A DNA stretch of 64,000 bases from NCBI RefSeq assembly GCF_036010325.1, contig NZ_CP108549.1, positions 1,364,001 through 1,428,000 on the forward strand. Direction: 5' to 3'. Made by a program: the position numbers and the translations under genes. The notes below the pieces were generated by a model. It saw only the letters and a program-made list of their open reading frames with translations, was not told where the DNA came from and ran no database searches. The stretch comes from Streptomyces sp. NBC_01210. Lineage in GTDB: Bacteria > Actinomycetota > Actinomycetes > Streptomycetales > Streptomycetaceae. Positions 1 through 64,000 of the stretch are shown here, one piece after another (position 1 is the first letter of the stretch; each line of letters begins with the position of its first letter).

Positions 1-472
1 TCAGCAGCTCGCGGACCTCCAGCTCCACCAGGTCGGTGAGCTCGTCGTCGCCCGCGTCCGCCTTGTTGAGGGCGACGACGATGTGGTCGACGCCCACCTG
101 GCGGGCGAGCAGGACATGCTCGGCGGTCTGCGGCATGACGCCGTCGAGCGCGGAGACGACGAGGATCGCCCCGTCCAGCTGGGCGGCTCCCGTCACCATG
201 TTCTTGACGTAGTCGGCATGGCCGGGCATGTCCACATGCGCGTAGTGCCGGGTGTCGGTCTCGTACTCGACGTGCGCGATGTTGATGGTGATGCCGCGCA
301 GGGCCTCCTCGGGGGCCCGGTCTATCCGGTCGAAGGGCACGAAGGTGCCGGTCCCGCGCTCGGCGAGGACCTTGGTGATGGCGGCGGTCAGCGTGGTCTT
401 GCCGTGGTCGACGTGGCCCATGGTGCCGATGTTGAGGTGCGGCTTGGTGCGTACGTATGCCGTCTTGGGCAT
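1..472 (-). CDS. tuf3: Elongation factor Tu, tuf3 type (N-terminal part, cut by window edge)
   Basis: This is a translation elongation factor GTPase that carries aminoacyl-tRNA to the ribosome. The start ATG at 472 follows an AGGGA ribosome site. Visible motifs are the P-loop GHVDHGKTT near residue 19, the G3 motif [11 protein letters not shown] near residue 80 and the G4 motif NKAD near residue 135. Ordinary EF-Tu has DCPGH and NKCD; the changed Met and Ala positions mark the divergent third EF-Tu of streptomycetes rather than tuf1. The C-terminal two thirds lie left of the window. It is transcribed away from the genes that follow. The tuf3 assignment rests on these substitutions and on my memory of the family. 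Confidence 0.88.
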
Positions 473-1008
473 GGCTGATTCCCTCGGTCTTCCTCGGAAC
501 TCGAAGCGTGATGGGACCCCTGGGCCTTGCCGACCCTCCCCCTGTGGGGTCCGCCGGACGATCCGGGAAGGGTCAGCTTCGGGCGCCGTCGAGGGGCGCT
601 GCGGCAGCGGCTGCGACCGCTGCGGGGAATGCGGCAGCCTTCGGCGCGTCCGCGACTGCGGACGGCGCTGCGAGGAAGGCGTACCGGAACATGTCGTTGA
701 TATTCGCCTACGGCCGTGGCCGCGTCGAATGGTTTTCCGCGTACGGGAGTTCAGCAGGTCACAGGTGCTTCGTGGCTTCTCGGACGGGCAGTGGCGAGAG
801 CCGGTCGCGGGCGCCGTCGACGAAGTAACTCACCGCGTCCGGATCACCAGCGGGCCGACAACGTGCGTGGCGAGCGCGTCGACGGTGTCCCACCGGGTGA
901 CTGTGACGACGGGCCCGGTGGACGACCGGCAGCAAGCCGGAAGAGCAGCCCGGGATCATCAGGCTCACATTACGGCGATCACATCCCTGTGTCGGTTAGT
1001 CTCCCCGG
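473..1008. other. Non-coding gap between tuf3 and the DedA-type gene
   Basis: No gene is supported here. It must hold the leftward tuf3 promoter and leader and the rightward promoter of the next gene. A TAGTCT hexamer at 997-1002 lies 6 bases before the ATG at 1009, so the next gene may have a leaderless mRNA. No convincing tuf3 promoter could be picked by eye. Confidence 0.5.
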
Positions 1009-1788
1009 ATGCTCGACCCCGTCCCCAGGCCGTCCGCCGGCCTCGCCATCCGCTGTACCAGGGTGCTGTTCTCGCCGTGGTCGCGGCTGTCGCTGCTCGT
1101 GGCCGTGCTGGCCGCGGCGGCGGTGACGGTGGTGCTGTACGAGCCGCAGCGGCTGCTCTCGGCGGGCTGGCCGCCGCAGTTGAGCGGCGGCGCCGCGGTC
1201 GTGATGTTCGGTGTCGCGTACGGGGCGTGCACGGCGGCGTTCGTACCGAGGCCGTTGCTGAACCTGGCGGCGGGAGCGCTCTTCGGCTCGCAGGCCGGTT
1301 TCGTCTCGGCGCTGGCCGGGACGGTGCTGGGGGCAGGTATCGCGTTCACGCTCGGCCGAGTGCTGGGCCAGGACGCGCTGCGGCCGCTGCTGCGGGGCCG
1401 CTGGCTGAAGGCCGCGGACAGTCAGCTGAGCCGGCACGGCTTCCGTTCGATGCTGGCGCTGAGGCTCTTCCCGGGTGTGCCGTTCGCCGCGGCCAACTAC
1501 TGCGCGGCCGTGTCCCGCATGGGCTACATGCCCTTCCTACTGGCGACGGGCCTGGGCTCGGTCCCGAACACAGCGGCGTATGTGGTGGCGGGCAGCCGGG
1601 CGGGTTCGCCGACGTCACCCGCGTTTCTGATCGCGATGGGTTTCATCGTGCTGACTGGGGCGGGCGCGGCCGTGGTCGCCTGGCGCAAGCGTCACGGGCT
1701 GCGCGGTGCGGTTACCGCTGAAGACCACCGAGCCACGGGCGCAGCCGCCCCCGAAGCTTCGCGGCGGACGGGGCCGGGCGCCAACTGA
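1009..1788 (+). CDS. TVP38/TMEM64 (DedA-like, VTT domain) membrane protein
   Basis: The 259-residue integral membrane protein has hydrophobic segments around residues 25-45, 60-80, 88-115, 150-185 and 200-225. The central part carries the VTT/SNARE-associated pattern: a FVPRPLLNLAAGALFG re-entrant loop, a G-rich helix, then LRLFPGVPFAAANYCAA. Family members are thought to move lipids or affect membrane homeostasis; the substrate here is unknown. The ATG is chosen because it opens the conserved region, with a possible -10 hexamer just upstream. The tail after residue 235 is charged and cytoplasmic. It stands alone between tuf3 and uppP. Confidence 0.8.
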   Translation: MLDPVPRPSAGLAIRCTRVLFSPWSRLSLLVAVLAAAAVTVVLYEPQRLLSAGWPPQLSGGAAVVMFGVAYGACTAAFVPRPLLNLAAGALFGSQAGFVSALAGTVLGAGIAFTLGRVLGQDALRPLLRGRWLKAADSQLSRHGFRSMLALRLFPGVPFAAANYCAAVSRMGYMPFLLATGLGSVPNTAAYVVAGSRAGSPTSPAFLIAMGFIVLTGAGAAVVAWRKRHGLRGAVTAEDHRATGAAAPEASRRTGPGAN

Positions 1789-1926
1789 GGGTGCCCCCAT
1801 GGGGTCCCACAGGGGCTGCGGCATTCCGGTTCACCCAAGGACGCTACGCTGCCTCACAACTGGCGCATGATCGGGAACGCTACGCGCCGTCAGACCGTGA
1901 TCATTTCTTGGGTGGCGTAGTTTTCG

Positions 1927-2802
1927 ATGTCTTGGTTCGAATCATTCATCCTCGGGCTCGTCCAGGGGCTGACCGAGTTCCTTCCGATCTCCTCCAGCGC
2001 GCATCTGCGGCTCACGGCCGCGTTCGCCGGCTGGCACGACCCGGGCGCGGCATTCACGGCTATCACCCAGATCGGCACGGAGACCGCTGTCCTCATCTAC
2101 TTCCGCAAGGACATCGTCCGGATCATCTCCGCCTGGTCCCGTTCGCTGATGAACAAAGAGATGCGCAGCGATCACGACGCCCAGATGGGCTGGCTCGTCA
2201 TCGTCGGCTCGATCCCGATCGGTGTGCTCGGCGTCACATTCAAGGACCAGATCGAGGGCCCGTTCCGTGATCTGCGGCTGATCGCAACGACCCTGATCGT
2301 GATGGGCATCGTCCTCGGCATCGCCGACCGTCTGGCCGCCCGTGACGAGGCGGGCGGCAAGCACCGCGCCAGCAAGGAGCGCAAGACCCTCCAGGAACTG
2401 AGCGTCAAGGACGGTCTGATCTACGGCGTCTGCCAGGCGATGGCCCTGATTCCCGGCGTCTCCCGCTCGGGCGCCACGATCAGCGGTGGTCTGCTGATGG
2501 GCTACACCCGTGAGGCGGCGGCACGCTATTCGTTCCTGCTGGCCATCCCGGCCGTCCTGGCCTCCGGTGTCTTCGAGCTGAAGGATGCGAGCCAGAGCGG
2601 GCATGTGTCCTGGCCGCAGACGATCTTCGCGACGATCATTGCCTTCGCGGTGGGCTACGCGGTGATCGCGTGGTTCATGAAGTTCATCACTACGAAGAGC
2701 TTCATGCCGTTCGTGATCTATCGAATCCTGCTCGGAATCCTGCTGTTCGTGCTGGTGGGAGCCGGTGTGCTCAGCCCGCACGCGGGCGAATCCGGCGGCT
2801 GA
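1927..2802 (+). CDS. uppP: Undecaprenyl-diphosphate phosphatase
   Basis: This membrane enzyme (BacA/UppP family, 291 residues) removes a phosphate from undecaprenyl pyrophosphate to recycle the lipid carrier of cell-wall synthesis. The N-terminal GLVQGLTEFLPISSSAHL motif and the central PGVSRSGATISGGLLMG motif, both needed for catalysis in the family, are intact. Multiple membrane helices are evident. The last 126 bases are homologous to a second copy at 31659-31784, so the 3' end of this gene appears to have been supplied by the inserted island while the native end was pushed away. The encoded protein looks full length. Confidence 0.95.
   Translation: MSWFESFILGLVQGLTEFLPISSSAHLRLTAAFAGWHDPGAAFTAITQIGTETAVLIYFRKDIVRIISAWSRSLMNKEMRSDHDAQMGWLVIVGSIPIGVLGVTFKDQIEGPFRDLRLIATTLIVMGIVLGIADRLAARDEAGGKHRASKERKTLQELSVKDGLIYGVCQAMALIPGVSRSGATISGGLLMGYTREAAARYSFLLAIPAVLASGVFELKDASQSGHVSWPQTIFATIIAFAVGYAVIAWFMKFITTKSFMPFVIYRILLGILLFVLVGAGVLSPHAGESGG
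2673..2699 (+). repeat. Left copy of 27-base direct repeat in uppP (probable island attachment core)
   Basis: The 27 bases inside the uppP coding sequence are identical to 31655-31681. To the left the two contexts are unrelated. To the right both continue as homologous but diverged uppP ends. This is the pattern left when an element integrates by site-specific recombination in a gene 3' end and brings a replacement end. Confidence 0.75.
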
Positions 2803-2945
2803 ACCAGGGCCGTACAGGTAGCGCTATCTAGCATTTCCTAGCGCCTGATTGCAGCACCGCGCCATGATCATCTCCCACTCATCTCCCACCGGGGAGGCGG
2901 GATACACCCCACTAGGACGTGTGCGTCCGCAAAGTAGGGGATGAC

Positions 2946-2981
2946 GCGGAAGGGCCCGCACGTCCGTGCGGGCCCTTCCGC
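2946..2981 (+). terminator. Strong hairpin terminator after uppP
   Basis: A perfect 16-base-pair inverted repeat (2946-2961 and 2966-2981) with a 4-base GTCC loop. It is GC-rich with no long T tract, as is usual in Streptomyces. It would end uppP transcription and, from the other side, the leftover reading frame at 2999-3128. Confidence 0.85.
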
Positions 2982-2998
2982 TTGGCGGCCGGCCCGGG

Positions 2999-3128
2999 TC
3001 AGTCGAGGCTGAGGCGCGCCAGCAGGCCCTGGACACGGCCGGCGAGCGCCTTCTCCGGGTCCGGGCTGATGGTGGCAAGTGCCACTGCGGCCGTCACGAT
3101 GACGTCGCTCAGCTCCTTCTCGACGAGC
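2999..3128 (-). pseudogene. MazG-like protein, C-terminal fragment
   Basis: Reading leftward, about 40 residues ending in GRVQGLLARLSLD and containing ELSDVIVTAAVALATISPD resemble the C-terminal end of the MazG-like proteins of streptomycetes (nucleotide pyrophosphohydrolase fold). There is no start codon or N-terminal domain: upstream sequence switches abruptly, in another frame, to a carbamoyltransferase. It is a remnant at a rearrangement junction. The family call is from memory of the conserved ELxDVIVTAAVAL segment. Confidence 0.5.
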
Positions 3129-3711
3129 CGCCAGCGCGGGCGGTGAGGAAGTCGAGGGTGTAGCGGTCGGGGTTGCCGTAGCCGGCCAGGCCCATGAGCT
3201 TGCCGGAGCTGGTCCAGTTGCCGAGTCCGAGGTGTTCGGCGACGGTCTCGTAGAACCAGCCCAGCGACTGGCTGAACGGGAACTGGCGCAGGACCTTCAG
3301 TCCGTCGGCGGTGCCGTGGGCGAGGGTGGCGGAGACGCCGTCGCCGGAGCCGTCGACCACCAGGACGGCGGCCTCGTCGAAGCCGCTGGGGTGGAAGGCG
3401 GAGGCGGCGTGCGCGAGGTGGTGCTCGACCACGGTGACCTGCCGGGGCCGGTGGTGGCCGAACAGGGCGGGGGCGAGGAGTTCGGCGATCAGCTCGGCGT
3501 CCGTGCAGATGTTGCTCGGCGTAGGCCAGGCCGGGTTGAAGGCGATGGCGATCTCGTCAACGTCGGCCAGGGTGATGCCGGCCTCGGACAGGCAGTAGGC
3601 CGCGGCCACCGCGCAGGAGCGGGAGTCCTTGTGGTGCTTGCGGCGGGAGAAGCGCTCCTCCTCGGCGAAGGCGACCACCTTCCCGTCGATGACCAGGCAG
3701 GCGGAGGGGTG
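3129..3711 (-). pseudogene. NodU/CmcH-family carbamoyltransferase, N-terminal fragment
   Basis: About 190 leftward residues match the N-terminal half of carbamoyltransferases that modify natural products or Nod factors. They begin near HPSACLVIDGKVVAFAEEER, include the EHHLAHAASAF segment (metal and nucleotide-binding histidines) and VLVVDGSGDG, and stop at YTLDFL. The first dozen residues and the whole C-terminal YrdC-like half are missing. At the 3' end the sequence runs straight into the MazG-like fragment. It is not functional. It may be the residue of a tailoring gene from an older cluster. Confidence 0.75.
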
Positions 3712-4193
3712 GAGGCAAAGGGGGAGGAGGGGGCGGCGGTACGGGCCGATTCGGCTGGTGCCCGTCGTCCCCGATCGGCGACCGGTGTTTCCCCTCCACG
3801 ATCCTTGCCACAGCAGCCTCCTCAAGGCCTGGGTTCTCCACTGCAGAAGCGGAGGCCCGCGATGCACGAGGGCGCACATGCGCCTGTACGCCTGCTGCAT
3901 ACAATCCAGCGACTGGGTCGCTCGTCAGCCTTCGAGCGGGCGGCCCTGTGCTGCCCGCAGGCGGGCAGACCGGAGATCCGCGTGCGAGCAAGTGGCAGTT
4001 CGTCTTCGGGGGTCGGGAGCGTGAGGGCATGGACCACACACCGCTGGTCTGGGAGGCGATGCCGAGCGCGACCATCACCTCGGCGAGTCCCATGCCGTGG
4101 CCGGGACAGGGAGCCCGGCCACGGTGAGTACGTCGGTGCAGCCGGCCTCCTTCCCGGCAACCAAGGCGCGGATCTGGGCCTTGGTTGCCGTCC
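3712..4193. other. Unassigned island sequence
   Basis: No gene recognised. Several open frames exist on both strands but none has a plausible start, ribosome site or family resemblance. It lies between two gene remnants and is probably debris as well. Confidence 0.4.
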
Positions 4194-4301
4194 CGCGCAG
4201 CGGCAATCGCGGAGCCAACTCAGCCCTCTACCGCATTGCCCTCGTCCGCATGTCCAGAGACGCCCGCGCCAACGAGTTTGCCGCGGCGGCGGACCGTTCC
4301 G
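4194..4301 (+). pseudogene. IS110-family transposase remnant (C-terminal piece)
   Basis: About 35 residues beginning SGNRGANSALYRIALVRM and then containing ARANEFAA match the conserved C-terminal region of IS110/IS116/IS902 transposases (GNR..N.ALY.I...R). Nothing of the catalytic N-terminal domain remains. It is a scar of an insertion element in the left arm of the island. Confidence 0.6.
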
Positions 4302-4371
4302 ACTTTCCTGCCGGTGGATGTCGGCCGGTGATCGGCCGCGTCCCGCTGCTCGGCGAGCGGGAAGCTGCCGC

Positions 4372-4377
4372 CATAAT
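4372..4377 (+). promoter_or_regulatory. Probable -10 box for a leaderless mRNA
   Basis: CATAAT ends 7 bases before the ATG at 4385. A start of transcription at about that ATG would give a leaderless mRNA, which is common in Streptomyces. No good -35 was seen. Confidence 0.4.
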
Positions 4378-4384
4378 GGGAGGC

Positions 4385-4777
4385 ATGCCCTCCAGCCCGC
4401 ACCACCCCGCACCCGCGTCGGAGAACCTCTCGGGCACGGACGCCGAGGACCTCGCGCTGTACCGGGAGAAGTTCCGGTGCCGTCTGCCGGAGTCGCTGGA
4501 CGAGTTGCACGGCCCGACCCAGGGGATCGTCGAGCTGCCGCTGCACATGGCCTGGTCCGGGATGACCTCGTACGACCTGGGCAAGCCGCGCCAGCGCATG
4601 GGCCTGTACCGCACTGTCTTGCATGAGGGTCTGCACGACGACCTGCCCCGCTACCTCAACCAGGACCTGCTCCTCCAGCTGTGGCCGGTGCTGCGCACTC
4701 TCGTCGGCCGCACCGTGCGCACCGTGTGGGAGGACGCCTTCGCTCAGCTCGCCTCCCGCACCCAGGCAGCCGCGTGA
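4385..4777 (+). CDS. Hypothetical protein, probable antitoxin partner of the AbiEii-type gene
   Basis: A protein of 130 residues with no recognised domain. It contains a central LPLHMAWSGMTSYDLGKPRQRMGLYRTVLHEG segment, and a C-terminal part rich in Leu and Arg. Its stop codon overlaps the GTG start of the nucleotidyltransferase gene (GTGA at 4774-4777), so the two are translationally coupled. By position it is the likely cognate antitoxin or partner of that toxin-like enzyme. The start at 4385 is preferred because a -10-like box lies just upstream; an in-frame ATG at 4376 is the alternative. Confidence 0.7.
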   Translation: MPSSPHHPAPASENLSGTDAEDLALYREKFRCRLPESLDELHGPTQGIVELPLHMAWSGMTSYDLGKPRQRMGLYRTVLHEGLHDDLPRYLNQDLLLQLWPVLRTLVGRTVRTVWEDAFAQLASRTQAAA

Positions 4778-5451
4778 CGGACATGCCGGAGCTGCACGCG
4801 CGGCTCCTGGCGGATGTGATCGCCCTCGGCTCCCCGTATCCCCTGGTCCTCACTGGCGGGTATGCCGTGCGGGCGCACCGCCTCGTGAACCGCCCCAGCC
4901 AGGACCTCGATGTCGCCACCGAGAACCCGGCGCCCATGGCCGACATCGCGGCCACGCTCCGCGCCGGCCTGGAAGCCCGCGGCTGGAAGGTGCACGCGCT
5001 GGAGACCGCCCCGCTGTCCGCCCGCTTCACCGTGACCGACCCGGCCACCGGGCAGGACTGCGAGGTCGACATCCTCAAGGAGATCTTCTGGCGGCCGGTC
5101 GCCCAGAGCCCGTACGGGCCCGTCCTCGCGGAGGAGGACGTGATCGGGACCAAGGTCCGCGCCCTCGCCGACCGCGGAGCGCCCCGTGACCTGATCGACG
5201 TGTTCGCAGCCTCCCGCCGTTGGAACACCGCCGATCTCGAGGAATTCGGCCGTCGCCACGCCCGCGGCCGCTTCGAGCGCGAAGACCTGCAGGCAAACCT
5301 CGCCGGATCCGAGTGGACCGACGACGAAGCCTTCGCCGCCTACGGCCTGGACCAGGCCACCATCACCGCTCTTCGTGCCTGGGCCGTGGAGTGGGCCGAC
5401 GACCTCGCGGCCCGACTCCTCGAAGAGTCGGATGATCCGGACATCGACTGA
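4774..5451 (+). CDS. AbiEii/AbiGii-type nucleotidyltransferase (toxin-like)
   Basis: The 225-residue protein belongs to the nucleotidyltransferase family that includes the AbiEii toxins of type IV toxin-antitoxin and phage abortive-infection systems. The core motif is LTGGYAVRAHRL followed by the acidic QDLDVATE (the two metal-binding aspartates, about residues 45-47) and later EVDILKE. Together these form the polymerase-beta-like active site. The GTG start overlaps the preceding gene. Known AbiEii enzymes transfer nucleotides to tRNA; the target here is unknown. Inside the island it may act in maintenance or phage defence. Confidence 0.8.
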   Translation: MTDMPELHARLLADVIALGSPYPLVLTGGYAVRAHRLVNRPSQDLDVATENPAPMADIAATLRAGLEARGWKVHALETAPLSARFTVTDPATGQDCEVDILKEIFWRPVAQSPYGPVLAEEDVIGTKVRALADRGAPRDLIDVFAASRRWNTADLEEFGRRHARGRFEREDLQANLAGSEWTDDEAFAAYGLDQATITALRAWAVEWADDLAARLLEESDDPDID

Positions 5452-6125
5452 TCACATCTGGCCGACCACCGGAAACGGGAGCCCGGGGAAGCCGAGCGAG
5501 GGGCAAGTACGGTGCCGTGGAAATATCCCCACGGCACTGGGCAAACTGGCCTCTCACGGGCGATACGGCCAACGTCCGACTCCTCCGGGCAGCCAGGCCA
5601 CGCCTCGAAGGTAGAGCTCGGCAAGCACTTCGGGCGTCCACGCTCTGAGGAACTGACTTCCCTCAAGCCCGCAGTCTGACGACGTTCTATCAGCGCGGAC
5701 GACCGCCGCTGAGGTGGCGAAAAGAAGAGCTCCTCGCTCGCCAACACTGCTCTTCCAGTGGCCTGACCAGCCAGCCCGCCGGCGCACCCGACACGCCATC
5801 AGAACGAGCGTCACGAGCGTCATTTCAGCGTGAGGATATCGCCTGTAACGCCCATACCGCACATAATGTGCAGGGGCAAAATCGCAGGCCAGGAGCCCTT
5901 TGCGGCCGACTCCAAGATCGCCACCACTCCACGTGATGCGTCATCGCAAACATGTCAACAGAAAACAGGTCGAGGAAAACAGCAGGTCAGCGACGCGTGC
6001 GACGCAAATCGGATTCAAGATCAATGCGCATTGCGTGCGCAGCGCGGGCTACGTGCACACTCTCGACGCACGCCAGGCCCCCCGCAGGGGGCTCCGGGAT
6101 CGACCGGCAAAGAGCTCGCCGTATG
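5452..6125. other. Gap with no recognisable gene
   Basis: About 670 bases. Short frames occur on both strands (for example a leftward one at 5554-5862) but none resembles a known family or has a good start. The base composition is less GC-rich than its surroundings to the eye, consistent with decayed foreign DNA. Confidence 0.4.
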
Positions 6126-6144
6126 GCATTTGAAATGCTATACA
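6126..6144 (+). promoter_or_regulatory. Promoter and palindromic operator of the VapBC-type pair
   Basis: A perfect 13-base palindrome, GCATTTGAAATGC (6126-6138), is followed directly by TATACA (6139-6144), a -10-like hexamer ending 6 bases before the ATG at 6151. The palindrome is where an autoregulating antitoxin would bind. The mRNA is likely leaderless. Confidence 0.5.
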
Positions 6145-6150
6145 TGTCCC

Positions 6151-6435
6151 ATGGCTGACGACGACACCGACTTTCCGCCCGGCGACGGCCCCACCAGCGG
6201 CATCTCCGTCTCCCTCACGGCCGGCACCCTGCAAGCGATCCGTGAGCGGGTCGGCAAGCGGGGTGTGTCCGCGTTCTTGGAGAAAGCCGCGCAGCGGCAG
6301 ATCGAGCGGGACAACCTGGACGAGCTGATCGCCGACTTTGACAAGAACCTCGGCCCCGCCGCCCCGGAGGCAGTAGCCGCCAAGCGGGCGAAGCTCACCA
6401 GCGGCACCTCCTCCGATGCCGGGGCGGCCGCGTGA
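6151..6435 (+). CDS. VapB-like antitoxin
   Basis: A 94-residue protein. Residues 17-52 (GISVSLTAGTLQAIRERVGKR and on to KAAQRQ) look like a ribbon-helix-helix DNA-binding antitoxin, and the acidic, extended C-terminal part would wrap the toxin. The ATG at 6151 is chosen because it sits one helical turn after a -10-like box and its palindrome. The stop overlaps the start of the PIN-domain toxin (GTGA). The role is inferred from fold pattern and gene pairing. Confidence 0.75.
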   Translation: MADDDTDFPPGDGPTSGISVSLTAGTLQAIRERVGKRGVSAFLEKAAQRQIERDNLDELIADFDKNLGPAAPEAVAAKRAKLTSGTSSDAGAAA

Positions 6436-6830
6436 GCGGCACTCTGATCCTGGACAGTGAGGGCCTGACCAAGGCCGTGCAGCGCGACCGCGAAGTCCAC
6501 GAGTGGCTCACCGCCGCCCGCGACGCCGACCTTCCGGTGATCACCTCGGCCGCGGTCCTCGTCGAGGTGATCCATCCCCGCATCAACGACGCCGCGCTGA
6601 AGTGGACGCTGTCCCGGCTGCGAGTCGAGCCGGTCGCCCAGGCCCTCGCCCAGTCCGCCGTCGGCCTGCTGCGCACGGCCGGGCTGCACGGTCATAAGTA
6701 CGCCATCGACGCCATGCTCTGCGCCACCGCAATCGCCCAGCCGGGCCGCGTCACCATCCTGACGTCCGACGTCGAGGACATCACCATGCTCACCACCGAC
6801 CACATCCGTGTGACCGCCGAGAAGATCTGA
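6432..6830 (+). CDS. VapC-like toxin, PIN-domain ribonuclease
   Basis: A 132-residue PIN-domain protein. The acidic residues that hold the catalytic metal are visible: Asp8 in LILDSEG, Glu45 in AVLVEVIHP, Asp93 in YAIDAMLCA and Asp113 in LTSDVEDI. VapC toxins cut tRNA or rRNA when free of their antitoxin. The GTG start overlaps the antitoxin stop, so production is coupled to the antitoxin. It may stabilise the island in the chromosome. Confidence 0.85.
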   Translation: MSGTLILDSEGLTKAVQRDREVHEWLTAARDADLPVITSAAVLVEVIHPRINDAALKWTLSRLRVEPVAQALAQSAVGLLRTAGLHGHKYAIDAMLCATAIAQPGRVTILTSDVEDITMLTTDHIRVTAEKI

Positions 6831-6861
6831 TCCCCGCCGCTGCACCCGCGTGGTTCGGCGG

Positions 6862-6935
6862 CTGGCCAGCAGCTCGCCGATCTCTGCCTTGAGCGCTTCT
6901 GCCTCGGGCTTCGTCCCGTGCACGAGCACAATGAG
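6862..6935 (-). pseudogene. Group II intron reverse transcriptase fragment
   Basis: Reading leftward, 24 residues starting LIVLVHGTKPEAEAL match the segment just after the YADD catalytic box of group II intron reverse transcriptases. The match breaks off at LLA. Upstream, in frame, there is no YADD box: the sequence changes to structured intron RNA (6936-7067). Confidence 0.55.
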
Positions 6936-7067
6936 GTGAGTCGGCGGCGGGAATCGCACCCGCCGCCGCTCGCAGAACCGTGCGGGAGCCTCTCGGCTCA
7001 CACGGCTCCCATCGCCCAGCCATCAGGCTTGAGGCCGAACCGCCAGTGGGGGGTCTGTACGGTCATC
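6936..7067 (-). ncRNA. 3' end of a group II intron (domains V and VI)
   Basis: On the minus strand 7008-6975 is a 34-base hairpin that fits domain V: GAGCCGTGTG, a GAGA-type tetraloop region and CGCACGGTTC, with the catalytic AGC triad. It is followed by a 9-base-pair GC hairpin (6943-6951 with 6959-6967) as domain VI and then ACTCAC, a usual intron 3' end, at about 6941-6936. The 5' part of the intron is absent because the ISL3-type element begins at 7068. Confidence 0.6.
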
Positions 7068-7100
7068 GGCCCTGTCTCACTTTCGGTGGTGACGGAGCGT
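7068..7100 (+). repeat. ISL3-type element, left terminal inverted repeat
   Basis: 33 bases starting GGCCCTGTCTCACTTTCGG, exactly complementary to 8664-8696. Confidence 0.9.
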
Positions 7101-7104
7101 GCTG

Positions 7105-8641
7105 CTATCCGAGGAGGATGCGGTGGCGAAGGAGGGCGAAGCCTGCTCGTCCGTGCATTTGGCGTGCGATCCGTTTGGTCTTGGTGTTGACGCCCTCGGT
7201 GGGGCCATTGCTGTACGGAAGGGTGAGCGCGGCGATCACAGCGTCGCGGTCTCGCTCCAGGCCTCGGGTGAAGGCGTGCAGATGCGGCAGATCGGCTGCG
7301 CGGACCTGGGTGATCCAGAGCTCGAGCACGTCGGCGTTTCCCGGGGCGGGCTTCAGGAGCGGGGCGAAGGTCCTGATGTGGGTGGCCAGTTGGGTCATCT
7401 CGGGGCAGGCGGCGGTGAGGCGGGCCAGGAGGTCGTGGTGCTCGGCCTTGAGGTTGCCGGGCCGGCTGAGCAGCATCCGGGCGAGCCGGCGCGGGGAGAT
7501 GTGGCTGCGGTCGGCGTCCGCGCGGCCTTGGTTGATGTACTTGTGCAGGAGGTTGAGGCAGCCCGTGAACCCGAGGGCCTTGATCTCTTCGAAGAGATGC
7601 AGGACGGGGACGGCAGGGTCCTCGGCCCGGCGTTTACGCAGGTGCTCGCGGTAGGGATCGACAAGGCTGGAACGGTACTTGGGAACGCGGAGCATCCGTT
7701 CGGGCTGATCGGCCCGGGCGTAGCGTTTGACGGTGTTCAGGGCCAGTTGCAGCCGGCGGGCGCATTCGAGCAGGCCCACGCCCTGGTCGAGCAGGCCGTG
7801 GACCTGGTGCCAGCGCTGAAGGGTGGTCTGTGCGCGGGGCCCGTCGTACAGGGGCGCGTCCAGCACGGTGGCCCAGCAGCTGCTGTGCGCCTTGACCTCG
7901 CTCAGGGCGGCTTCGCACAGGTTGTGCCACAGATGCCAGCGGTCACCGACCTGCACCGCGTCGGGCAGGGCACGGCGGATGGCCTCGGCGTACGTCGCGG
8001 AGCCGTCCCGGCACACGACCTCGATGCCCGGGTGCTCGCGCAGCCATGCCTCCAGGGTGTCGGCCGTGCGGTCGGGCAGCACGTCGATCCGCTCGTGGGT
8101 CTCGGCGTCGATCACGACGGTGGCATAGCGGTGCCGCCGACGCAGAGCGAAGTCATCGACGCCGATCACGCGGGGCACCCGTCCGGTGGGCAACGGGATG
8201 CGCAGCAGGGCGCGCAGGGCCGTGTGACGCGACAAGCCTACGGCGAGTATCGCCAGCAAACGTGCCCCTGCCCGGCCCGCTAACTCCTTGGCCACGGCCT
8301 TGACTTGCCTGGTCAGTCGGGCGGTGCGCCGCTGGTAACGCTCCGGCACCCCCGGCACCTGCTCGCGGAAGGTATGACGGCACCCGCGCGTGGGACACAC
8401 CAGACGCCGCGCCCGGACACGGACCACTACCCGCCGCCCGTCCACCGACACATCGGCCACCGTCCGCAGGTGAAAGCCGTGCACCCGCCCGGACGGCGCC
8501 CCGCAACCCGGACACGCCACCCGGCTCCTCCGGCGTCCTCGCCCGCACCAGAATCCGCTCGCCCTCGTCGGTCACGTCCTCGATGACCAGGGGCGATAGC
8601 CCTGAAAACACCACATCTACAAGCTCGTTGACATTCCGCAC
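7105..8641 (-). pseudogene. ISL3-family transposase, frameshifted
   Basis: The main frame (8520 to 7105, 471 residues) has the N-terminal zinc-finger-like ACPGCGAPSGRVHGF, then a helix-turn-helix and the DDE catalytic domain (GVDDFALRR; CRDGSATYAEA; the C-terminal YSNGPTEGVNTKTKRI with the Glu). The true N-terminus (MRNVNELVDVVFSGL, ATG at 8641) lies in another frame. Joining them requires removing one G from the GGG near 8523, between TPEEP and ACPGC. Without a frameshift the start of the protein is lost, so it is probably inactive. A sequencing error is possible. Confidence 0.8.
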
Positions 8642-8663
8642 GTCACGTCAACGACGAATCAAT

Positions 8664-8696
8664 ACGCTCCGTCACCACCGAAAGTGAGACAGGGCC
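8664..8696 (-). repeat. ISL3-type element, right terminal inverted repeat
   Basis: 33 bases, exact reverse complement of 7068-7100. Confidence 0.9.
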
Positions 8697-8737
8697 GTTA
8701 AATTGACACACCCTCAGGCATCCGAAAGAAGGTCAGC

Positions 8738-9341
8738 TCAGTCCCGCCGTGCTGGCAGTCGGACCGCATCGGGTCCGAAGCGTGCCCGAGCTCTGTCGGC
8801 TGCAGCCTCGATCCGGCGTGCTTTGTCGTCACTTGCCCCGAAGGTGAGCTGCCGGGTGGCCGAGCCCGCGTCGAACAGAGCCTTCGCCCGCAGCGTGATT
8901 CCGCGGACCCTGGCGCGCTGCAGGCCGAGAGCGGCGTGCAACGCGTAGGTGACCGAGCGCAGTTGTGGACTGTGTGCCCGGTGAGTTCGGGCAGGGTGCG
9001 GTTCCCGCGTGGTCGTCGAGTGATCGGCGTACCGGACGATCAGTGCCAGGGGCCGGCCACCTGTCGCTCACGGCGGAGCTGGGTCCCGATGCGCCCAGGA
9101 TGCGCTGGGTGATCGTGTCGAAGGCGGTCAGGCCGTAGGAGGCCAGGTTACGTACCAACGCCGGACCCGTGCCCGGCAGGGCCGCGGCCGGCAGACCGGC
9201 GGGGAAAGCCGCGATGACCTTGGGAGTGTCGGGGACGACGCGGATGGCACCGGATGCGCCGCGGGTGGCCGCCATCTGGGTGAGCAGCGGGTTGGGCGCG
9301 ACGCCGATGGTGCAGTCGGCGTCGAAGTCCGCGGCGGCGCG
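8738..9341 (-). pseudogene. Y-family DNA polymerase (DinB/ImuB-like) remnant
   Basis: Leftward fragments in two frames match a Y-family polymerase. ADFDADCTIGVAPNPLLTQMAA and the following AALPGTGPALVRNLASYGL correspond to the end of the palm and the thumb helix-hairpin-helix. ITLRAKALFDAG and RQLTFGASDDKARRIEA correspond to the end of the little finger. The N-terminal catalytic half is gone and at least one frameshift separates the pieces. Confidence 0.65.
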
Positions 9342-9353
9342 CGTCTGATCACC

Positions 9354-9880
9354 TTGGAGGGGGCGAAGCCGCTGCCCCTGGACACGCTCCCGCCCGCTCA
9401 GCCCGCCGAGATGTTCGTTCAGCTTGCCCGTCGGACCAGCGCCACGGCAAGCCGCCCCGTCCTCACCCCGCCCACGTTCGCGCCAGACGTCGCATTCTGC
9501 CTGTCCACCAGGGAGGATGCCCTGGAATGGCTGCGCACCGAACACCCCAACCTCATGGCCTGCGCAGACCATGCCACTGAGCGCGCCCTCCACCGTCGCA
9601 TCGTCCGCCTCACCGCCGCCCTTCTCCTTCACGAGGACGCTTGGCATGACGCCGCGGCCCTGGAGCAGGTGCGCCTTGCCGCCGCTCGCCGTGACGACGA
9701 CTGCCTCGGGAGGCCAACGCACTATTCGATCTGAGCACCGCCCGCTTCCACTGCGACTTCGCCGACGCGACGCCACCGCTGGAACAGGCCCTCGCTCTCT
9801 CGAGAACTCGGCGAACAACTCGACGAAGGCAACGCCCTCGCTGCCCTCTACCGTCACCGGCGGTGCCCTGCGCCACTCTC
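9354..9880 (+). pseudogene. AfsR-like regulator (NB-ARC/TPR) remnant
   Basis: Rightward residues reading REDALEWLRTEHPNLMACAD and then RLTAALLLHEDAW match the linker and first TPR helices of AfsR/SARP-type and NB-ARC regulators of streptomycetes. The frame ends at 9734, while the continuation (EANALFDLS, LEQALALSRELGEQLDEGNALAAL) is found in other frames up to about 9870. The DNA-binding and ATPase parts are missing. It could be the dead regulator of the neighbouring cluster, but this cannot be shown. Confidence 0.55.
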
Positions 9881-9889
9881 CTCTCTCCC

Positions 9890-11458
9890 TCACGACAGCG
9901 CCCTGCCCACCGCCGACTCCGCCGCGCCCAGCGCCCGGCCGGAGACCACGTACTGGACGGCCCCCTCCATCTCCGGGGCGAGGTACCGGTCCGGGCCCGG
10001 GCCCGGCACCGTCTCGCGCAGACCGTCCCGGACCGCGGCCGTCACCGGCGCCGGGCTCAGCGGCGCACGCAGATCCAGGGCCCGGGCGGCGGTGTACAGC
10101 TCCACGGCGAGGACCCGGCCGAGCCCGTCGAGGGCGCGGCGCAGCTTGCGGGCTGCTGACCAGCCCATGGAGACGTGGTCCTCCTGCATCGCGCTGGAGG
10201 GGATGGAGTCGACGGAGGCCGGGGTGGCGAGCCGCTTCAGCTCGGAGACGACCGCGGCCTGCGTGTACTGGGCGATCATGTGGCCAGAGTCGACACCGGG
10301 GTCGGCCGCCAGGAAGGCGGGCAGGTCGTGGCTGCGGGCCGGATCGAGGGACCGGTCAGTGCGGCGCTCGGCGATCGAGGCGACGTCCGCGACGGAAATA
10401 GCCAGGAAGTCCAGGACGCAGGCGAGGGGAGCCCCGTGGAAGTTGCCGTTGCTCGCCAGTCTCCCGTCCAGCGTCACGACGGGGTTGTCTATCGCGCTGG
10501 CCAGCTCCCGGGCTGCGACCAGTTCGGCGTGCGCCAGGGTGTCTCGCGCGGCCCCGTGCACCTGGGGCGTACAGCGCAGCGAGTACGCGTCCTGCACGCA
10601 GCCGCACTCCTGCCGCCGATGGCTCGCGATCACCTCCGAACCGGCAAGCAGCGCCCGCAGGTTGGCGGCGCTCTCGGCCTGTCCCGGGTGCGGGCGGAGC
10701 GCCTGGAGGTCGCCCGCGAAGACGGCGTCCGTGCCGAGCTGGGCCTCGACGCTCATCGCGGCGGCCACGTCGGCGCTGCGCAGCAGCAGGCGCAGGTCGT
10801 GCAGAGCGAGCACCAGCATGCCGAGCATGCCGTCGGTGCCGTTGATGAGGGCGAGCCCTTCCTTCTCCGCGAGGGCGACGGGCGCGATGCCGGCGGCGGC
10901 GAGCGCCACGGCGGTCGGCACGAGCGTGCCGTCGGCGTCCCGTGCCTCACCCTCGCCCATCACCGCGAGGGCGCAGTGCGCCAACGGGGCGAGGTCGCCG
11001 GAACAGCCCAGCGAACCGTATTCGCGGACGACCGGTGTGATGCCCGCGTTGAGGAGCCCGGCGTAGGCCTGCGCGGTCTGCGGGCGTACCCCGGTGCGGC
11101 CGGTGGCCAGGGTCGAGAGCCGCAGCAGCATCAGGGCGCGGACGACCTCGCGTTCGACCTCCGGACCCGACCCGGCGGCGTGTGAGCGGACCAGGCTGCG
11201 CTGCAGGACGGTACGGGCGTCGGCCGGGACGTGCCGCCCCGCCAAGGCGCCGAATCCGGTCGAGACGCCGTAATGCGGCTCGGAGTCGCTGAGGAGGCCC
11301 TCGATCACCTCGCGGCCGCGTGTGATCTCTTTCAGCGCCTCGGGCGACAGGACGACCGGGGTGCCGTCACGTGCCACGGACACGACGTCGGCGGCGGACA
11401 GCGGACCGACCCCCATCACCACGGCCCCCAGACCCACAGCCCCTGTCACTACAGTCAC
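9890..11458 (-). CDS. Histidine ammonia-lyase (cluster copy)
   Basis: The 522-residue protein of the MIO-dependent aromatic amino acid lyase family would turn L-histidine into urocanate and ammonia. The prosthetic-group triad is Cys152-Ser153-Gly154 (GSLGCSGDLAPLAH), the Cys variant I recall from streptomycete HutH rather than the common Ala-Ser-Gly. The catalytic Tyr63 lies in HYGVSTGFG. The RSHAAG at 91-96 has the Ser-His pair of histidine-specific enzymes, unlike tyrosine or phenylalanine lyases. GTG 11458 is chosen for its GGGGGAG ribosome site. It is the last gene of the leftward operon, next to ferredoxin and P450, so a role in the product is more likely than histidine catabolism (no hutU/hutI nearby). 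Confidence 0.88.
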   Translation of the reverse strand: MTVVTGAVGLGAVVMGVGPLSAADVVSVARDGTPVVLSPEALKEITRGREVIEGLLSDSEPHYGVSTGFGALAGRHVPADARTVLQRSLVRSHAAGSGPEVEREVVRALMLLRLSTLATGRTGVRPQTAQAYAGLLNAGITPVVREYGSLGCSGDLAPLAHCALAVMGEGEARDADGTLVPTAVALAAAGIAPVALAEKEGLALINGTDGMLGMLVLALHDLRLLLRSADVAAAMSVEAQLGTDAVFAGDLQALRPHPGQAESAANLRALLAGSEVIASHRRQECGCVQDAYSLRCTPQVHGAARDTLAHAELVAARELASAIDNPVVTLDGRLASNGNFHGAPLACVLDFLAISVADVASIAERRTDRSLDPARSHDLPAFLAADPGVDSGHMIAQYTQAAVVSELKRLATPASVDSIPSSAMQEDHVSMGWSAARKLRRALDGLGRVLAVELYTAARALDLRAPLSPAPVTAAVRDGLRETVPGPGPDRYLAPEMEGAVQYVVSGRALGAAESAVGRALS

Positions 11459-11462
11459 GTGC

Positions 11463-11657
11463 TCACTCCCCCAGGTATGCGATGGCTGCTGCAGGGCAGA
11501 GGTCGGCGGCCTCGGCGGCCTCCTGGTCGTCCATGTCCGGGGCTGCGCCGGGGACGAGGCACACCAGGCCGTCATCGCCCTGCTCGAAGAGGTCCGGCGC
11601 GATCCGGACGCAGTTGCCCGAGCCCACACAGCGCTCGCGGTCCACGGTGATCCGCAT
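11463..11657 (-). CDS. Ferredoxin, [3Fe-4S] P450-partner type
   Basis: A 64-residue ferredoxin with cysteines in CVGSGNC (10 and 16) and in the C-terminal LCPAAAI. The middle cysteine position of the 4Fe type is replaced, the usual pattern of single-cluster ferredoxins that feed electrons to actinobacterial P450s. The ATG is 1 base after the P450 stop codon, so the two are coupled and almost certainly work together. Confidence 0.9.
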   Translation of the reverse strand: MRITVDRERCVGSGNCVRIAPDLFEQGDDGLVCLVPGAAPDMDDQEAAEAADLCPAAAIAYLGE

Positions 11658-11658
11658 G

Positions 11659-12870
11659 TCACCACTCCACGGGGAGGGCACTGACGCCGAAGACCAGCCC
11701 CTGGCGCACCGGCACCTCGTCCAGCGGGACGGCGAGCCGCAGTTTCGGGAACCGGTCGAAGAGCTTGCGGAGCGCGACCTCGACGTCCAGGCGCGCGAGG
11801 TTCTGTCCGACGCACTGGTGGACGCCGAAACCGAAGGCGAGGTGGTTGCGGACGCGCCGCCGGAGGTCGAGTTCGCGGGGCAGCTCGTAGACGCCGGGGT
11901 CGCGGTTGGCCGCGGCGTTGAGGAGGACGACTCCGTCCCCGGCCCGGATGACGACGCCCGACGTCTCGATGTCGGTGGTGGCGACGCGGACGATGCCCCC
12001 GGTCAAGGACAGGAATCGCAGGAGCTCCTCGACCGCGTCGGACCACGGCACCTCGCCGCCGAGCAGTCGGGCCAGTTCGTCCTCGTGCGTAAGCAGGGTC
12101 AGGACGGCGAGCGCGATGGTGCTGACGGTGACGTCCTGCCCCGCGACGATGAGGACCGTGCCGTAGTGCACGAACTGCTCGGGCGTCAGCGTCCCGGCCC
12201 GCACCTGAGCGATCAGGTCGTCGAGGAGACCGCTGCCGTCGGCGGGCTGGTCCAGCTTGCGCTCGTAGACGGACCGCAGATAGTCCTCGAGGACCGGCAC
12301 GCGGTCGAAGTGCCCGTAGAGGGCGTCGTCCAGCCGGCTCCGGTCGTCCTCCGGGATGCCGAGCATTTCCGTCATGCTCGCGGTGACCAGGGGACGGACG
12401 TACGAGCCGACCAGGTCGGCGGCCGCACCGCGCGGCCCCGCCGCCAGCGCTTCCAGCCGCTCGTCCGCGACCGCTTCGAGCGCGGGCCGCCAGGTCTGGA
12501 TCCGCTTGAGCGAGAGGCTGGGTGACAGGGCGCGGCGCTGCTCGGTGTGCAGCGGCGGGTCAGTGCGCAGGAGGGCCCTCATCGAGGGGTGGCGGTCCGG
12601 GCGGCCGAGCACCAGGAGCCGTGCAAGCTTGGGGAACTCGGCCTTGTCCCGGTCGACGGTGAGCCGTTCGTCGGCGAGCAAGGAGCGAACGACGCCGTGG
12701 CCGGTCACCGCCCAGATCTCCCGCCCGTCGTAGAGCCGGATCCTCGTCACGGAACCGCGGTCCCGCAGGTCCTCGTAGGCTCGGGGCGGGTGGTACGGGC
12801 ACTCCCGGGTCAGTGGGAGACCGGGCAGAGCGGTGTCCTGGACGGGGGTTTCCTGATCGGCGTTGTCCAT
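11659..12870 (-). CDS. Cytochrome P450
   Basis: This 403-residue bacterial P450 is soluble and lacks a membrane anchor. The heme loop FGFGVHQCVGQNLAR has the cysteine ligand, and EELLRF is the K-helix ExxR motif. The I-helix reads AGQDVT: the conserved acid is present but the usual next Thr is Val, with Thr one place later, as in some P450s that do not follow standard proton relay. The start ATG has AGGAAG five bases upstream. It is a tailoring oxidase of the cluster; the substrate may be carrier-bound. Confidence 0.93.
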   Translation of the reverse strand: MDNADQETPVQDTALPGLPLTRECPYHPPRAYEDLRDRGSVTRIRLYDGREIWAVTGHGVVRSLLADERLTVDRDKAEFPKLARLLVLGRPDRHPSMRALLRTDPPLHTEQRRALSPSLSLKRIQTWRPALEAVADERLEALAAGPRGAAADLVGSYVRPLVTASMTEMLGIPEDDRSRLDDALYGHFDRVPVLEDYLRSVYERKLDQPADGSGLLDDLIAQVRAGTLTPEQFVHYGTVLIVAGQDVTVSTIALAVLTLLTHEDELARLLGGEVPWSDAVEELLRFLSLTGGIVRVATTDIETSGVVIRAGDGVVLLNAAANRDPGVYELPRELDLRRRVRNHLAFGFGVHQCVGQNLARLDVEVALRKLFDRFPKLRLAVPLDEVPVRQGLVFGVSALPVEW

Positions 12871-12872
12871 CG

Positions 12873-14861
12873 TCACTTCCTGGAAGGGGCGGTCGGCGAG
12901 AGTTTCGCGGCCACGGCCCGCAGCGGCAGCGGCCCCAGCAGGTCGGCCGGGATGATCCCGGTGAACCCGGCTTCGTCGAGGTGGTCGATCACCGCAGGCG
13001 CGAGGGCCGCCCTGCCGCCCGCCGGGAGGTAGGGAGTGGCCATGTCGGCCGTGAGGCCGGGGCACCGCGCGGTGACGGCGGCGGCCAGCGCCTCCTCCCG
13101 CGGGGTGCCCGGGGGCGTGGGCCGGCGGGGGAAACCGTCGCCCTCGGCCGTCACCCCGGCCTCGGCCCAGGCTTGTGGGGTGGGGTGTACGGGCGCGTCC
13201 GAGCACACCACGAACCGGTGCGGCAGGACCAGGGACGGGTTGCTGACCAGGGCGGCCGCCAGCTGGGTCCGGAGCCCCGTCGGCGTAACCTCACCGGCCG
13301 CGTAGGCGACGAGCCGGGGGCGGCCGTCCTCGCCCGCCTCGGCGAAGACCCCGGCCGCCGTGACGCCGGGGAGCCCGGCGAGCAGCGCGGTACACGCCTC
13401 GGTATCGGCCCACGCGTGGTCGACCTGGACCCAGCCGCGGCCGAACTGCCGTCGTGGCAGAGCGAGTCGGTCCTGGACCTGACCCAGGGGGGCCATCATG
13501 GGGACAGTGCCGTCGGCCCAGCCGGAGACCAGCGTTCCGATGCCGTGCAAGGCCCGCACGATGCGGTCGCCGTCCGTCACGGAGGTGTGACCGTGCATCG
13601 ACAGGGTGACGCCGTCCTCGCCGGTCTCCACCGCGAGGTACAGGTCGGCGCTGTTGTCCTGCCAGTCGATGGGGATCTTCTCGATGACGAAGTCATCCGT
13701 GACGCTCCCGACGAGGGCCGGCGCTTCGGTGTCGATCTCCGGTCTGGCCACGGCGAAGTAGTTGTAAGTGACGCCGATCCTCAGGCTCATGCCGCGTTCG
13801 TGGCCCGCGCGGGCCCGTTCCTCGATCATCTCCAGCGAGGAATAGCGCGCGAAGCGCTGCGCCGCGACCACGGACCGGAAGACCTTGGTCAGCAGGGATT
13901 CCGAGGTGTCCGCCGCCGCCACGTCGAAGACGACGAGCGCGGGCTGGAAGAAGCAGCCGACCGCCGACGACAGCATCGGGTCCGCCCTGTTGGCCGTGTC
14001 CATGGACACGACGCACCGGTCGCTGCCCGACAGCGCCGCGAGGGCGGTGCCGAACGCGGCGAGGTAGACCATGCCCGGGGCGATCCTGCGCTCGGCGGCG
14101 AGGCGTTCGGCGGCGAGCGCGAGGCGCAGGGACTTGAGCGTCACGCGCTCGTACGGGCTCGGCGGCGTGAAGCCCTCGAAGTGGCCCACGGGCGCGGGCC
14201 GGAAGTCGGGGAACATGCCCTGTGGGATCGACCGGTAGCGGTCGCGCCAGTACGTACGGACACGTTCCCGGTAGCGGGCCCGCTCGGCGGAGTGGTCCAA
14301 CTCGGCCTGTTCACGAGGCTGTCGAGCATCGGGCAGCGGTACGTCGTCGTGACCCGCCTCGATCAGGGCGTGGAACGAGCGCTCCAGGACCAGCCAGCTC
14401 TGCCCGTCGATGGCGCTGTGGATCGCCGCCGCCACCACCCAGGCGGCCCCGCCCGGCTCCCTGATCAGGGCGAACCGGGCCGGCCGGTCCCAGGCGGGGT
14501 CGAAGGGGCGCGCGGCGAGGCGCTCCGTCACTGAGGAGATGTCCGAGGCGTCGCCCTCCGTGCGCAGGTCGAAGGTGACCGGCCACGGCGGGCGGACCGC
14601 CTGGCCGGGGGTGCCCGTCTCGGCGAGGAGGAAGTTGGTGCGTAGCGACTCGTACCGGTGTACCAGCGCGGAGAGCGCCGAGAGGACGGCCTCGTCGGCA
14701 ACGTCGGCGTCAAGCCGCCAGGGCCGGGTGATCTTCACACAGTCCCGGGTGGCACCATAGGCCGGAACGTCGAAGTAGAGGAACCAGTAGTGTTCCTGGC
14801 CCCAGAGCATCGGCGCCCAGATGGTCTCGGAGTTCTCCGCTGGCATGGTCTCGCTGTTCAC
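12873..14861 (-). CDS. Stand-alone condensation-domain protein with degenerate C-terminal domains
   Basis: The 662-residue protein has an NRPS condensation fold in residues 1 to about 450. The catalytic motif is AAIHSAIDGQS: the second His (148) and Asp152-Gly153 are kept, while the first His of HHxxxDG is Ile. Residues about 490-590 (LVAYAAGEV then LVSNPSLVLPHRFVV) look like the C-terminal subdomain of an adenylation domain. The last 50 residues look like a carrier domain whose phosphopantetheine Ser is lost (GGRAAL instead of GGDSL). It probably forms an amide between two carrier-bound acyl groups. GTG 14861 is chosen because of GGGAG upstream and the overlap with the previous stop. Confidence 0.8.
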   Translation of the reverse strand: MNSETMPAENSETIWAPMLWGQEHYWFLYFDVPAYGATRDCVKITRPWRLDADVADEAVLSALSALVHRYESLRTNFLLAETGTPGQAVRPPWPVTFDLRTEGDASDISSVTERLAARPFDPAWDRPARFALIREPGGAAWVVAAAIHSAIDGQSWLVLERSFHALIEAGHDDVPLPDARQPREQAELDHSAERARYRERVRTYWRDRYRSIPQGMFPDFRPAPVGHFEGFTPPSPYERVTLKSLRLALAAERLAAERRIAPGMVYLAAFGTALAALSGSDRCVVSMDTANRADPMLSSAVGCFFQPALVVFDVAAADTSESLLTKVFRSVVAAQRFARYSSLEMIEERARAGHERGMSLRIGVTYNYFAVARPEIDTEAPALVGSVTDDFVIEKIPIDWQDNSADLYLAVETGEDGVTLSMHGHTSVTDGDRIVRALHGIGTLVSGWADGTVPMMAPLGQVQDRLALPRRQFGRGWVQVDHAWADTEACTALLAGLPGVTAAGVFAEAGEDGRPRLVAYAAGEVTPTGLRTQLAAALVSNPSLVLPHRFVVCSDAPVHPTPQAWAEAGVTAEGDGFPRRPTPPGTPREEALAAAVTARCPGLTADMATPYLPAGGRAALAPAVIDHLDEAGFTGIIPADLLGPLPLRAVAAKLSPTAPSRK

Positions 14862-15577
14862 TGCGGCTCCCATTGTCGAACCGTCATATGTGCCGGTGCC
14901 GTGCCGTGCAGGGCCAAGGCCGCCCGGTAACCCGGCGGTGCGGGCACGTCCCGTACCGCCCAGTCGCCCGCCACGCCGCCACTCGGGTCGTACGCCCGGA
15001 CGGCACCGGAGGCTCCCGGTGCCCCTGAGACGGAGAACCCGAGGCCGCGCCCGAGCATGTGCGTCCCCGCCGCCTTGGTGCACGCCTCCTTCCGCGTCCA
15101 CATGGACAGGAACACGCCAGCCCGGTCGGCGGCCGGAGCCGCCGCCACCAGGGCGCTCTCATCGGCCGTGAAGAACCGCCGGCTCAGTGCCAGGAAGTCC
15201 CTGCCCTCCCGCGGCCGGTCGAGGTCCACGCCGATGTCCCGGGGGCCCGTCACGGCGAGCAGTGCCACCCCGCCGGAGTGGGACAGGCTGAACCGCAGGG
15301 CGGATTCGTGTCCGGCGATATACGGCTTCCCCCAGCGTCCGGTCCGCCAGATGAGGCGCGCAGCGTCCTCTGCCAGGTACCGGCCGAGGACGCGGCGCGC
15401 CGCGGCGCGCGCGGTCTCGAAGCGGCTGCGGAGGACCGGATCGGTGATACGTACCGACCGGCTCCGCTCCTCCTCGCTCAGAGCCGCCCGTAGCCGGCTA
15501 CCCGCCCGGGCTGTGGCTGCGTCGAGGTCGAGCTGCCAGACGTGCACGGTGTCGGCCCTCACCACGGCGCTCAACAC
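14858..15577 (-). CDS. 4'-phosphopantetheinyl transferase, Sfp type
   Basis: A 239-residue two-lobed enzyme that converts apo carrier proteins to holo form using CoA. Family motifs are FSLSHSGG near residue 97, GVDLDR (Asp118, Asp120, magnesium ligands) and WTRKEACTKAAG at 160-171. It overlaps the MATE gene upstream by 7 bases and the condensation gene downstream (GTGA). It would activate the ACP (19660-19941) and PCP (23759-24064). The exact start among several close GTG codons is uncertain. Confidence 0.9.
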   Translation of the reverse strand: MLSAVVRADTVHVWQLDLDAATARAGSRLRAALSEEERSRSVRITDPVLRSRFETARAAARRVLGRYLAEDAARLIWRTGRWGKPYIAGHESALRFSLSHSGGVALLAVTGPRDIGVDLDRPREGRDFLALSRRFFTADESALVAAAPAADRAGVFLSMWTRKEACTKAAGTHMLGRGLGFSVSGAPGASGAVRAYDPSGGVAGDWAVRDVPAPPGYRAALALHGTAPAHMTVRQWEPQ

Positions 15578-16974
15578 GCGGCCGCCTGCGTCGACTTGTG
15601 GTCGGCGACGAGCTTGCGTACGAAGCCTGCCGCGGCCGCCAGCGCGATGGCGCTTACCAGGTTGGAGATGGCCACGGTCCAATAGAGCCCGTCAGGGGTG
15701 TCGAGCACAGCGCAGGCCCAGCTGCCCGCGACGACGTTCCCGCCGAAGTAGACGAGGTTCAGCACGACCGCGCGGCGGCCTCCGCCAATGTGTTCGAGGA
15801 GTGTCAGGGCGACCAGGACGGGGCCCTCGACCGCGTAGGTCAACCCCACGATGGCCAGGTACCTGCTGGCCGCCACTGCCGCGTCGGCTTCGGCGTCGCC
15901 GATCATGACGTGGGCGATGGCGTCCCGGCCGAAGAACGTCACGACGGCGATGACCGCGAAGACGGCGAAGGACAGCGCGATTCCGCTGCGGTACGTCGGC
16001 ACCAAGCGTTCGTACGAGCCCGCGCCACGCTGCTGGTTGACGATGATCCCGGTGGCCGAGCCCAATACGAGCGCGGGCATGATGATGAGGGTCTGCACGG
16101 CCGACGCGGTGGCGAACCCCGCGACGGTCGCCTCGCCAAAAGGCCCCAGCACCCAGATCAGGGCGAGACTGTAGAGGGAGATGATGGCGAGAGTCGCGCC
16201 CACTGGAAGGCCCACGGACTTGATGTGTCCGAGCACGTCGCGGCGCCAGGGCGCGCGCTGTCCCTGCTGCCAGAGCCCGGCGCGGCGCAGCAGCCACAGG
16301 CCCGCTAGCGTGCCGGCGGCGGCGCAGGCGGCGGCCGCGATCGGCAGGCTGTGCATCCCAAGTCCGGTGCCCAGGCCGAGCCAGGCCACCAGGACGATCT
16401 CGATGGCGGAGCTGACCAGGGTCAGGACGAGCGCCTGCCGGGCGAACCCGAAGCCGCGCAGCGCGGACGCGCACAGCGCGGGGCCGAAGCCCAGCAGGCT
16501 GACCACGGACATCCAGCGCAGGAACCAGACGAAGTCCTGCCGGGCGGAACCGGGCACGTTGAAGAGGTCGGCGAAGCCGGACGCGCCCAAGGAGAGCACC
16601 GCGGTGAGCGCCACACCGAGGATCACCCAGACCTTCACCATGCTCACGGTGATCGGGAAGACGTCTTCCGGTGTCTCGCGGCCCTTGCTGAGCGAGCAGG
16701 CGACCTGGGCACTGACTGCGAGAGCCGCGTTGACCGCGCTGAACACCATGCCCAGGGGGAGGAAGAGCGAGCGCACGTACAGGGCCTGACCACCCATGCG
16801 CCCGACCATCGCGACCAGGATCAGCATGGTGAGGTAGCCGACGATCTCCCCCATGACCATGGGGACGGCGAGACGCCCGATCTGTGTCGAGCCCCGGACC
16901 GGGCGCGCGTCGCCGGTGCCCGGGTCCGCCGTGCTTTCCCCCGCCTTCGTAGTCTCCCGCTGGTCGTCAGCCAT
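15571..16974 (-). CDS. MATE-family efflux transporter
   Basis: The 467-residue protein has about twelve membrane helices in two similar halves, of the multidrug and toxin extrusion family (cation-driven antiporters). Residues 1-30 are polar and cytoplasmic. Its position inside the biosynthetic operon, overlapping the genes on both sides, marks it as the likely exporter or self-resistance pump for the product. The ATG at 16974 overlaps the end of the acyl-CoA dehydrogenase gene by 8 bases. Confidence 0.88.
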   Translation of the reverse strand: MADDQRETTKAGESTADPGTGDARPVRGSTQIGRLAVPMVMGEIVGYLTMLILVAMVGRMGGQALYVRSLFLPLGMVFSAVNAALAVSAQVACSLSKGRETPEDVFPITVSMVKVWVILGVALTAVLSLGASGFADLFNVPGSARQDFVWFLRWMSVVSLLGFGPALCASALRGFGFARQALVLTLVSSAIEIVLVAWLGLGTGLGMHSLPIAAAACAAAGTLAGLWLLRRAGLWQQGQRAPWRRDVLGHIKSVGLPVGATLAIISLYSLALIWVLGPFGEATVAGFATASAVQTLIIMPALVLGSATGIIVNQQRGAGSYERLVPTYRSGIALSFAVFAVIAVVTFFGRDAIAHVMIGDAEADAAVAASRYLAIVGLTYAVEGPVLVALTLLEHIGGGRRAVVLNLVYFGGNVVAGSWACAVLDTPDGLYWTVAISNLVSAIALAAAAGFVRKLVADHKSTQAAAC

Positions 16975-18124
16975 GAGCCCTGCCCTCGCCGAGCCCGTTG
17001 AACACGCTGAGTCGCTGGATGTTCTCCGTACCTTCCATGTACTCGACGCCGCGGGCGTCCCGGGCCAGCTTCTCCAGGAAGGGGTGCTCGAAGCGGGCAC
17101 CCGGCCCGAAGAAGTCCAGGGCCCGCAATGTCACGTTCTCCACGAGCCTTGCCCCGCGGAGCTTGGCCATACACGCGAGCTCCCCGGCGGAGACATCGGC
17201 ATCGACCGCCGCCGCGGCCCGCCGGGTCAGCCGGCGCACGGCCTCGATCCGGCGCGCCATGGCGTCGAGTCGGTCGTGTTCGGCTCGCGTCAACCGGGCG
17301 CGGTGGTCGCGTACGTACTCGTGCGCGGCCCGGGCCAGGCCCACACTCATACTGGCCACGACAGGCCGCAGCAGGTTGAAGGTGCGCAGCCAGCCGGCCA
17401 TGCCGCGGCGGGTGGGTGACAGGTGCCTGCCCAGGACTCGCTCGGGGGCTATCTCCACGGACTCCAGGGTGATGGCGCCGAGTTGCGCTCCTCGCAGACC
17501 CAGCGTGGCGACGGGTTCCGCCGTGAAGCCGAGCGCGTCCGCCTCCAGGAGCACCGTGTTGACGCCGAGCGGCCCGCTCCGCGTACGGGCGAACACCACG
17601 CCCAGCTGGCCTCTGACCGCGTTGCCCACATAGCGCTTGGCGCCGTTGAGCCGCCAGGGGCCGTCCTGATCGTCTCGGGTGAGCGTGGTGGTCATGCCTG
17701 CGGCGTCGGAGCCGCGCTCGGACTCGGTCAACGCGAAGAATGTCCAGGTGGGTTCGGCGAGGACCCGGCCGTAGAACCACTCCTTCTGCTCACGGTCCCC
17801 GAGCGCGTCGACCAGAACGCCGGTCATGGGTGCGCCGGGGGCAGCGAGGGCCGTGGCGAGGTCCCCCCAGGCCGCCTCCTCGTAGTACACGATCCGTTCC
17901 AGGGCGGTCATCAGGTGGAAACGGTGTCCGGAGATCTCAAGGGGGTCCGGGTTGTACTCGGGCGGTATCTGCAGGGTGCCGAGGCAGCCGAGGCCCGCGT
18001 GGTGCAGCAGGCGCGTCGGGGTGGTCGGGTCGCGGTCCACCTCCAGGGCGTGGGGCCGCACCTCGGCCCACCACTCACGGGCCTGGCCCTGGAGCAGCCG
18101 ATGACGCCGGTCGAGTTCGATCAC
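16967..18124 (-). CDS. Acyl-CoA/acyl-ACP dehydrogenase
   Basis: This 385-residue flavoprotein of the acyl-CoA dehydrogenase family would introduce an alpha-beta double bond in a thioester. The FAD/substrate region FFALTESERGSDAAGM and the C-terminal YMEGTENIQRL, which carries the catalytic Glu region, are intact. The GTG start overlaps the stop of the smaller dehydrogenase-like gene. In natural-product clusters such enzymes often act on carrier-bound acyl or aminoacyl groups, as in prolyl to pyrrolyl conversion. The substrate here is unknown. Confidence 0.87.
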   Translation of the reverse strand: MIELDRRHRLLQGQAREWWAEVRPHALEVDRDPTTPTRLLHHAGLGCLGTLQIPPEYNPDPLEISGHRFHLMTALERIVYYEEAAWGDLATALAAPGAPMTGVLVDALGDREQKEWFYGRVLAEPTWTFFALTESERGSDAAGMTTTLTRDDQDGPWRLNGAKRYVGNAVRGQLGVVFARTRSGPLGVNTVLLEADALGFTAEPVATLGLRGAQLGAITLESVEIAPERVLGRHLSPTRRGMAGWLRTFNLLRPVVASMSVGLARAAHEYVRDHRARLTRAEHDRLDAMARRIEAVRRLTRRAAAAVDADVSAGELACMAKLRGARLVENVTLRALDFFGPGARFEHPFLEKLARDARGVEYMEGTENIQRLSVFNGLGEGRAHG

Positions 18125-18774
18125 GAGGTGGCCCCTGTTTCCGCGTGGGAGTAGCAGATGTACGCGTCGGCGATCAGCTCGGAGAGCAGGGCCTCCCGGC
18201 CCGGGCCGTCGACGGTGAAGCCGAACGCCCCGAGGAGACGCAGCAGCATCCGGTCGGCGCCGGTGATCTGGTGGTGCAGGTCGCCGAGCATGGCCGTGTC
18301 GAGCCCGGCGGCGAGCAGCACGGTCTCGGCCTCCATCTGCGCGGTGGCCACGTCGGCGAGCGCACCCTTGATCAACTGCTGGTGCATCAGGGGCTCGTCG
18401 TGCGCGGTGCGCTTCCCCAGGTGGCCGAAGCAGGCGTCGAGCAGCCGCCGGGACAGGCCCAGGCGCAGCCACGCGAGGGCGGCGACCAGAGCACGTTGAT
18501 CGTCCGGGTTCTGTGAGGCACGGACCGGGTCGGCTCGGACGAAGGCCAGGCCGCATCCTTCCAGCGGCGCCAGGGGCGGCGGGGCCTCGGGCAGCTGTGC
18601 CACCGGGACCACGGCGTGGCCCGTCGGGCCGCTGATCAGTGTGGCGTCGGGGACGGCACAGTACAGTTCCTCGACGGCCCGCAGCGCGCCCGAGGCACGT
18701 GCCGTCTCGCCGAGCCCTCGGTGGAACCCCGCGTACGCGAGATCCGCTCGCGCCGCGTCACTCTGAAGCGTCAT
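18121..18774 (-). CDS. Half-size acyl-CoA dehydrogenase-like protein
   Basis: A protein of 217 residues matching mainly the C-terminal helical domain of acyl-CoA dehydrogenases (QQLIKGALADVATAQMEAE and then HHQITGADRMLLRLLGAFGF). The N-terminal and beta domains are reduced to about 90 residues and no catalytic Glu motif is evident. Such half enzymes in steroid degradation pair with a catalytic partner, and the adjacent full-length dehydrogenase is the obvious partner. The ATG lies inside the end of the upstream ketosynthase-like gene (17-base overlap). Confidence 0.7.
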   Translation of the reverse strand: MTLQSDAARADLAYAGFHRGLGETARASGALRAVEELYCAVPDATLISGPTGHAVVPVAQLPEAPPPLAPLEGCGLAFVRADPVRASQNPDDQRALVAALAWLRLGLSRRLLDACFGHLGKRTAHDEPLMHQQLIKGALADVATAQMEAETVLLAAGLDTAMLGDLHHQITGADRMLLRLLGAFGFTVDGPGREALLSELIADAYICYSHAETGATS

Positions 18775-19663
18775 GGGCTTGTCCCTCCTGGACGGCGAGG
18801 TCCACACGGCAGAGCCCCAAGTAGCCCAGTCGCGCGTCGTAGTCGGCGAGGACGACGGTCCGGCCCTCCCGGCGCAGGCGCGGGAGTTCGTCGGCGAGCA
18901 CCGACCAGATGCCGGCGCAGGGCATGCCCGGCGGGGCGGTGAGCAGGTCGGCACCGCCGGGTGGGCCGTCCCGGTGCCCGGTCAGGCCCGCGCCGGCGAT
19001 CACCACGGGCCGGCCTGTCCGGCCTGTGGCTCCCGCCAGGTAGGCGGCTAGCAACGAGGCCACCTCACCGGGCGCGATCCCGGACCGCTGCTCGGGCACC
19101 AGGGTGCCCAGTTCCCCGGAGGTGTCGAGGACCAGCGCGACGGCCGCGTCGCGCCGGGCCCGCAGCGGTTCGGGCACCGGCCCGCGGTGGAACACGGCGC
19201 TCTGCTCGGCGACAAGGACCAGGGCTCGGCGGCCGTCCTCGACGGCGACGCCGTCTCTGGCCAGGCGCAGGGCGGTGAACGGCGACGTGACCCCCTGGTC
19301 GGAGACCGCGAACGCCAGCCCCGTCCGGGACGTGGACCGCACGAGGCGGCTCATGGGCCAGCCGGGCGCCGCGTCCGGGGTCGCGTGGGCCAGCAAAGCC
19401 AGGTCGAAGCCGTCGTCGTACGGTGCGAGCGCGGGCAGCAGGGCCGAGACCATCGCCGCGTATGTCGTACGACCCGCGTCGAAGCCCTCCTCGTCCACCG
19501 GGAGCCCGTAGGAGGCGACCAGGTCCGAGAAGAACTCCCGGTCCCGGTCCTCGAAGCTCTCGATCCGGTCGAACTCCCGCCCGTGCACGTGGGCGAGGCG
19601 CAAGGGTGTGGAGATCGGGCCCGTCGAGCCGGCCGTTCGCGGGGGTACGGACGTGTGGATCAC
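18758..19663 (-). CDS. Ketosynthase III-like protein lacking the active-site cysteine
   Basis: The 301-residue thiolase-fold protein is related to FabH-type ketosynthases. Where an active enzyme has the nucleophilic cysteine (HACASG in the neighbour at 22736-23671), this one reads SDQGVTSP, with Gly at the Cys position. The C-terminal end (VVLADYDARLGYLGL) fits the family's final strand pair. It is therefore probably non-catalytic, perhaps a partner subunit of the active KSIII, comparable in logic to a chain-length factor. The GTG start overlaps the ACP stop. Confidence 0.6.
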   Translation of the reverse strand: MIHTSVPPRTAGSTGPISTPLRLAHVHGREFDRIESFEDRDREFFSDLVASYGLPVDEEGFDAGRTTYAAMVSALLPALAPYDDGFDLALLAHATPDAAPGWPMSRLVRSTSRTGLAFAVSDQGVTSPFTALRLARDGVAVEDGRRALVLVAEQSAVFHRGPVPEPLRARRDAAVALVLDTSGELGTLVPEQRSGIAPGEVASLLAAYLAGATGRTGRPVVIAGAGLTGHRDGPPGGADLLTAPPGMPCAGIWSVLADELPRLRREGRTVVLADYDARLGYLGLCRVDLAVQEGQAHDASE

Positions 19664-19941
19664 TGTTCGGACTCGAGCTGCCTGGCCGCGTAGTCCGCGA
19701 GCGACCTGACCGTCGCGAAGTCGCTCGGCTCCAGTGTCTCGGGGTCAAACTCGAACCCCAGCTCGTCCTCCAGCTTCATGAGCAGTTCGAGGATGCTGGT
19801 CGAGTCAAAGCCCAGGTCGTCGAAGAGCCTGGTGTCCGCCGTGATGGAGTCCGCCTCGCGGTTGCGCATCTCGGCGAGTGCCGCGATCACGGTCTGCGTG
19901 ATGCGAGCCGGGGCGGTGAAGGGCTCTGCGTGGGTACCCAT
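19660..19941 (-). CDS. Acyl carrier protein
   Basis: A 93-residue carrier protein with the phosphopantetheine site at Ser47 in DDLGFDSTSILELL, followed by an acidic helix II. The ATG at 19941 has GGAG 11 bases upstream. Its neighbours are an ATP-grasp ligase and a PLP decarboxylase in the same operon. That trio matches BtrI (ACP), BtrJ and BtrK of butirosin biosynthesis, where glutamate is attached to the ACP and decarboxylated. It probably carries the amino-acid-derived building block. Confidence 0.9.
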   Translation of the reverse strand: MGTHAEPFTAPARITQTVIAALAEMRNREADSITADTRLFDDLGFDSTSILELLMKLEDELGFEFDPETLEPSDFATVRSLADYAARQLESEQ

Positions 19942-20032
19942 GGTGGCGTGCGCTCCTTTGGATCTCTGTGTCTCTGAATCGGTCGCTGGACGGCGACGTC
20001 GTTGTCCGACGGCCGCTCGGCCGCCGTGCCGG

Positions 20033-21334
20033 TTATGTCGCCGCTCCGGCCGTATCACCGGACGCTCCGGTGAAGTCGTAGCTTCGCTGGCGTACGAGCA
20101 GGTCCTCCGGCCGGTCCCGCTCCCGTACCAGGAGGGGCCGTCCCTCGTACACCAGTACCTCGGCCGGGTGGCCGTGGCTGAGGAAGTGGACGGGGGAGGC
20201 GCTCGGTCCGTACGCGCCGGACTGGAGCACGCCGACCAGGTCGCCGGTCTCCAGGGACGGGAGCCGGACCTTCTTGCCGAGCGTGTCGTTGGGGGTGCAC
20301 AGCGGACCGGCGATGTTCCACACCTCGTCCGCCTCCGCGCCGGTGCGGCTCAGTAGCTGGATGGGGAAGTTGCGCTTGACGAAGGAGCCGACGCCGACGG
20401 CCGCCATGTGGTGATGCGTACCGCCGTCGACGATGGCGAACCTCTCGCCCCGGGACTCCTTGAGATAGCGGACCCGCGTGACGTACACGCCGGCCGGCGC
20501 CGTGAGGTACCGGCCCAGCTCCATGATGATGCGCGTCTTGGGACGGCCCGCGGTGAACTTCTCGATCAGCGGGTTGAGGAGCGCGGTGAGGACGGAGGGA
20601 TCCAGGTCACGCTCGCCCTCGAAGTACGGCACGCCCAACCCGCCGCCGATGTCGACGAGTTCGAGAGGAAAGCCGAGGGCATCAGCGATCTGCTCGGCGG
20701 CCTCGAAGATCCGCTCAGTGTGCTCGGCGACGACCTGTTCGTCAAGCACGCGGGTGCCCATGTAGATATGGATGCCGACCAGGCGCACCGAGAGGAAGCG
20801 CTCCGCCAGGTCGGGCTGCGCGAGCAGCGTTTCCTGGTCGATGCCGAACTGCCTGCCGGTGCCGCTCATCACGAGCTTCGCGCCCTTGACCGAGAAGCTC
20901 GGGTTGACCCGGAGCGCCACCCTCGCGGTGACCCCGCGTTCGGCGGCGAGCCGGTCCACCAGCGCCAGTTCGTCCAGGGACTCGCATACGATGGCCGCGA
21001 TCCCCGCGTCGAGGCAGGCCGTGAGCTCCTCCTCGCTCTTGCCGGGCCCGGGGAAGACGATGTCCTCGGCCGCGACCCCGGCCCGGCCGGCCGTGGTCAG
21101 CTCGGCCAGCGAGGAGACCTCCGCGCGCGCTCCCAGAGAATGCAGCAGCGCGCAGATCGCGATGTTGGGGTTGGCCTTCAGGGAGTAGAAGATCTCCACG
21201 GCGGGGTGCAGCAGGTCCCGCAGGCCGCTGTACTGCCGGGTGACGGTCTCGGCGTCGTAGACATACAGCGGGGTTCCGAACTCCGCCGCCAGATCCGATA
21301 CGGGCACGCCCTGGATGTGGAATTCAGCGGCCAT
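20033..21334 (-). CDS. PLP-dependent decarboxylase, diaminopimelate-decarboxylase fold (BtrK-like)
   Basis: The 433-residue fold-type III decarboxylase has the PLP-binding Lys53 in FYSLKANPN, the glycine loop GGGLG at 230-234, ELGRY at 272-276 and the cross-subunit catalytic Cys346 in PLCTPNDTL. Lysine synthesis enzymes share this fold. The neighbouring ACP and ATP-grasp genes instead suggest that it decarboxylates an aminoacyl-ACP, as BtrK does with glutamyl-ACP. ATG 21334 has AGGAG upstream and overlaps the end of the ATP-grasp gene. Substrate inferred, not shown. Confidence 0.85.
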   Translation of the reverse strand: MAAEFHIQGVPVSDLAAEFGTPLYVYDAETVTRQYSGLRDLLHPAVEIFYSLKANPNIAICALLHSLGARAEVSSLAELTTAGRAGVAAEDIVFPGPGKSEEELTACLDAGIAAIVCESLDELALVDRLAAERGVTARVALRVNPSFSVKGAKLVMSGTGRQFGIDQETLLAQPDLAERFLSVRLVGIHIYMGTRVLDEQVVAEHTERIFEAAEQIADALGFPLELVDIGGGLGVPYFEGERDLDPSVLTALLNPLIEKFTAGRPKTRIIMELGRYLTAPAGVYVTRVRYLKESRGERFAIVDGGTHHHMAAVGVGSFVKRNFPIQLLSRTGAEADEVWNIAGPLCTPNDTLGKKVRLPSLETGDLVGVLQSGAYGPSASPVHFLSHGHPAEVLVYEGRPLLVRERDRPEDLLVRQRSYDFTGASGDTAGAAT

Positions 21335-22727
21335 GGCGGTTCTCCTCCGTGAGGGCCGCGACGCGGGCGGCGATCTGCTGGTCGAGCGAGGCGAGACGGT
21401 CGTCGCTGTCGGCCACGACAATCCCGTAGAGGCGGCCGTCGAAGGTCCGCGGCCCGTCGTCCTGGAGCCGGTGCTCGGCGGCGTTGACGGTGGCGTAGTT
21501 GTTGACGATGAGACCGGCGGGGGTGCCGGGGGCCAGCAGCAGGTCCTGGAGGAGGTCCGCGAGCCGGGCGAACGGCAGACGGCCGCGCAGGGTGACGGGG
21601 TACTGGGTGGCCAGCGCGACGCGGCCTTGCTGAATCCACCGTTCCCGGACGCGTTCCTGGTACGTCGACATGTTGTTGCGTGCGTTGATCTCGACGATCG
21701 GGTAGAGCCCGCCGTCCGGATCCACCATCGCGTCGACACCGACCGGTCCGAAGTACCCGTCGCTGTGGAGCCGGGCACCGATCAGGCGCGACGCTTCGGC
21801 GAGTTCGGCCCGCTGGGCGTCGTCGAGGCGGGCCGGGATGCGGTGACCCTTGTGCACTCCGGCGTCGGTGACGGCCTCCCGGACGAAGTCGAAGGTGACA
21901 GCGCTGTCCTGGTCGACGGTGAACTGGTAGTTCAGATTGGTCTGCTTGGCCACCCACGTCTCGATGACCATGTTCACCCGGTCGTCCCCGCTGCGCTCCG
22001 CGCGACGGGCGATCTTCCTGGCGACACGCTCCAGGGAGGTCCGTTCGGACAGGACGAGCAGGCCCTTGCCGGAGACGCCGTACGAGTCCTTCGCAACGAC
22101 CGTCCCACCCCGGTCGAGCAGTTCACCGGCCTCCGCCACGGCGCTGTGGAGCTCGTCCACCGACCGGCAGATCCAGCCGCGGGGCTGGCGCAGTCCGAGG
22201 GTGCTGGCGACCTCACGGCTGTACGTCTTCCCGTTGACCGTCTTGCACACCTGCGCGGATGGCCCCGCGAGCCGCAGTCCGGCGAGTTCGGCGACGCGCT
22301 CCTCGCGCTCCGATACCCCGTGCGGCCACAGGACGGGACTCGGCACGAGCGTGCCGAGCTCCTTGAGGAGACCGGGGTCCGCGAGCACGTCCTCGGTGAC
22401 CGTCAGCTGCGGATCCTGGGCGACGGGCGTGAGGATGTGCGGAAGCTCGAAGCCCAGTGCCACGAGATGCGCCAAATGGTCGGCGTCCGGGGCGGACTTG
22501 AGGATCACCCGGTCCCGCGCACCGGCGAGCAGCAGGCAGAACTCGTCCATGCGGTTCGCGATCTCCCTGGTTGCGCTCACCGCGATCCGGGGCAGCCCCG
22601 GCTCGTTCTCCCCCCACTGGTTCTCCACCTCGAAATTCCCGAGCAAAACCATGGGCGTGTCGAGTGCCCCGGCGAGAACGGATCGGATGTGGGTAGACCA
22701 GGCCGGCGTGGATGACGGTTGCATCAT
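21324..22727 (-). CDS. ATP-grasp ligase (BtrJ-like, amino acid:ACP ligase candidate)
   Basis: The 467-residue protein has an ATP-grasp core in its second half. VVAKDSYGVSGKGLLVL is the flexible ATP-binding loop, YPIVEINARNNMS the metal-binding Glu and Asn, and VGVDAMVD a further acidic motif. ATP-grasp enzymes make acyl-phosphate intermediates. In butirosin BtrJ the acceptor is the thiol of an ACP. Order and overlap with the decarboxylase and ACP support that role here. The start is uncertain: ATG 22727 is used, but TTG 22739, which overlaps the previous stop codon, is also possible. Confidence 0.8.
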   Translation of the reverse strand: MMQPSSTPAWSTHIRSVLAGALDTPMVLLGNFEVENQWGENEPGLPRIAVSATREIANRMDEFCLLLAGARDRVILKSAPDADHLAHLVALGFELPHILTPVAQDPQLTVTEDVLADPGLLKELGTLVPSPVLWPHGVSEREERVAELAGLRLAGPSAQVCKTVNGKTYSREVASTLGLRQPRGWICRSVDELHSAVAEAGELLDRGGTVVAKDSYGVSGKGLLVLSERTSLERVARKIARRAERSGDDRVNMVIETWVAKQTNLNYQFTVDQDSAVTFDFVREAVTDAGVHKGHRIPARLDDAQRAELAEASRLIGARLHSDGYFGPVGVDAMVDPDGGLYPIVEINARNNMSTYQERVRERWIQQGRVALATQYPVTLRGRLPFARLADLLQDLLLAPGTPAGLIVNNYATVNAAEHRLQDDGPRTFDGRLYGIVVADSDDRLASLDQQIAARVAALTEENRHGR

Positions 22728-22735
22728 GCTCGCTT

Positions 22736-23671
22736 TCAATGCTCGAGGACCATTGCCGAGAACGTGGCGCCGAGCCCGACGGAAGTCATCAGATATCGCT
22801 GCCCGGGCCGCAGAATGCCCTTCTCGCGCGCAGTCAGATAGTTGAGGAATGCGTCGGCACCGAAGCAGTGACCGATCTCCGGGAGGTTGTCCAGGAAGAG
22901 CCGGTCCTTTCCCCGGATACCCAATTTGTTCAGCACCGGCAGCCAGGACATCCGATTGACGTTGTGCGGCAGGACGAGGTCGATGTCCCGTACCTGAAGT
23001 CCTGCACTGTCCACAGCGGCGCGCACCACATCCGCCAGTGCCGCCGGATAGGTTTCCTGGAACTCGACCGCCGATTCGGGGGACATGTACATACCGTCCT
23101 CGAATTCGCCTCGGATCTGCGTGGCATATCCCAGGACGCGGTCGCGCGGGCCGCCGAGGCCGACCAGGGCGGCCGCGGCGGACTCCCCCATCACCCCGGT
23201 GTCGGGAATCACTCGGGCGCTGGCGGTGAACACCTTCTCGCCCATCAGGACGAGGGCGAGGCCGTCCGGATCACCGTCCGCGGCAAGCAGCCGACCGGCG
23301 AGGTCAACGGCGAGGAGGCCGGACGCACAGGCGTGCTGGGTCACACAGAAGGCCTGCGCGTGACGCAGCCCCAGCTCGTCCCGGACCTCGTGCACGGTGC
23401 TCACAGGATAGGGGGCGGCCACCGGCATCGTACGGGCCTGGAGGACGTACCGTACGCGGTGTTCATTACCCTTCAGCGACTCCAGCCGCTCGGCCGCACC
23501 AAGAAGTTGGAGGGCCGGATCATCCTTCTCCGTGACCCGCACCTCCCTGAATCCGAAATACCGCTCGTACAAGTTGATGCGCGGCTCGGGGACCTGGTTC
23601 TGCTGGAGAAACTCCCGTACGGGAACACGCCGGTCGGGCCAGTAACCCGCGACTTCTCTAAGCGCTGTCAA
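22736..23671 (-). CDS. Ketosynthase III family protein (active-site Cys present)
   Basis: A 311-residue FabH-like enzyme. The nucleophile is Cys115 in QHACASG, with His236 in LPHNVNR. The third position, usually Asn in FabH (GNTS), reads GHCFGADA, so the triad would be Cys-His-His rather than Cys-His-Asn. That suggests an acyltransferase or unusual condensation instead of ordinary chain initiation. No ATG or GTG fits. TTG at 23671 opens the conserved region (TALREVAGYWPDRRVPV), and everything further upstream in the frame is antisense to the PCP gene. Confidence 0.8.
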   Translation of the reverse strand: MTALREVAGYWPDRRVPVREFLQQNQVPEPRINLYERYFGFREVRVTEKDDPALQLLGAAERLESLKGNEHRVRYVLQARTMPVAAPYPVSTVHEVRDELGLRHAQAFCVTQHACASGLLAVDLAGRLLAADGDPDGLALVLMGEKVFTASARVIPDTGVMGESAAAALVGLGGPRDRVLGYATQIRGEFEDGMYMSPESAVEFQETYPAALADVVRAAVDSAGLQVRDIDLVLPHNVNRMSWLPVLNKLGIRGKDRLFLDNLPEIGHCFGADAFLNYLTAREKGILRPGQRYLMTSVGLGATFSAMVLEH

Positions 23672-23745
23672 CGGAATCTGCTTACCGGCTCGGCATATTG
23701 GCGCCGCCCACTCGGGACTTGCTGTTCCTCCCGGACCGGATCGCC

Positions 23746-23751
23746 TAGTAT
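23746..23751 (+). promoter_or_regulatory. -10 box of the lone PCP gene
   Basis: TAGTAT lies 7 bases before the ATG at 23759, giving a leaderless mRNA. No clear -35. Confidence 0.45.
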
Positions 23752-23758
23752 TGCGGAC

Positions 23759-24064
23759 ATGGTCAACGGAGCAGCCCACGAAGCAGTCAACAGCGTCGGT
23801 CGCATATGCCGCCTGGTCGGCGAGGAAATGGGAGACATTCTCACCTGCCCGCCCTTGGCACCGGACGAGGATTTCCTCGCGGCTGGCGGCGACTCCCTGC
23901 ACGCCGTCGAACTGGTCTCGCGGCTCGTGGCACGCTGGCAGCCGGCCGAGGGGGATGCCGCCGACCGCCTGCAGGCGGCCTTGGTGACCGCTGTCTTCGA
24001 CGACCCGAGCCCGGGCCGTCTCGCGGCGGTGATCGTGGCCGGAGGTACCCCCCTCGCCCCCTGA
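23759..24064 (+). CDS. Stand-alone peptidyl carrier protein
   Basis: A 101-residue carrier protein with the phosphopantetheine Ser46 in AAGGDSLHAVELVSRL. It is encoded on the plus strand between two leftward biosynthetic genes, so it interrupts the operon and has its own promoter. The adjacent acyl-AMP ligase (24084-25523), whose 3' end faces its 3' end 19 bases away, is the natural loading enzyme. The condensation protein would use its cargo. Confidence 0.9.
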   Translation: MVNGAAHEAVNSVGRICRLVGEEMGDILTCPPLAPDEDFLAAGGDSLHAVELVSRLVARWQPAEGDAADRLQAALVTAVFDDPSPGRLAAVIVAGGTPLAP

Positions 24065-24083
24065 CCGGGACGGGGCTGGCCGG

Positions 24084-25523
24084 TCACGGCTGGCCCTCGG
24101 CCGGCGTGCCGGCGGGCGGCAGCCTGCACACCCGCTTCACCGCCATGAGGTCCGGTTTCCCCAGCGCCGTACGCGGCAGCTCGGGCAGGACATGGACGCG
24201 GTGCGGCACCTCGTAAGCCGTGAGTCTGCCGCGGCAGTGCGCCAGCAGGTCCGCCACCCCCGTCCGCGGATCGCGGAGGACGACGGCCGCATGCACCGAC
24301 TCCTCGCCGTCCTCCTCATGGCCGAAGACATGCGCCTCCGCCACATCGTCGTGCTCGCCGAGGACGCCGCTCACCAGGCCGGGATTGACCTTGCGGCCGC
24401 CGACGTTGATGAACGTGCTCTTGCGTGCCAGGACCGTGAGGTCGCCCCCGGCGTCGATCCTGACCAGGTCGCCGGTGTCGTACAGACCGTCCTCGTCCAG
24501 TACGTCACCGCCTCCCAGGTAGCCGGAGAACAGCGTCGAGGTGCGGACGAGGAGCCTGCCGGCACCCGGGTCCCCGTCGCCGTCGGCGGACTCGACCTTC
24601 CAGGTAACGGAGCGGTGAATCCGGCCCGCTGAGCCCTCGGGCCACGGGGTGGCGCGGTCGTACTGGCACGCGATCACCCCGGCTTCCGTACTGCCGTAGA
24701 TCTGGTGGACGGCCCTGCCGAACGCCCGCTCCGCCCGTGCTCGCGTCTCCTGCGGCAGCGGCCCGCCCGACGACAGCAGGGCGCGCAGCGCCGATGCGCT
24801 CCCGGCGGGCCGGGGAGCCATGCCGAGGATGCGGTAGATCATGGGTGTGCCGAGCAGCACCGTCGCGCCCTCGTCGATGGCCGTGTGCACCGCGCTCACG
24901 CTGAAACGGGGCATGGTGACGATCTGCGCCCCGCTCACGAGGGCACCGGCGAGCAGGCCCATCATGCCGAAGGAGTGGGACATGGGGATCGGGCCGAGGA
25001 TGTCGTCCGCCGTGTAGCCGTAGGTCTCGCGGTAGATGCGGCCGCCGTGCTCGATGTTGCCGAGGTCCTGGCGAACGATCCGGGGTTCGCCGGTGGAGCC
25101 GGAGGTCATCCCGAGGATCGCGGGGTTCCGCTCCGGCGCGCGGAGGGGGCCGCCACCGTCCGAGAGCACGTCGGCGTACGCCAGGACGCCGCTGCCCCGG
25201 TCGGGCCCGATCACCTGCCGCGCACCGATCCGCCGCGCGACGGACCGCTCCTCGTCCAGATGGGAGCTGCCCGCCTCCAGACACAGCAGGTCCACCGACG
25301 CGGCCGTGAGCCCCAGGAACACCGCGAGGCTCTCGGCGGAGTTGTCGAGCACCAGGACGGCGGGCGCGTTCCGCTTGCAGAGGCGACCGGCCCGGTCGGC
25401 CACCCCGGCCGCCATGTCACGCAGTCGGCGCCAGTTCGTGCTGTCCCACCGGCCGTTGGTGAGCACCCGTACGGACGGGGCGTCCGGGCGGGTGGCCGCG
25501 TGCCGTTCCACCTGCCGATGCAT
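24084..25523 (-). CDS. Acyl/aminoacyl-AMP ligase (stand-alone adenylation enzyme)
   Basis: The 479-residue class I adenylate-forming enzyme activates a carboxylic acid with ATP and passes it to a carrier thiol. Motifs are GMTSGSTGEPR near 138-147 (P-loop, with Arg in place of the usual final Lys), YGSTEAG, LYDTGDLVRI, and the catalytic Lys in RTALGKPDL near the C-terminus. It is shorter than an NRPS adenylation domain and closer to aryl or acyl ligases. A urocanate or other acid is a possible substrate, but the specificity cannot be read by eye. Its ATG overlaps the stop of the SDR gene. Confidence 0.85.
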   Translation of the reverse strand: MHRQVERHAATRPDAPSVRVLTNGRWDSTNWRRLRDMAAGVADRAGRLCKRNAPAVLVLDNSAESLAVFLGLTAASVDLLCLEAGSSHLDEERSVARRIGARQVIGPDRGSGVLAYADVLSDGGGPLRAPERNPAILGMTSGSTGEPRIVRQDLGNIEHGGRIYRETYGYTADDILGPIPMSHSFGMMGLLAGALVSGAQIVTMPRFSVSAVHTAIDEGATVLLGTPMIYRILGMAPRPAGSASALRALLSSGGPLPQETRARAERAFGRAVHQIYGSTEAGVIACQYDRATPWPEGSAGRIHRSVTWKVESADGDGDPGAGRLLVRTSTLFSGYLGGGDVLDEDGLYDTGDLVRIDAGGDLTVLARKSTFINVGGRKVNPGLVSGVLGEHDDVAEAHVFGHEEDGEESVHAAVVLRDPRTGVADLLAHCRGRLTAYEVPHRVHVLPELPRTALGKPDLMAVKRVCRLPPAGTPAEGQP

Positions 25524-26350
25524 CAGTCGAGCACCTCAAGTCCCCTTGTGTGGGCGCCGTTCTCCGGCGGTGCCGCCGGTCCGCCGCCGACCGACAGCAG
25601 CCCCAGGGGCAACCCGCCGTCCACGTGGATCGTCTGGCCGGTGATGTACGAGGCGCCGTCCCCGGCGAGAAACGCGAGGGCCGCGGCTGCGTCGTCCGGG
25701 CGTCCGGTCCGGCGTACCGGGGTGGCCGCGGCGACGGACGCCGCCCGACGAGTGCCGTCGCCTCGGGGGCCCGGAGTGCCCGTGGTCATCGGAGTCTCGA
25801 TGAATCCGGGGGCCACTGCGTTCACCGTGATGCCGAACGGGCCGAGCTCCACGGCGAGCGCGCGGGTCAGCCCCTCCAGACCGGCCTTCGCAGCCGCGTA
25901 GTTGGCCTGGCCGTGGCTGCCGAGCGCGGAGACGCTGGACAGGTTGAGGATCCGCCCCCAGCGGGCGCGCACCATGTGCTTCTGCACGGCGCGGGCGCAG
26001 AGGAAGGCCCCGCGCAGGTTCACCGAGTGGACCACGTCCCAGTCCAGCTCGGACATGGTGTGCAGGGTGCTGTCCCGGATGACGCCCGCGATGTTGACGA
26101 GGACGTGCACCCCGCCGAACTCCCCGGCCACGGCCTTCACCATCGCCTTCACCTGGCGTGGGTCCGCGACGTCGCACGCCATGGCCAGCGCCCTGCCGCC
26201 CTCGGCGGTGATCTCCGCAGCGAGTCGGTCCACGCCCGCGACATCGATGTCGGCGAGGGCCACTCCGAGGCCCTCGCGAGCCATACGGCGGGCCGTGGCC
26301 GCCCCGATTCCTCCGGCGGCCCCCGTCACCACGGCTATTCGCTCGTTCAC
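25523..26350 (-). CDS. Short-chain dehydrogenase/reductase (FabG-like)
   Basis: A 275-residue Rossmann-fold oxidoreductase. TGAAGGIG (10-17) binds the cofactor, with NIAG, the catalytic Ser in NLSSVSA and YAAAKAG for Tyr and Lys. It would reduce a beta-keto thioester or oxidise an alcohol during assembly of the product. It is the first gene of the leftward operon, with promoter candidate 26500-26529. The C-terminal 30 residues (Gly/Pro rich) extend beyond FabG. Confidence 0.88.
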   Translation of the reverse strand: MNERIAVVTGAAGGIGAATARRMAREGLGVALADIDVAGVDRLAAEITAEGGRALAMACDVADPRQVKAMVKAVAGEFGGVHVLVNIAGVIRDSTLHTMSELDWDVVHSVNLRGAFLCARAVQKHMVRARWGRILNLSSVSALGSHGQANYAAAKAGLEGLTRALAVELGPFGITVNAVAPGFIETPMTTGTPGPRGDGTRRAASVAAATPVRRTGRPDDAAAALAFLAGDGASYITGQTIHVDGGLPLGLLSVGGGPAAPPENGAHTRGLEVLD

Positions 26351-26499
26351 AAACGCTCTGCCTCCTTCCTTGACGGCCCCCTGTTATTCGGGCCGGCTTT
26401 CGGATATCCGACGGAATCCGGTCACGAATAACCGGTTAAATCGAAACAACGGGACACCGTTCCCGCGAATCGATCCACGCTCCCCCGAATTGACCCGTC

Positions 26500-26529
26500 A
26501 CGCTAGCGCACCTCCGCTCGCACCGTCAA
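26500..26529 (-). promoter_or_regulatory. Leftward promoter of the biosynthetic operon
   Basis: On the minus strand TTGACG (26529-26524), an 18-base spacer and TAGCGT (26505-26500) fit a vegetative-type promoter. Transcription would start near 26493, about 140 bases before the SDR start codon. Confidence 0.55.
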
Positions 26530-26592
26530 GGATCACTATCGGCCGGGGAAGCGACGGGGCAAAGTACCGCAAAATAAGCACCTCAAAGGCAC

Positions 26593-26621
26593 TTGACTAA
26601 TACGCATTAGTTGCTTAAGTT
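26593..26621 (+). promoter_or_regulatory. Rightward promoter of the sugar/glycosyltransferase operon
   Basis: TTGACT (26593-26598), a 17-base spacer and TAAGTT (26616-26621) give a near-ideal vegetative promoter. It lies in the unusually AT-rich divergent region between the two operons. Confidence 0.7.
26596..26611. promoter_or_regulatory. Palindromic operator candidate inside the promoter spacer
   Basis: ACTAATACGCATTAGT is an inverted repeat (ACTAAT and ATTAGT, 4-base centre) overlapping the end of the -35 and the spacer. A repressor bound here would block the rightward promoter. No regulator gene is intact in the cluster. Confidence 0.5.
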
Positions 26622-26788
26622 CCAATCTCGCTTGAGCATCGGCGAGGGGTAGGCAACCCTGAGGCATGCCCGTGCCGCTTGGCCACCGTGCGCCGGTGCA
26701 CGCTGCCGAGCTGGCCTTTTTCGGCATCCAGCGGGCGGTCACGGCTACGCGTCGGGCAGTCACCAGAGGAAAGCAGGCCGGTCACATC

Positions 26789-27865
26789 GTGAATCAGAAC
26801 GCCCCCGTGCCCGTTAATCTCGTGGCACACTTTCTCGTGGCGGATGGATACGGAAGCCTCGCCGAGTATGCGGCTGTGGGAATGTCCAGGGAAGGCGCCC
26901 GGGTCAACATCATTCCCATCAAGGTATTTCCTGAGGGGCTGTCCCCGAGAATGCTCGACCTACTCAAGGAATCCACGCCGTACCGAGAGGGACCGGTACT
27001 CTTCTCGGCGGCACTCGAACCCGAGCTGGAGCTTTACGCCAATACCGAGCACTTCGTCCACACGATGTGGGAGGCGAGCGAGCTACCCGCCGTCTGGGCG
27101 GCCAAACTGAACCGCACCCGGGCCGTGATAGTGCCGACCCGCTTCGTGGCCGACGTGTGCCGGTCGAGCGGTGTGACCGCGCCCATTGAGGTGATTCCCG
27201 AGGGTGTCGACCCGGAGCTGTACCCGTGGATCGAGCGCCCGGCCCGCGAGGGCGTGACCACCTTGGTCGTGGGCACGGTGCTGCCGCGCAAGCACGTCGC
27301 CCAGGCGATCGAGGCGTGGCAGCTGGCCTTCGACGACGCCCCGGACGCCCGTCTGATCATCAAGTCCCGGTTCCAGACGGCCCAGTCACACGGCCTGACC
27401 GTCGACGACCCGCGCATCACGGTGATCGACGACCAGGAGATGGTGCGCGGCATCCTGCACTGGTACGAGCAGGCCGACGTCCTCCTCGCCCTGGGCAGCG
27501 AGGGCTTCGGCCTGCCGCTCGTCGAGGGCATGGCCACCGGACTGCCCGTCGTCGCCCTGTCCTCCGAAGGCCAGGGCGACGTCTGCCAGGACGCCGGCGA
27601 CCTCGTCCTGCCAGTACCGCCCGGCAGTTGGGAAGTGGCGGACGAACCGGGCTACGGACGCTGCGGGGTGCGCGGCGTCCCCGACGTTCGGGAGGTCGCG
27701 AAGCGGCTGACCTGGGTGGCACGCCACCGCGAGGAGGCGGCCCAGTTGGGCGTGGCCGCGTCGGAGTGGGTGCACCGCAACCGCAACCTGTGGCGCAAGG
27801 GCCCAGCCCTGCTCGACGCCATGGAGACCCATATGCGGCCGCCGCGCGCGCTGCGGGCGCGGTGA
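26789..27865 (+). CDS. Glycosyltransferase, GT4-like (first copy)
   Basis: A 358-residue GT-B fold protein. The C-terminal half has VGTVLPRKHVAQAIEAW (nucleotide-binding loop) and the acidic SEGFGLPLVEGMATGLPVVA, the EX7E motif of GT4 retaining enzymes. It is paralogous to the gene at 30305-31363 along its whole length. GTG 26789 is preferred because the paralogue starts at the matching position; an in-frame ATG at 26666 would add 41 unrelated residues. It probably attaches a sugar made by the dehydrogenase and epimerase that follow. Confidence 0.85.
   Translation: MNQNAPVPVNLVAHFLVADGYGSLAEYAAVGMSREGARVNIIPIKVFPEGLSPRMLDLLKESTPYREGPVLFSAALEPELELYANTEHFVHTMWEASELPAVWAAKLNRTRAVIVPTRFVADVCRSSGVTAPIEVIPEGVDPELYPWIERPAREGVTTLVVGTVLPRKHVAQAIEAWQLAFDDAPDARLIIKSRFQTAQSHGLTVDDPRITVIDDQEMVRGILHWYEQADVLLALGSEGFGLPLVEGMATGLPVVALSSEGQGDVCQDAGDLVLPVPPGSWEVADEPGYGRCGVRGVPDVREVAKRLTWVARHREEAAQLGVAASEWVHRNRNLWRKGPALLDAMETHMRPPRALRAR
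27446..27615 (+). repeat. 170-bp identical tract, copy 1 (glycosyltransferase gene)
   Basis: Every base of 27446-27615 equals 30950-31119, while the sequences on both sides of the tract differ at many positions. It covers the EX7E active-site region. This is the mark of recent gene conversion between the paralogues. Confidence 0.9.
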
Positions 27866-27903
27866 CCACCGGCACGTTGCCGATCGAAGAGGAGGGGGAC
27901 CTC

Positions 27904-29238
27904 ATGGACAAGAACGAACAGCCAACCGGCGCGGTCTGCGTGATCGGCCTCGGGTACGTCGGGCTCACCCTCGCCGTCACCCTCGCCGCACAGGGCCGCA
28001 GAGTGATCGGCGTGGAGCGGAACCAAGCGATCTGCGAGCAGTTGTCCCGTAAGCGGCCCCACGTCCACGAAGTCGGCCTGGACCTCGCCGGAGCCATCGA
28101 AAGCGGCATGTTCACGGTGAGCGATACCGTGCCTTCGGACCAGGCGGTCGAGACGTACATCGTGTGCGTCGGCACGCCGGTGGACGAGAGCGGCGCCCCC
28201 GACCTGTCCCAGGTGGAAGGCGCGGTCCACTCGGTGGCCGAGCAGGCCGCTGACGGAGACTTGGTGATCCTCCGTTCCACCGTGCCGGTGGGGACCTCCC
28301 GCAGGCTCCTGGCCGAACTCCGCTCCCGCCGGGACGTCGAGCTGGCGTTCTGCCCGGAGCGTACCGTCCAGGGCATCGCCGTACAGGAGTTGCGCAGCCT
28401 GCCGCAGATCGTGGCCGCCGGCTCGCCTCTCGCGGCCGAGCGGGCCGCCGCGCTGTTCCGCGCACTCACCCCCGACATCGTCGAGGTCTCAGACCTGGAG
28501 ACGGCGGAGATCGCCAAGCTCGCCTGCAACGCGTACCGCTACACGACCTTCGCCTTCGCCAACGAACTCGCCCGGTTGTGCGAGTACGTGGGGGTGAGCT
28601 CCCGCGAGGTGCGCGACGCCGCCGCGGCGGGTTACCCGCGCGGGGGCTTCCCGGGCGCGGGGCCGGTCGGCGGTTCCTGCCTCCCCAAGGACACAGCGAT
28701 CCTCTCCCGAGCCTTCCGGGACCATGGATCGTCGGCCTCCGCCCTCCTCGAGGGGGTCTCCGCGGCCCATCGCGCGACGCCGGCTCAGGTCGCCGATCGG
28801 CTGGCGGACCGAGTCGCGCACGTGGCAGGGTTCGGACCGCCGACCGTCGCGCTCCTCGGCGTCGCGTTCAAGGGGCGTCCCGAGACCGACGACGAGCGGT
28901 CCTCCCCCGCCGTGCAGATCGTGGCGGAACTCCGCGCCAGATTCGATGCGTTGACAGTGCGTTCGCACGACCCGCTGGTGCCGCCGACCAGGCAGCGGGC
29001 TCTGGGGTACGAGCCGTGCGCCGAGGCCAAGGAGGCCGTCGAGGGCGCGAACCTGGTCATCATCGGAACCAATCACCAGTCGTACGCCGACCTCTCACTG
29101 CACTGGCTCACCAACCGCATGGCGAACCCGGGCCTGGTGTACGACGCCTGGTCCCTGCACGCCGGGGACGCCCAGGCACTCAACGGCAACCTGGAGTATC
29201 TCGCCTTCGGCGAGGGCCGGTTGGCGTGGTCGACGTGA
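27904..29238 (+). CDS. Nucleotide-sugar 6-dehydrogenase (UDP-glucose/UDP-ManNAc dehydrogenase family)
   Basis: A 444-residue enzyme that oxidises the C6 hydroxyl of a UDP-sugar to a carboxylate using two NAD. IGLGYVG (17-23) binds NAD, and the nucleophile is Cys259 in GGSCLPKDT. Lys and Asn positions of the family (KLACNAYRYTTFAFANE) are present. ATG 27904 has a strong AGGAGG ribosome site. It would make a uronic acid donor, such as UDP-glucuronate, for the glycosyltransferases on either side. The exact sugar is not determined. Confidence 0.88.
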   Translation: MDKNEQPTGAVCVIGLGYVGLTLAVTLAAQGRRVIGVERNQAICEQLSRKRPHVHEVGLDLAGAIESGMFTVSDTVPSDQAVETYIVCVGTPVDESGAPDLSQVEGAVHSVAEQAADGDLVILRSTVPVGTSRRLLAELRSRRDVELAFCPERTVQGIAVQELRSLPQIVAAGSPLAAERAAALFRALTPDIVEVSDLETAEIAKLACNAYRYTTFAFANELARLCEYVGVSSREVRDAAAAGYPRGGFPGAGPVGGSCLPKDTAILSRAFRDHGSSASALLEGVSAAHRATPAQVADRLADRVAHVAGFGPPTVALLGVAFKGRPETDDERSSPAVQIVAELRARFDALTVRSHDPLVPPTRQRALGYEPCAEAKEAVEGANLVIIGTNHQSYADLSLHWLTNRMANPGLVYDAWSLHAGDAQALNGNLEYLAFGEGRLAWST

Positions 29239-29288
29239 CGGGAGCCGCCGGTCAGGACGGAATGGGTGGCCATGAGGAGGGAAACAAC

Positions 29289-30308
29289 GTGAAGGTCCTG
29301 GTGACGGGGGCGGCCGGCTTCCTCGGCGGGTACGTCGTCGAGGAACTGCTGGCGCGCGGGTACACGGTCGTCGGCCTCGACAACCACTCCAAGTACGGGC
29401 AGCCGGCTCGGACGCTGCCCGCGCACGAGCGCTGGACCAGCGTGGTGGGCGACGCGGCGGACAAGGACCTGCTGTACGAACTGGCGGCGGACTGCGACCA
29501 CTTCATCGCCAACGCCGCACTGATCGGCGGCGTCCGGTACATGAAGGACCTCGCCTACGACATCCTGGCCACCAACAACCGGCTGGTCAGCGCGGCAGCC
29601 GAGGTGGGCATGAGGCGGCACGGCGAGAAGCTCCGCAAGGTCACCTACGTCAGCTCCTCCATGGTGTACGAGGGCCACCCGGGAACGGGTTTCCGCGAGG
29701 GGAACGAGCTTGAGGTCGCGCCGCCCTCCACCGCGTACGGCTTCCAGAAGCTAGCCGTCGAGTACTACGCCAAGGCCGCCTGGTCCCAGTACGGCCTCCG
29801 GTACACCATCGTCCGCCCTTTCAACTGCGTGGGCGCCGGTGAACGGCATGCCCCGCACGTGAGCACCTCCTCCGACGAGCAGCAGCGCATGGTGCGCGGG
29901 CACGTCATCCCCGACTTCGTCGAACGGGCGCTGCGGCGTGAGAACCCGTTCCGCGTCCTGGGCGACGGCCAGCAGTACCGCACCTTCACCTACGCCAGGG
30001 ACATGGCCCGCGGCATCGTCCTCGCCATGGAATCCGAGGCCGCGTTCAACGAGGACTTCAACCTCTCGGGCCGCCACGGCTGCACCATCGCCGAACTCGC
30101 CCGCTTCGTCTGGGACCGGGTCAACCCCGGGGAGCCGATCTCGATCCAGTACGAGCAGGCCTTCCCGAACGACGTGCGGATCCGCAAGCCCGACACCCGC
30201 AAGGCCTCCGAGGTGCTGGGCTTCGTGGCCGACACTCCGCTCGACGTCATGGTGGACGAGGTGGTCGCGTGGGTGCGCGAGACCGAGTTTGCGGCGGCGG
30301 ACCAGTGA
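29289..30308 (+). CDS. NAD-dependent sugar epimerase/dehydratase
   Basis: The 339-residue extended short-chain dehydrogenase of the nucleotide-sugar epimerase type has GAAGFLGG near residue 8 for NAD, SSSMVYEG for the catalytic Ser and YGFQK for Tyr and Lys. GTG 29289 is chosen for its AGGAGG site 8 bases upstream. Acting after the dehydrogenase, it could epimerise or decarboxylate the uronic acid; I cannot tell which. Its stop overlaps the next start (GTGA). Confidence 0.85.
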   Translation: MKVLVTGAAGFLGGYVVEELLARGYTVVGLDNHSKYGQPARTLPAHERWTSVVGDAADKDLLYELAADCDHFIANAALIGGVRYMKDLAYDILATNNRLVSAAAEVGMRRHGEKLRKVTYVSSSMVYEGHPGTGFREGNELEVAPPSTAYGFQKLAVEYYAKAAWSQYGLRYTIVRPFNCVGAGERHAPHVSTSSDEQQRMVRGHVIPDFVERALRRENPFRVLGDGQQYRTFTYARDMARGIVLAMESEAAFNEDFNLSGRHGCTIAELARFVWDRVNPGEPISIQYEQAFPNDVRIRKPDTRKASEVLGFVADTPLDVMVDEVVAWVRETEFAAADQ

Positions 30309-31363
30309 TCAGGTCGGTCAACCTGGCTGGGGAGTTCTACGTCCACGACGGCTACGCGGGCATCTCCGAGTACATCGTCGTCGGCCTGAGCAGGCTCGGA
30401 GTACGGGTCAACCTGGTCCCGTTCAAATTGGAGAAGCCCGGGCTCTCCCCGGAGATGCTCGACGTCGTGGCGGCCTCCGGCCCGATCGAACCCGGCCCGC
30501 TGCTGTTCAACTCGTGGGTCCGCCCGGAGCTGGAGCGCTTCGCGGCGCGCCCGCACCTGATCCACACGATGTGGGAGTCGAGCCGGCTGCCCGCGAGTTG
30601 GGTCGGTCCGCTGAACCGCGCCCGGTTCCTGATGGTGCCGACCCGCTTCGTCGCCCGCATGTTCCGGGACAGCGGGATCACCGTGCCCATCGAGGTCACG
30701 CCGGACGGCGTCGACGCCGACGTGTACCCATACGTGGAGCGGCCCGAGCGCGAGGGAGTCACCACACTGGTCGTCGGCACGGTGGTGCCGCGCAAGCACG
30801 TCTCCCAGGCCGTCGAGGCCTGGCAGCTGGCCTTCGCGGACGACCCCGCCGCCCGGCTGGTGATCAAGGCGCGCTTCGGCGCGTACGGGCGCGGCGGCCT
30901 GACCTCGCCGGACCCCCGGATCACCATCGTGGACGAGAACGAGCCGACACGCGGCATCCTGCACTGGTACGAGCAGGCCGACGTCCTCCTCGCCCTGGGC
31001 AGCGAGGGCTTCGGCCTGCCGCTCGTCGAGGGCATGGCCACCGGACTGCCCGTCGTCGCCCTGTCCTCCGAAGGCCAGGGCGACGTCTGCCAGGACGCCG
31101 GCGACCTCGTCCTGCCAGTGGCCCCATCGCGTTGGAAGGACGTGTACGAACCGCATCTGGGGCACTGCGGTGTGCGGGGCGTCCCGGACGTGGCGGAGGT
31201 GGCGGAGCATCTGCGGTGGGTGGCGACCCATCGCGACGAGGCCCGGGCCCTCGGCCGGGCGGCGTCCGGCTGGGCACACAAGGAGCGCGACATCTGGCAG
31301 AAGCCGAAGGCGATGCTGGAGGCGATGGAGCAGCACTGGGACGACCAGTGCACCGGTCGCTAG
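30305..31363 (+). CDS. Glycosyltransferase, GT4-like (second copy)
   Basis: A 352-residue paralogue of the gene at 26789-27865 with the same motifs (VGTVVPRKHVSQAVEAW; SEGFGLPLVEGMATG). The N-terminal acceptor-binding half is diverged (VNLAGEFYVHDGYAGISEY), as would fit a different acceptor or second sugar addition, while 170 bp of the C-terminal half is identical to the first copy. It is the last gene of the rightward operon and ends 285 bases before the right boundary of the island. Confidence 0.85.
   Translation: MIRSVNLAGEFYVHDGYAGISEYIVVGLSRLGVRVNLVPFKLEKPGLSPEMLDVVAASGPIEPGPLLFNSWVRPELERFAARPHLIHTMWESSRLPASWVGPLNRARFLMVPTRFVARMFRDSGITVPIEVTPDGVDADVYPYVERPEREGVTTLVVGTVVPRKHVSQAVEAWQLAFADDPAARLVIKARFGAYGRGGLTSPDPRITIVDENEPTRGILHWYEQADVLLALGSEGFGLPLVEGMATGLPVVALSSEGQGDVCQDAGDLVLPVAPSRWKDVYEPHLGHCGVRGVPDVAEVAEHLRWVATHRDEARALGRAASGWAHKERDIWQKPKAMLEAMEQHWDDQCTGR
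30950..31119 (+). repeat. 170-bp identical tract, copy 2 (glycosyltransferase gene)
   Basis: Exact match to 27446-27615. Confidence 0.9.
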
Positions 31364-31648
31364 CGGTGGTTTGTTCGACCGGGCAGTAGAGATCAAGAGG
31401 TCTGCCGGTGCCGACGGCGTTGAGCAGGGCTTGGAGCTCGGTGGGCGAGGGCTTCGTCGACCATGCCCGCCAGTAGCGTTGCAGCATGGCCAAGGGCGTC
31501 AGCCAGCCACGGACGGCTCGGATGGTCTGGGGCCAGCAGGCCGGTTGGGACTGTTGGAACCCCGCTTCTCCCCCCCTCTATTGGTCCTGATGGTGTGTCA
31601 GGCTCGGGTATCGAGTAGGCGGGAGCCGGTGGGTTGTTGAGCGACGCT
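31364..31648. other. Right end of the island, no recognisable gene
   Basis: A leftward open frame covering 31365-31493 (YWRAWSTKPSPTELQALLNA) could be a transposase or other remnant but I do not recognise it. No integrase gene is present here or at the left end. Confidence 0.4.
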
Positions 31649-31784
31649 GAAGATGTTCATGAAGTTCATCACTACGAAGAGTTTCATGCCGTTCGTGATC
31701 TACCGGATCCTGCTGGGAATCGCGCTGTTCATCCTGGTCGGCACGGATACGCTGAGCCCGCACGCGGGTGAGTCGGCCGGTTGA
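31649..31784 (+). pseudogene. Displaced native 3' end of uppP
   Basis: The 126 bases from the ATG at 31659 to TGA 31784 align without gaps with the last 126 bases of uppP (2677-2802), in frame, encoding KFITTKSFMPFVIYRILLGI and then SPHAGES. Changes are scattered and mostly synonymous or conservative, so both copies evolved under selection in different genomes before being brought together. It is the stump of the gene that the island split. Confidence 0.9.
31655..31681 (+). repeat. Right copy of the 27-base direct repeat (probable island attachment core)
   Basis: Identical to 2673-2699; see that entry. Confidence 0.75.
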
Positions 31785-31838
31785 CGCTTCCGGCCGCGGT
31801 GAAGACGGCTGACATACCGAGGCCGTACCTTGGTGGGC

Positions 31839-32012
31839 ATGTCCCCCTCTCCCCGCGAGTCGGAAACCGCGTTGTCCGCCACCGAGCTGAACACCCGGAT
31901 CCGTGAGCTGTGGGCGGACGGGGAGCTCCCCGACGACCGGCGGCAGGAGTACGAGGCGCTCGTGGTGGAGTGGGCCGCGGCGGCGCTCGAGGACGTCCAG
32001 CCCGCCGCCTGA
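31839..32012 (+). CDS. Small conserved-looking acidic protein, unknown function
   Basis: 57 residues, no known domain. Residues 12-40 (TELNTRIRELWADGELPDDRRQEYEALVVEW) are likely helical and acidic. TACCTT ends 7 bases before the ATG at 31839, consistent with a leaderless mRNA. It sits just outside the right island boundary and would follow uppP in the ancestral order. GTG 31833 and TTG 31830 are alternative starts. Confidence 0.55.
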   Translation: MSPSPRESETALSATELNTRIRELWADGELPDDRRQEYEALVVEWAAAALEDVQPAA

Positions 32013-32069
32013 ATGCGGACCCGTACCCCTCGACCTGCGGTCCCGGCCGCACCGGGGCACTCTGGGGAC

Positions 32070-32285
32070 ATGGCCTGGCAGGCACCGATCGTCGTGGATC
32101 CGCCCTCTCCCGGAGGCGGGCGGCGTGTCACCGTGCGCGGAGAGATCGTCGGCCTCGCGCACAGCGACGAGGACCTCATCGAGTTCCTGCGGCGGGCCGG
32201 GCTCGAGGACGCGGACATGATCCTCGACGACCCCCACCTCGTCGAATGGCGCGGCGGCCGCGCGCACCAGGGGTACGCGGCTTGA
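32070..32285 (+). CDS. Small hypothetical protein
   Basis: 71 residues starting MAWQAPIVVDPPSPGG. The body (RRVTVRGEIVGLAHSDEDLIEFLRRAGL) looks like a compact alpha/beta fold. Not recognised. The ATG has GGGG four bases upstream. It is transcribed with its neighbours on both sides. Confidence 0.55.
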   Translation: MAWQAPIVVDPPSPGGGRRVTVRGEIVGLAHSDEDLIEFLRRAGLEDADMILDDPHLVEWRGGRAHQGYAA

Positions 32286-32313
32286 GGAATCACTCGGCTA
32301 GCCTGAGCGCACA

Positions 32314-33471
32314 ATGAACCGTTTGACGACGTCATGGGGCGAGTTCGACCTCGCCCGCTTCCCCGAGGATCCTCGCGACCAGCTCCGGGCCTGGTCCGCG
32401 GCCGACGAGTACCTTCTCCGGCGGCTCAAGGGGATCGACGACGCCGGGCCCACGGACCTCTCCGGCACCGTGGTCGTCGTCGGCGACCGGTGGGGCGCCC
32501 TGGTCACCTCGCTCGCGGAGCACCGTCCCGTACAGATCACCGACTCCTTCCTCGGCCAGCAGGCGACCCGGGCGAATCTTGTGCGCAACGGGATCGACCC
32601 GGACTCGGTGCGGCTGCTGTCGGTCAGGGAGCTGCCGCCGGAGCGGATCGACGTACTGCTGATCCGGGTGCCCAAGAGTCTCGCGCTGCTGGAGGACCAG
32701 CTGCACCGTCTCGCGCCCGCCGTCCACCCGGACACCGTCGTCATCGGTACGGGGATGGTCGCCGAGATCCACACCTCCACGCTGAAGCTCTTCGAGCGGA
32801 TCCTCGGTCCGACCCGGACCTCACTGGCGGTGAAGAAGGCGCGGCTGATCTTCTGTACGCCCGATCCGCAGCTCGCCCGGGTCCCCAGCCCCTGGCCGCT
32901 GCAGTACGCGCTGCCCGCCGATGTCGGCGCGCTCGCGGGCCGGAAGGTCACCAACCACGCGGGCATCTTCTGCGCCGAGCGTCTCGACATCGGTACGAGA
33001 TTCTTCCTCCGCAGCCTGCCGGAGCGCCGCGGCGCCGAGCGGGTTGTGGATCTGGGCTGCGGCAACGGGGTGATCGGCACGGCCGCCGCGCTGGCCAATC
33101 CGGAGGCCGCGGTGACGTTCGTCGACGAGTCGTTCTCCGCGGTGGCCTCGGCCGAGGCCACCTACCGGGAGAACGTCGCTTCGGACGCCAGGGCGGAGTT
33201 CATGGTGGGCGACGGACTCTCCGGCGTGCCGGACGGGTCCGTGGACCTGGTGCTGAACAATCCGCCGTTCCACTCGCACCAGGCGACGACGGACGCGACG
33301 GCCCGCCGGATGTTCGGCGGATCGCGCCGTGTGCTGCGTCCCGGAGGGGAGCTGTGGGTCATCGGCAACCGCCACCTCGGCTACCACGCGAAGCTGCGCC
33401 GCCTCTTCGGCAACTGCGAAGTCATCGCGAGCGACCCGAAGTTCGTCGTCCTGCGAGCGGTCAAACGCTGA
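32314..33471 (+). CDS. RlmG/RsmC-type rRNA guanine methyltransferase
   Basis: The 385-residue protein has two methyltransferase-like halves. The N-terminal one is degenerate; the C-terminal one has the SAM-binding VVDLGCGNGVIG near 248 and the NPPFH catalytic motif near 311. That architecture is typical of enzymes that make m2G in 16S or 23S rRNA. Which rRNA is modified cannot be decided by eye. Confidence 0.82.
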   Translation: MNRLTTSWGEFDLARFPEDPRDQLRAWSAADEYLLRRLKGIDDAGPTDLSGTVVVVGDRWGALVTSLAEHRPVQITDSFLGQQATRANLVRNGIDPDSVRLLSVRELPPERIDVLLIRVPKSLALLEDQLHRLAPAVHPDTVVIGTGMVAEIHTSTLKLFERILGPTRTSLAVKKARLIFCTPDPQLARVPSPWPLQYALPADVGALAGRKVTNHAGIFCAERLDIGTRFFLRSLPERRGAERVVDLGCGNGVIGTAAALANPEAAVTFVDESFSAVASAEATYRENVASDARAEFMVGDGLSGVPDGSVDLVLNNPPFHSHQATTDATARRMFGGSRRVLRPGGELWVIGNRHLGYHAKLRRLFGNCEVIASDPKFVVLRAVKR

Positions 33472-33489
33472 CGGACGCGGTCGGCCCGG

Positions 33490-34104
33490 TCATCGGGCCG
33501 CGTCCTCCTGCCACTGCTCGTAGGGGACACGGGCGATCTCGCGTACGCCGCCGAACGTGCCCCACTCGTTCTTGCCCAGCCGGGTGAGCGGCGCAAGCCT
33601 CGTCACCTCCGGGTGCCCGTGCGCCATGACCTCCTCGCTGATCGCCGCGTGCACCACCCGGCCGAAGACGACGGTCGTGTCGCCCAGCAGTACGGTGCTG
33701 TGCAGCTCGCACTCGAGCGCCACCGGTGAGGCCGCGACGCGCGGCGGCTTCACGCGCAGGCTCGCCTCCCGGGCGACGCCGACCGCGTCGAACTCGCTGA
33801 TACCGCGCGGGAAGTCGGTGGCCGTCGCATTGATCTGCTCGAAGAGCGGTTCGGGCGCGAAGTTGACCACGAAGGCGCCGGTGTCCTCGATATTGCGCAG
33901 CGAGTCCTTACGGCCGACCGAGGTGAACTGCACCACCGGCGGCGATACGCAGGAGATGGTGAAGAACGAGTGCGGGGCGAGGTTGTCGGTTCCCTCCGCG
34001 GACGTGGTGGAGACCCAGGCGATCGGCCTCGGGACGACGGTGGCGGTGAGCAGCCGGTAGAAGGTGTCGCGGTCGCACTGGGCGGGGTCGTAATCGATGC
34101 GCAT
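33490..34104 (-). CDS. Flavin reductase-like FMN-binding protein
   Basis: A 204-residue protein of the flavin reductase/DIM6-NTAB family: split-barrel FMN fold with PRPIAWVSTTSAEGTDNLAPHSFF at 25-48 and FGRVVHAAI later. Members reduce FMN with NAD(P)H or hold FMN tightly. It faces the methyltransferase tail to tail with 18 bases between. ATG 34104 is at the expected family position. Confidence 0.8.
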   Translation of the reverse strand: MRIDYDPAQCDRDTFYRLLTATVVPRPIAWVSTTSAEGTDNLAPHSFFTISCVSPPVVQFTSVGRKDSLRNIEDTGAFVVNFAPEPLFEQINATATDFPRGISEFDAVGVAREASLRVKPPRVAASPVALECELHSTVLLGDTTVVFGRVVHAAISEEVMAHGHPEVTRLAPLTRLGKNEWGTFGGVREIARVPYEQWQEDAAR

Positions 34105-34249
34105 GGGGGCAGTATGGCGGCCGACGCGCGGATCCGTGGGTCCGCGAGGTTCCGCCGAACTGACGGAGATCGACCGTTTGCTGACCAAGAGCGGGTGACT
34201 GGCGTGCACAGCCCTTGGCGTAAGGCCCGCGCTGCCCGAAACTGACCGG

Positions 34250-34708
34250 ATGACGCAGCGCGTGGATCTCGCGACCGTGATGGACCGGCTGACCATCGAT
34301 GAATTGATCACCAGTTACGCGGTGGCCGTGGACGATGCCGACTGGGGTGCCTACCGGGCTCTGTTCACGCACGAAGGGCGCGCGGACTACCGCAGCTCGG
34401 GCGGCATCGAGGGCCCGGCCGCCGAGGTCGCCGACTGGATGGCGGAGACAATGCGGCTCTTTCCCGTACGCCAGCACCTCATCGTCAACCGGCGGCTGCA
34501 CATCCAGGACCTGGGCGGCTATCCGGGCGACCGTGCCGAGGTGCAGGCCGACTATGTGAACCCGATGCGGCTGGAGTCGGGCGACGACTTCGTCTCCGGC
34601 GGACGGTATGCCTTCAGCCTGCTGCGCACGGACGCAGGCTGGCGGCTGCGCACCGTGGTGATCCACGAGAAGTGGCGGCGGGCCGTCGGGGCACTCGCCG
34701 GGAGCTGA
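34250..34708 (+). CDS. NTF2/SnoaL-like protein
   Basis: 152 residues with the cone-shaped NTF2-like fold: helix DRLTIDELITSYAVAVDDADWGAYRALF followed by strands. It could be a dehydratase, isomerase or hydroxylase-like enzyme; nothing in the context decides. It is divergent from the flavin reductase gene. Confidence 0.7.
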   Translation: MTQRVDLATVMDRLTIDELITSYAVAVDDADWGAYRALFTHEGRADYRSSGGIEGPAAEVADWMAETMRLFPVRQHLIVNRRLHIQDLGGYPGDRAEVQADYVNPMRLESGDDFVSGGRYAFSLLRTDAGWRLRTVVIHEKWRRAVGALAGS

Positions 34709-34802
34709 CACACCGGGGCGCACTGTCGGTGCCGGTCCCGCTCCCGCACACTGGAGGGGACACTGCCCGCGGGCCCTTCGAGGCAGGACGAGGAGGCGCG
34801 GC

Positions 34803-36440
34803 ATGCGGATTCCGGGCGCCCGGCGGGAGCTGGGCGACGGGCGCGATCGGTGGGAGCGCTCGCGGCAGAAGCTGTCGTCTCGCTGGTGGCGCGGCGCAGC
34901 CGCGGTGGCGGCCGGGGCACTGCCGGTGCTCGCCTTCCCGGAGCCGTCCCTGTGGTGGTTCGCGTATATCGCGCTGGTGCCGTGGATGCTCCTCGTCCGG
35001 TCCGCGCCCACAGCTCGCCGTGCGGCGGTCGACGGCTGGCTGGGCGGCATCGGTTTCATGATTGCCGTGCACCACTGGCTGGTGCCGAGCCTGCATGTGT
35101 TCCTCGTGGTGCTGGCGGCGCTGCTCGGGCTGATGTGGGCGCCGTGGGGGTGGCTGGTGCGGTGGCTCCTCGGCGGGACGCCGTCGCCGGCCCGCGCAGC
35201 CGCTGCCCTCGCCGCTGTCCCCTCGGGCTGGCTCATGATCGAACTGGCCCGGTCCTGGGAGGGTTTGGGCGGCCCCTGGGGTCTGCTCGGAGCCAGTCAG
35301 TGGGAGGTATCTCCTGCTCTACGGCTCGCGTCGGTGGGTGGCGTGTGGCTGGTGAGCCTGTTGGTGCTCGCGGTGAATACGGCGTTCACCGTGCTGGTGG
35401 CGGTGCCGAATGCCCGTACGGCGGCGGTGGGCGGAGGCGTCGTCTGCGCGCTCACCACAACCGCGGTCTGGATGTGGGCCCCGCACCCGCAGCAGTCGGG
35501 CCGGGCCCGGATCGCGATCGTGCAGCCGGGGGTCGTCGACGGCATCGGCAGCGTCGACCGACGCTTCGCCCGCAGCGAAGAGCTCACCCGTCAACTGGCG
35601 GGCCAGGACGTCGATCTGGTGGTCTGGGGCGAGAGCAGTGTGGGCGCGGATCTGCGCGAACGCCCCGATCTCGCGGCCCGGATCGCCGTGCTCTCGCGCG
35701 CCGTCGGCGCCGATGTGCTGGTCAATGTGGACGCCCGGCGCGAGGACCCCTCGGGCCGCGCCGGAATCTTCAAGAGCTCTGTCCTGGTCGGTCCGCAGGG
35801 TCCGACGGGCGACCGCTACGACAAGATGCGGCTGGTGCCCTTCGGTGAGTACATACCGGCCCGTACGCTGCTGGGCTGGGCCACCTCGGTGGGCAAGGCC
35901 GCGGGCGAGGACCGGCTGCGGGGCAGCCGCCCGGTGGTGATGGTGCTGCCGGGCGCCGCGGAGGGCGGACTGCGGCTCGGGCCGCTGGTCTGCTTCGAGT
36001 CGGCGTTCCCCGATATGAGCCGGCGGCTCACCCGGGACGGCGCGCAGCTGCTGATCGCACAGTCGGCGACCTCGTCGTTCCAGGGGAGCTGGGCGCCGGA
36101 ACAGCACGCCTCGCTGGCGGCGCTGCGGGCGGCGGAGAGCGGGCGTCCGATGGTCCATGCGACGCTCACCGGCGTCAGTGCGGTGTACGGTCCCGGCGGC
36201 GACCGGGTCGGCGGCCTCCTCGGTACGGACAGCAGCACCAGCGCCTTCTACGACGTCCCGCTGGCCGGCGGCACGACGCTGTATGTCAGGTTCGGCGACT
36301 GGCCGGTCTACGCAGCGCTCGCCGTCCTCGCGGCCGTGTGCGCCACCGAGGGTACGCGGGCCCTCAGGCGGCCTGCTCCAGGGCTAGCCGCACCACCCGT
36401 TCACACAGCTCATGAGTCCGCAGCGCATCCTGCGCGGTGA
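34803..36440 (+). CDS. lnt: Apolipoprotein N-acyltransferase
   Basis: The 545-residue integral membrane enzyme adds the third acyl chain to lipoproteins. There are several N-terminal membrane helices, then a periplasmic nitrilase domain with the triad Glu (VWGESS), Lys (YDKMRLVPFGEY) and Cys (LVCFESAFP). The 3' end runs 77 bases into the convergent oxidoreductase gene, so the C-terminal tail and that gene's end share DNA. Streptomycetes often have two Lnt homologues; this may be one of them. Confidence 0.88.
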   Translation: MRIPGARRELGDGRDRWERSRQKLSSRWWRGAAAVAAGALPVLAFPEPSLWWFAYIALVPWMLLVRSAPTARRAAVDGWLGGIGFMIAVHHWLVPSLHVFLVVLAALLGLMWAPWGWLVRWLLGGTPSPARAAAALAAVPSGWLMIELARSWEGLGGPWGLLGASQWEVSPALRLASVGGVWLVSLLVLAVNTAFTVLVAVPNARTAAVGGGVVCALTTTAVWMWAPHPQQSGRARIAIVQPGVVDGIGSVDRRFARSEELTRQLAGQDVDLVVWGESSVGADLRERPDLAARIAVLSRAVGADVLVNVDARREDPSGRAGIFKSSVLVGPQGPTGDRYDKMRLVPFGEYIPARTLLGWATSVGKAAGEDRLRGSRPVVMVLPGAAEGGLRLGPLVCFESAFPDMSRRLTRDGAQLLIAQSATSSFQGSWAPEQHASLAALRAAESGRPMVHATLTGVSAVYGPGGDRVGGLLGTDSSTSAFYDVPLAGGTTLYVRFGDWPVYAALAVLAAVCATEGTRALRRPAPGLAAPPVHTAHESAAHPAR

Positions 36441-37269
36441 GCAGTTTCCCGGCCCGTACGGCGTCGAGGAAGGAGAACACCGACTGCTCGATGCCTCGCT
36501 GCCTGGCGACGGACACCCAGTCGCCGCGCCGCCGTACGCTCGGCTGCCCCTTGTGGTCGACGATCTCCGCGAGGTTGCGGACCTCCCGCTTGCTGTCCTG
36601 TCCCGACACCTCGAGGATCTCCTCGGTGGAGCCGCTCTTACGGTTCATCGTTCCGATGGCGGTGAATCCGTCGCCGGACAGCTGCAGTACGACATGGTGC
36701 ATCAGTCCGTCGACGATCCGCGCCCGTACGTCGGTGTGTTCGACCGGTCCCGGGACCAGGAAGCGCAATGTGTCGACCACATGGATGAAGTCGTCGAGGA
36801 CGAGGGTGCGCGGGTCCTCGGCGAGGCCGACACGGTTCTTCTGCATCAGAATCAGCTCGCGCGGGTGCTCCAGGCACTGGGCGTAGCCGGGCGCGAGACG
36901 GCGGTTGAAGCCGACGGCCAGGCTGGTGCCGCGCTCCTCGGCGAGGCCCACCAGCCGCTCGGAGTCGGCCAGTTCGTACGCGAGCGGCTTGTCGACGTAC
37001 GTCGCCACTCCAGCCTCCAGGAGCCGGGTGACGATCTCGGCGTGGGTGGAGGTCGGAGCGTGCACGAAGGCGGCGTCCAGGTCCTCGGCGAGGAGGGCGC
37101 CGAGGTCCGTGTGGCACCGCTCGGCGGGGATGTGATGGATCTCGGCGACCCGTGACAGGGTGGCCGGAGTGCGGGTCTGCAGATGCAGTTCCACCCCGGG
37201 CAGGGTGGTGAGCACCGGCAGATAGGCCTTCTGCGCGATGTCGCCGAGCCCGATGCAGCCGACCTTCAC
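36364..37269 (-). CDS. Gfo/Idh/MocA-family oxidoreductase
   Basis: A 301-residue NAD(P)-dependent sugar-type dehydrogenase: VKVGCIGLGDIAQKAYLPVL at the start binds the dinucleotide, and EAGVATYVDKPLA carries the family EKP-like Lys (here DKP). GTG 37269 has GGAGG five bases upstream and overlaps the stop of the FAD monooxygenase (GTGA). The substrate is unknown. Confidence 0.85.
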   Translation of the reverse strand: MKVGCIGLGDIAQKAYLPVLTTLPGVELHLQTRTPATLSRVAEIHHIPAERCHTDLGALLAEDLDAAFVHAPTSTHAEIVTRLLEAGVATYVDKPLAYELADSERLVGLAEERGTSLAVGFNRRLAPGYAQCLEHPRELILMQKNRVGLAEDPRTLVLDDFIHVVDTLRFLVPGPVEHTDVRARIVDGLMHHVVLQLSGDGFTAIGTMNRKSGSTEEILEVSGQDSKREVRNLAEIVDHKGQPSVRRRGDWVSVARQRGIEQSVFSFLDAVRAGKLLTAQDALRTHELCERVVRLALEQAA

Positions 37270-38502
37270 AGGGGCCTCCCTTGGCGCTGTGCCGATTGTG
37301 CTTCTGGTACGTCCTGTGCTCCGGCAGCATACGTGCGCTGCGGCGGCTGCCAGTCGGCGATGCCGTCGAAAGTCCGCAGGACAAGGCCGGGGCCGAGCCG
37401 GGAAACCGCGGACATCAGGGTGTTGCGCACCGCGACGGCCGGAGTGCTGGTCAGGGACATCAGCCTGGCGATCTGCGCGGACTTGCGGACGACGACGGCG
37501 GTGCGCGGCAGCCGCTCGGCGCTGTATGCGGCGAGGCCGGCGGCCAGGTCGCCGCCGGGCGCCGCGTGGTGGGCGAGGACGATGCCGTCCTCGATGGCCT
37601 GGTTGCCGCCCTGACCGAGGGTGGGGGCCATGGCGTGGGCGGCGTCGCCCAGGAGCACGGTGCGCCCCCCCGTGGAAGGCCGGCAACGGCTCGATGAGGT
37701 GGTGGACATCGTTGCGCAGTACGAGGCCGGGTTCGGCGGCCTTGATGATCGCGGGGATCGGGTCGTGCCAGGAGCCGAAGCGGCGCAGCAGCTCGGCCTT
37801 CTCGTCGTCCGCCGCGCGGGCTCCGGCAGGGGCGACAGCAGCCGCGTACGCGTAGATCCGGCCGTCCTTGAGCGGCTGGGTGCCCCAGAGTGCGCCGGAT
37901 CCCCAGGTCTCGTGGGGTGCGAAGGGCAGGTCGGGCGCGGGGACGACCACGCGCCAGGTGGTGAATCCGGAGTAGGAAGGTCCGGGGTGCTCGGGGAAGA
38001 GGACCCGGCGTACGACGGAGTTGATGCCCTCGGCAACGACGACCAGGTCGGCCTCGATCTCTCCACCTGGCGTGGTGACCCGGGCCGGGCGGCCGCCGAC
38101 GACTCCCGGGTCGGCGAGCGCGGCGGGACTGCCGGTGCGCACGGCGTCGGCGGGCAACCGGGAGGCGATCCGGTCGATCAGGGTGGCGCGGTGGACCAGG
38201 ACCAGTGGTCCGCCGAAGCGCTCGGCCGCGGCGGCGCTGTTCGTACGCGAGAGCCAGCGGCCGCCCGGATCGCGCATGCCTCCGTCGCCCTGCCAGGCGG
38301 CCATGTCGCGGATGTCGTCGCCGAGGCCGATGACGTCGAGGGCGCGCTGGGCGTTGGGGGCGAGGCCGATGCCGGCGCCGACCGGTTCAAGGGATGCGGC
38401 GCGCTCCAGGACGGTGACCTGCCAGCCGGACAGGCGCAGGGCCACGGCGGCGGTCAGTCCGCCGATTCCGCTTCCGATGACAACGGCTCGTGGTTCGGGC
38501 AT
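37266..38502 (-). pseudogene. FAD-dependent monooxygenase, frameshifted
   Basis: This PHBH-type flavin monooxygenase starts with the GxGxxG dinucleotide motif VVIGSGIGGLTAAVAL (ATG 38502) and runs in one frame to FHGG. The continuation RTVLLGDAAHAMAPTLGQGGNQAIEDG, the second FAD motif, is in another frame. The break is a run of seven C (seven G on the coding strand) near 37665-37672 where six would restore the frame. Either a slipped-strand mutation or a sequencing error. It is divergent from the TetR gene, which probably controls it. Confidence 0.85.
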
Positions 38503-38554
38503 GACGCCTCCTCGATGCGTTGAAGCACTGCTGCACGTGATGCCTGATGCGGTA

Positions 38555-38568
38555 ACTACATCTGTAGT
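38555..38568. promoter_or_regulatory. TetR operator, first half of a pair
   Basis: ACTACATCTGTAGT, a palindrome with ACTACA and TGTAGT arms, in the divergent promoter region between the monooxygenase and tetR. Confidence 0.7.
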
Positions 38569-38582
38569 GACACGCTCACCGT

Positions 38583-38596
38583 ACTACAGCTGTAGT
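38583..38596. promoter_or_regulatory. TetR operator, second half of a pair
   Basis: ACTACAGCTGTAGT, a perfect 14-base palindrome with the same arms as 38555-38568, centred 28 bases away. Two adjacent sites suggest cooperative binding by two dimers, repressing both directions. Confidence 0.75.
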
Positions 38597-38616
38597 TGAA
38601 GCGGTAGGTTGAGCGC

Positions 38617-39210
38617 ATGGCCGCACGCACCCCCACGAGCACCTCCCGTGCCGAACTGATCGCCGACGCCGCGCTGAGACTGCTCGCCGAGCGCGGGATG
38701 CGCGGGCTCACCCACCGGGCGGTGGACGAGGCCGCCGGGCTTCCGCAGGGCTCGACGTCCAACTACGCGCGCACCCGGCAGGCGCTCCTTGAGACCGCGG
38801 TACGGCGGCTGGCGGAGCGTGAGGCGGCCGTCCTGACCCCGGACGGCTTGCCTGTACCGGACGGCGGCATGGACGGCCTGGTCGACGCACTCGCGCTCGC
38901 ACTGCACCGTTATCTGACCCGCCATCGCGAACTGCTCGTCGCCCGCTACGAACTGGCCCTGGAGGCCACCCGCCGGCCGGAGCTGCGAGAGTTCTACGAC
39001 GCGACCGGCAGCCAGTTCCGCGAGCCGCTCAAAGCGCTGATGGCCGCGGCAGGCTCCACCGAACCGGAGCGCCACGCACTGTCGTTGGCGGCCTGGTGCG
39101 AGGGGTTGATGTTCTCCTGTGCGGCGGGGTCGTACCACGCGGCCGTCCCGGAACCGGCGGAGCTGCGCACCGGATTCCGTGAGCAACTGCGGGGGATGCT
39201 CGGCGGATAA
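38617..39210 (+). CDS. TetR-family transcriptional regulator
   Basis: A 197-residue repressor. Residues 12-58 form the helix-turn-helix (ELIADAALRLLAERGMRGLTHRAVDEAAGLPQG then TSNYARTRQALLE). The C-terminal part is a helical ligand-binding domain. TAGGTT ends 6 bases before the ATG, so the mRNA is probably leaderless. Twin palindromes lie just upstream. It likely autoregulates and controls the divergent monooxygenase and oxidoreductase genes. Confidence 0.9.
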   Translation: MAARTPTSTSRAELIADAALRLLAERGMRGLTHRAVDEAAGLPQGSTSNYARTRQALLETAVRRLAEREAAVLTPDGLPVPDGGMDGLVDALALALHRYLTRHRELLVARYELALEATRRPELREFYDATGSQFREPLKALMAAAGSTEPERHALSLAAWCEGLMFSCAAGSYHAAVPEPAELRTGFREQLRGMLGG

Positions 39211-39250
39211 GCCCTGGCGGCACCGCGTCGCGTGGTTCAGGATGATCGCC

Positions 39251-39760
39251 ATGACGACACCTGAACGCACCGAACCGTCCACCACCGCGGGCGAGCGCGA
39301 CATGTTGGAGGGCTGGCTCGAATACCACCGCGAGACCCTGGAAATGAAGTGCGCCGGCCTGAACGACGAGCAGCTGCGGCAGCTGTCCGTGCCGCCCTCC
39401 GAGATCTCGCTGCTCGGACTCGTACGGCACATGGCTGAGGTCGAGCGGAGCTGGTTCCGCAACATCCTGGCCGGAGAAGGCGTCGAGTACCTCTACTCCA
39501 ACGACGACCGCGACGGCGACTTCCACGCCACGGAGCAGGACACCTATGCCGAGGCGTACGCGGCCTGGCAGGCCGAGATCGTACGGGCCCGTGAGCTCGC
39601 CGCCTCCCGGACGCTCGACGATGTGGGTACGGGCAAGCACCGCAGCGGGGAGACCTTCAACCTGCGGTGGATCATGACGCACATGATCGAGGAGTACGCG
39701 CGCCACAACGGCCACGCCGACCTCCTCCGCGAGCGGATCGACGGCGCGACCGGCGAATGA
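39251..39760 (+). CDS. DinB-family metal-dependent protein (DUF664)
   Basis: A 169-residue four-helix protein. The His pattern HMAEVERSWFR near 65 and HMIEEYARHNGHADLLRE near the C-terminus would bind a divalent metal. Members include mycothiol-dependent transferases of actinobacteria. ATG 39251 is used; ATG 39242 is in frame too. Confidence 0.82.
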   Translation: MTTPERTEPSTTAGERDMLEGWLEYHRETLEMKCAGLNDEQLRQLSVPPSEISLLGLVRHMAEVERSWFRNILAGEGVEYLYSNDDRDGDFHATEQDTYAEAYAAWQAEIVRARELAASRTLDDVGTGKHRSGETFNLRWIMTHMIEEYARHNGHADLLRERIDGATGE

Positions 39761-39855
39761 CAGCGAATAACGCCGGCCGACGGCACACCACCGGCAACTG
39801 ACCGGCGTCACCCGTGCGGGCCATTATGTGCCGGTACGCCGGTGAACGTGCCCCC

Positions 39856-40308
39856 GTGCACAGCAGAGTTGCGCGGGTGCACCGAACAAGAACCGCCGCA
39901 AAGGTCCTGGTAGGAGTGGCCGCCTGGGCCGTCACCGGCTGTGTTGCCGTCGAGCCGCCGCGCGCGCCCGTACCCCCGCCTGCGCCGGCCGGCCGCCCGG
40001 CGCAGGCGGGGGAGCCGCAGATTGTGCAGGGCCCGGCCCGCGAGGTCCTTGAGCCCCCTTCTGCGGCCGGGTCGCCTCCGGCCGGGACCACCGCTCCCCC
40101 GTCGCCGCCCGCCATCGGACATGCGCCGCGCGTGCGGCCAAGGCCGCGGCCGCCGAAACCCCGGACCGTGAAGCCGCCCGCCCCGGCGCCTGGACCACCG
40201 GTCCTGCCGGCCGCCCGGCCCGACATCTGCGCCTTGGGCGAGGAGTACGGCCGGTTGCCGCCCGACAGCCCGCAGGCCCGGATCTGCCGCGAGATCTACG
40301 GGAATTGA
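39856..40308 (+). CDS. Proline-rich lipoprotein
   Basis: About 150 residues. A signal peptide ends in the lipobox AVTGC, so it should be lipid-anchored on the outer face of the membrane. Then come about 90 residues of Pro/Ala/Arg-rich linker and a short C-terminal globular end (DICALGEEYGRLPPDSPQARICREIYG) with two cysteines that may pair. The start among several GTG codons is uncertain (39877 also fits). Function unknown. Confidence 0.7.
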   Translation: MHSRVARVHRTRTAAKVLVGVAAWAVTGCVAVEPPRAPVPPPAPAGRPAQAGEPQIVQGPAREVLEPPSAAGSPPAGTTAPPSPPAIGHAPRVRPRPRPPKPRTVKPPAPAPGPPVLPAARPDICALGEEYGRLPPDSPQARICREIYGN

Positions 40309-40311
40309 GCC

Positions 40312-40785
40312 TCACTCGCCGCGCAGTCCGCGCTCCAGCCGGTCGATAGCGGCACGGACGCCGTTTTCGTAACCGTCGTCCCCCAGGGCATCCGTCGCCG
40401 CGCGCGCCCGGTCGAGATGGACCCGCGCGGCCTCGGGGCGCTGCAGCTTCACATAGTCGGCCGCGAGACTGAGATGCAGCGAGGGAAAGAAGGCCCGCAC
40501 CGCGAGCGCCTCCTGGTGCTGGGCCAGCCGCTCGTCGCTCAGACCCTCGACCGCCGACAGCGCCCGCAGGTCCCAGGCGAGCTCGTCGCCGGGGTCGTCC
40601 TGGGTGTCCGCCATGTAGTGCGCGAGCGTGCAGCGGTGGAGTGGATCACCGACCTCGCCGATCTCCGACCAGAGCGCGCCGAAACGATTGCGCGCCTCCT
40701 CGCGGTCCCCGCCGTGCAGCAGCATGATCGCTTGCCCGATCCGGGTCATGACGGCGTCCCCCGACGCCTCCTGCTGCTCCATCAC
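40312..40785 (-). CDS. TPR-like helical protein
   Basis: 157 residues, all helical, with a repeated pattern of about 34-40 residues (GGDREEARNRFGALWSEIGEVGD; EALAVRAFFPSLHLSLAADYVKLQRPEAARVHLDRARAA). It is likely a small scaffold or regulator. It is convergent with the lipoprotein gene, three bases apart. The specific role is unknown. Confidence 0.7.
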   Translation of the reverse strand: MMEQQEASGDAVMTRIGQAIMLLHGGDREEARNRFGALWSEIGEVGDPLHRCTLAHYMADTQDDPGDELAWDLRALSAVEGLSDERLAQHQEALAVRAFFPSLHLSLAADYVKLQRPEAARVHLDRARAATDALGDDGYENGVRAAIDRLERGLRGE

Positions 40786-40887
40786 TGCGACCTCCCACGT
40801 CCGTGCGGCGAATTGCGACCCGCGGCGTCAGCCGCTTGTGCTGACGCCACAGATCACGACGCTAGCCGCCGCCACTGACATTGCCGC

Positions 40888-40915
40888 ACAGGCTCGGGCA
40901 CCTGCCCGAGCCTGT
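40888..40915. terminator. Hairpin terminator after ung
   Basis: A 13-base-pair perfect stem (40888-40900 with 40903-40915) with a minimal loop, just after the ung stop codon on the minus strand. Confidence 0.75.
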
Positions 40916-40934
40916 CAGCCGGGTGCCCGAACGC

Positions 40935-41618
40935 TCAGCCGAGGTCCGGGATCCGCCAGTCGATGGGCTCGTGCCCCTGGGCCGCGACCGCCTCATTGAT
41001 CTGCGTGAACGGACGGGAGCCGAAGAACTTCTTCGCGGACAGAGGCGAGGGGTGCGCACCCTTCACCACCACATGCCGCTCCTCGTCGATCAGCGGCAGC
41101 TTCTTCTGCGCGTAGTTGCCCCAGAGGACGAACACGGCCGGGTCGGGCCGGGAGGCAACGGCGCTGATCACCGCGTCCGTCACCTTCTCCCACCCCTTGC
41201 CCTTGTGGGAGTTGGCCTCGCCGGCCCGCACCGTCAGCACCGCGTTGAGCAGCAGAACACCCTGCTCGGCCCACGGCATCAGATAGCCGTTGTCCGGGAC
41301 GGGGTGGCCCAGCTCCTCCTTCATCTCCTTGTAGATGTTCCGCAGGGAGGGCGGGGTCTTGACGCCCGGCCGCACGGAGAAGCAGAGGCCGTGCCCCTGC
41401 CCTTCTCCGTGATACGGATCCTGGCCGAGGATCAGGACCTTGACGCGGTCGTACGGCGTCGCGTCGAGGGCGGCGAAGACCTCCTCGCGCGGCGGATAGA
41501 CCGGCCCCTTGGCCCGCTCCTCCTCGACGAACTCGGTGAGCTCCTTGAAGTACGGCTTCTGCAGCTCTTCGCCGAGGACGCCGCGCCAGGACTCGGGCAG
41601 CATGTCGGTGTCGGTCAC
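40935..41618 (-). CDS. ung: Uracil-DNA glycosylase
   Basis: A 227-residue family 1 enzyme that removes uracil from DNA. The water-activating motif is GQDPYH at 65-70 (Asp67). LLLNAVLTV and the DNA-intercalation loop HPSPLS near 190 are intact. Single gene with its own terminator. Confidence 0.96.
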   Translation of the reverse strand: MTDTDMLPESWRGVLGEELQKPYFKELTEFVEEERAKGPVYPPREEVFAALDATPYDRVKVLILGQDPYHGEGQGHGLCFSVRPGVKTPPSLRNIYKEMKEELGHPVPDNGYLMPWAEQGVLLLNAVLTVRAGEANSHKGKGWEKVTDAVISAVASRPDPAVFVLWGNYAQKKLPLIDEERHVVVKGAHPSPLSAKKFFGSRPFTQINEAVAAQGHEPIDWRIPDLG

Positions 41619-41686
41619 GTCAACAACCTCCGGAATGCGATCAGTTCTCGACCACAGAACCTACCGGGGGCCACTGACAACGGGGT

Positions 41687-43267
41687 CTACCAGCTGGCCT
41701 TGCGGTACAGCTGCCACATCTGCATGAATGTCTGCGGGTTGATCGCGAGTTCGCCGCCGCCGATCTCCTCGCTGGAGGCGACGTACATCTTGCCCTGCCA
41801 CAGCGGCAGCAGCCGAACATCGTCGCCGAAGATCTCCTGCGCCCGCTCGAACTCCTTGGTCACCGCACCGCGGTCACTCTCGCGCCGGGACGCGGGCAGC
41901 AGCTGGTCGGTGATCTCGGGGCTCTGGTACGGAATACTGAGCGCGTTCTTCTCGCCGACGAACGGCGCGACAAAGTTGTCCGGGTCCGGGAAGTCGGGGA
42001 ACCAGCCGCGTCCGAAGACGGGGTACTCGCCGGCCTTGTAGGCCTTCTGGAAGTCCTTCTCGGGCCTGCCCTCCACCGTGATCTTGAACAGGCCGGAGGC
42101 GTCGAGCTGCCGCTTGAGCTCGGCGAACTCGGGCTTGGAGGCGGAGCCGTAACGGTCGGAGGAGTACCCGAACGTCAGCGGCACCGGCTTGGTGATGCCA
42201 GCGCCCCTGAGGATGACCCGCGCCTTGTTCACATCCGGCTCGCCATAGCGGTCGAACAACTCGGTGGTGTGGCCGAAAATACCCTTGGGGACCATGGAGT
42301 ACAGCGGCTCGGCCGTGCCCTGGTAGACCTTGGCGACCAGCGCGTCGCGGTCGATGACCTGGGCGATCGCACGGCGTACGGCGATCTTGCCCGCCATGGG
42401 GTCCTTGGAATTGAAGACGAGGTAGCGGATGTCGGCGCCGACCGTCTCGACGAGCTGGAGGCTGTCGTACTCCGGCTGCTTCGACTGAAACTTGACGACC
42501 TCCGCCGCGGTCAGACCACGGTAGATCGCGTCGATCTCCTTCTTCTTGAGGGCTCCGACCATCACGTCGGAGTCCTGGAAGTAGCGGATGTCGACGGCGT
42601 CGTTCTCGAGCTTGGCGAACCCTTTGTACTCGGAGTTCTTGGTCAGCTCTGCCCGGTCGCCCTTCTTGTACGACTTCAGGACGTACGGCCCCGAACCGGT
42701 CAGCCCGCCGTCCTCGCGGAGCTTGTCCGCCGGGTACTCCTTGGGCGGGACGATCGACATGGCGGGCGTGGCCAGGATGAACGGGAACGTGGCGTCCGCC
42801 GTCTTGAGGCTGAACTTCACGATGCGGTCGCCGGCGGTCTCGACCTTGCCGAGAGAGCCGAGCAATCCGTTGGGGCCACCCTTCGCATCGATCTTCTGGA
42901 TCCGCTCGATGGAATACTTGACCGCCGCCGCGTCGAGCTTGTCACCGTTAGAGAAGGCAAGGCCGGGCTTCAGCTCGCACTCGAAGACCTTGTTGCTGGG
43001 GTTGGTGAAGCGGCAGGATTGCGCGGCGTCGGGCTGCGGCGTTGTGACGCCGGACGGGAAGCTGACCAGCGTCTGGAAGACATTACTCAGCAATTCCCAT
43101 GAGCCGTCCCAGGCTGCGGCCGGGTCGAGGGTGGTGGGCTCACTCATCGTACCGACCGTAATCTTCTGCTCGCGCTCGGTGCTCTCACCCGAAAACAGGC
43201 TGCATCCGGCCAGCAGAGATATGGACGCTAGGGCTGCAGCGGCCTGCAGACAGGTCCGGTAGAACAC
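41687..43267 (-). CDS. Peptide/oligopeptide ABC transporter substrate-binding lipoprotein
   Basis: A 526-residue SBP family 5 protein. The signal peptide ends in the lipobox LLAGC, followed by the mature domain beginning KITVGTMSEPTTLDPAAAWD and the later GLAFSNGDKLDAAAVKYSIERI. It would bind peptides or other solutes outside the membrane. No permease genes adjoin it. GTG 43267 is preferred over GTG 43273 because GAGGAG is at the right distance. Confidence 0.88.
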   Translation of the reverse strand: MFYRTCLQAAAALASISLLAGCSLFSGESTEREQKITVGTMSEPTTLDPAAAWDGSWELLSNVFQTLVSFPSGVTTPQPDAAQSCRFTNPSNKVFECELKPGLAFSNGDKLDAAAVKYSIERIQKIDAKGGPNGLLGSLGKVETAGDRIVKFSLKTADATFPFILATPAMSIVPPKEYPADKLREDGGLTGSGPYVLKSYKKGDRAELTKNSEYKGFAKLENDAVDIRYFQDSDVMVGALKKKEIDAIYRGLTAAEVVKFQSKQPEYDSLQLVETVGADIRYLVFNSKDPMAGKIAVRRAIAQVIDRDALVAKVYQGTAEPLYSMVPKGIFGHTTELFDRYGEPDVNKARVILRGAGITKPVPLTFGYSSDRYGSASKPEFAELKRQLDASGLFKITVEGRPEKDFQKAYKAGEYPVFGRGWFPDFPDPDNFVAPFVGEKNALSIPYQSPEITDQLLPASRRESDRGAVTKEFERAQEIFGDDVRLLPLWQGKMYVASSEEIGGGELAINPQTFMQMWQLYRKASW

Positions 43268-43394
43268 GTGCACGCTCCTCGTTCAGCCATGGGTCGGCCG
43301 ACCATACCGCAGCACCCCGCCGGATCAACCTGGTGGCCCGGCGGGGCACTTGGCTCAATCAGGAACAAACCGGCTCAGTGCGCCTCAGTGCGCG

Positions 43395-44156
43395 TCAGTG
43401 CACACCGGCATTCAGGAAGATACCTCCATCGACCACCAGTGTCTGCCCTGTAATCCAGTCCGACTGGTCGGAGGTGAGGAAAGCGGCCGCTCCGCCGATG
43501 TCCTCCGGCACTCCGAGCCGGCCCAGCGGGTAGGCCGCGGCCGCCTCCGCCTCACGGCCCTCGTAGAGCGCCTGGGCGAACTTGGTCTTGATCACCGCGG
43601 GTGCGATCGCGTTGACCCGTACGACCGGGGCGAACTCGTGCGCGAGCTGCAGGGTCAGATTGACCATGGCCGCCTTGCTCATCCCGTACGCGCCGATGAA
43701 GGGCGAGGCGGAGATGCCGGCGACCGAGGCGATGTTCACGATCGCACCGCCGTTCTCCTTCTGCCAGGCCTTCCAGGTCTGCTGCGCGAAGCCGAGCGCC
43801 GAGATCACATTGGTCTCGAAGACCTTGCGCGCCACATTCAGGTCGAGCTCGGCGATCGGACCGAAGACCGGATTCGTGCCGGCGTTGTTGACCAGGAAGT
43901 CGACGCGGCCGAACGCCTCCATGGTGCGCGCGACGGCGGCCGCCTGGTGGGCCTCGTCATGAGCCTTGCCCGCGACGGCGATCACCCGGTCCGAGCCGAG
44001 CTGCTCCACGGCCTCCTTGAGCGCGTCCTCACCGCGGCCGGTGATGCACACCCGGTCGCCGCGGGCGACGAGCGCCTCCGCGATGCCGTAACCGATACCG
44101 CGGCTCGCGCCCGTGACCAGGGCGACCTTTCCGCTGTCCTGTACCTCTGCGGTCAT
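43395..44156 (-). CDS. SDR-family oxidoreductase
   Basis: A 253-residue Rossmann protein: TGASRGIGYGIAEAL for NAD(P), NNAGTNP, catalytic Ser in NIASVAG and YGMSKAA. It resembles RhlG- or FabG-like acyl reductases. It follows fabG by 17 bases with GGGAGA before the ATG, so both are one operon. Confidence 0.85.
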   Translation of the reverse strand: MTAEVQDSGKVALVTGASRGIGYGIAEALVARGDRVCITGRGEDALKEAVEQLGSDRVIAVAGKAHDEAHQAAAVARTMEAFGRVDFLVNNAGTNPVFGPIAELDLNVARKVFETNVISALGFAQQTWKAWQKENGGAIVNIASVAGISASPFIGAYGMSKAAMVNLTLQLAHEFAPVVRVNAIAPAVIKTKFAQALYEGREAEAAAAYPLGRLGVPEDIGGAAAFLTSDQSDWITGQTLVVDGGIFLNAGVH

Positions 44157-44173
44157 GTTCGTCGTCTCCCGAT

Positions 44174-44935
44174 TCAGTTGAGCGGTCCGCCGGCCACGTA
44201 CATGACCTGGCCGGAGACAAAGCCGGCCTCCTCGCCCGTGAAGAAGGCGATGGCGTTGGCGATGTCCTCGGGCCATCCGACGCGCTGGACCGGGATCTGG
44301 GTGGCGGCGGCGGCCTGGAACTCCTCGAAGCCCATGCCGATGCGGGCGGCCGTCTGACCCGTCATCTCGGTGACGATGAATCCGGGGGCGACGGCGTTGG
44401 CGGTGATGCCGAACTTGCCGAGCTCCTTGGCGAGGGTCTTGGTGAGGCCCTGCAGACCGGCCTTGACCGCGGAGTAGTTCGCCTGGCCGCGGTTGCCGAG
44501 CGCCGAGCTGGAGGAGAGCGAGACGATACGGCCGAATCCGGCGTCCACCATGTGCTTCTGGCAGGCCTTGGCCATCAGGAACGCGCCCTTGAGGTGCACG
44601 TTCATCACGATGTCCCAGTCGGACTCGCTCATCTTGAAGAGCAGGTTGTCGCGCAGCACCCCCGCGTTGTTGACGAGGATCGTGGGCGCGCCGAGCTCGG
44701 CGGCGACGCGCGCCACGGCGGCCTCCACCTGGGCGCTGTCGGACACGTCGCAGCCGACCGCGAGGGCCTTGCCGCCCGCCGCGGTGATCTTCTCGACGGT
44801 GTCCTTGCAGGCCGCCTCGTCGAGGTCGAGCACGGCTACAGCGCGGCCTTCCGCCGCCAGCCGTACCCCGGTGGCGGCGCCAATCCCGCGCGCGCCCCCG
44901 GTCACGACGGCGACGCGCTGCTCGGTGGTGGACAT
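44174..44935 (-). CDS. fabG: 3-oxoacyl-ACP reductase-like SDR
   Basis: A 253-residue enzyme with TGGARGIG, NNAGVLRDN, SLSSSSA and YSAVKAG, close to FabG. It probably reduces beta-keto acyl thioesters in fatty acid metabolism. A palindrome at 44993-45006 lies upstream, so a TetR-type regulator may control the pair. Confidence 0.85.
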   Translation of the reverse strand: MSTTEQRVAVVTGGARGIGAATGVRLAAEGRAVAVLDLDEAACKDTVEKITAAGGKALAVGCDVSDSAQVEAAVARVAAELGAPTILVNNAGVLRDNLLFKMSESDWDIVMNVHLKGAFLMAKACQKHMVDAGFGRIVSLSSSSALGNRGQANYSAVKAGLQGLTKTLAKELGKFGITANAVAPGFIVTEMTGQTAARIGMGFEEFQAAAATQIPVQRVGWPEDIANAIAFFTGEEAGFVSGQVMYVAGGPLN

Positions 44936-44992
44936 GCTGGTTCTCCTCGCCCTGGAAACTCTGGAAACCCTCTGCCGTCAGCTCTCGATCGC

Positions 44993-45006
44993 TGAGCGAC
45001 CGCTTA
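44993..45006. promoter_or_regulatory. Palindromic operator candidate before fabG
   Basis: TGAGCGACCGCTTA, with AGCG and CGCT arms and 5 of 6 pairs in the extended arms. It is of the type bound by TetR-family fatty-acid regulators. It lies 58 bases before the fabG start. Confidence 0.4.
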
Positions 45007-45123
45007 GTACCTTCAGCAGTCGAGACGCTAGAAGCCCTGGCACGCGGTGTCAACGGCACCGGGGGGCCAACGGCGCATGTCACATCCTGGCGAGCCGTCC
45101 CTCAGCACACCACTGGCGCACCG

Positions 45124-45507
45124 TCAGCGCACCAGCAGGTCGAGCAGCCGCTCCACCTCGGCCTCTGGATCGGCCGTGAGTCCGGTGTGGACCGGGCCCG
45201 GCTGTACGACGGTGGAGCGCGGTGCGATCAGCCACCGGAAGCGGCGTCCGGCATCGTCCCGCGCGGCCTGGCCCGCGTCCTCGCCGCCGCGGCAGACGCC
45301 CTCGACGGCGTGCAGCGCGGCACGCACACCGGTGACATCGGCGCGGGGGTCCAGCGCCTTGAGTTTCACCTCGTCCAGATGGGTACGCGCGGCCACGAAG
45401 GACTTGGCGCGGCAGTAGACCACCACCCCCGCGTTGAAGCATTCGCCGCGCTCGACGCGCGGCACCACGCGCAGCAGCGCGTACTCGAAGACATCGCGTT
45501 CACTCAC
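45124..45507 (-). CDS. DUF3037 protein
   Basis: 127 residues starting VSERDVFEYALLRVVPRVERGECFNAGVVVYC, the hallmark of the DUF3037 family. Function unknown. Its GTG overlaps the stop of the HipA-like kinase gene, a pairing I have seen as recurrent. The two are probably a functional unit. Confidence 0.8.
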   Translation of the reverse strand: MSERDVFEYALLRVVPRVERGECFNAGVVVYCRAKSFVAARTHLDEVKLKALDPRADVTGVRAALHAVEGVCRGGEDAGQAARDDAGRRFRWLIAPRSTVVQPGPVHTGLTADPEAEVERLLDLLVR

Positions 45508-46355
45508 TTGGCGCCGCCCCGGTCCTGCTTGGTGGCGTGCGGCCACGGTGTGAGGTGATCGGTCAGCCAGCCCGGGGCCTGCGAGGGCCTGTCCTTGGTC
45601 CGAGCATCCAGGCTGATGCGCGTATGGATCGTCGCGGCGCGCGGCAGCAGCGCCTCGACATAGGCACGGCGCACCTCATCGGTGGACTCGAAGCCCGGCT
45701 CGTCGACCAGCCACTCGTCGGGGACGTCGGCGGCGACCTCGGTCAGCAGCTGCTCGGTGACGAGCGGAGCGAGCTCGGCGGCGGCCGATGCGATATCGGG
45801 GCGGAAGGGAGCGAGGGCATGGTCCGAGGCGTCGTACGGCTTGGCGGCGGAGGCCTGGGCACCCGGCCAGTTGTGATGCCAGATCATGGTGGCGCCGTGG
45901 TCGATGAGCCACAGGTCGCCGTGCCACACCAGCATGTTGGGATTGCGCCAGGAGCGGTCGACGTTGTTGATCAGCGCGTCGAACCAGACGACTCTGCCGG
46001 CCTCGGCCGCGTCCACCTCGTAGGCGAGGGGATCGAACCCGAGCGAACCGGGCAGGAAGTCCATCCCGAGGTTCAGCCCGCCGCTCGCCTTCAACAGCTC
46101 CTGCACCTCCTGGTCGGGCTCGCCGAGACCGATGACCGGGTCCAGTTGGATGCTGACCAGCTCGGGCACCCGCAGCCCGAGCCGACGCCCCAGCTGTCCG
46201 CAGATGACCTCGGCGACCAGCGTCTTGCGGCCCTGTCCCGCGCCGGTGAACTTCATGACGTAGGTGCCCAAATCGTCGGCCTCGACAATTCCAGGCAGCG
46301 ATCCGCCCTCCCGTAGGGGTGTGACGTAGCGGGTCGCGGTGACTTCCGTGAGCAT
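45504..46355 (-). CDS. HipA-like kinase
   Basis: A 283-residue protein with a kinase-like fold. YVMKFTGAGQGRKTLVAEVICGQL holds the ATP-binding Lys and Glu, FDALINNVDRSWRNPNMLV the catalytic Asp/Asn loop, and WLIDHGATM the metal-binding Asp. It is shorter than E. coli HipA (about 440) and lacks the N-terminal HipA dimerisation domain. Paired with DUF3037 rather than a HipB-type repressor, so the toxin role is not assured. Confidence 0.78.
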   Translation of the reverse strand: MLTEVTATRYVTPLREGGSLPGIVEADDLGTYVMKFTGAGQGRKTLVAEVICGQLGRRLGLRVPELVSIQLDPVIGLGEPDQEVQELLKASGGLNLGMDFLPGSLGFDPLAYEVDAAEAGRVVWFDALINNVDRSWRNPNMLVWHGDLWLIDHGATMIWHHNWPGAQASAAKPYDASDHALAPFRPDIASAAAELAPLVTEQLLTEVAADVPDEWLVDEPGFESTDEVRRAYVEALLPRAATIHTRISLDARTKDRPSQAPGWLTDHLTPWPHATKQDRGGAK

Positions 46356-46772
46356 TTTCCCAGGCTATCGGGTCCAGCGCCCGACCTTCACGGGCAACGG
46401 TGCGGGCCGAAGCCCACTCCTCCACCAGGACCTGGGATGAACAAGGGGAAGAATCGGGGGAGTTTCGGCTCCGAACCTCACTCCCCTGCTGCCCAGCGGA
46501 CGTTCGATGACCGGCACCCCCGGCAGCGCTCCCGAGGATCACGCAGCACGACTGAACGCCCGGTACTGCAAGGCGGGTCCCGATCTCGCACCCGGAGCCA
46601 TCCGCACCGGGCGCGGCAGGATCACCGACGACACATCGGTCGCCACCTCCGCTCCGGCAACGGCGCCTGTCAACTGCGACCGTCGGCGCCGCCTCCCTGA
46701 CAAGGAGCGGTTGCGCGCGCTGGGTTACTGATGCGCGGCTTGACCGGGCAGCCAAGGCCAGCCCATGAATGC
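46356..46772. other. Gap before the siderophore cluster, no supported gene
   Basis: Two overlapping rightward frames (46437-46700 and 46507-46731) lack family resemblance and good starts. It may hold decayed coding sequence. The iron box follows immediately. Confidence 0.4.
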
Positions 46773-46791
46773 TTAGGTTAGGCTAAGCTAA
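46773..46791. promoter_or_regulatory. Iron box (DmdR/IdeR site) before the isochorismatase-arg operon
   Basis: TTAGGTTAGGCTAAGCTAA differs from the consensus TTAGGTTAGGCTAACCTAA at one base. The iron-loaded repressor would shut off the genes that follow when iron is plentiful. Confidence 0.9.
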
Positions 46792-46936
46792 GTGCCCGAT
46801 CGGGTGGGTGGGGTCCTGCCTGGGCCGCCGCGTCCTGCCCACGCCAGGCTCCCCGATTCAGGGGTTCGCACGGCACCGAGGCGACGCGCGCCCGTGGCCG
46901 GACCAGGCGCACATGTCATCAGGGAGGAGATTGCCC

Positions 46937-49839
<2,903 letters not shown>

Positions 49840-49843
<4 letters not shown>

Positions 49844-50736
49844 GCGGGGTCGCGGCAGAGGTCGCAGCACAGGTGAAGCCACGCGTCGCACCCCACGCGC
49901 CGGCGGAGTTCCGGGGCCGGACGGTCGTGATCAAGTTCGGCGGCAACGCCATGGTGGACGAGGAGCTGAAGCGGACCTTCGCCCAGGACGTGGTGGCACT
50001 GTGGCACGCGGGGCTGCGCCCTGTCGTCGTACACGGCGGCGGGCCGCAGATCAGTGCGCTGCTGGGCCGGCTCGACCTGGAGGTCCGCTTCGAGGCGGGG
50101 CTGCGGGTGACCACTCCGGAAATCATGGACGTGGTCCGGATGGTGTTGACGGGTCAGGTCCAGCGCGAGCTGGTCGGACTCATCAACAGCCATGGGCCGT
50201 TCGCGGTGGGGATGTCGGGCGAGGACGCGCACACCATGACGGCCGTGCGGCGGCCCGCCTGGGTGGACGGCGAGCCGGTGGACATCGGGCTGGTCGGCGA
50301 CATCGTCGAGGTGAACCCGCACACCGTGCGGGCGCTGCTGGAGCAGGGCCGTATCCCGGTGGTCTCCCCCGTTGCGCGGGGCGCGGACGGCGAGGTCTAC
50401 AACGTCAACGCCGATCTCGCGGCGGCGGCCATGGCGGTGGCCCTCGACGCAGAGAAGCTGCTGATGCTCACCGATGTCGAGGGGCTGTACGCGAACTGGC
50501 CGCACAGCACCGAGGTGATCGACCGTCTGACGGCGGATGAGCTGGAGAAAATGTTGCCGGAGCTGGCGGGCGGGATGCTCCCCAAGATGGAGGGATGCCT
50601 GCAGGCCGTTCGGGCGGGCGTGCCCATGGCACACGTGCTGGACGGCCGGGTGCCGCACACGCTGCTGCGGAGGGTCTTCACCGGCGACGACCACTCCGGT
50701 ACCACCGTGGTTCCGGACGAGGAAGGCGACGCATGA
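49840..50736 (+). CDS. argB: Acetylglutamate kinase
   Basis: The 298-residue amino acid kinase phosphorylates N-acetylglutamate. [20 protein letters not shown] and [16 protein letters not shown] are the nucleotide and substrate motifs. The GTG start overlaps the argJ stop. Confidence 0.94.
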
Positions 50737-51917
50737 CCGCCGAGACAGCGGACCGCCCAGTTCTCACGGATCGCTGGCGTGCCGTGATGATGGACAACTA
50801 CGGCACTCCGCCGCTGGCTCTGGTCAGGGGCGAGGGCAGCACCGTATGGGACGAATCCGGGCGCGCGTACCTCGATTTCACCGGCGGGATCGCCGTGAAC
50901 ACACTGGGGCACGCCCACCCCGGCGTGGTGTCGGCAGTGAGCGCCCAGATCGCCCGGCTGGGTCACATCTCCAATCTGTACGTCGCCGAGCCTCCGGTCG
51001 CGCTGGCCGAACAGCTGTTGCGGCTGATGGGAAGGGCGGGACGGGTGTTCTTCTCGAACTCCGGGACGGAAGCGGTCGAAGCGGCGTTCAAGATCGCCCG
51101 ACGGACGGGGCGGCCGCGTCTCGTCGCGACCCAGGGCGGCTTCCACGGCCGCACCATGGGCGCGCTTGCCCTCACGGGGCAGCCCGCGAAACGTGGACCG
51201 TTCCTGCCGCTGCCGGGCGAGGTGTCCCATGTGCCGTTCGGTGACGCGGCGATGCTGCGGGCGGCGGTCACGGAGGAGACGGCGGCCGTCTTCATCGAGC
51301 CGGTGCAGGGTGAGGCCGGTGTGCTCCCGGCACCCGAGGGGTATCTGCGCGCGGCCCGTGAGATCACCCGGGCCACCGGCACGCTGCTCGTACTGGACGA
51401 GGTCCAGACCGGGATCGGTCGCACCGGTCGCTGGTTCGCACATCAGGCGGTGGAGGGCGCGGACCCGGATGTGGTGACGCTGGCCAAGGGGCTGGGCGGG
51501 GGGCTGCCGATCGGCGCCACGGTGGCGTTCGGCGCGGCGGCCGACCTGCTGACACCGGGTCAGCACGGCTCGACCTTCGGCGGCAACCCGGTGGCGTGCG
51601 CGGCCGGGATCGCCGTACTGGAGACCATCGAGACCGAGGGGCTCCTCGCCCATGTCGCACGCGTGGGTGAGCGGCTGCGGTGCGGCGTCGAGGGTCTGAC
51701 GCATCCCCTGGTGAGCCATGTCCGGGGCGCTGGGCTGCTGCTCGGCGTTGTCCTCACCGAACCGGTCGCACCACGCGTACAGAAGGCAGCGCAGGACGCC
51801 GGCTTCCTCGTCAATGCCACCGGCCCCACGACGGTGCGGCTGGCTCCGGCGCTGACCGTCCGCGAGACGCAGGTGGACGAGCTGATCGCGGCGCTGCCGG
51901 GCATCCTCGACGCCTGA
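50733..51917 (+). CDS. argD: Acetylornithine aminotransferase
   Basis: This 394-residue class III PLP aminotransferase has [13 protein letters not shown] for the phosphate, [15 protein letters not shown] and the PLP Lys in [10 protein letters not shown]. The ATG overlaps the argB stop. It is the last gene of the iron-boxed operon and ends at a shared terminator. No argR, argG or argH here, so this looks like a pathway duplicate dedicated to the siderophore. Confidence 0.93.
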
Positions 51918-51930
51918 GAGCGCATCGGTC

Positions 51931-51970
51931 GGCGGGCTGGTCCGGACGCAGGTTTCCGGACCGGCCCGCC
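51931..51970. terminator. Bidirectional terminator between argD and the NAGS-like gene
   Basis: An inverted repeat (51931-51945 with 51956-51970, 14 of 15 pairs) with a 10-base loop, between two convergent genes. Confidence 0.8.
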
Positions 51971-51984
51971 GGGCCACGGCGCGG

Positions 51985-52509
51985 TCAGAGCATGCGGGCA
52001 AAAACCCGCGAATTACGGCGGGGGTCCAGGGAGTTCGCCCAGGCCGCTGGCGCGAGACCCGCGGAGGCGGGCGCGAAGCCGAACCGGATGAAAAGGTCGC
52101 CACCACCGGTCGTCGCGGTGAACAGGGCATACAGCGATTGGGCGGTCGCTTGGGCCAGCGCCGCGCGCAGGAGCTGAGCTCCCGCCCCACAGCCCTGCCT
52201 GCGGGGCGAGACGCAGAAGTTGTACAGAACGCCCGTGGGCCCGCGGCCGCGGGCCGGATCGGCGGGGTGAACACGCAGGCCCAGACAGCCGTCGAGGGTT
52301 CCGCCGTGGGCCTCCACCACCAGGAAGTCGGTCGCGTCCGAAGCGTAGAGGGAAAGGGATCGCTCACGCAGCGCTCCCGAGCGTACGAACGGCCGGGACA
52401 GTGCCGCGAGGGCGGCGGCATCCCCGCGGCGCGCGGACCGTACACGGAGCGGGGCAGGCAGGGTGGTTCGTGACGGCACTGTGCCGGGGCGCGGGGTGGC
52501 CGTGATCAA
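51985..52509 (-). CDS. N-acetylglutamate synthase-like GNAT acetyltransferase
   Basis: A 174-residue GNAT protein. RVRSARRGDAAALAALSRPFVRSGALRERS and the CoA loop VSPRRQGCGAGAQLL resemble the short ArgA of actinobacteria. It would supply N-acetylglutamate for the argCJBD block; that block lies next door on the other strand with its own iron box. TTG 52509 is chosen for GGAAGGGA upstream. Confidence 0.75.
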   Translation of the reverse strand: MITATPRPGTVPSRTTLPAPLRVRSARRGDAAALAALSRPFVRSGALRERSLSLYASDATDFLVVEAHGGTLDGCLGLRVHPADPARGRGPTGVLYNFCVSPRRQGCGAGAQLLRAALAQATAQSLYALFTATTGGGDLFIRFGFAPASAGLAPAAWANSLDPRRNSRVFARML

Positions 52510-52585
52510 GGGATTCCCTTCCTTCGGTCCCACCGTGCACGGAGGGCGGCTCGGCCACCGCGGCACCCGGGAACAACAGATCGAC

Positions 52586-52604
52586 TAAGGTTAGCCTCAC
52601 CTAA
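52586..52604. promoter_or_regulatory. Iron box before the NAGS-like gene
   Basis: TAAGGTTAGCCTCACCTAA, the reverse of TTAGGTGAGGCTAACCTTA, two mismatches from consensus. Located 77 bases upstream of the start codon. Confidence 0.85.
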
Positions 52605-52807
52605 GTCTCCTGCCAAAACGAGTACGCCCCACCCTCATTGTGGGTGCGTCACGACCGCTGCCCGAGCCGATCCCCGCAGGACCCACGGCCCACTGCCGGA
52701 TCGCCGCCTCCGTCCGGCCTCGTGCTTCTCGTCGGCCGGGCTCGACATCTCCGTGACGGTCCGACCCACACGCACGTGGAACAGAGTCAGGCGCGGCCGG
52801 AATCGTG

Positions 52808-53038
52808 CTACGCGCAGGGCCGGCCCGGATAGTCGTCGCTCTCCGGTACTCCTGCCTCACGCATTCTGCGCAGGACCTCACGCAAGGTCGCGTCGTCGTC
52901 GATGTACACCGGGCAGTTGATCTCCCTGTCGAAGACCATGCTTTCTCCGGCGGTGTTCCAGATGGCCCACTGATGCGGGTACGAGGATGCTTGCCACAGG
53001 TGGGCGTAGCGCTCGGCGCCGTCCGCCTTCGTACTCAC
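52808..53038 (-). CDS. Small protein of unknown function coupled to the amidohydrolase
   Basis: 76 residues: KADGAERYAHLWQASS then QWAIWNTAGESMVFDREINCPVYIDDDATLREVLRRM. It is not MbtH and not a carrier protein. It has one Cys in the middle and one near the end. GTG overlaps the amidohydrolase stop, so it is made together with it and is probably part of the same operon. I do not recognise the family. Confidence 0.6.
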   Translation of the reverse strand: MSTKADGAERYAHLWQASSYPHQWAIWNTAGESMVFDREINCPVYIDDDATLREVLRRMREAGVPESDDYPGRPCA

Positions 53039-54612
53039 AGTGCCGACTTCTCGTTCTCGCGGCCATCGACGAACGCCGCGACGACTTCGATATCACCGAT
53101 GTGCGAGGTGCTGACGCGCCGCGGGTCATCTCCCAGCACCACCAGATCGGCGCGCTTTCCCGGGGCGAGACTGCCCGCGCTGTCGTCCCAGTGGCAGGCG
53201 AAGGCTCCGCCGACGGTGTAGGAGCGCAGGGCGTCGTCGACCGTGATGCCCTCGTCCGGGCCGATCACCTGGCCCGACTCGGAGGCACGCTCGACCATGA
53301 ACTGGATGGCCCGCAGCGGCGAGCCGTCCGTGACGGGACGGTCGGAACTGCCCACCAGCGTGATGCCGTGGTCCAGGAACCCCTTGCCCCGGTACAGCCA
53401 AGGGGCTCTGTCCTCGCCCATGATCGACGCGTAGTCGTCGCCGAAGTAGCGCAGAAAGTTCGGCTGGATCACCGCGATCGCGCCGAGTCGCGCGAAGCGG
53501 GGGAGCTGGTCGGGCCGGATCAGGCCGGCATGTTCGATGCGGTGCCGTGCGTCCGGGCGCGGCCGGATGTGCTGTGCCCGCTCCAGCGCGTCCAGCGCGA
53601 GGTCGGCGGCGCGGTCCCCGATGGCGTGGACGGCGAGCTGCCATCCGGCGAGATGGCCGTCCACGATGGTGTCCGCGATGCGCTCCGGGTCGTCCTGGAA
53701 CTGTCCGGTCTGGTCCATCCCGTGGTACGGGCTGCTGAGCGCGGCGGTACGGGCCATCATGCCGCCGTCGGTGTAGATCTTGAGCGCGCCCATGGAGAGC
53801 CAGTCGTCGCCGAACCCCGTGCGCAGGCCGAGATCGAGAGCGCGGGGTATGCCGTCGGCGTCGTGCGAGGCGACGGGGCGCAGCGTGTCCGCGGCCGCCA
53901 TGAGCTGCACCCGCAGGGGCAGCCGGCCCTGGTCCCTGAGGAGTTGATAGGCCCCGAGCTCGACCGGGCTGTGGCCCAGCAGGCCGCCGCCGATGCCCGC
54001 CTCGGCGCAGGCCGTCACCCCCTCCGCGAGACAGGTCTGGGCCGCACGCTCGATCGCGTCCGCGAGCTCCCCCTGGGAGTACGGCAGACGCAGTCGTCGT
54101 GCGGCGGTCATGGCGCTCTCGGCCAGAAAGCCGTCCTGATGTGGGACGTCGGCGGGGAGCAGGTCCAGGACGGCGCTGTTGACCACGCAGGCGTGTCCCG
54201 AGTCGTGCATCAAGAACACCTTGCGCCCATGGCTGACCTGGTCGAGCTCGGCAGCGGTCAGATGGCGCCCCAGAGCCCGCTGGTCGTACCCGGCGATGTC
54301 CACCCAGGCGCCCGGCGAACACTTCCGGGAGACGGCCTCTTCCACGACCGCGAGCACGTCCTGGATCCGCCGGCAGGGTGCGATGCTCGGGGTACTCGCC
54401 CTCAAACCGGTCCAGGCCAGGTGCACATGGCTGTCGATGAAGCCGGGCAGCACGGTCGCGCCCTGGAGGTCGATCACCTCGCGTGCGGGAAGCGAGGTCA
54501 CCGCGTCGTCCAGGCCCACGATCCGGCCGCGCCAGATGCCCAGGTCGTGGGCGACGGGGTGGTCCGGGTCCATGGTGACGATGTGAGCGTTCGTCAGCCT
54601 CGTACAGAGCAT
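53035..54612 (-). CDS. Amidohydrolase family protein (YtcJ-like)
   Basis: The 525-residue metal-dependent hydrolase has LPGFIDSHVHLAWTG at 47-61, the first two His ligands, then HAIGDRAADLAL with another His and HRIEHAGL further on, and GSSDRPV near the end. In an iron-regulated siderophore locus it might release iron by cutting the imported siderophore or act in maturation; this is speculative. ATG 54612 has AGGGA upstream, clear of the previous gene. Confidence 0.82.
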   Translation of the reverse strand: MLCTRLTNAHIVTMDPDHPVAHDLGIWRGRIVGLDDAVTSLPAREVIDLQGATVLPGFIDSHVHLAWTGLRASTPSIAPCRRIQDVLAVVEEAVSRKCSPGAWVDIAGYDQRALGRHLTAAELDQVSHGRKVFLMHDSGHACVVNSAVLDLLPADVPHQDGFLAESAMTAARRLRLPYSQGELADAIERAAQTCLAEGVTACAEAGIGGGLLGHSPVELGAYQLLRDQGRLPLRVQLMAAADTLRPVASHDADGIPRALDLGLRTGFGDDWLSMGALKIYTDGGMMARTAALSSPYHGMDQTGQFQDDPERIADTIVDGHLAGWQLAVHAIGDRAADLALDALERAQHIRPRPDARHRIEHAGLIRPDQLPRFARLGAIAVIQPNFLRYFGDDYASIMGEDRAPWLYRGKGFLDHGITLVGSSDRPVTDGSPLRAIQFMVERASESGQVIGPDEGITVDDALRSYTVGGAFACHWDDSAGSLAPGKRADLVVLGDDPRRVSTSHIGDIEVVAAFVDGRENEKSAL

Positions 54613-54625
54613 GGGCAGTCCGTCC

Positions 54626-55471
54626 CTAGGGGGTTTCTGCACGGGCGTCGCCTGCCATGGCAGGGCGCTTGCGGGCCGTGGGCACCATCAGCGGAGTACC
54701 GGTCTCCGGGTCGTCGATGATCCGGCAGGGCAGGCCGAACACGTCCTCGATCAGCTCGGCGGTCATGACCGTGGCCGGGTCGCCTTCGGCAGCGACCGTG
54801 CCGCCTGCCCTCATCACCACCAGATGGCTGGCATAGCGGCATGCCTGGTTGAGGTCGTGCAGCACAGCGACGATCGTGTGCCCCTTGTGCTCATGCAGAT
54901 CGGCGCACAGGTTCAGCACCTCGACCTGGTGTGCGATGTCCAGGTAGGTGGTCGGTTCGTCCAGCAGGAGGATGTGCGTCTGCTGCGCCAGCACCATGGA
55001 CAGCCATACCCGTTGCCGCTGGCCGCCGGAGAGGTCATCGACGGGCCGGTCGGCGAGTTCGAGTACACCGGTCTGCCGCATCGCTTCGGCAACGGCGGCC
55101 TCGTCCTCCGCGGACCACTGCTTCAGCATCCGCTGGTGCGGATAGCGGCCACGGGCCACCAGGTCTCCCACCGTGATGCCACCCGGCGCGGTCGACGTCT
55201 GCGGGAGCAGCCCGAGCCTGCGCGCGACTTCGCGGGAGCGATAGGACGAGATGGCGGCCCCGTCGAGATAGACCTCTCCCGCCTTGGGCTTGAGCATGCG
55301 TGCCAACGCCTTGAGCAGGGTGGACTTGCCGCAGGCGTTCGGTCCGACGATCACCGTGAACGAGTGGTCGGGTATGACGACACCGAGGGAGGTGGCCACG
55401 GTCCGCTGATCGTAGGAGAGCGTCAGGTCTTCGGCCCGCAGCCGGGCTGTCGGGGGGATCGTTCCTGTCAT
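54626..55471 (-). CDS. Iron-siderophore ABC transporter ATPase (FepC-like)
   Basis: A 281-residue ABC ATPase with Walker A GPNACGKST, signature LSGGQRQRVW and Walker B ILLLDEPTTYLD. It drives import of ferric siderophore with the two FecCD permeases upstream. Overlaps the FecD-like gene by ATGA. No substrate-binding lipoprotein gene is in the window. Confidence 0.93.
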   Translation of the reverse strand: MTGTIPPTARLRAEDLTLSYDQRTVATSLGVVIPDHSFTVIVGPNACGKSTLLKALARMLKPKAGEVYLDGAAISSYRSREVARRLGLLPQTSTAPGGITVGDLVARGRYPHQRMLKQWSAEDEAAVAEAMRQTGVLELADRPVDDLSGGQRQRVWLSMVLAQQTHILLLDEPTTYLDIAHQVEVLNLCADLHEHKGHTIVAVLHDLNQACRYASHLVVMRAGGTVAAEGDPATVMTAELIEDVFGLPCRIIDDPETGTPLMVPTARKRPAMAGDARAETP

Positions 55472-56589
55472 GCGCGGCTCTTTCGCGACTCGATGACCAG
55501 CAGCCAGATGAGATACAACCCGCCGATGGTGCCGGTCGCCGTACCCACCGGAAGGAGAGCGGGTGAGAAGATCCGCTGCACCGCGAGATCGCTCCCGGCC
55601 AGCAGTACGGCGCCCATGAGGGCGGCCGGGACCAGCGCGGGGCCGGACGACCGGGTCAGCCTCCGGGCGATCTGCGGCGCCGCCAGTGCGATGAACCAGA
55701 TCGGACCGGTTACCGCGGTGGCGAACGCGGCCAGCGCGACGCTGATACCGAGCAGGACCAGTCGGCTGCGCGCCACGTCGACGCCGAGTGCCATCGCCGT
55801 GTCGTCGCCCATTTCCACCATGGACAGTCTGCGAGCGAGGAAGAAGGCGAGGGGGAGCAGGATCGCGACCGGGATGCCGACCGCGGACGCGTGGTCCCAG
55901 CTCCGGTTGCCAAGGCTGCCGATCAGCCACGCCTGCGCCTCCAGCGCCTCCTGCCAGCTCGCCCGGGTGATCAGGTACGAGTTGACGGCGAGCAGCAGGG
56001 CGCTCACACCGATCCCGATGACGACGAGCCGGAACCCCTGCAGGCCGCCGCTGAACACCAGCAGGTAGATCACGGCGGCCGTGGCCAGCCCGCCGACCAG
56101 TGCCCCGAACGCGATCTGGGTCATGCTTCCGCGCAGCACGACGATGACCACAAGCGCTCCGGTCGCCGACCCGCTCGTGAAGCCGATGATGTCCGGGCTG
56201 CCGAGCGAGTTGCCGGTCAGGCTCTGCAGGATCGCCCCGCTGACCGCCAGCGCCGCGCCGACGCACAGCGCCGTCAGCAGTCGTGGCATGCGAATGGTGT
56301 TGACGATGAAGTCGGCGCCCCCCGAGCCCTTCCCGGCCAGCGCCTGGAGCACCTCGGCGACCGACAGCTCGAAGTCCCCGGTGGTGAGGGTGATCCCCAT
56401 GACCGTTGTGAGCGCGACCAGCAGGGCCACCGTCACAGCCACGGCACGGCCGTGAACCCGTAGCGAGAGACGCCCGTTCCGGGTGCGGATGACCCGACCG
56501 CTGACCACGCGGGGCTTCTGGGCGTCCACGGAATCGGCCGCGCGGGCGGCCTGGCTCGCGGAGGTTCCGGCCTCCCGTACAGGGCTCAC
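55468..56589 (-). CDS. FecCD-family iron-siderophore permease
   Basis: 373 residues with eight to ten membrane helices and the family motifs RMPRLLTALCVGAALAVSGAILQ and LAAPQIARRLTRSSG. It pairs with the next gene as the membrane half of the importer. A cytoplasmic N-terminal tail of about 55 residues precedes the first helix. GTG start overlaps the FecC-like stop. Confidence 0.92.
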   Translation of the reverse strand: MSPVREAGTSASQAARAADSVDAQKPRVVSGRVIRTRNGRLSLRVHGRAVAVTVALLVALTTVMGITLTTGDFELSVAEVLQALAGKGSGGADFIVNTIRMPRLLTALCVGAALAVSGAILQSLTGNSLGSPDIIGFTSGSATGALVVIVVLRGSMTQIAFGALVGGLATAAVIYLLVFSGGLQGFRLVVIGIGVSALLLAVNSYLITRASWQEALEAQAWLIGSLGNRSWDHASAVGIPVAILLPLAFFLARRLSMVEMGDDTAMALGVDVARSRLVLLGISVALAAFATAVTGPIWFIALAAPQIARRLTRSSGPALVPAALMGAVLLAGSDLAVQRIFSPALLPVGTATGTIGGLYLIWLLVIESRKSRA

Positions 56590-57659
56590 AGCATGACCAG
56601 CTTTCGACGGCGGCACAGCGCGATGAACAGCGGTGCACCGAGGAACGCGGTGATGATGCCGACCTGGACCTCACCGGGGGCACCGAGCACCCGGCCAAGG
56701 ACGTCCGCGCCGATCAGCAGAATCGGCGCGAGCAGCATCGAGTACGCCAGCACCCACCGCTGGTCGGGGCCCACCACGAGGCGGGCCACGTGCGGCACCG
56801 CGAGGCCGACGAAGCCGATCGGCCCTGCCGCGGCGGTGGCGGCGCCGCAGAGCAGCATCACCGCGACGACGCCGAGCACCCGGGTCCGGCCGACGTTGAC
56901 ACCCAGCGCGCGTCCCACCTGGTCGCCCATGGCCAGCGCGTTCAGCGAGGGGGCCAGCCCGAGGGCGATCACCAGCCCCACCACGACGAAGGGCAGGATC
57001 ACGTACACGATGTCGAGGTTCCGGCCGGAGAGCGCACCCACGGTCCAGAACCGGAACTGGTCGAACGCCCGCGGATTGAGCAGCAGCACCGCCGAGTTGA
57101 AGGCGTACAGCACTGCCGTCACCGCCGCCCCCGCGACGACCAGCCGGTCGGGCGTGGCCAGTGTCCGTCCGGACGAGCCGAGCAGATAGACCACGACGGA
57201 CGCGATCGCCGCGCCGAGGAAGGCGAACCACACATAGCCGAGGGCCGAGCCCACGCCGAGGAACGCGATGGCCACGACCACGCCGGTGGAGGCGCCCAGG
57301 CTCACGCCGAGCAGACCGGGATCGGCGAGCGGGTTGCGGGTCAGCGCCTGCATCAGAGCGCCCGAGAGTCCCAGCGCCATGCCCACCAGAAGGCCGAGCA
57401 GGGTCCGGGGTATCCGGTAGTCGTGGATGATGACCGCGGTGTCCGACCCGTCGTTGTGCCACAGCACGTTCCACGTCGAGGTGAACGGGATGTCCCTGGT
57501 GCCCAACCACACGCCGAGCAGGGCGATCAGGACGAGCGCGCCGAGTGCCACGAGGAGTCCCAGGCCGCGCAGTGCCGCCGCTGCGGCCCGGCGCGTCGAG
57601 GGCACGGCCGGCCCGTCGACACCGCTCTTGGATGCCGCCTGGGCCTCGACCGACAACAA
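56586..57659 (-). CDS. FecCD-family iron-siderophore permease (first in operon)
   Basis: 357 residues, similar architecture: RIPRTLLGLLVGMALGLSGALMQALTRNPLADPGLLG and LAVPHVARLVVG. TTG 57659 start, with a G-rich stretch upstream. The iron box at 57724-57742 is the operator of this leftward operon of transporter, amidohydrolase and small protein. Confidence 0.9.
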   Translation of the reverse strand: MLSVEAQAASKSGVDGPAVPSTRRAAAAALRGLGLLVALGALVLIALLGVWLGTRDIPFTSTWNVLWHNDGSDTAVIIHDYRIPRTLLGLLVGMALGLSGALMQALTRNPLADPGLLGVSLGASTGVVVAIAFLGVGSALGYVWFAFLGAAIASVVVYLLGSSGRTLATPDRLVVAGAAVTAVLYAFNSAVLLLNPRAFDQFRFWTVGALSGRNLDIVYVILPFVVVGLVIALGLAPSLNALAMGDQVGRALGVNVGRTRVLGVVAVMLLCGAATAAAGPIGFVGLAVPHVARLVVGPDQRWVLAYSMLLAPILLIGADVLGRVLGAPGEVQVGIITAFLGAPLFIALCRRRKLVML

Positions 57660-57723
57660 GGACTACCCCCCGGCGGCAGATCGCGCTTCGCGCAAGAAAT
57701 ATGACGTACACACAGAATCTAAC

Positions 57724-57742
57724 TTAGGTGAGGCTAACCGAA
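57724..57742. promoter_or_regulatory. Iron box for the leftward uptake operon
   Basis: TTAGGTGAGGCTAACCGAA, two mismatches from consensus. Located 65 bases upstream of the FecC-like start. Confidence 0.9.
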
Positions 57743-57828
57743 TGCGCGGCGCAGGGTCAACGCCGCCCACATCCCGCCCAGTCCGGGCCCACACACAGGC
57801 CGACGTGGGACCTTGGCGCGAGCCTTGG

Positions 57829-57847
57829 TTAGAGTAGCCTTACCTAA
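57829..57847. promoter_or_regulatory. Iron box for the rightward ABC transporter pair
   Basis: TTAGAGTAGCCTTACCTAA resembles the consensus on both half-sites, in the 217-base divergent region. It lies 30 bases upstream of the next start. Confidence 0.8.
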
Positions 57848-57876
57848 CTATCCCACCGTCTTCGCGGAGGTACCGC

Positions 57877-59574
57877 ATGCTCGATGGAGGACCGACGGGG
57901 GGCCACGTCCTCCGCAGGGCGATCGGGGGCCAGCGCCGCCACGTCGCCGGGGCATCACTCCTCGGCATGGCCCACCAGGGTTGCGAGGCGATGGTTCCCG
58001 TCGTCATCGGCCTGATCATCGACGAAGCGGTGGCGACCGGCTCCTCCGGCGCACTGCTGCGCCGGCTGCTGGTACTCGCCGCACTCTTCTTCGTGCTGTC
58101 CACGTGCTACCGCACCTCTGCGAGGATCACCGACGGGGCCGGCGAACAGGCCGCGCACCGGCTGCGGCTCGACCTCGGCCGCAGGGTGCTCCACCCCGGC
58201 GGCGGAGCCGACGCGGGCCGGCTCCCGGGCGAGCTGACCGCCATCGCCACCGGCGACGCCAGCCGGGTCGGCGCGGTCGCGGCCGCACTGCCGTACGGGA
58301 TATCGGCACTCGCCGGACTGGCCATCAGCGCGGTGGTACTGCTCCGGATCTCGGTACCGCTCGGCCTGCTCGTACTGTTCGGAATCCCGCCCCTGCTGTG
58401 GCTCGGTCACCGGATCAGCCAACCCCTCGAACGGCGCAGTGAGATCGAGCAGGAGCGCGCCGCGCACGCCTCCGGCGTCGCCGCCGACCTGGTCGCGGGC
58501 CTACGGGTGCTCAAGGGGATCGGAGCCGAGTCGGCCGCAGTGTCCCGGTACCGGCGGACCAGTCAGGACTCGCTGGCGGCGGCGCTGCGGGCCGCCCGTA
58601 GCCGGGCCTGGCACGATGGCGCGATCCTCGCCCTGACGGGGATCTTCATCGCGGTCATCGGGCTGGTCGGGGCCCATTTGGCGATGCGCGGCGCGATCAG
58701 CGTCGGCGACCTGGTGGCTGCGGTCGGACTCGCACAGTTCCTGCTCGGGCCCTTCCAGCTCCTCACCTACGTCAATGGCGAATTCGCCCAGGGCCGCGCG
58801 TCCGCCGACCGCATTGCGGAGGTACTGGCGTCCTCCCCCGCCGTGGCGGCGGGATCGGCCGCGCCGCCCGATGAGGTCGCCGGACGGCTCCGTCTGCGCG
58901 GCGTCACACACGGCGCACTGCGCGGGGTCGACCTGGACATCGCCCCCGGAAGTCTGGTCGGCGTCGTCGCCAAGGACCCGGCTGCGGCGGCCGACCTGCT
59001 GCTCTGCCTGGGCAGGGAACTCGACCCCGCCGAAGGGGCGATCGAGCTCGACGGCGTATCTCTGGCCGAGCTCGAACCCGACCGCGTCCGCCGCGTGATC
59101 CTGGTCGCCCATCACGACGCGGCCCTGTTCGAGAGCAGCCTGCTCGACAACGTACTGGCCGGAACGGACAGCGGTGTGGCGGATGTTGAGCCGGCGCTGA
59201 CAGCCTCGGCGGCGGACGACGTCGCGCGTGCCCTGCCCCAGGGGGTGGACACCATGCTCACCGAGCGCGGGCGTTCGCTGTCCGGCGGGCAGCGTCAGCG
59301 GGTCGCGCTGGCCCGGGCGCTCGCCGCGGATCAGTCGGTACTGGTCCTCCACGACCCGACCACTGCCGTCGACACGGTCACCGAGTCCCGGATCGCCGCC
59401 CGCCTGAGGGATCTCCGCCGTGGCCGCACCACGATCCTGGTCAGCACCAGCCCCGCCCTGCTGGCCGTGACCGACCGCGTGGTCGTGCTCGACGACGGAG
59501 CCGTGACCGCTGACGGCCGCCATCCGGACCTCGTCGCCACCGACGAGGCGTACCGCTCGGTGGTACTGACATGA
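57877..59574 (+). CDS. ABC transporter half, membrane + degenerate ATPase (subunit A)
   Basis: 565 residues: six membrane helices then a nucleotide-binding domain. The ATPase part has lost Walker A (GVVAKDPAAAADLL replaces GxxGxGKS/T) and the catalytic Glu of Walker B (VLHDPTTAVD, Pro at that place). Its signature LSGGQRQRVALARAL is intact. It must work with subunit B. Under an iron box, it is most likely a siderophore exporter or ferric-siderophore importer of the IrtAB/YbtPQ kind. Its stop overlaps the start of the next gene. Confidence 0.85.
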   Translation: MLDGGPTGGHVLRRAIGGQRRHVAGASLLGMAHQGCEAMVPVVIGLIIDEAVATGSSGALLRRLLVLAALFFVLSTCYRTSARITDGAGEQAAHRLRLDLGRRVLHPGGGADAGRLPGELTAIATGDASRVGAVAAALPYGISALAGLAISAVVLLRISVPLGLLVLFGIPPLLWLGHRISQPLERRSEIEQERAAHASGVAADLVAGLRVLKGIGAESAAVSRYRRTSQDSLAAALRAARSRAWHDGAILALTGIFIAVIGLVGAHLAMRGAISVGDLVAAVGLAQFLLGPFQLLTYVNGEFAQGRASADRIAEVLASSPAVAAGSAAPPDEVAGRLRLRGVTHGALRGVDLDIAPGSLVGVVAKDPAAAADLLLCLGRELDPAEGAIELDGVSLAELEPDRVRRVILVAHHDAALFESSLLDNVLAGTDSGVADVEPALTASAADDVARALPQGVDTMLTERGRSLSGGQRQRVALARALAADQSVLVLHDPTTAVDTVTESRIAARLRDLRRGRTTILVSTSPALLAVTDRVVVLDDGAVTADGRHPDLVATDEAYRSVVLT

Positions 59575-61484
59575 CGGCTGGGACCGACGAAGGCGCGCAC
59601 GCCCATGACATGAACGACGAAGGACGGACGATGAGCGGAACCAGCGCGCCGGATCGCGAACTCCTGCCCATCGCCACCGGCGCCCAGACGCTCGCCGTCG
59701 TCGGCGCGTTGCTGCGCCGCCACCGGCTGCAGGCCGTGTCGGCGGTGACCGTACTGGTCATCGGAACGGGCATCGGTCTGCTGACCGCCCCGCTGCTCGG
59801 CCGTATCGTCGACCTGGTCGTCGAGCAACGGGGCCCCGGCTCGCTGACGCTGCCGATGGTCCTGCTCCTCGCAGTGGCGGTAGCACGGGGCGTCGCGACC
59901 GCGGCCGGCACCTCCCTCGTCGCGCGACTCGGCGAGACCGTCCTCGCGAGCCTGCGCGAGCGGTTCATCGAGCGGGCACTGCGACTCCCGCTCGAACGCG
60001 TCGAACACGCCGGCTCGGGCGATCTGACCTCCCGCGTGACCGGCGATGTGACCCGTATAGCGAAGGCGGTACGCCAGGCACTGCCCGAGTTCAGCAGCGC
60101 CCTCCTGACCATCGCGCTGACGCTGGTCGGGCTCGCCGTGCTGGACTGGCGCTTCCTGCTCGCCGTTCTGCTGGCCATGCCGATCCATGTCCTGACCGTG
60201 CGGTGGTACATGCCGCGCGCCACCCCCGTGTATGCCAAGCACCGGGTGGCGACCGGAGCCTTGCAGCACCAGCTGCTCGACAGCTTCGGCGGAGTCCGGA
60301 CGGTACGCGCGTTCCGGCTGAACAGCCGGCACGCGGATCTGCTGGAGCGACGGTCGCAGGAATCCGTCGACCTCGCGCTGCGCGGCATCCGGCTCGTTTC
60401 GGGGTTCTTCTCGCGGCTCAACCTCGCCGAGTTCGTCGGTCTGGCGGCGGTGCTGGTCACCGGATTCGTGCTGGTGGACAACGGTTCCGTGAGTATCGGT
60501 ACGGCGACCGCGGCGGCGCTCTACTTCCACAGCCTGTTCAATCCCATCAACGCCGCGCTCTTCCTCATCGACGACGCGCAGTCCGCCGGCGCCAGCCTCG
60601 CCCGCCTGGTCGGCGTGACGAACCTGCCCGGTGAGCGCGAGCCGGATCGGCCCTCCGTGCCGGTGGACGGTTCCGTCAAAGTCGCCTCCCTCAGCCACGC
60701 GTACGTGTCCGGTCACCCCGTACTGCGCGAGGTCGACCTGGAGGTGCACAGCGGGGAACGGGTCGCCCTGGTCGGCGCGAGCGGGGCCGGCAAGACCACC
60801 CTGGCGAAGCTGATCGCCGGCGTCCACCAGCCGTCCGACGGTGTCATCACGCTCGGCGGTGTCGACGCCCGGGAGCTCGGACCCGCCGGCATCCGGCGGG
60901 CGGTGACGCTGATCAGCCAGGAAGTCCATGTGTTCGCCGGGCCGCTGGCCGAGGATCTGCGGCTGGCCCGGCCGGAGGCCACCGACGAGGAGCTGCGCGG
61001 CACGCTCGCCCGGGTCGGTGCCCTGGCCTGGGTTGAGGCGCTGCCCGCCGGGCTCGACACGGTGGTCGGCGAGGGCGGGCACCGGCTCACGGTGCCCCAG
61101 GCCCAGCACCTGGCCCTGGCCCGCCTCGTCCTCGCAGACCCTCCGGTCGCGATCCTGGACGAGGCAACCGCGGACGCCGGAAGCGCAGGCGCCCGCACCC
61201 TGGAGACAGCTGCCCTTCAGGCACTGGAAGGGCGAACAGGTCTGATGGTGGCCCACCGGCTGCCCCAGGCCGCGACCGCGGACCGCATCGTCGTCCTCGA
61301 CCAGGGCCGGGTCGTCGAGACCGGCACGCACGAGGAGTTGGTAGCCGCGGGTGGACGCTACGCCGCTCTGTGGACCGCGTGGTCCGACACCCGGCAACAG
61401 CCCGGGGACGCGGTGCCGCTGGTGGCTGCGGAGGCCTCCCGCAGGCGTCAAGGATGTGAGGCCCCCGGGGGTCTTCAGTTCTAG
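59571..61484 (+). CDS. ABC transporter half, membrane + ATPase (subunit B)
   Basis: 637 residues: six helices and an ATPase with intact Walker A GASGAGKTT and Walker B VAILDEATAD, but its signature is LTVPQAQHLALARL instead of LSGGQ. The two subunits are complementary: one active site forms from its Walker motifs and the signature of subunit A. The stop codon is 1 base before the IS30 inverted repeat, and the last 30 residues may be read-through into sequence that was not originally coding. Confidence 0.87.
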   Translation: MTAGTDEGAHAHDMNDEGRTMSGTSAPDRELLPIATGAQTLAVVGALLRRHRLQAVSAVTVLVIGTGIGLLTAPLLGRIVDLVVEQRGPGSLTLPMVLLLAVAVARGVATAAGTSLVARLGETVLASLRERFIERALRLPLERVEHAGSGDLTSRVTGDVTRIAKAVRQALPEFSSALLTIALTLVGLAVLDWRFLLAVLLAMPIHVLTVRWYMPRATPVYAKHRVATGALQHQLLDSFGGVRTVRAFRLNSRHADLLERRSQESVDLALRGIRLVSGFFSRLNLAEFVGLAAVLVTGFVLVDNGSVSIGTATAAALYFHSLFNPINAALFLIDDAQSAGASLARLVGVTNLPGEREPDRPSVPVDGSVKVASLSHAYVSGHPVLREVDLEVHSGERVALVGASGAGKTTLAKLIAGVHQPSDGVITLGGVDARELGPAGIRRAVTLISQEVHVFAGPLAEDLRLARPEATDEELRGTLARVGALAWVEALPAGLDTVVGEGGHRLTVPQAQHLALARLVLADPPVAILDEATADAGSAGARTLETAALQALEGRTGLMVAHRLPQAATADRIVVLDQGRVVETGTHEELVAAGGRYAALWTAWSDTRQQPGDAVPLVAAEASRRRQGCEAPGGLQF

Positions 61485-61485
61485 C

Positions 61486-62794
61486 GGTCGTTGCAACACC
61501 CCAGTTCAAGGGGTGCGATGGACTTCGAGATTCGCAAGAACAGGAAGTCGCAGGGGCGCAAGCCGTTGCTCCGTGAGCGGGCCGCATACTTCCAGCTCAT
61601 GGAGCAGGGCTACAGCACCCGGGAAGCGGCCCGGATCGTCGGCATCGACCGCCGTACGGGCAAGAAGTGGCGTAACGGTCACCAAAGGGGCCGCAAGGCG
61701 GTCCCTCCGATCTACCAGGAACCCGGGCAGACGCCCGGGCCGCCGGGGCCGGAGGGACCGCCTCCTGCTCCGTCGCGGTATCTCCAGGAGCACGACCGCA
61801 TTCACATCGCCGACCGGCTGCGTGAGAAGGCGTCCGTCCGGCAGATCGCCGCCGAGCTGGGCCGCAGCCCGTCCACCATCAGCCGCGAGATACGCCGCAA
61901 CCGGCGGACCATGCCCAAAGGGGGCTGGTACTACCGGCCGCACACCGCCCAGGCCCGGGCCGACGCCCGCCGGCCCCGCCCCAAGACCGGCAAGATCGGC
62001 CAGAACCCCGAACTGCGGGACTTCATCCAGGACCACCTCACGATGCGGTGGAGCCCTGAGCAGATCTGCCAGGCTCTGCGGGCACGCTTCCCTGACCGGC
62101 CGGAGATGCACGTGACCCACGAGACCGTCTACCAGGCCCTCTACGTCCAGGGCCGCGGCGAACTCCGCCGGGAACTGGCCCGCTCCCTGCGCACCGGCCG
62201 GGCCCGCCGGCGCCCGCAGCGCCAGGCCCACAAGCGCATCTCCCGCGCCATCAAGGACATGGTCCTGATCAGCGAACGCCCCGCCGAAGCCGCCGACCGG
62301 GCCGTCCCCGGCCACTGGGAGGGCGACCTCATCATCGGCAAGGACGGACGCTCGGCCATCGGCACCCTGGTCGAACGGTCCACCCGCTACGTGATGCTCG
62401 TGCACCTGCCGACCGGCCACAGCGCCATCGCCACCCGCAACGCGCTCGCCACTACCGTCCAGACCCTCCCGCCGCATCTGTGGCGGTCCCTGACCTGGGA
62501 CCAGGGCTCAGAGATGGCAGCCCACCGCGCCTTCACCGTCGCCACCGACATCCCGGTCTACTTCTGCGACCCAGCCAGCCCCTGGCAGCGCGGGTCGAAC
62601 GAGAACACGAACGGCCTGCTGCGGCAGTACTTCCCCAAGGGCACCGACCTGAGCGCCCATACCCCCGACCACCTGGAAACGGTGGCCGCCGAACTCAACA
62701 GCCGCCCACGCAAAACGCTCGGCTGGGAAACCCCAGCCGAGCGCCTCGCTAAGCTACTGGACCTAGCCAGCTGACCAGCAGTGTTGCAACGACC
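61486..62794. mobile_element. IS30-family insertion sequence, 1309 bp
   Basis: Bounded by 14-base perfect inverted repeats GGTCGTTGCAACAC (61486-61499 and 62781-62794). No clear target duplication (flanks AGC and CCT). It carries one rightward transposase that is intact. It separates the ABC transporter from the NRPS end of the cluster. Confidence 0.85.
61518..62774 (+). CDS. IS30-family transposase
   Basis: A 418-residue protein. The N-terminal HTH region is YSTREAARIVGIDRRTGKKWR and a second HTH RQIAAELGRSPSTISREIRRN. The DDE triad is Asp in HWEGDLIIG, Asp in TWDQGSEMA and Glu in GSNENTNGLLRQYFPK. All intact, so the element may still move. ATG 61518 has no strong ribosome site but opens the conserved region. 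Confidence 0.92.
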   Translation: MDFEIRKNRKSQGRKPLLRERAAYFQLMEQGYSTREAARIVGIDRRTGKKWRNGHQRGRKAVPPIYQEPGQTPGPPGPEGPPPAPSRYLQEHDRIHIADRLREKASVRQIAAELGRSPSTISREIRRNRRTMPKGGWYYRPHTAQARADARRPRPKTGKIGQNPELRDFIQDHLTMRWSPEQICQALRARFPDRPEMHVTHETVYQALYVQGRGELRRELARSLRTGRARRRPQRQAHKRISRAIKDMVLISERPAEAADRAVPGHWEGDLIIGKDGRSAIGTLVERSTRYVMLVHLPTGHSAIATRNALATTVQTLPPHLWRSLTWDQGSEMAAHRAFTVATDIPVYFCDPASPWQRGSNENTNGLLRQYFPKGTDLSAHTPDHLETVAAELNSRPRKTLGWETPAERLAKLLDLAS

Positions 62795-62978
62795 CCTCGA
62801 ATTCGCCGGTACCCGGGGGCCTACGCAATGAGTGGGTCATGCCCACGGTGATGTACCGGTCGCGCATGCCCAGGGCGTGTCCAGCGGATCTTGGTCGTCC
62901 GCGGTGGGCCTTTCCCCACCCGCCTCTTCCCGTAACTGGGGGCAGCCCCCAGACCCCCGGACGCCCAAGGGGGAGCGT

Positions 62979-63025
62979 CCTCAATCGCCGGCGGGGCTGC
63001 CATGCAGCCCCGCCGGCGATTGAGG
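62979..63025. repeat. Long perfect palindrome of a common Streptomyces repeat
   Basis: A 22-base-pair perfect stem (62979-63000 with 63004-63025) and a 3-base loop. The surrounding GC-rich sequence (CAGACCCC left, GGGGTCTG right) extends the pairing. I recall this CCTCAATCGCCGGCGGGG type of palindrome as frequent between genes in streptomycetes. It may work as a terminator in both directions. Confidence 0.8.
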
Positions 63026-63161
63026 CGCGGGGTCTGGGGCGGAGCCCCCCCACGCGGCGGAGCCGCACATCGGCACAGCGGGAAGGGGCGGCGTGGGGGA
63101 GATCTCGCCGCAGGCTCCCGAGATCCAAGCACGGCCAACACCGTCGCGTGGGTGAAACGCG

Positions 63162-63207
63162 CGTCGCCGCCTGCGGTGAGGAGACGTCCTCACCGCAGGC
63201 GGCGACG
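63162..63207. terminator. Terminator of the NRPS-MbtH operon
   Basis: A 21-base-pair perfect stem (63162-63182 with 63187-63207) with a 4-base loop, 15 bases after the mbtH stop. Confidence 0.88.
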
Positions 63208-63221
63208 TGGTTCCAGGAGGG

Positions 63222-63431
63222 TCAGCCCTGCTGCGCGATCAGGCTCGTGGGCCGCAAATCGGTCCAGTTGGCCTCCACGTAGGCAAGGCAGGCGTCCCGG
63301 GTGTCCTCTCCGAAGACGGTCCGCCACCCCGCCGGCACCTCGGCGAAGGACGGCCACAGCGAGTGCTGGTTCTCGTCGTTGGTCAGGACCTTGAAGCGGC
63401 CCTGCGGGTCCTCGAACGGGTTGGTGGTCAT
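63222..63431 (-). CDS. MbtH-like NRPS accessory protein
   Basis: 69 residues with the family signature [25 protein letters not shown] then [14 protein letters not shown], including the two conserved Trp. MbtH proteins bind and activate adenylation domains. The ATG overlaps the NRPS stop, so it is made with that NRPS. Confidence 0.96.
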
Positions 63432-64000
63432 GCGTTCTCACTCCTCATGGACATTACGGTGAACAGCTCCGAGAGCGGCTGTTCCGGGTCGGCTGCCACC
63501 TTCCGCAACAGCACCTGAAGTTCGTCGGCGAGTCGGCGCGCTTTGGCGCGGCCGAGCAGCTCGGTGGCGTGGATCAGCTCGCAGTGCACGGGCCCGTCGC
63601 CGCGCGGCTCGTAGAAGCTGAGCGTCAGCTCCGCCCTCGCCGAGCCGGTGGGCACGGCGTGGAACGAGCCCATGCCGCCCTCGAGTTCGTCGAGGTCGGC
63701 CTGCTCATGGTGGATCACCATGACCTGCGGTCCCTCCGGGGGCAGTCCGGTCACCCGTTCGACCTCGTCGAACGGCACGTCCTGCCGGTCCAGGGCGCCG
63801 AGCGTCGTCTCCCGCACCCGGGTCAGCAGCTCCGCGAAGGTCGGGTCCCCCGCGGTGTCGGTGCGCAGCACCACGGTGTTGAAGAAGCAGCCGACCAGGT
63901 CGGCCAGTTGGTCGTCGGCGCGGCCGGCGACCATGGTGCCGATGGGCAGGTCGGTGCCCGCACCGTGGGCGGTGAGCAGTGCCGACAGCGCCGAGTGCAG
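63428..64000 (-). CDS. NRPS, C-terminal end of a condensation-type domain (cut by right edge)
   Basis: About 190 residues reach the edge. [27 protein letters not shown] is the late core motif of a condensation domain, followed by [28 protein letters not shown]. The protein ends 25 residues after the domain, with no thioesterase or carrier. So the final domain of this NRPS is condensation- or epimerisation-like. It belongs to the siderophore cluster. Confidence 0.9.

What the first reader, a model, noticed from the sequence alone, without database searches (positions are those of the whole stretch)
9890..26350. Biosynthetic cluster combining BtrI/J/K-type aminoacyl-ACP chemistry with histidine ammonia-lyase and a stand-alone condensation protein
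ATP-grasp ligase, DAPDC-fold decarboxylase and ACP in a row match the butirosin logic of loading an amino acid on an ACP and decarboxylating it. Added here are a histidine ammonia-lyase (urocanate source), acyl-AMP ligase plus lone PCP, two ketosynthase III proteins, two acyl-CoA dehydrogenase-like proteins, P450/ferredoxin and MATE export. I know no described product with this set. A plausible scheme: urocanate or an acyl group on the PCP is joined by the condensation protein to an amine or acyl group on the ACP.
Basis: partly seen in the sequence, partly recalled or inferred. Interest (0 to 1): 0.75.

Follow-up and report, generated by a model that had tools for sequence, protein, structure and literature searches.

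The report
Histidine-fed enamide glycoside gene cluster
This Streptomyces DNA holds a rare, real gene cluster that most likely makes a small sugar-decorated compound by joining a histidine-derived acid to a beta-alanine unit and turning the link into an unsaturated amide, using a gene cassette otherwise seen with lipopeptide synthetases; the product is unknown and has to be tested.

Summary
The genes described are all present, mostly as one tightly coupled operon (9890-26350). Two corrections change the reading. (1) The cluster is larger: two glycosyltransferases, a nucleotide-sugar dehydrogenase and an epimerase (26789-31363) lie beside it in S. silaceus and S. olivaceoviridis too, at 76-88% identity, so the product is probably a glycoside. 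(2) The ATP-grasp/decarboxylase/ACP trio belongs to a seven-gene cassette (KS III, ATP-grasp, BtrK-like decarboxylase, ACP, Cys-less KS, short and full acyl-CoA dehydrogenases), complete in 19 of 22 other loci. Ten of 22 have NRPS-like genes nearby; in two of these, diaminopropionate genes sit between cassette and NRPS, as enamidonin/autucedine lipopeptides need. The cassette therefore most likely makes N-acyl-dehydro-beta-alanine (from aspartate), not butirosin-type GABA. The ammonia-lyase keeps the histidine-lyase motifs and groups with lyases of histidine-utilisation operons; urocanate is its likely product. Best model: urocanate is loaded by the AMP ligase on the PCP, moved to the beta-alanyl unit by the KS III pair, desaturated, transferred by the stand-alone condensation protein, then oxidised and glycosylated. 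Acyl identity, acceptor and product are inferred. New variant of a known kind.

The parts
9890..11458 (-). histidine ammonia-lyase (HAL), CSG MIO motif, likely urocanate source
   Evidence: hutH equivalog 626.7 bits over cut-off 539.15; motifs; trees
11463..11657 (-). ferredoxin, 64 aa, probable partner of the P450
   Evidence: Pfam Fer4_15/Fer4_13
11659..12870 (-). cytochrome P450
   Evidence: PF00067; NCBIfam only below cut-offs
12873..14861 (-). stand-alone condensation protein with HxxxDG motif and a C-terminal extension that reads like an adenylation subdomain plus a carrier domain without its serine (GGR/GGQ)
   Evidence: PF00668; alignment; motif table; model of moderate quality and Foldseek
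14858..15577 (-). 4'-phosphopantetheinyl transferase
   Evidence: PF01648, HetI-like below cut-off
15571..16974 (-). MATE family exporter
   Evidence: PF01554
16967..18124 (-). acyl-CoA dehydrogenase (ACAD2), catalytic Glu kept
   Evidence: PF00441/PF02770; alignment; Glu in 20 of 21 rows, Asp in one
18121..18774 (-). short acyl-CoA dehydrogenase-like partner (ACAD1), 217 aa
   Evidence: PF00441 21.1 bits, cut-off 22.4; family recurs in cassette loci
18758..19663 (-). KAS III-fold protein without catalytic Cys (KS-like)
   Evidence: no Pfam; alignment; model pLDDT 81.5, CorB/MxnB/FabH matches
19660..19941 (-). acyl carrier protein (DLGFDS)
   Evidence: PF00550 48 bits; Ser in 23 of 23 rows
20033..21334 (-). 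PLP decarboxylase, BtrK-like
   Evidence: PF02784/PF00278; best PDB match BtrK
21324..22727 (-). PreATP-grasp/ATP-grasp protein, probable aminoacyl-ACP ligase
   Evidence: PF18604; PGM1 best PDB match, weak
22736..23671 (-). KS III (Cys115 and His236 kept, third catalytic residue Asn replaced by His268)
   Evidence: PF08541; alignment; counts
23759..24064 (+). lone peptidyl carrier protein (GGDSL)
   Evidence: PF00550 29.3 bits over 20.8
24084..25523 (-). AMP-forming acyl ligase
   Evidence: PF00501/PF13193
25523..26350 (-). FabG-like short-chain reductase
   Evidence: PF13561; FabG-type NCBIfam models
26789..27865 (+). GT4-type glycosyltransferase 1 (65% identical to GT2)
   Evidence: PF00534 (longer ORF); conserved neighbour; paralogy
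27862..29238 (+). nucleotide-sugar (UDP-glucose type) dehydrogenase
   Evidence: TIGR03026 313.9 over 189.8
29289..30308 (+). GalE-like epimerase/decarboxylase
   Evidence: PF01370 (longer ORF); only distant PDB relatives incl. UDP-glucuronate decarboxylase
30305..31363 (+). GT4-type glycosyltransferase 2
   Evidence: PF00534 (longer ORF); conserved neighbour

Best explanation
The cluster makes a small glycosylated enamide without any NRPS or PKS megasynthase. Steps: (1) the phosphopantetheinyl transferase activates ACP and PCP; (2) the ATP-grasp enzyme loads aspartate through its side-chain carboxyl on the ACP and the BtrK-like enzyme decarboxylates it to beta-alanyl-ACP; (3) the histidine ammonia-lyase makes urocanate, the AMP ligase loads it on the lone PCP, and the KS III/Cys-less KS pair moves the acyl group to the amine of the ACP-bound unit; (4) the dehydrogenase pair introduces the double bond, before or after acylation, to give N-acyl-3-aminoacryloyl-ACP (dehydro-beta-alanine); (5) the stand-alone condensation protein passes it to a soluble amine or alcohol; (6) P450/ferredoxin and the reductase tailor it, the two glycosyltransferases add sugars made by the dehydrogenase/epimerase, and the MATE protein exports it. 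Shown here: gene content, conserved cassette, conserved motifs, kinship of the lyase with catabolic histidine lyases, conserved glycosylation block. Inferred: every chemical step, above all the acyl identity (3), the acceptor (5) and the sugar.
For: Cassette KS3-ATPgrasp-DAPDC-ACP-KSlike-ACAD1-ACAD2 complete in 19 of 22 other loci (order, families). NRPS-like stretches were found around 10 of 22, 7-21 kb in nine and 2.4 kb in one. At the two loci where I tested the genes between, G015 and G048, they are SbnB and SbnA, above curated cut-offs; [quoted passage not shown] In bolagladin a BtrK-like decarboxylase, an ACP, KAS III homologues and a dehydrogenase are proposed to make dehydro-beta-alanine; deleting bolQ gave the beta-alanine analogue (PMC7756342, passages). 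KS III: Cys and His in 22 of 22 rows, the Asn position His in 22 of 22. In NRPS-less cassettes an acyl donor sits just upstream of KS III: ligase+ACP+dehydrogenases in L073-L075, a PKS in L086 and, by size, L087; here AMP ligase+PCP. Lyase: VRSHAAG, NGNFHGAP and QEDHVSMG identical in 24 of 24 rows; five cluster lyases form a 100/100 clade, six in the larger tree, beside lyases of hut loci. Split: against S. silaceus, S. olivaceoviridis keeps C, P450, MATE, SDR, GT1, dehydrogenase and epimerase equally close to the window (within 3 points, 72-85%), but ten ligase/cassette/PPTase genes are 12-29 points more distant, and it has no lyase on the cluster contig.
Against: No substrate was tested; sequence here does not tell Asp from Glu. 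No NRPS was seen near 12 of 22 cassettes, not all with both flanks read. G048 has Dpr genes and cassette but no ACAD1/ACAD2. The published passages differ on the order of acylation and desaturation. Streptomyces sp. NPDC021093 has the closest ATP-grasp (80%) and the C protein on contigs of one length (1.21 Mb), but no lyase with that contig length is among the 120 listed, so lyase and module may not always go together. The ligase's best PDB relatives are 2-succinylbenzoate, oxalate and malonyl ligases, weakly, which says nothing for urocanate.
Confidence: 0.45

Rival explanations
1. Same dehydro-beta-alanine cassette, but the acyl group on its amine is a fatty acyl from primary metabolism; urocanate on the PCP is a second building block that the condensation protein joins to it.
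For: AutS/OleH is described as possibly taking acyl-CoAs of various chain length (PMC11204786 passage); a stand-alone condensation protein and a second carrier are present.
Against: Ligase and PCP diverge together with the cassette, not with the condensation protein; in NRPS-less relatives the ligase or PKS just upstream of KS III looks like the acyl donor.
Confidence: 0.22
2. One reading: glutamate is loaded and decarboxylated to GABA on the ACP as in butirosin, and the condensation protein joins urocanoyl-PCP to GABA-ACP.
For: Decarboxylase is nearest to BtrK among solved structures; no sequence test made here separates Asp from Glu.
Against: The cassette recurs beside NRPS and Dpr genes expected for dehydro-beta-alanine lipopeptides; it brings a KS III pair and dehydrogenases that GABA loading does not need; the condensation protein is not part of the varying module.
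Confidence: 0.13
3. The ammonia-lyase is a passenger or a local histidine-utilisation gene and urocanate is not in the product.
For: The non-cluster lyase locus scanned by Pfam is catabolic; S. olivaceoviridis makes do without a cluster lyase.
Against: Last gene of a coupled operon, 4 bases behind the ferredoxin gene; kept at 84% behind the P450 gene in S. silaceus; own clade of six rows; no urocanase among the Pfam hits of the cluster; the genome has two other PF00221 genes.
Confidence: 0.12
4. The KS III pair makes a carbon-carbon bond (decarboxylative extension of the beta-alanyl unit) and the reductase acts on the keto group: a short polyketide.
For: A FabG-like reductase is present; KS III fold.
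Against: The Asn of the KAS III triad (its role recalled) is replaced by His in 22 of 22 rows; no malonyl-loading gene among the Pfam hits of the cluster; a related enzyme is described as an acyl ligase.
Confidence: 0.08

Closest known systems
Enamidonin / autucedine / olenamidonin lipopeptide clusters (Streptomyces)
   Same: In G015 the homologous cassette lies beside Dpr genes and an NRPS, as such a cluster needs; N-acyl dehydro-beta-alanine is the expected unit; a 3-oxoacyl-ACP synthase homologue does the acylation (PMC11204786 passage).
   Different: Here no NRPS and no Dpr genes; instead HAL, AMP ligase+PCP, stand-alone condensation protein, P450 and glycosylation genes. The published aut gene table was not seen, so the match is by inference.
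Bolagladin cluster (Burkholderia gladioli)
   Same: BtrK-like decarboxylase, free ACP, KAS III homologues, acyl-CoA dehydrogenase for dehydro-beta-alanine (PMC7756342 passages).
   Different: Bolagladin uses a VinN-like adenylating ligase and an NRPS; here an ATP-grasp protein and a dehydrogenase pair. Sequences were not compared.
Butirosin BtrI/BtrJ/BtrK
   Same: ATP-grasp protein, PLP decarboxylase and ACP in one operon; decarboxylase closest to BtrK in PDB.
   Different: No aminoglycoside genes among the Pfam hits of the cluster; extra KS III pair and dehydrogenases. BtrJ, BtrG and BtrH were not compared.
C-1027 SgcC4/SgcC1/SgcC2/SgcC5 (gene roles recalled)
   Same: MIO enzyme, adenylating enzyme, lone PCP and stand-alone condensation enzyme; SgcC5 is among the matches (4znm).
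   Different: The MIO enzyme here passes the histidine ammonia-lyase model, not the tyrosine aminomutase one (388.3 bits under a cut-off of 501).
Histidine-utilisation (hut) loci of Streptomyces
   Same: Lyases at 78-84% identity with near-identical active-site motifs.
   Different: The one scanned by Pfam sits with urocanase, an arginase-family enzyme, HutD and a permease; none of these is among the Pfam hits of the window cluster.

Membership tests
N-acyl dehydro-beta-alanine (enamidonin/bolagladin-type) cassette | aminoacyl-ACP ligase, BtrK-type decarboxylase, free ACP, KAS III homologue and acyl-CoA dehydrogenase together | tested here: met
   19 of 22 other loci complete
N-acyl dehydro-beta-alanine (enamidonin/bolagladin-type) cassette | homologous cassette stands beside an NRPS with Dpr biosynthesis genes in a relative | tested here: met
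   G015 and G048: SbnB and SbnA above cut-off, NRPS next; G048 lacks the dehydrogenases
N-acyl dehydro-beta-alanine (enamidonin/bolagladin-type) cassette | identity with the published aut genes | not tested
   Org. Lett. 2022 paper and its gene table not held; seen only as a reference in PMC11204786 and PMC12843350
N-acyl dehydro-beta-alanine (enamidonin/bolagladin-type) cassette | product contains 3-aminoacryloyl unit | not testable with these tools
   needs the compound
Enamidonin-type lipopeptide cluster | NRPS in the cluster | tested here: not met
   tblastn with one NRPS query (E 1e-10) hits the window only at 63464-64000
Histidine ammonia-lyase | curated hutH equivalog score and conserved histidine-site and MIO motifs | tested here: met
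   626.7 over 539.15; motifs (which residues bind histidine is recalled)
MIO aminomutase | curated aminomutase score | tested here: not met
   Tyr_2_3_mutase 388.3 under 501
Butirosin AHBA pathway | glutamate loading and GABA-ACP | not testable with these tools
   needs enzyme assay
Butirosin AHBA pathway | BtrK-type decarboxylase | tested here: met
Active KAS III | Cys-His-Asn triad | tested here: not met
   22736-23671: Cys and His kept, Asn position His; 18758-19663: no Cys
NRPS condensation domain | HxxxDG motif and fold | tested here: met
   11 of 11 rows with complete length incl. the window; a twelfth row is a 400-residue piece without the domain start; Foldseek (model mean pLDDT 73, TM-scores about 0.3 by query)

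The most novel reading that the evidence does not exclude
A family of urocanoyl-enamide glycosides in which a histidine-catabolism type lyase was recruited to feed a free-standing, NRPS-independent dehydro-beta-alanine cassette, with the acyl half exchangeable as a block between strains while the glycoside half stays fixed.
Probability: 0.38. Interest if true: 0.72.

Novelty: new variant of a known kind. Interest (0 to 1): 0.56.

Why it matters
The ATP-grasp marker of the cassette was found in about one in fourteen Streptomyces genomes sampled (21 of 295, own included), and the cassette appears with NRPS, with a PKS, with a fatty-acid-type ligase and here with a histidine lyase, so it looks like a general way to build N-acyl enamides. 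If the model holds, it gives a minimal set of free-standing proteins in which N-acylation by a KS III pair and desaturation by a two-gene dehydrogenase can be studied outside a megasynthase, and a bacterial route to urocanoyl products; the one word search made for these listed 13 papers, none bacterial by title.

Tried and rejected
Prolyl/pyrrole-carrier route (RedW/PltE-like dehydrogenase): RedW model only 56.8 bits under a cut-off of 650. Beta-amino-acid (SgcC4-type) route: aminomutase models below cut-off. Hitch-hiking of the flanking sugar genes: rejected, since both S. silaceus and S. olivaceoviridis keep them beside the SDR gene. Idea that 80% HAL identity marks the cluster type: wrong, 12 of 391 other Streptomyces carry such a lyase outside this cluster, in hut-type loci; only the trees separate the two. 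Kasichelin, azaserine and solanimycin papers (passages): not the same system. Literature searches for a described HAL/urocanate cluster listed none by title or abstract start; the library holds open-licence papers only. The plasmid collection held condensation proteins under 60% identity only; phage and E. coli collections were not searched. GT2 of S. silaceus was dropped from the identity comparison because my fetch ended inside it (the 64% row is the GT1 paralogue); the p value printed in that call includes this row and is not used. The ACP line had one row and was redone. One search printed only the twelve commonest forms of each motif; the full counts are.


Full report
1. What is there. 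Pfam and NCBIfam confirm the genes of the finding. The window lies at C1:1364001-1428000 of a 9.2-Mb genome, of the genus Streptomyces to judge by the named nearest proteins. Reading down the minus strand: SDR, AMP ligase, (PCP on the plus strand), KS III, ATP-grasp, decarboxylase, ACP, Cys-less KS, ACAD1, ACAD2, MATE, phosphopantetheinyl transferase, condensation protein, P450, ferredoxin, histidine ammonia-lyase. With the starts I chose by eye 11 of the 12 junctions from KS III to the lyase are overlaps or gaps of 1-8 bases; the one before the ACP is 91 bases. An ISL3-type transposase gene lies to the left (7105-8520).

2. The cluster is larger. In S. olivaceoviridis (L045) the C, P450, MATE and SDR genes are followed by GT1, nucleotide-sugar dehydrogenase, epimerase and GT2, as in the window at 26789-31363. 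In S. silaceus the cluster is split over two contigs; the one with the SDR gene (L048) shows the same four sugar genes beside it, the other (L032) holds ACP to lyase. Identities to the window are 76-88% (GT2 of S. silaceus seen only in part). GT1 and GT2 are 65% identical to each other. S. olivaceoviridis has further sugar genes, among them a PseC/ArnB-like aminotransferase. The whole cluster is rare: no condensation protein match at E 1e-100 in 391 other Streptomyces genomes. The protein search listed 11 proteins of 55-76% identity besides the window's own, one of them a 400-residue piece; the nine that bear a name are Streptomyces.

3. The cassette. The ATP-grasp gene is matched at E 1e-60 in 21 of 295 Streptomyces genomes, own included. 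I read the loci of all 20 others plus the second copy in S. olivaceoviridis (L049) and a S. decoyicus plasmid (L093), 22 in all. By homology clustering all 22 have ATP-grasp, decarboxylase and ACP; 21 have KS III and KS-like; 19 have both dehydrogenases (in L086 the short dehydrogenase is placed by clustering alone, Pfam names no family for it). The three exceptions are L079 (no dehydrogenases), L084 (contig ends) and L088 (no KS or dehydrogenases). NRPS-like stretches were found around 10 of 22: L049/50, L076, L077, L079, L080, L081, L082, L085 and L093 with 7 kb or more, L083 with 2.4 kb; for several of the other 12 only one flank was read. An OCD-family search of 12 genomes put a match right beside the cassette in G015 and G048; in G207 one lies about 41 kb away. 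NCBIfam names the genes at G015 and G048 SbnB and SbnA (2,3-diaminopropionate), above cut-off at both. The G015 NRPS has four carrier motifs and five HHxxxDG motifs; the G048 frame read stops at 2641 residues with two carrier motifs. [quoted passage not shown] In bolagladin the decarboxylase, ACP, KAS III and dehydrogenase logic was proposed, with acylation before desaturation, and bolQ deletion gave the beta-alanine analogue (PMC7756342, passages). I therefore read the cassette as an N-acyl dehydro-beta-alanine maker, with an ATP-grasp enzyme in place of the VinN-like ligase. The Org. Lett. 2022 autucedine paper itself was not seen.

4. Residues. Among rows scoring over 150 bits, KS III keeps Cys and His in 22 of 22, and the Asn of the triad is His in 22 of 22; ACAD2 keeps the catalytic Glu in 20 of 21 (Asp in L037); the decarboxylase keeps the PLP lysine motif in 25 of 25; the ACP (rows over 40 bits) its serine in 23 of 23 (roles of the residues recalled). 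The KS-like protein has no Cys at the nucleophile position in 14 rows (position taken from the weak match; rows); its model (pLDDT 81.5) matches CorB, MxnB and FabH enzymes first, with TM-scores of 0.5-0.6 and rmsd of 8-10. A KS III plus dead KS III pair recalls PqsC/PqsB (from memory). The condensation protein keeps HxxxDG in 11 of 11 full rows; behind it the sequence reads like an adenylation subdomain and a carrier domain whose GGxS is GGR (10) or GGQ (1). That this is a dead carrier is my reading of the alignment: Pfam does not call it, and the model is moderate there.

5. The lyase. It scores above the curated hutH cut-off and below every aminomutase cut-off. All 61 genomes sampled have a lyase match; every one outside the window is 63-67% identical. 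Lyases at 79-83% occur in 12 of 391 other genomes. I scanned one of these loci by Pfam: urocanase, arginase-family enzyme, HutD, amino acid permease and IclR/GntR regulators. By homology the urocanase-type gene recurs in 9 of 12 loci, the arginase-type in 8 and the HutD-type in 6, within the 12-20 kb read. In a 24-row tree the lyases of the window, S. silaceus, S. arenae, S. marianii and NPDC047017 form a 100/100 clade, its place among the hut-type lyases unresolved. In a 140-row tree one more (NPDC052114) joins (support 1.0), and the six sit beside 125 others that hold all 12 hut-type rows (support 0.88), with two database rows outside. So the lyase is a histidine lyase related to the catabolic type, with no urocanase among the cluster's Pfam hits to remove its product.

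6. Two halves. Window to S. silaceus and window to S. olivaceoviridis identities differ by under 3 points for C, P450, MATE, SDR, GT1, dehydrogenase and epimerase (7 genes), but by 12-29 points for AMP ligase, PCP, KS III, ATP-grasp, decarboxylase, ACP, KS-like, ACAD1, ACAD2 and PPTase (10 genes; S. silaceus decarboxylase only 48% covered, GT2 left out). Ferredoxin was not found in S. silaceus by this search. S. olivaceoviridis has no lyase on the cluster contig. With only two comparison strains, the acyl/beta-alanine half seems to be exchanged, or to diverge, as a block while the other half stays. In NRPS-less cassettes of other species the gene set upstream of KS III differs: an AMP ligase with ACP and dehydrogenases (L073 by Pfam; L074 and L075 by homology and, for the L074 ligase, Pfam) or a PKS with KS, KR, DH and AT-ACP (L086; L087 by size), again with MATE, PPTase and a stand-alone condensation protein behind the cassette in L073, L086 and L087. 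By position the window's AMP ligase and PCP take the donor's place.

7. Mechanism and doubts. The scheme in Best explanation follows. The weakest links are the acyl identity and the acceptor. NPDC021093 has the nearest ATP-grasp and a condensation protein but no lyase of that contig length in the listing of 120. G048 shows that Dpr-NRPS clusters can carry the cassette without dehydrogenases beside it. The epimerase could be a UDP-glucuronate decarboxylase or an epimerase; PDB relatives are distant.

8. Verdict. A real, rare, coherent cluster. The cassette is a known kind; the combination with histidine lyase, free-standing condensation protein and glycosylation block is new to me, and searches of the open library listed no description of it.

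Noticed in passing
window 7105-8520 (-): ISL3-type transposase gene to the left of the cluster.
   Followed up: no
window 63464-64000: NRPS-like stretch at the right end of the window: perhaps another cluster begins there.
   Followed up: no
L163 and 11 similar loci (L164-L174): A second, accessory type of histidine lyase in 12 of 391 other Streptomyces, in hut-type loci, besides the 63-67% lyase seen in every one of 61 sampled genomes.
   Followed up: partly
L086 11978-18623, L087 12310-19015: The enamide cassette directly behind a PKS-like protein (KS, KR, DH; separate AT-ACP; L087 by size only) with stand-alone condensation protein and MATE exporter: another cluster type without NRPS found nearby.
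   Followed up: partly
L090 5608-8849 (similar genes in L091, L092): More distant cassettes with an AurF-like N-oxygenase and an LCM-type methyltransferase upstream.
   Followed up: no
G000:C1:3793773-3795191: Third aromatic amino acid lyase gene of the same genome, only 35% identical to the cluster lyase.
   Followed up: no
L046 1075-15119 (S. olivaceoviridis): Extra aminosugar-type genes (PseC/ArnB-like aminotransferase, Zn-alcohol dehydrogenase, second nucleotide-sugar dehydrogenase, aldehyde dehydrogenase, nucleotidyltransferase) inside the related cluster.
   Followed up: partly
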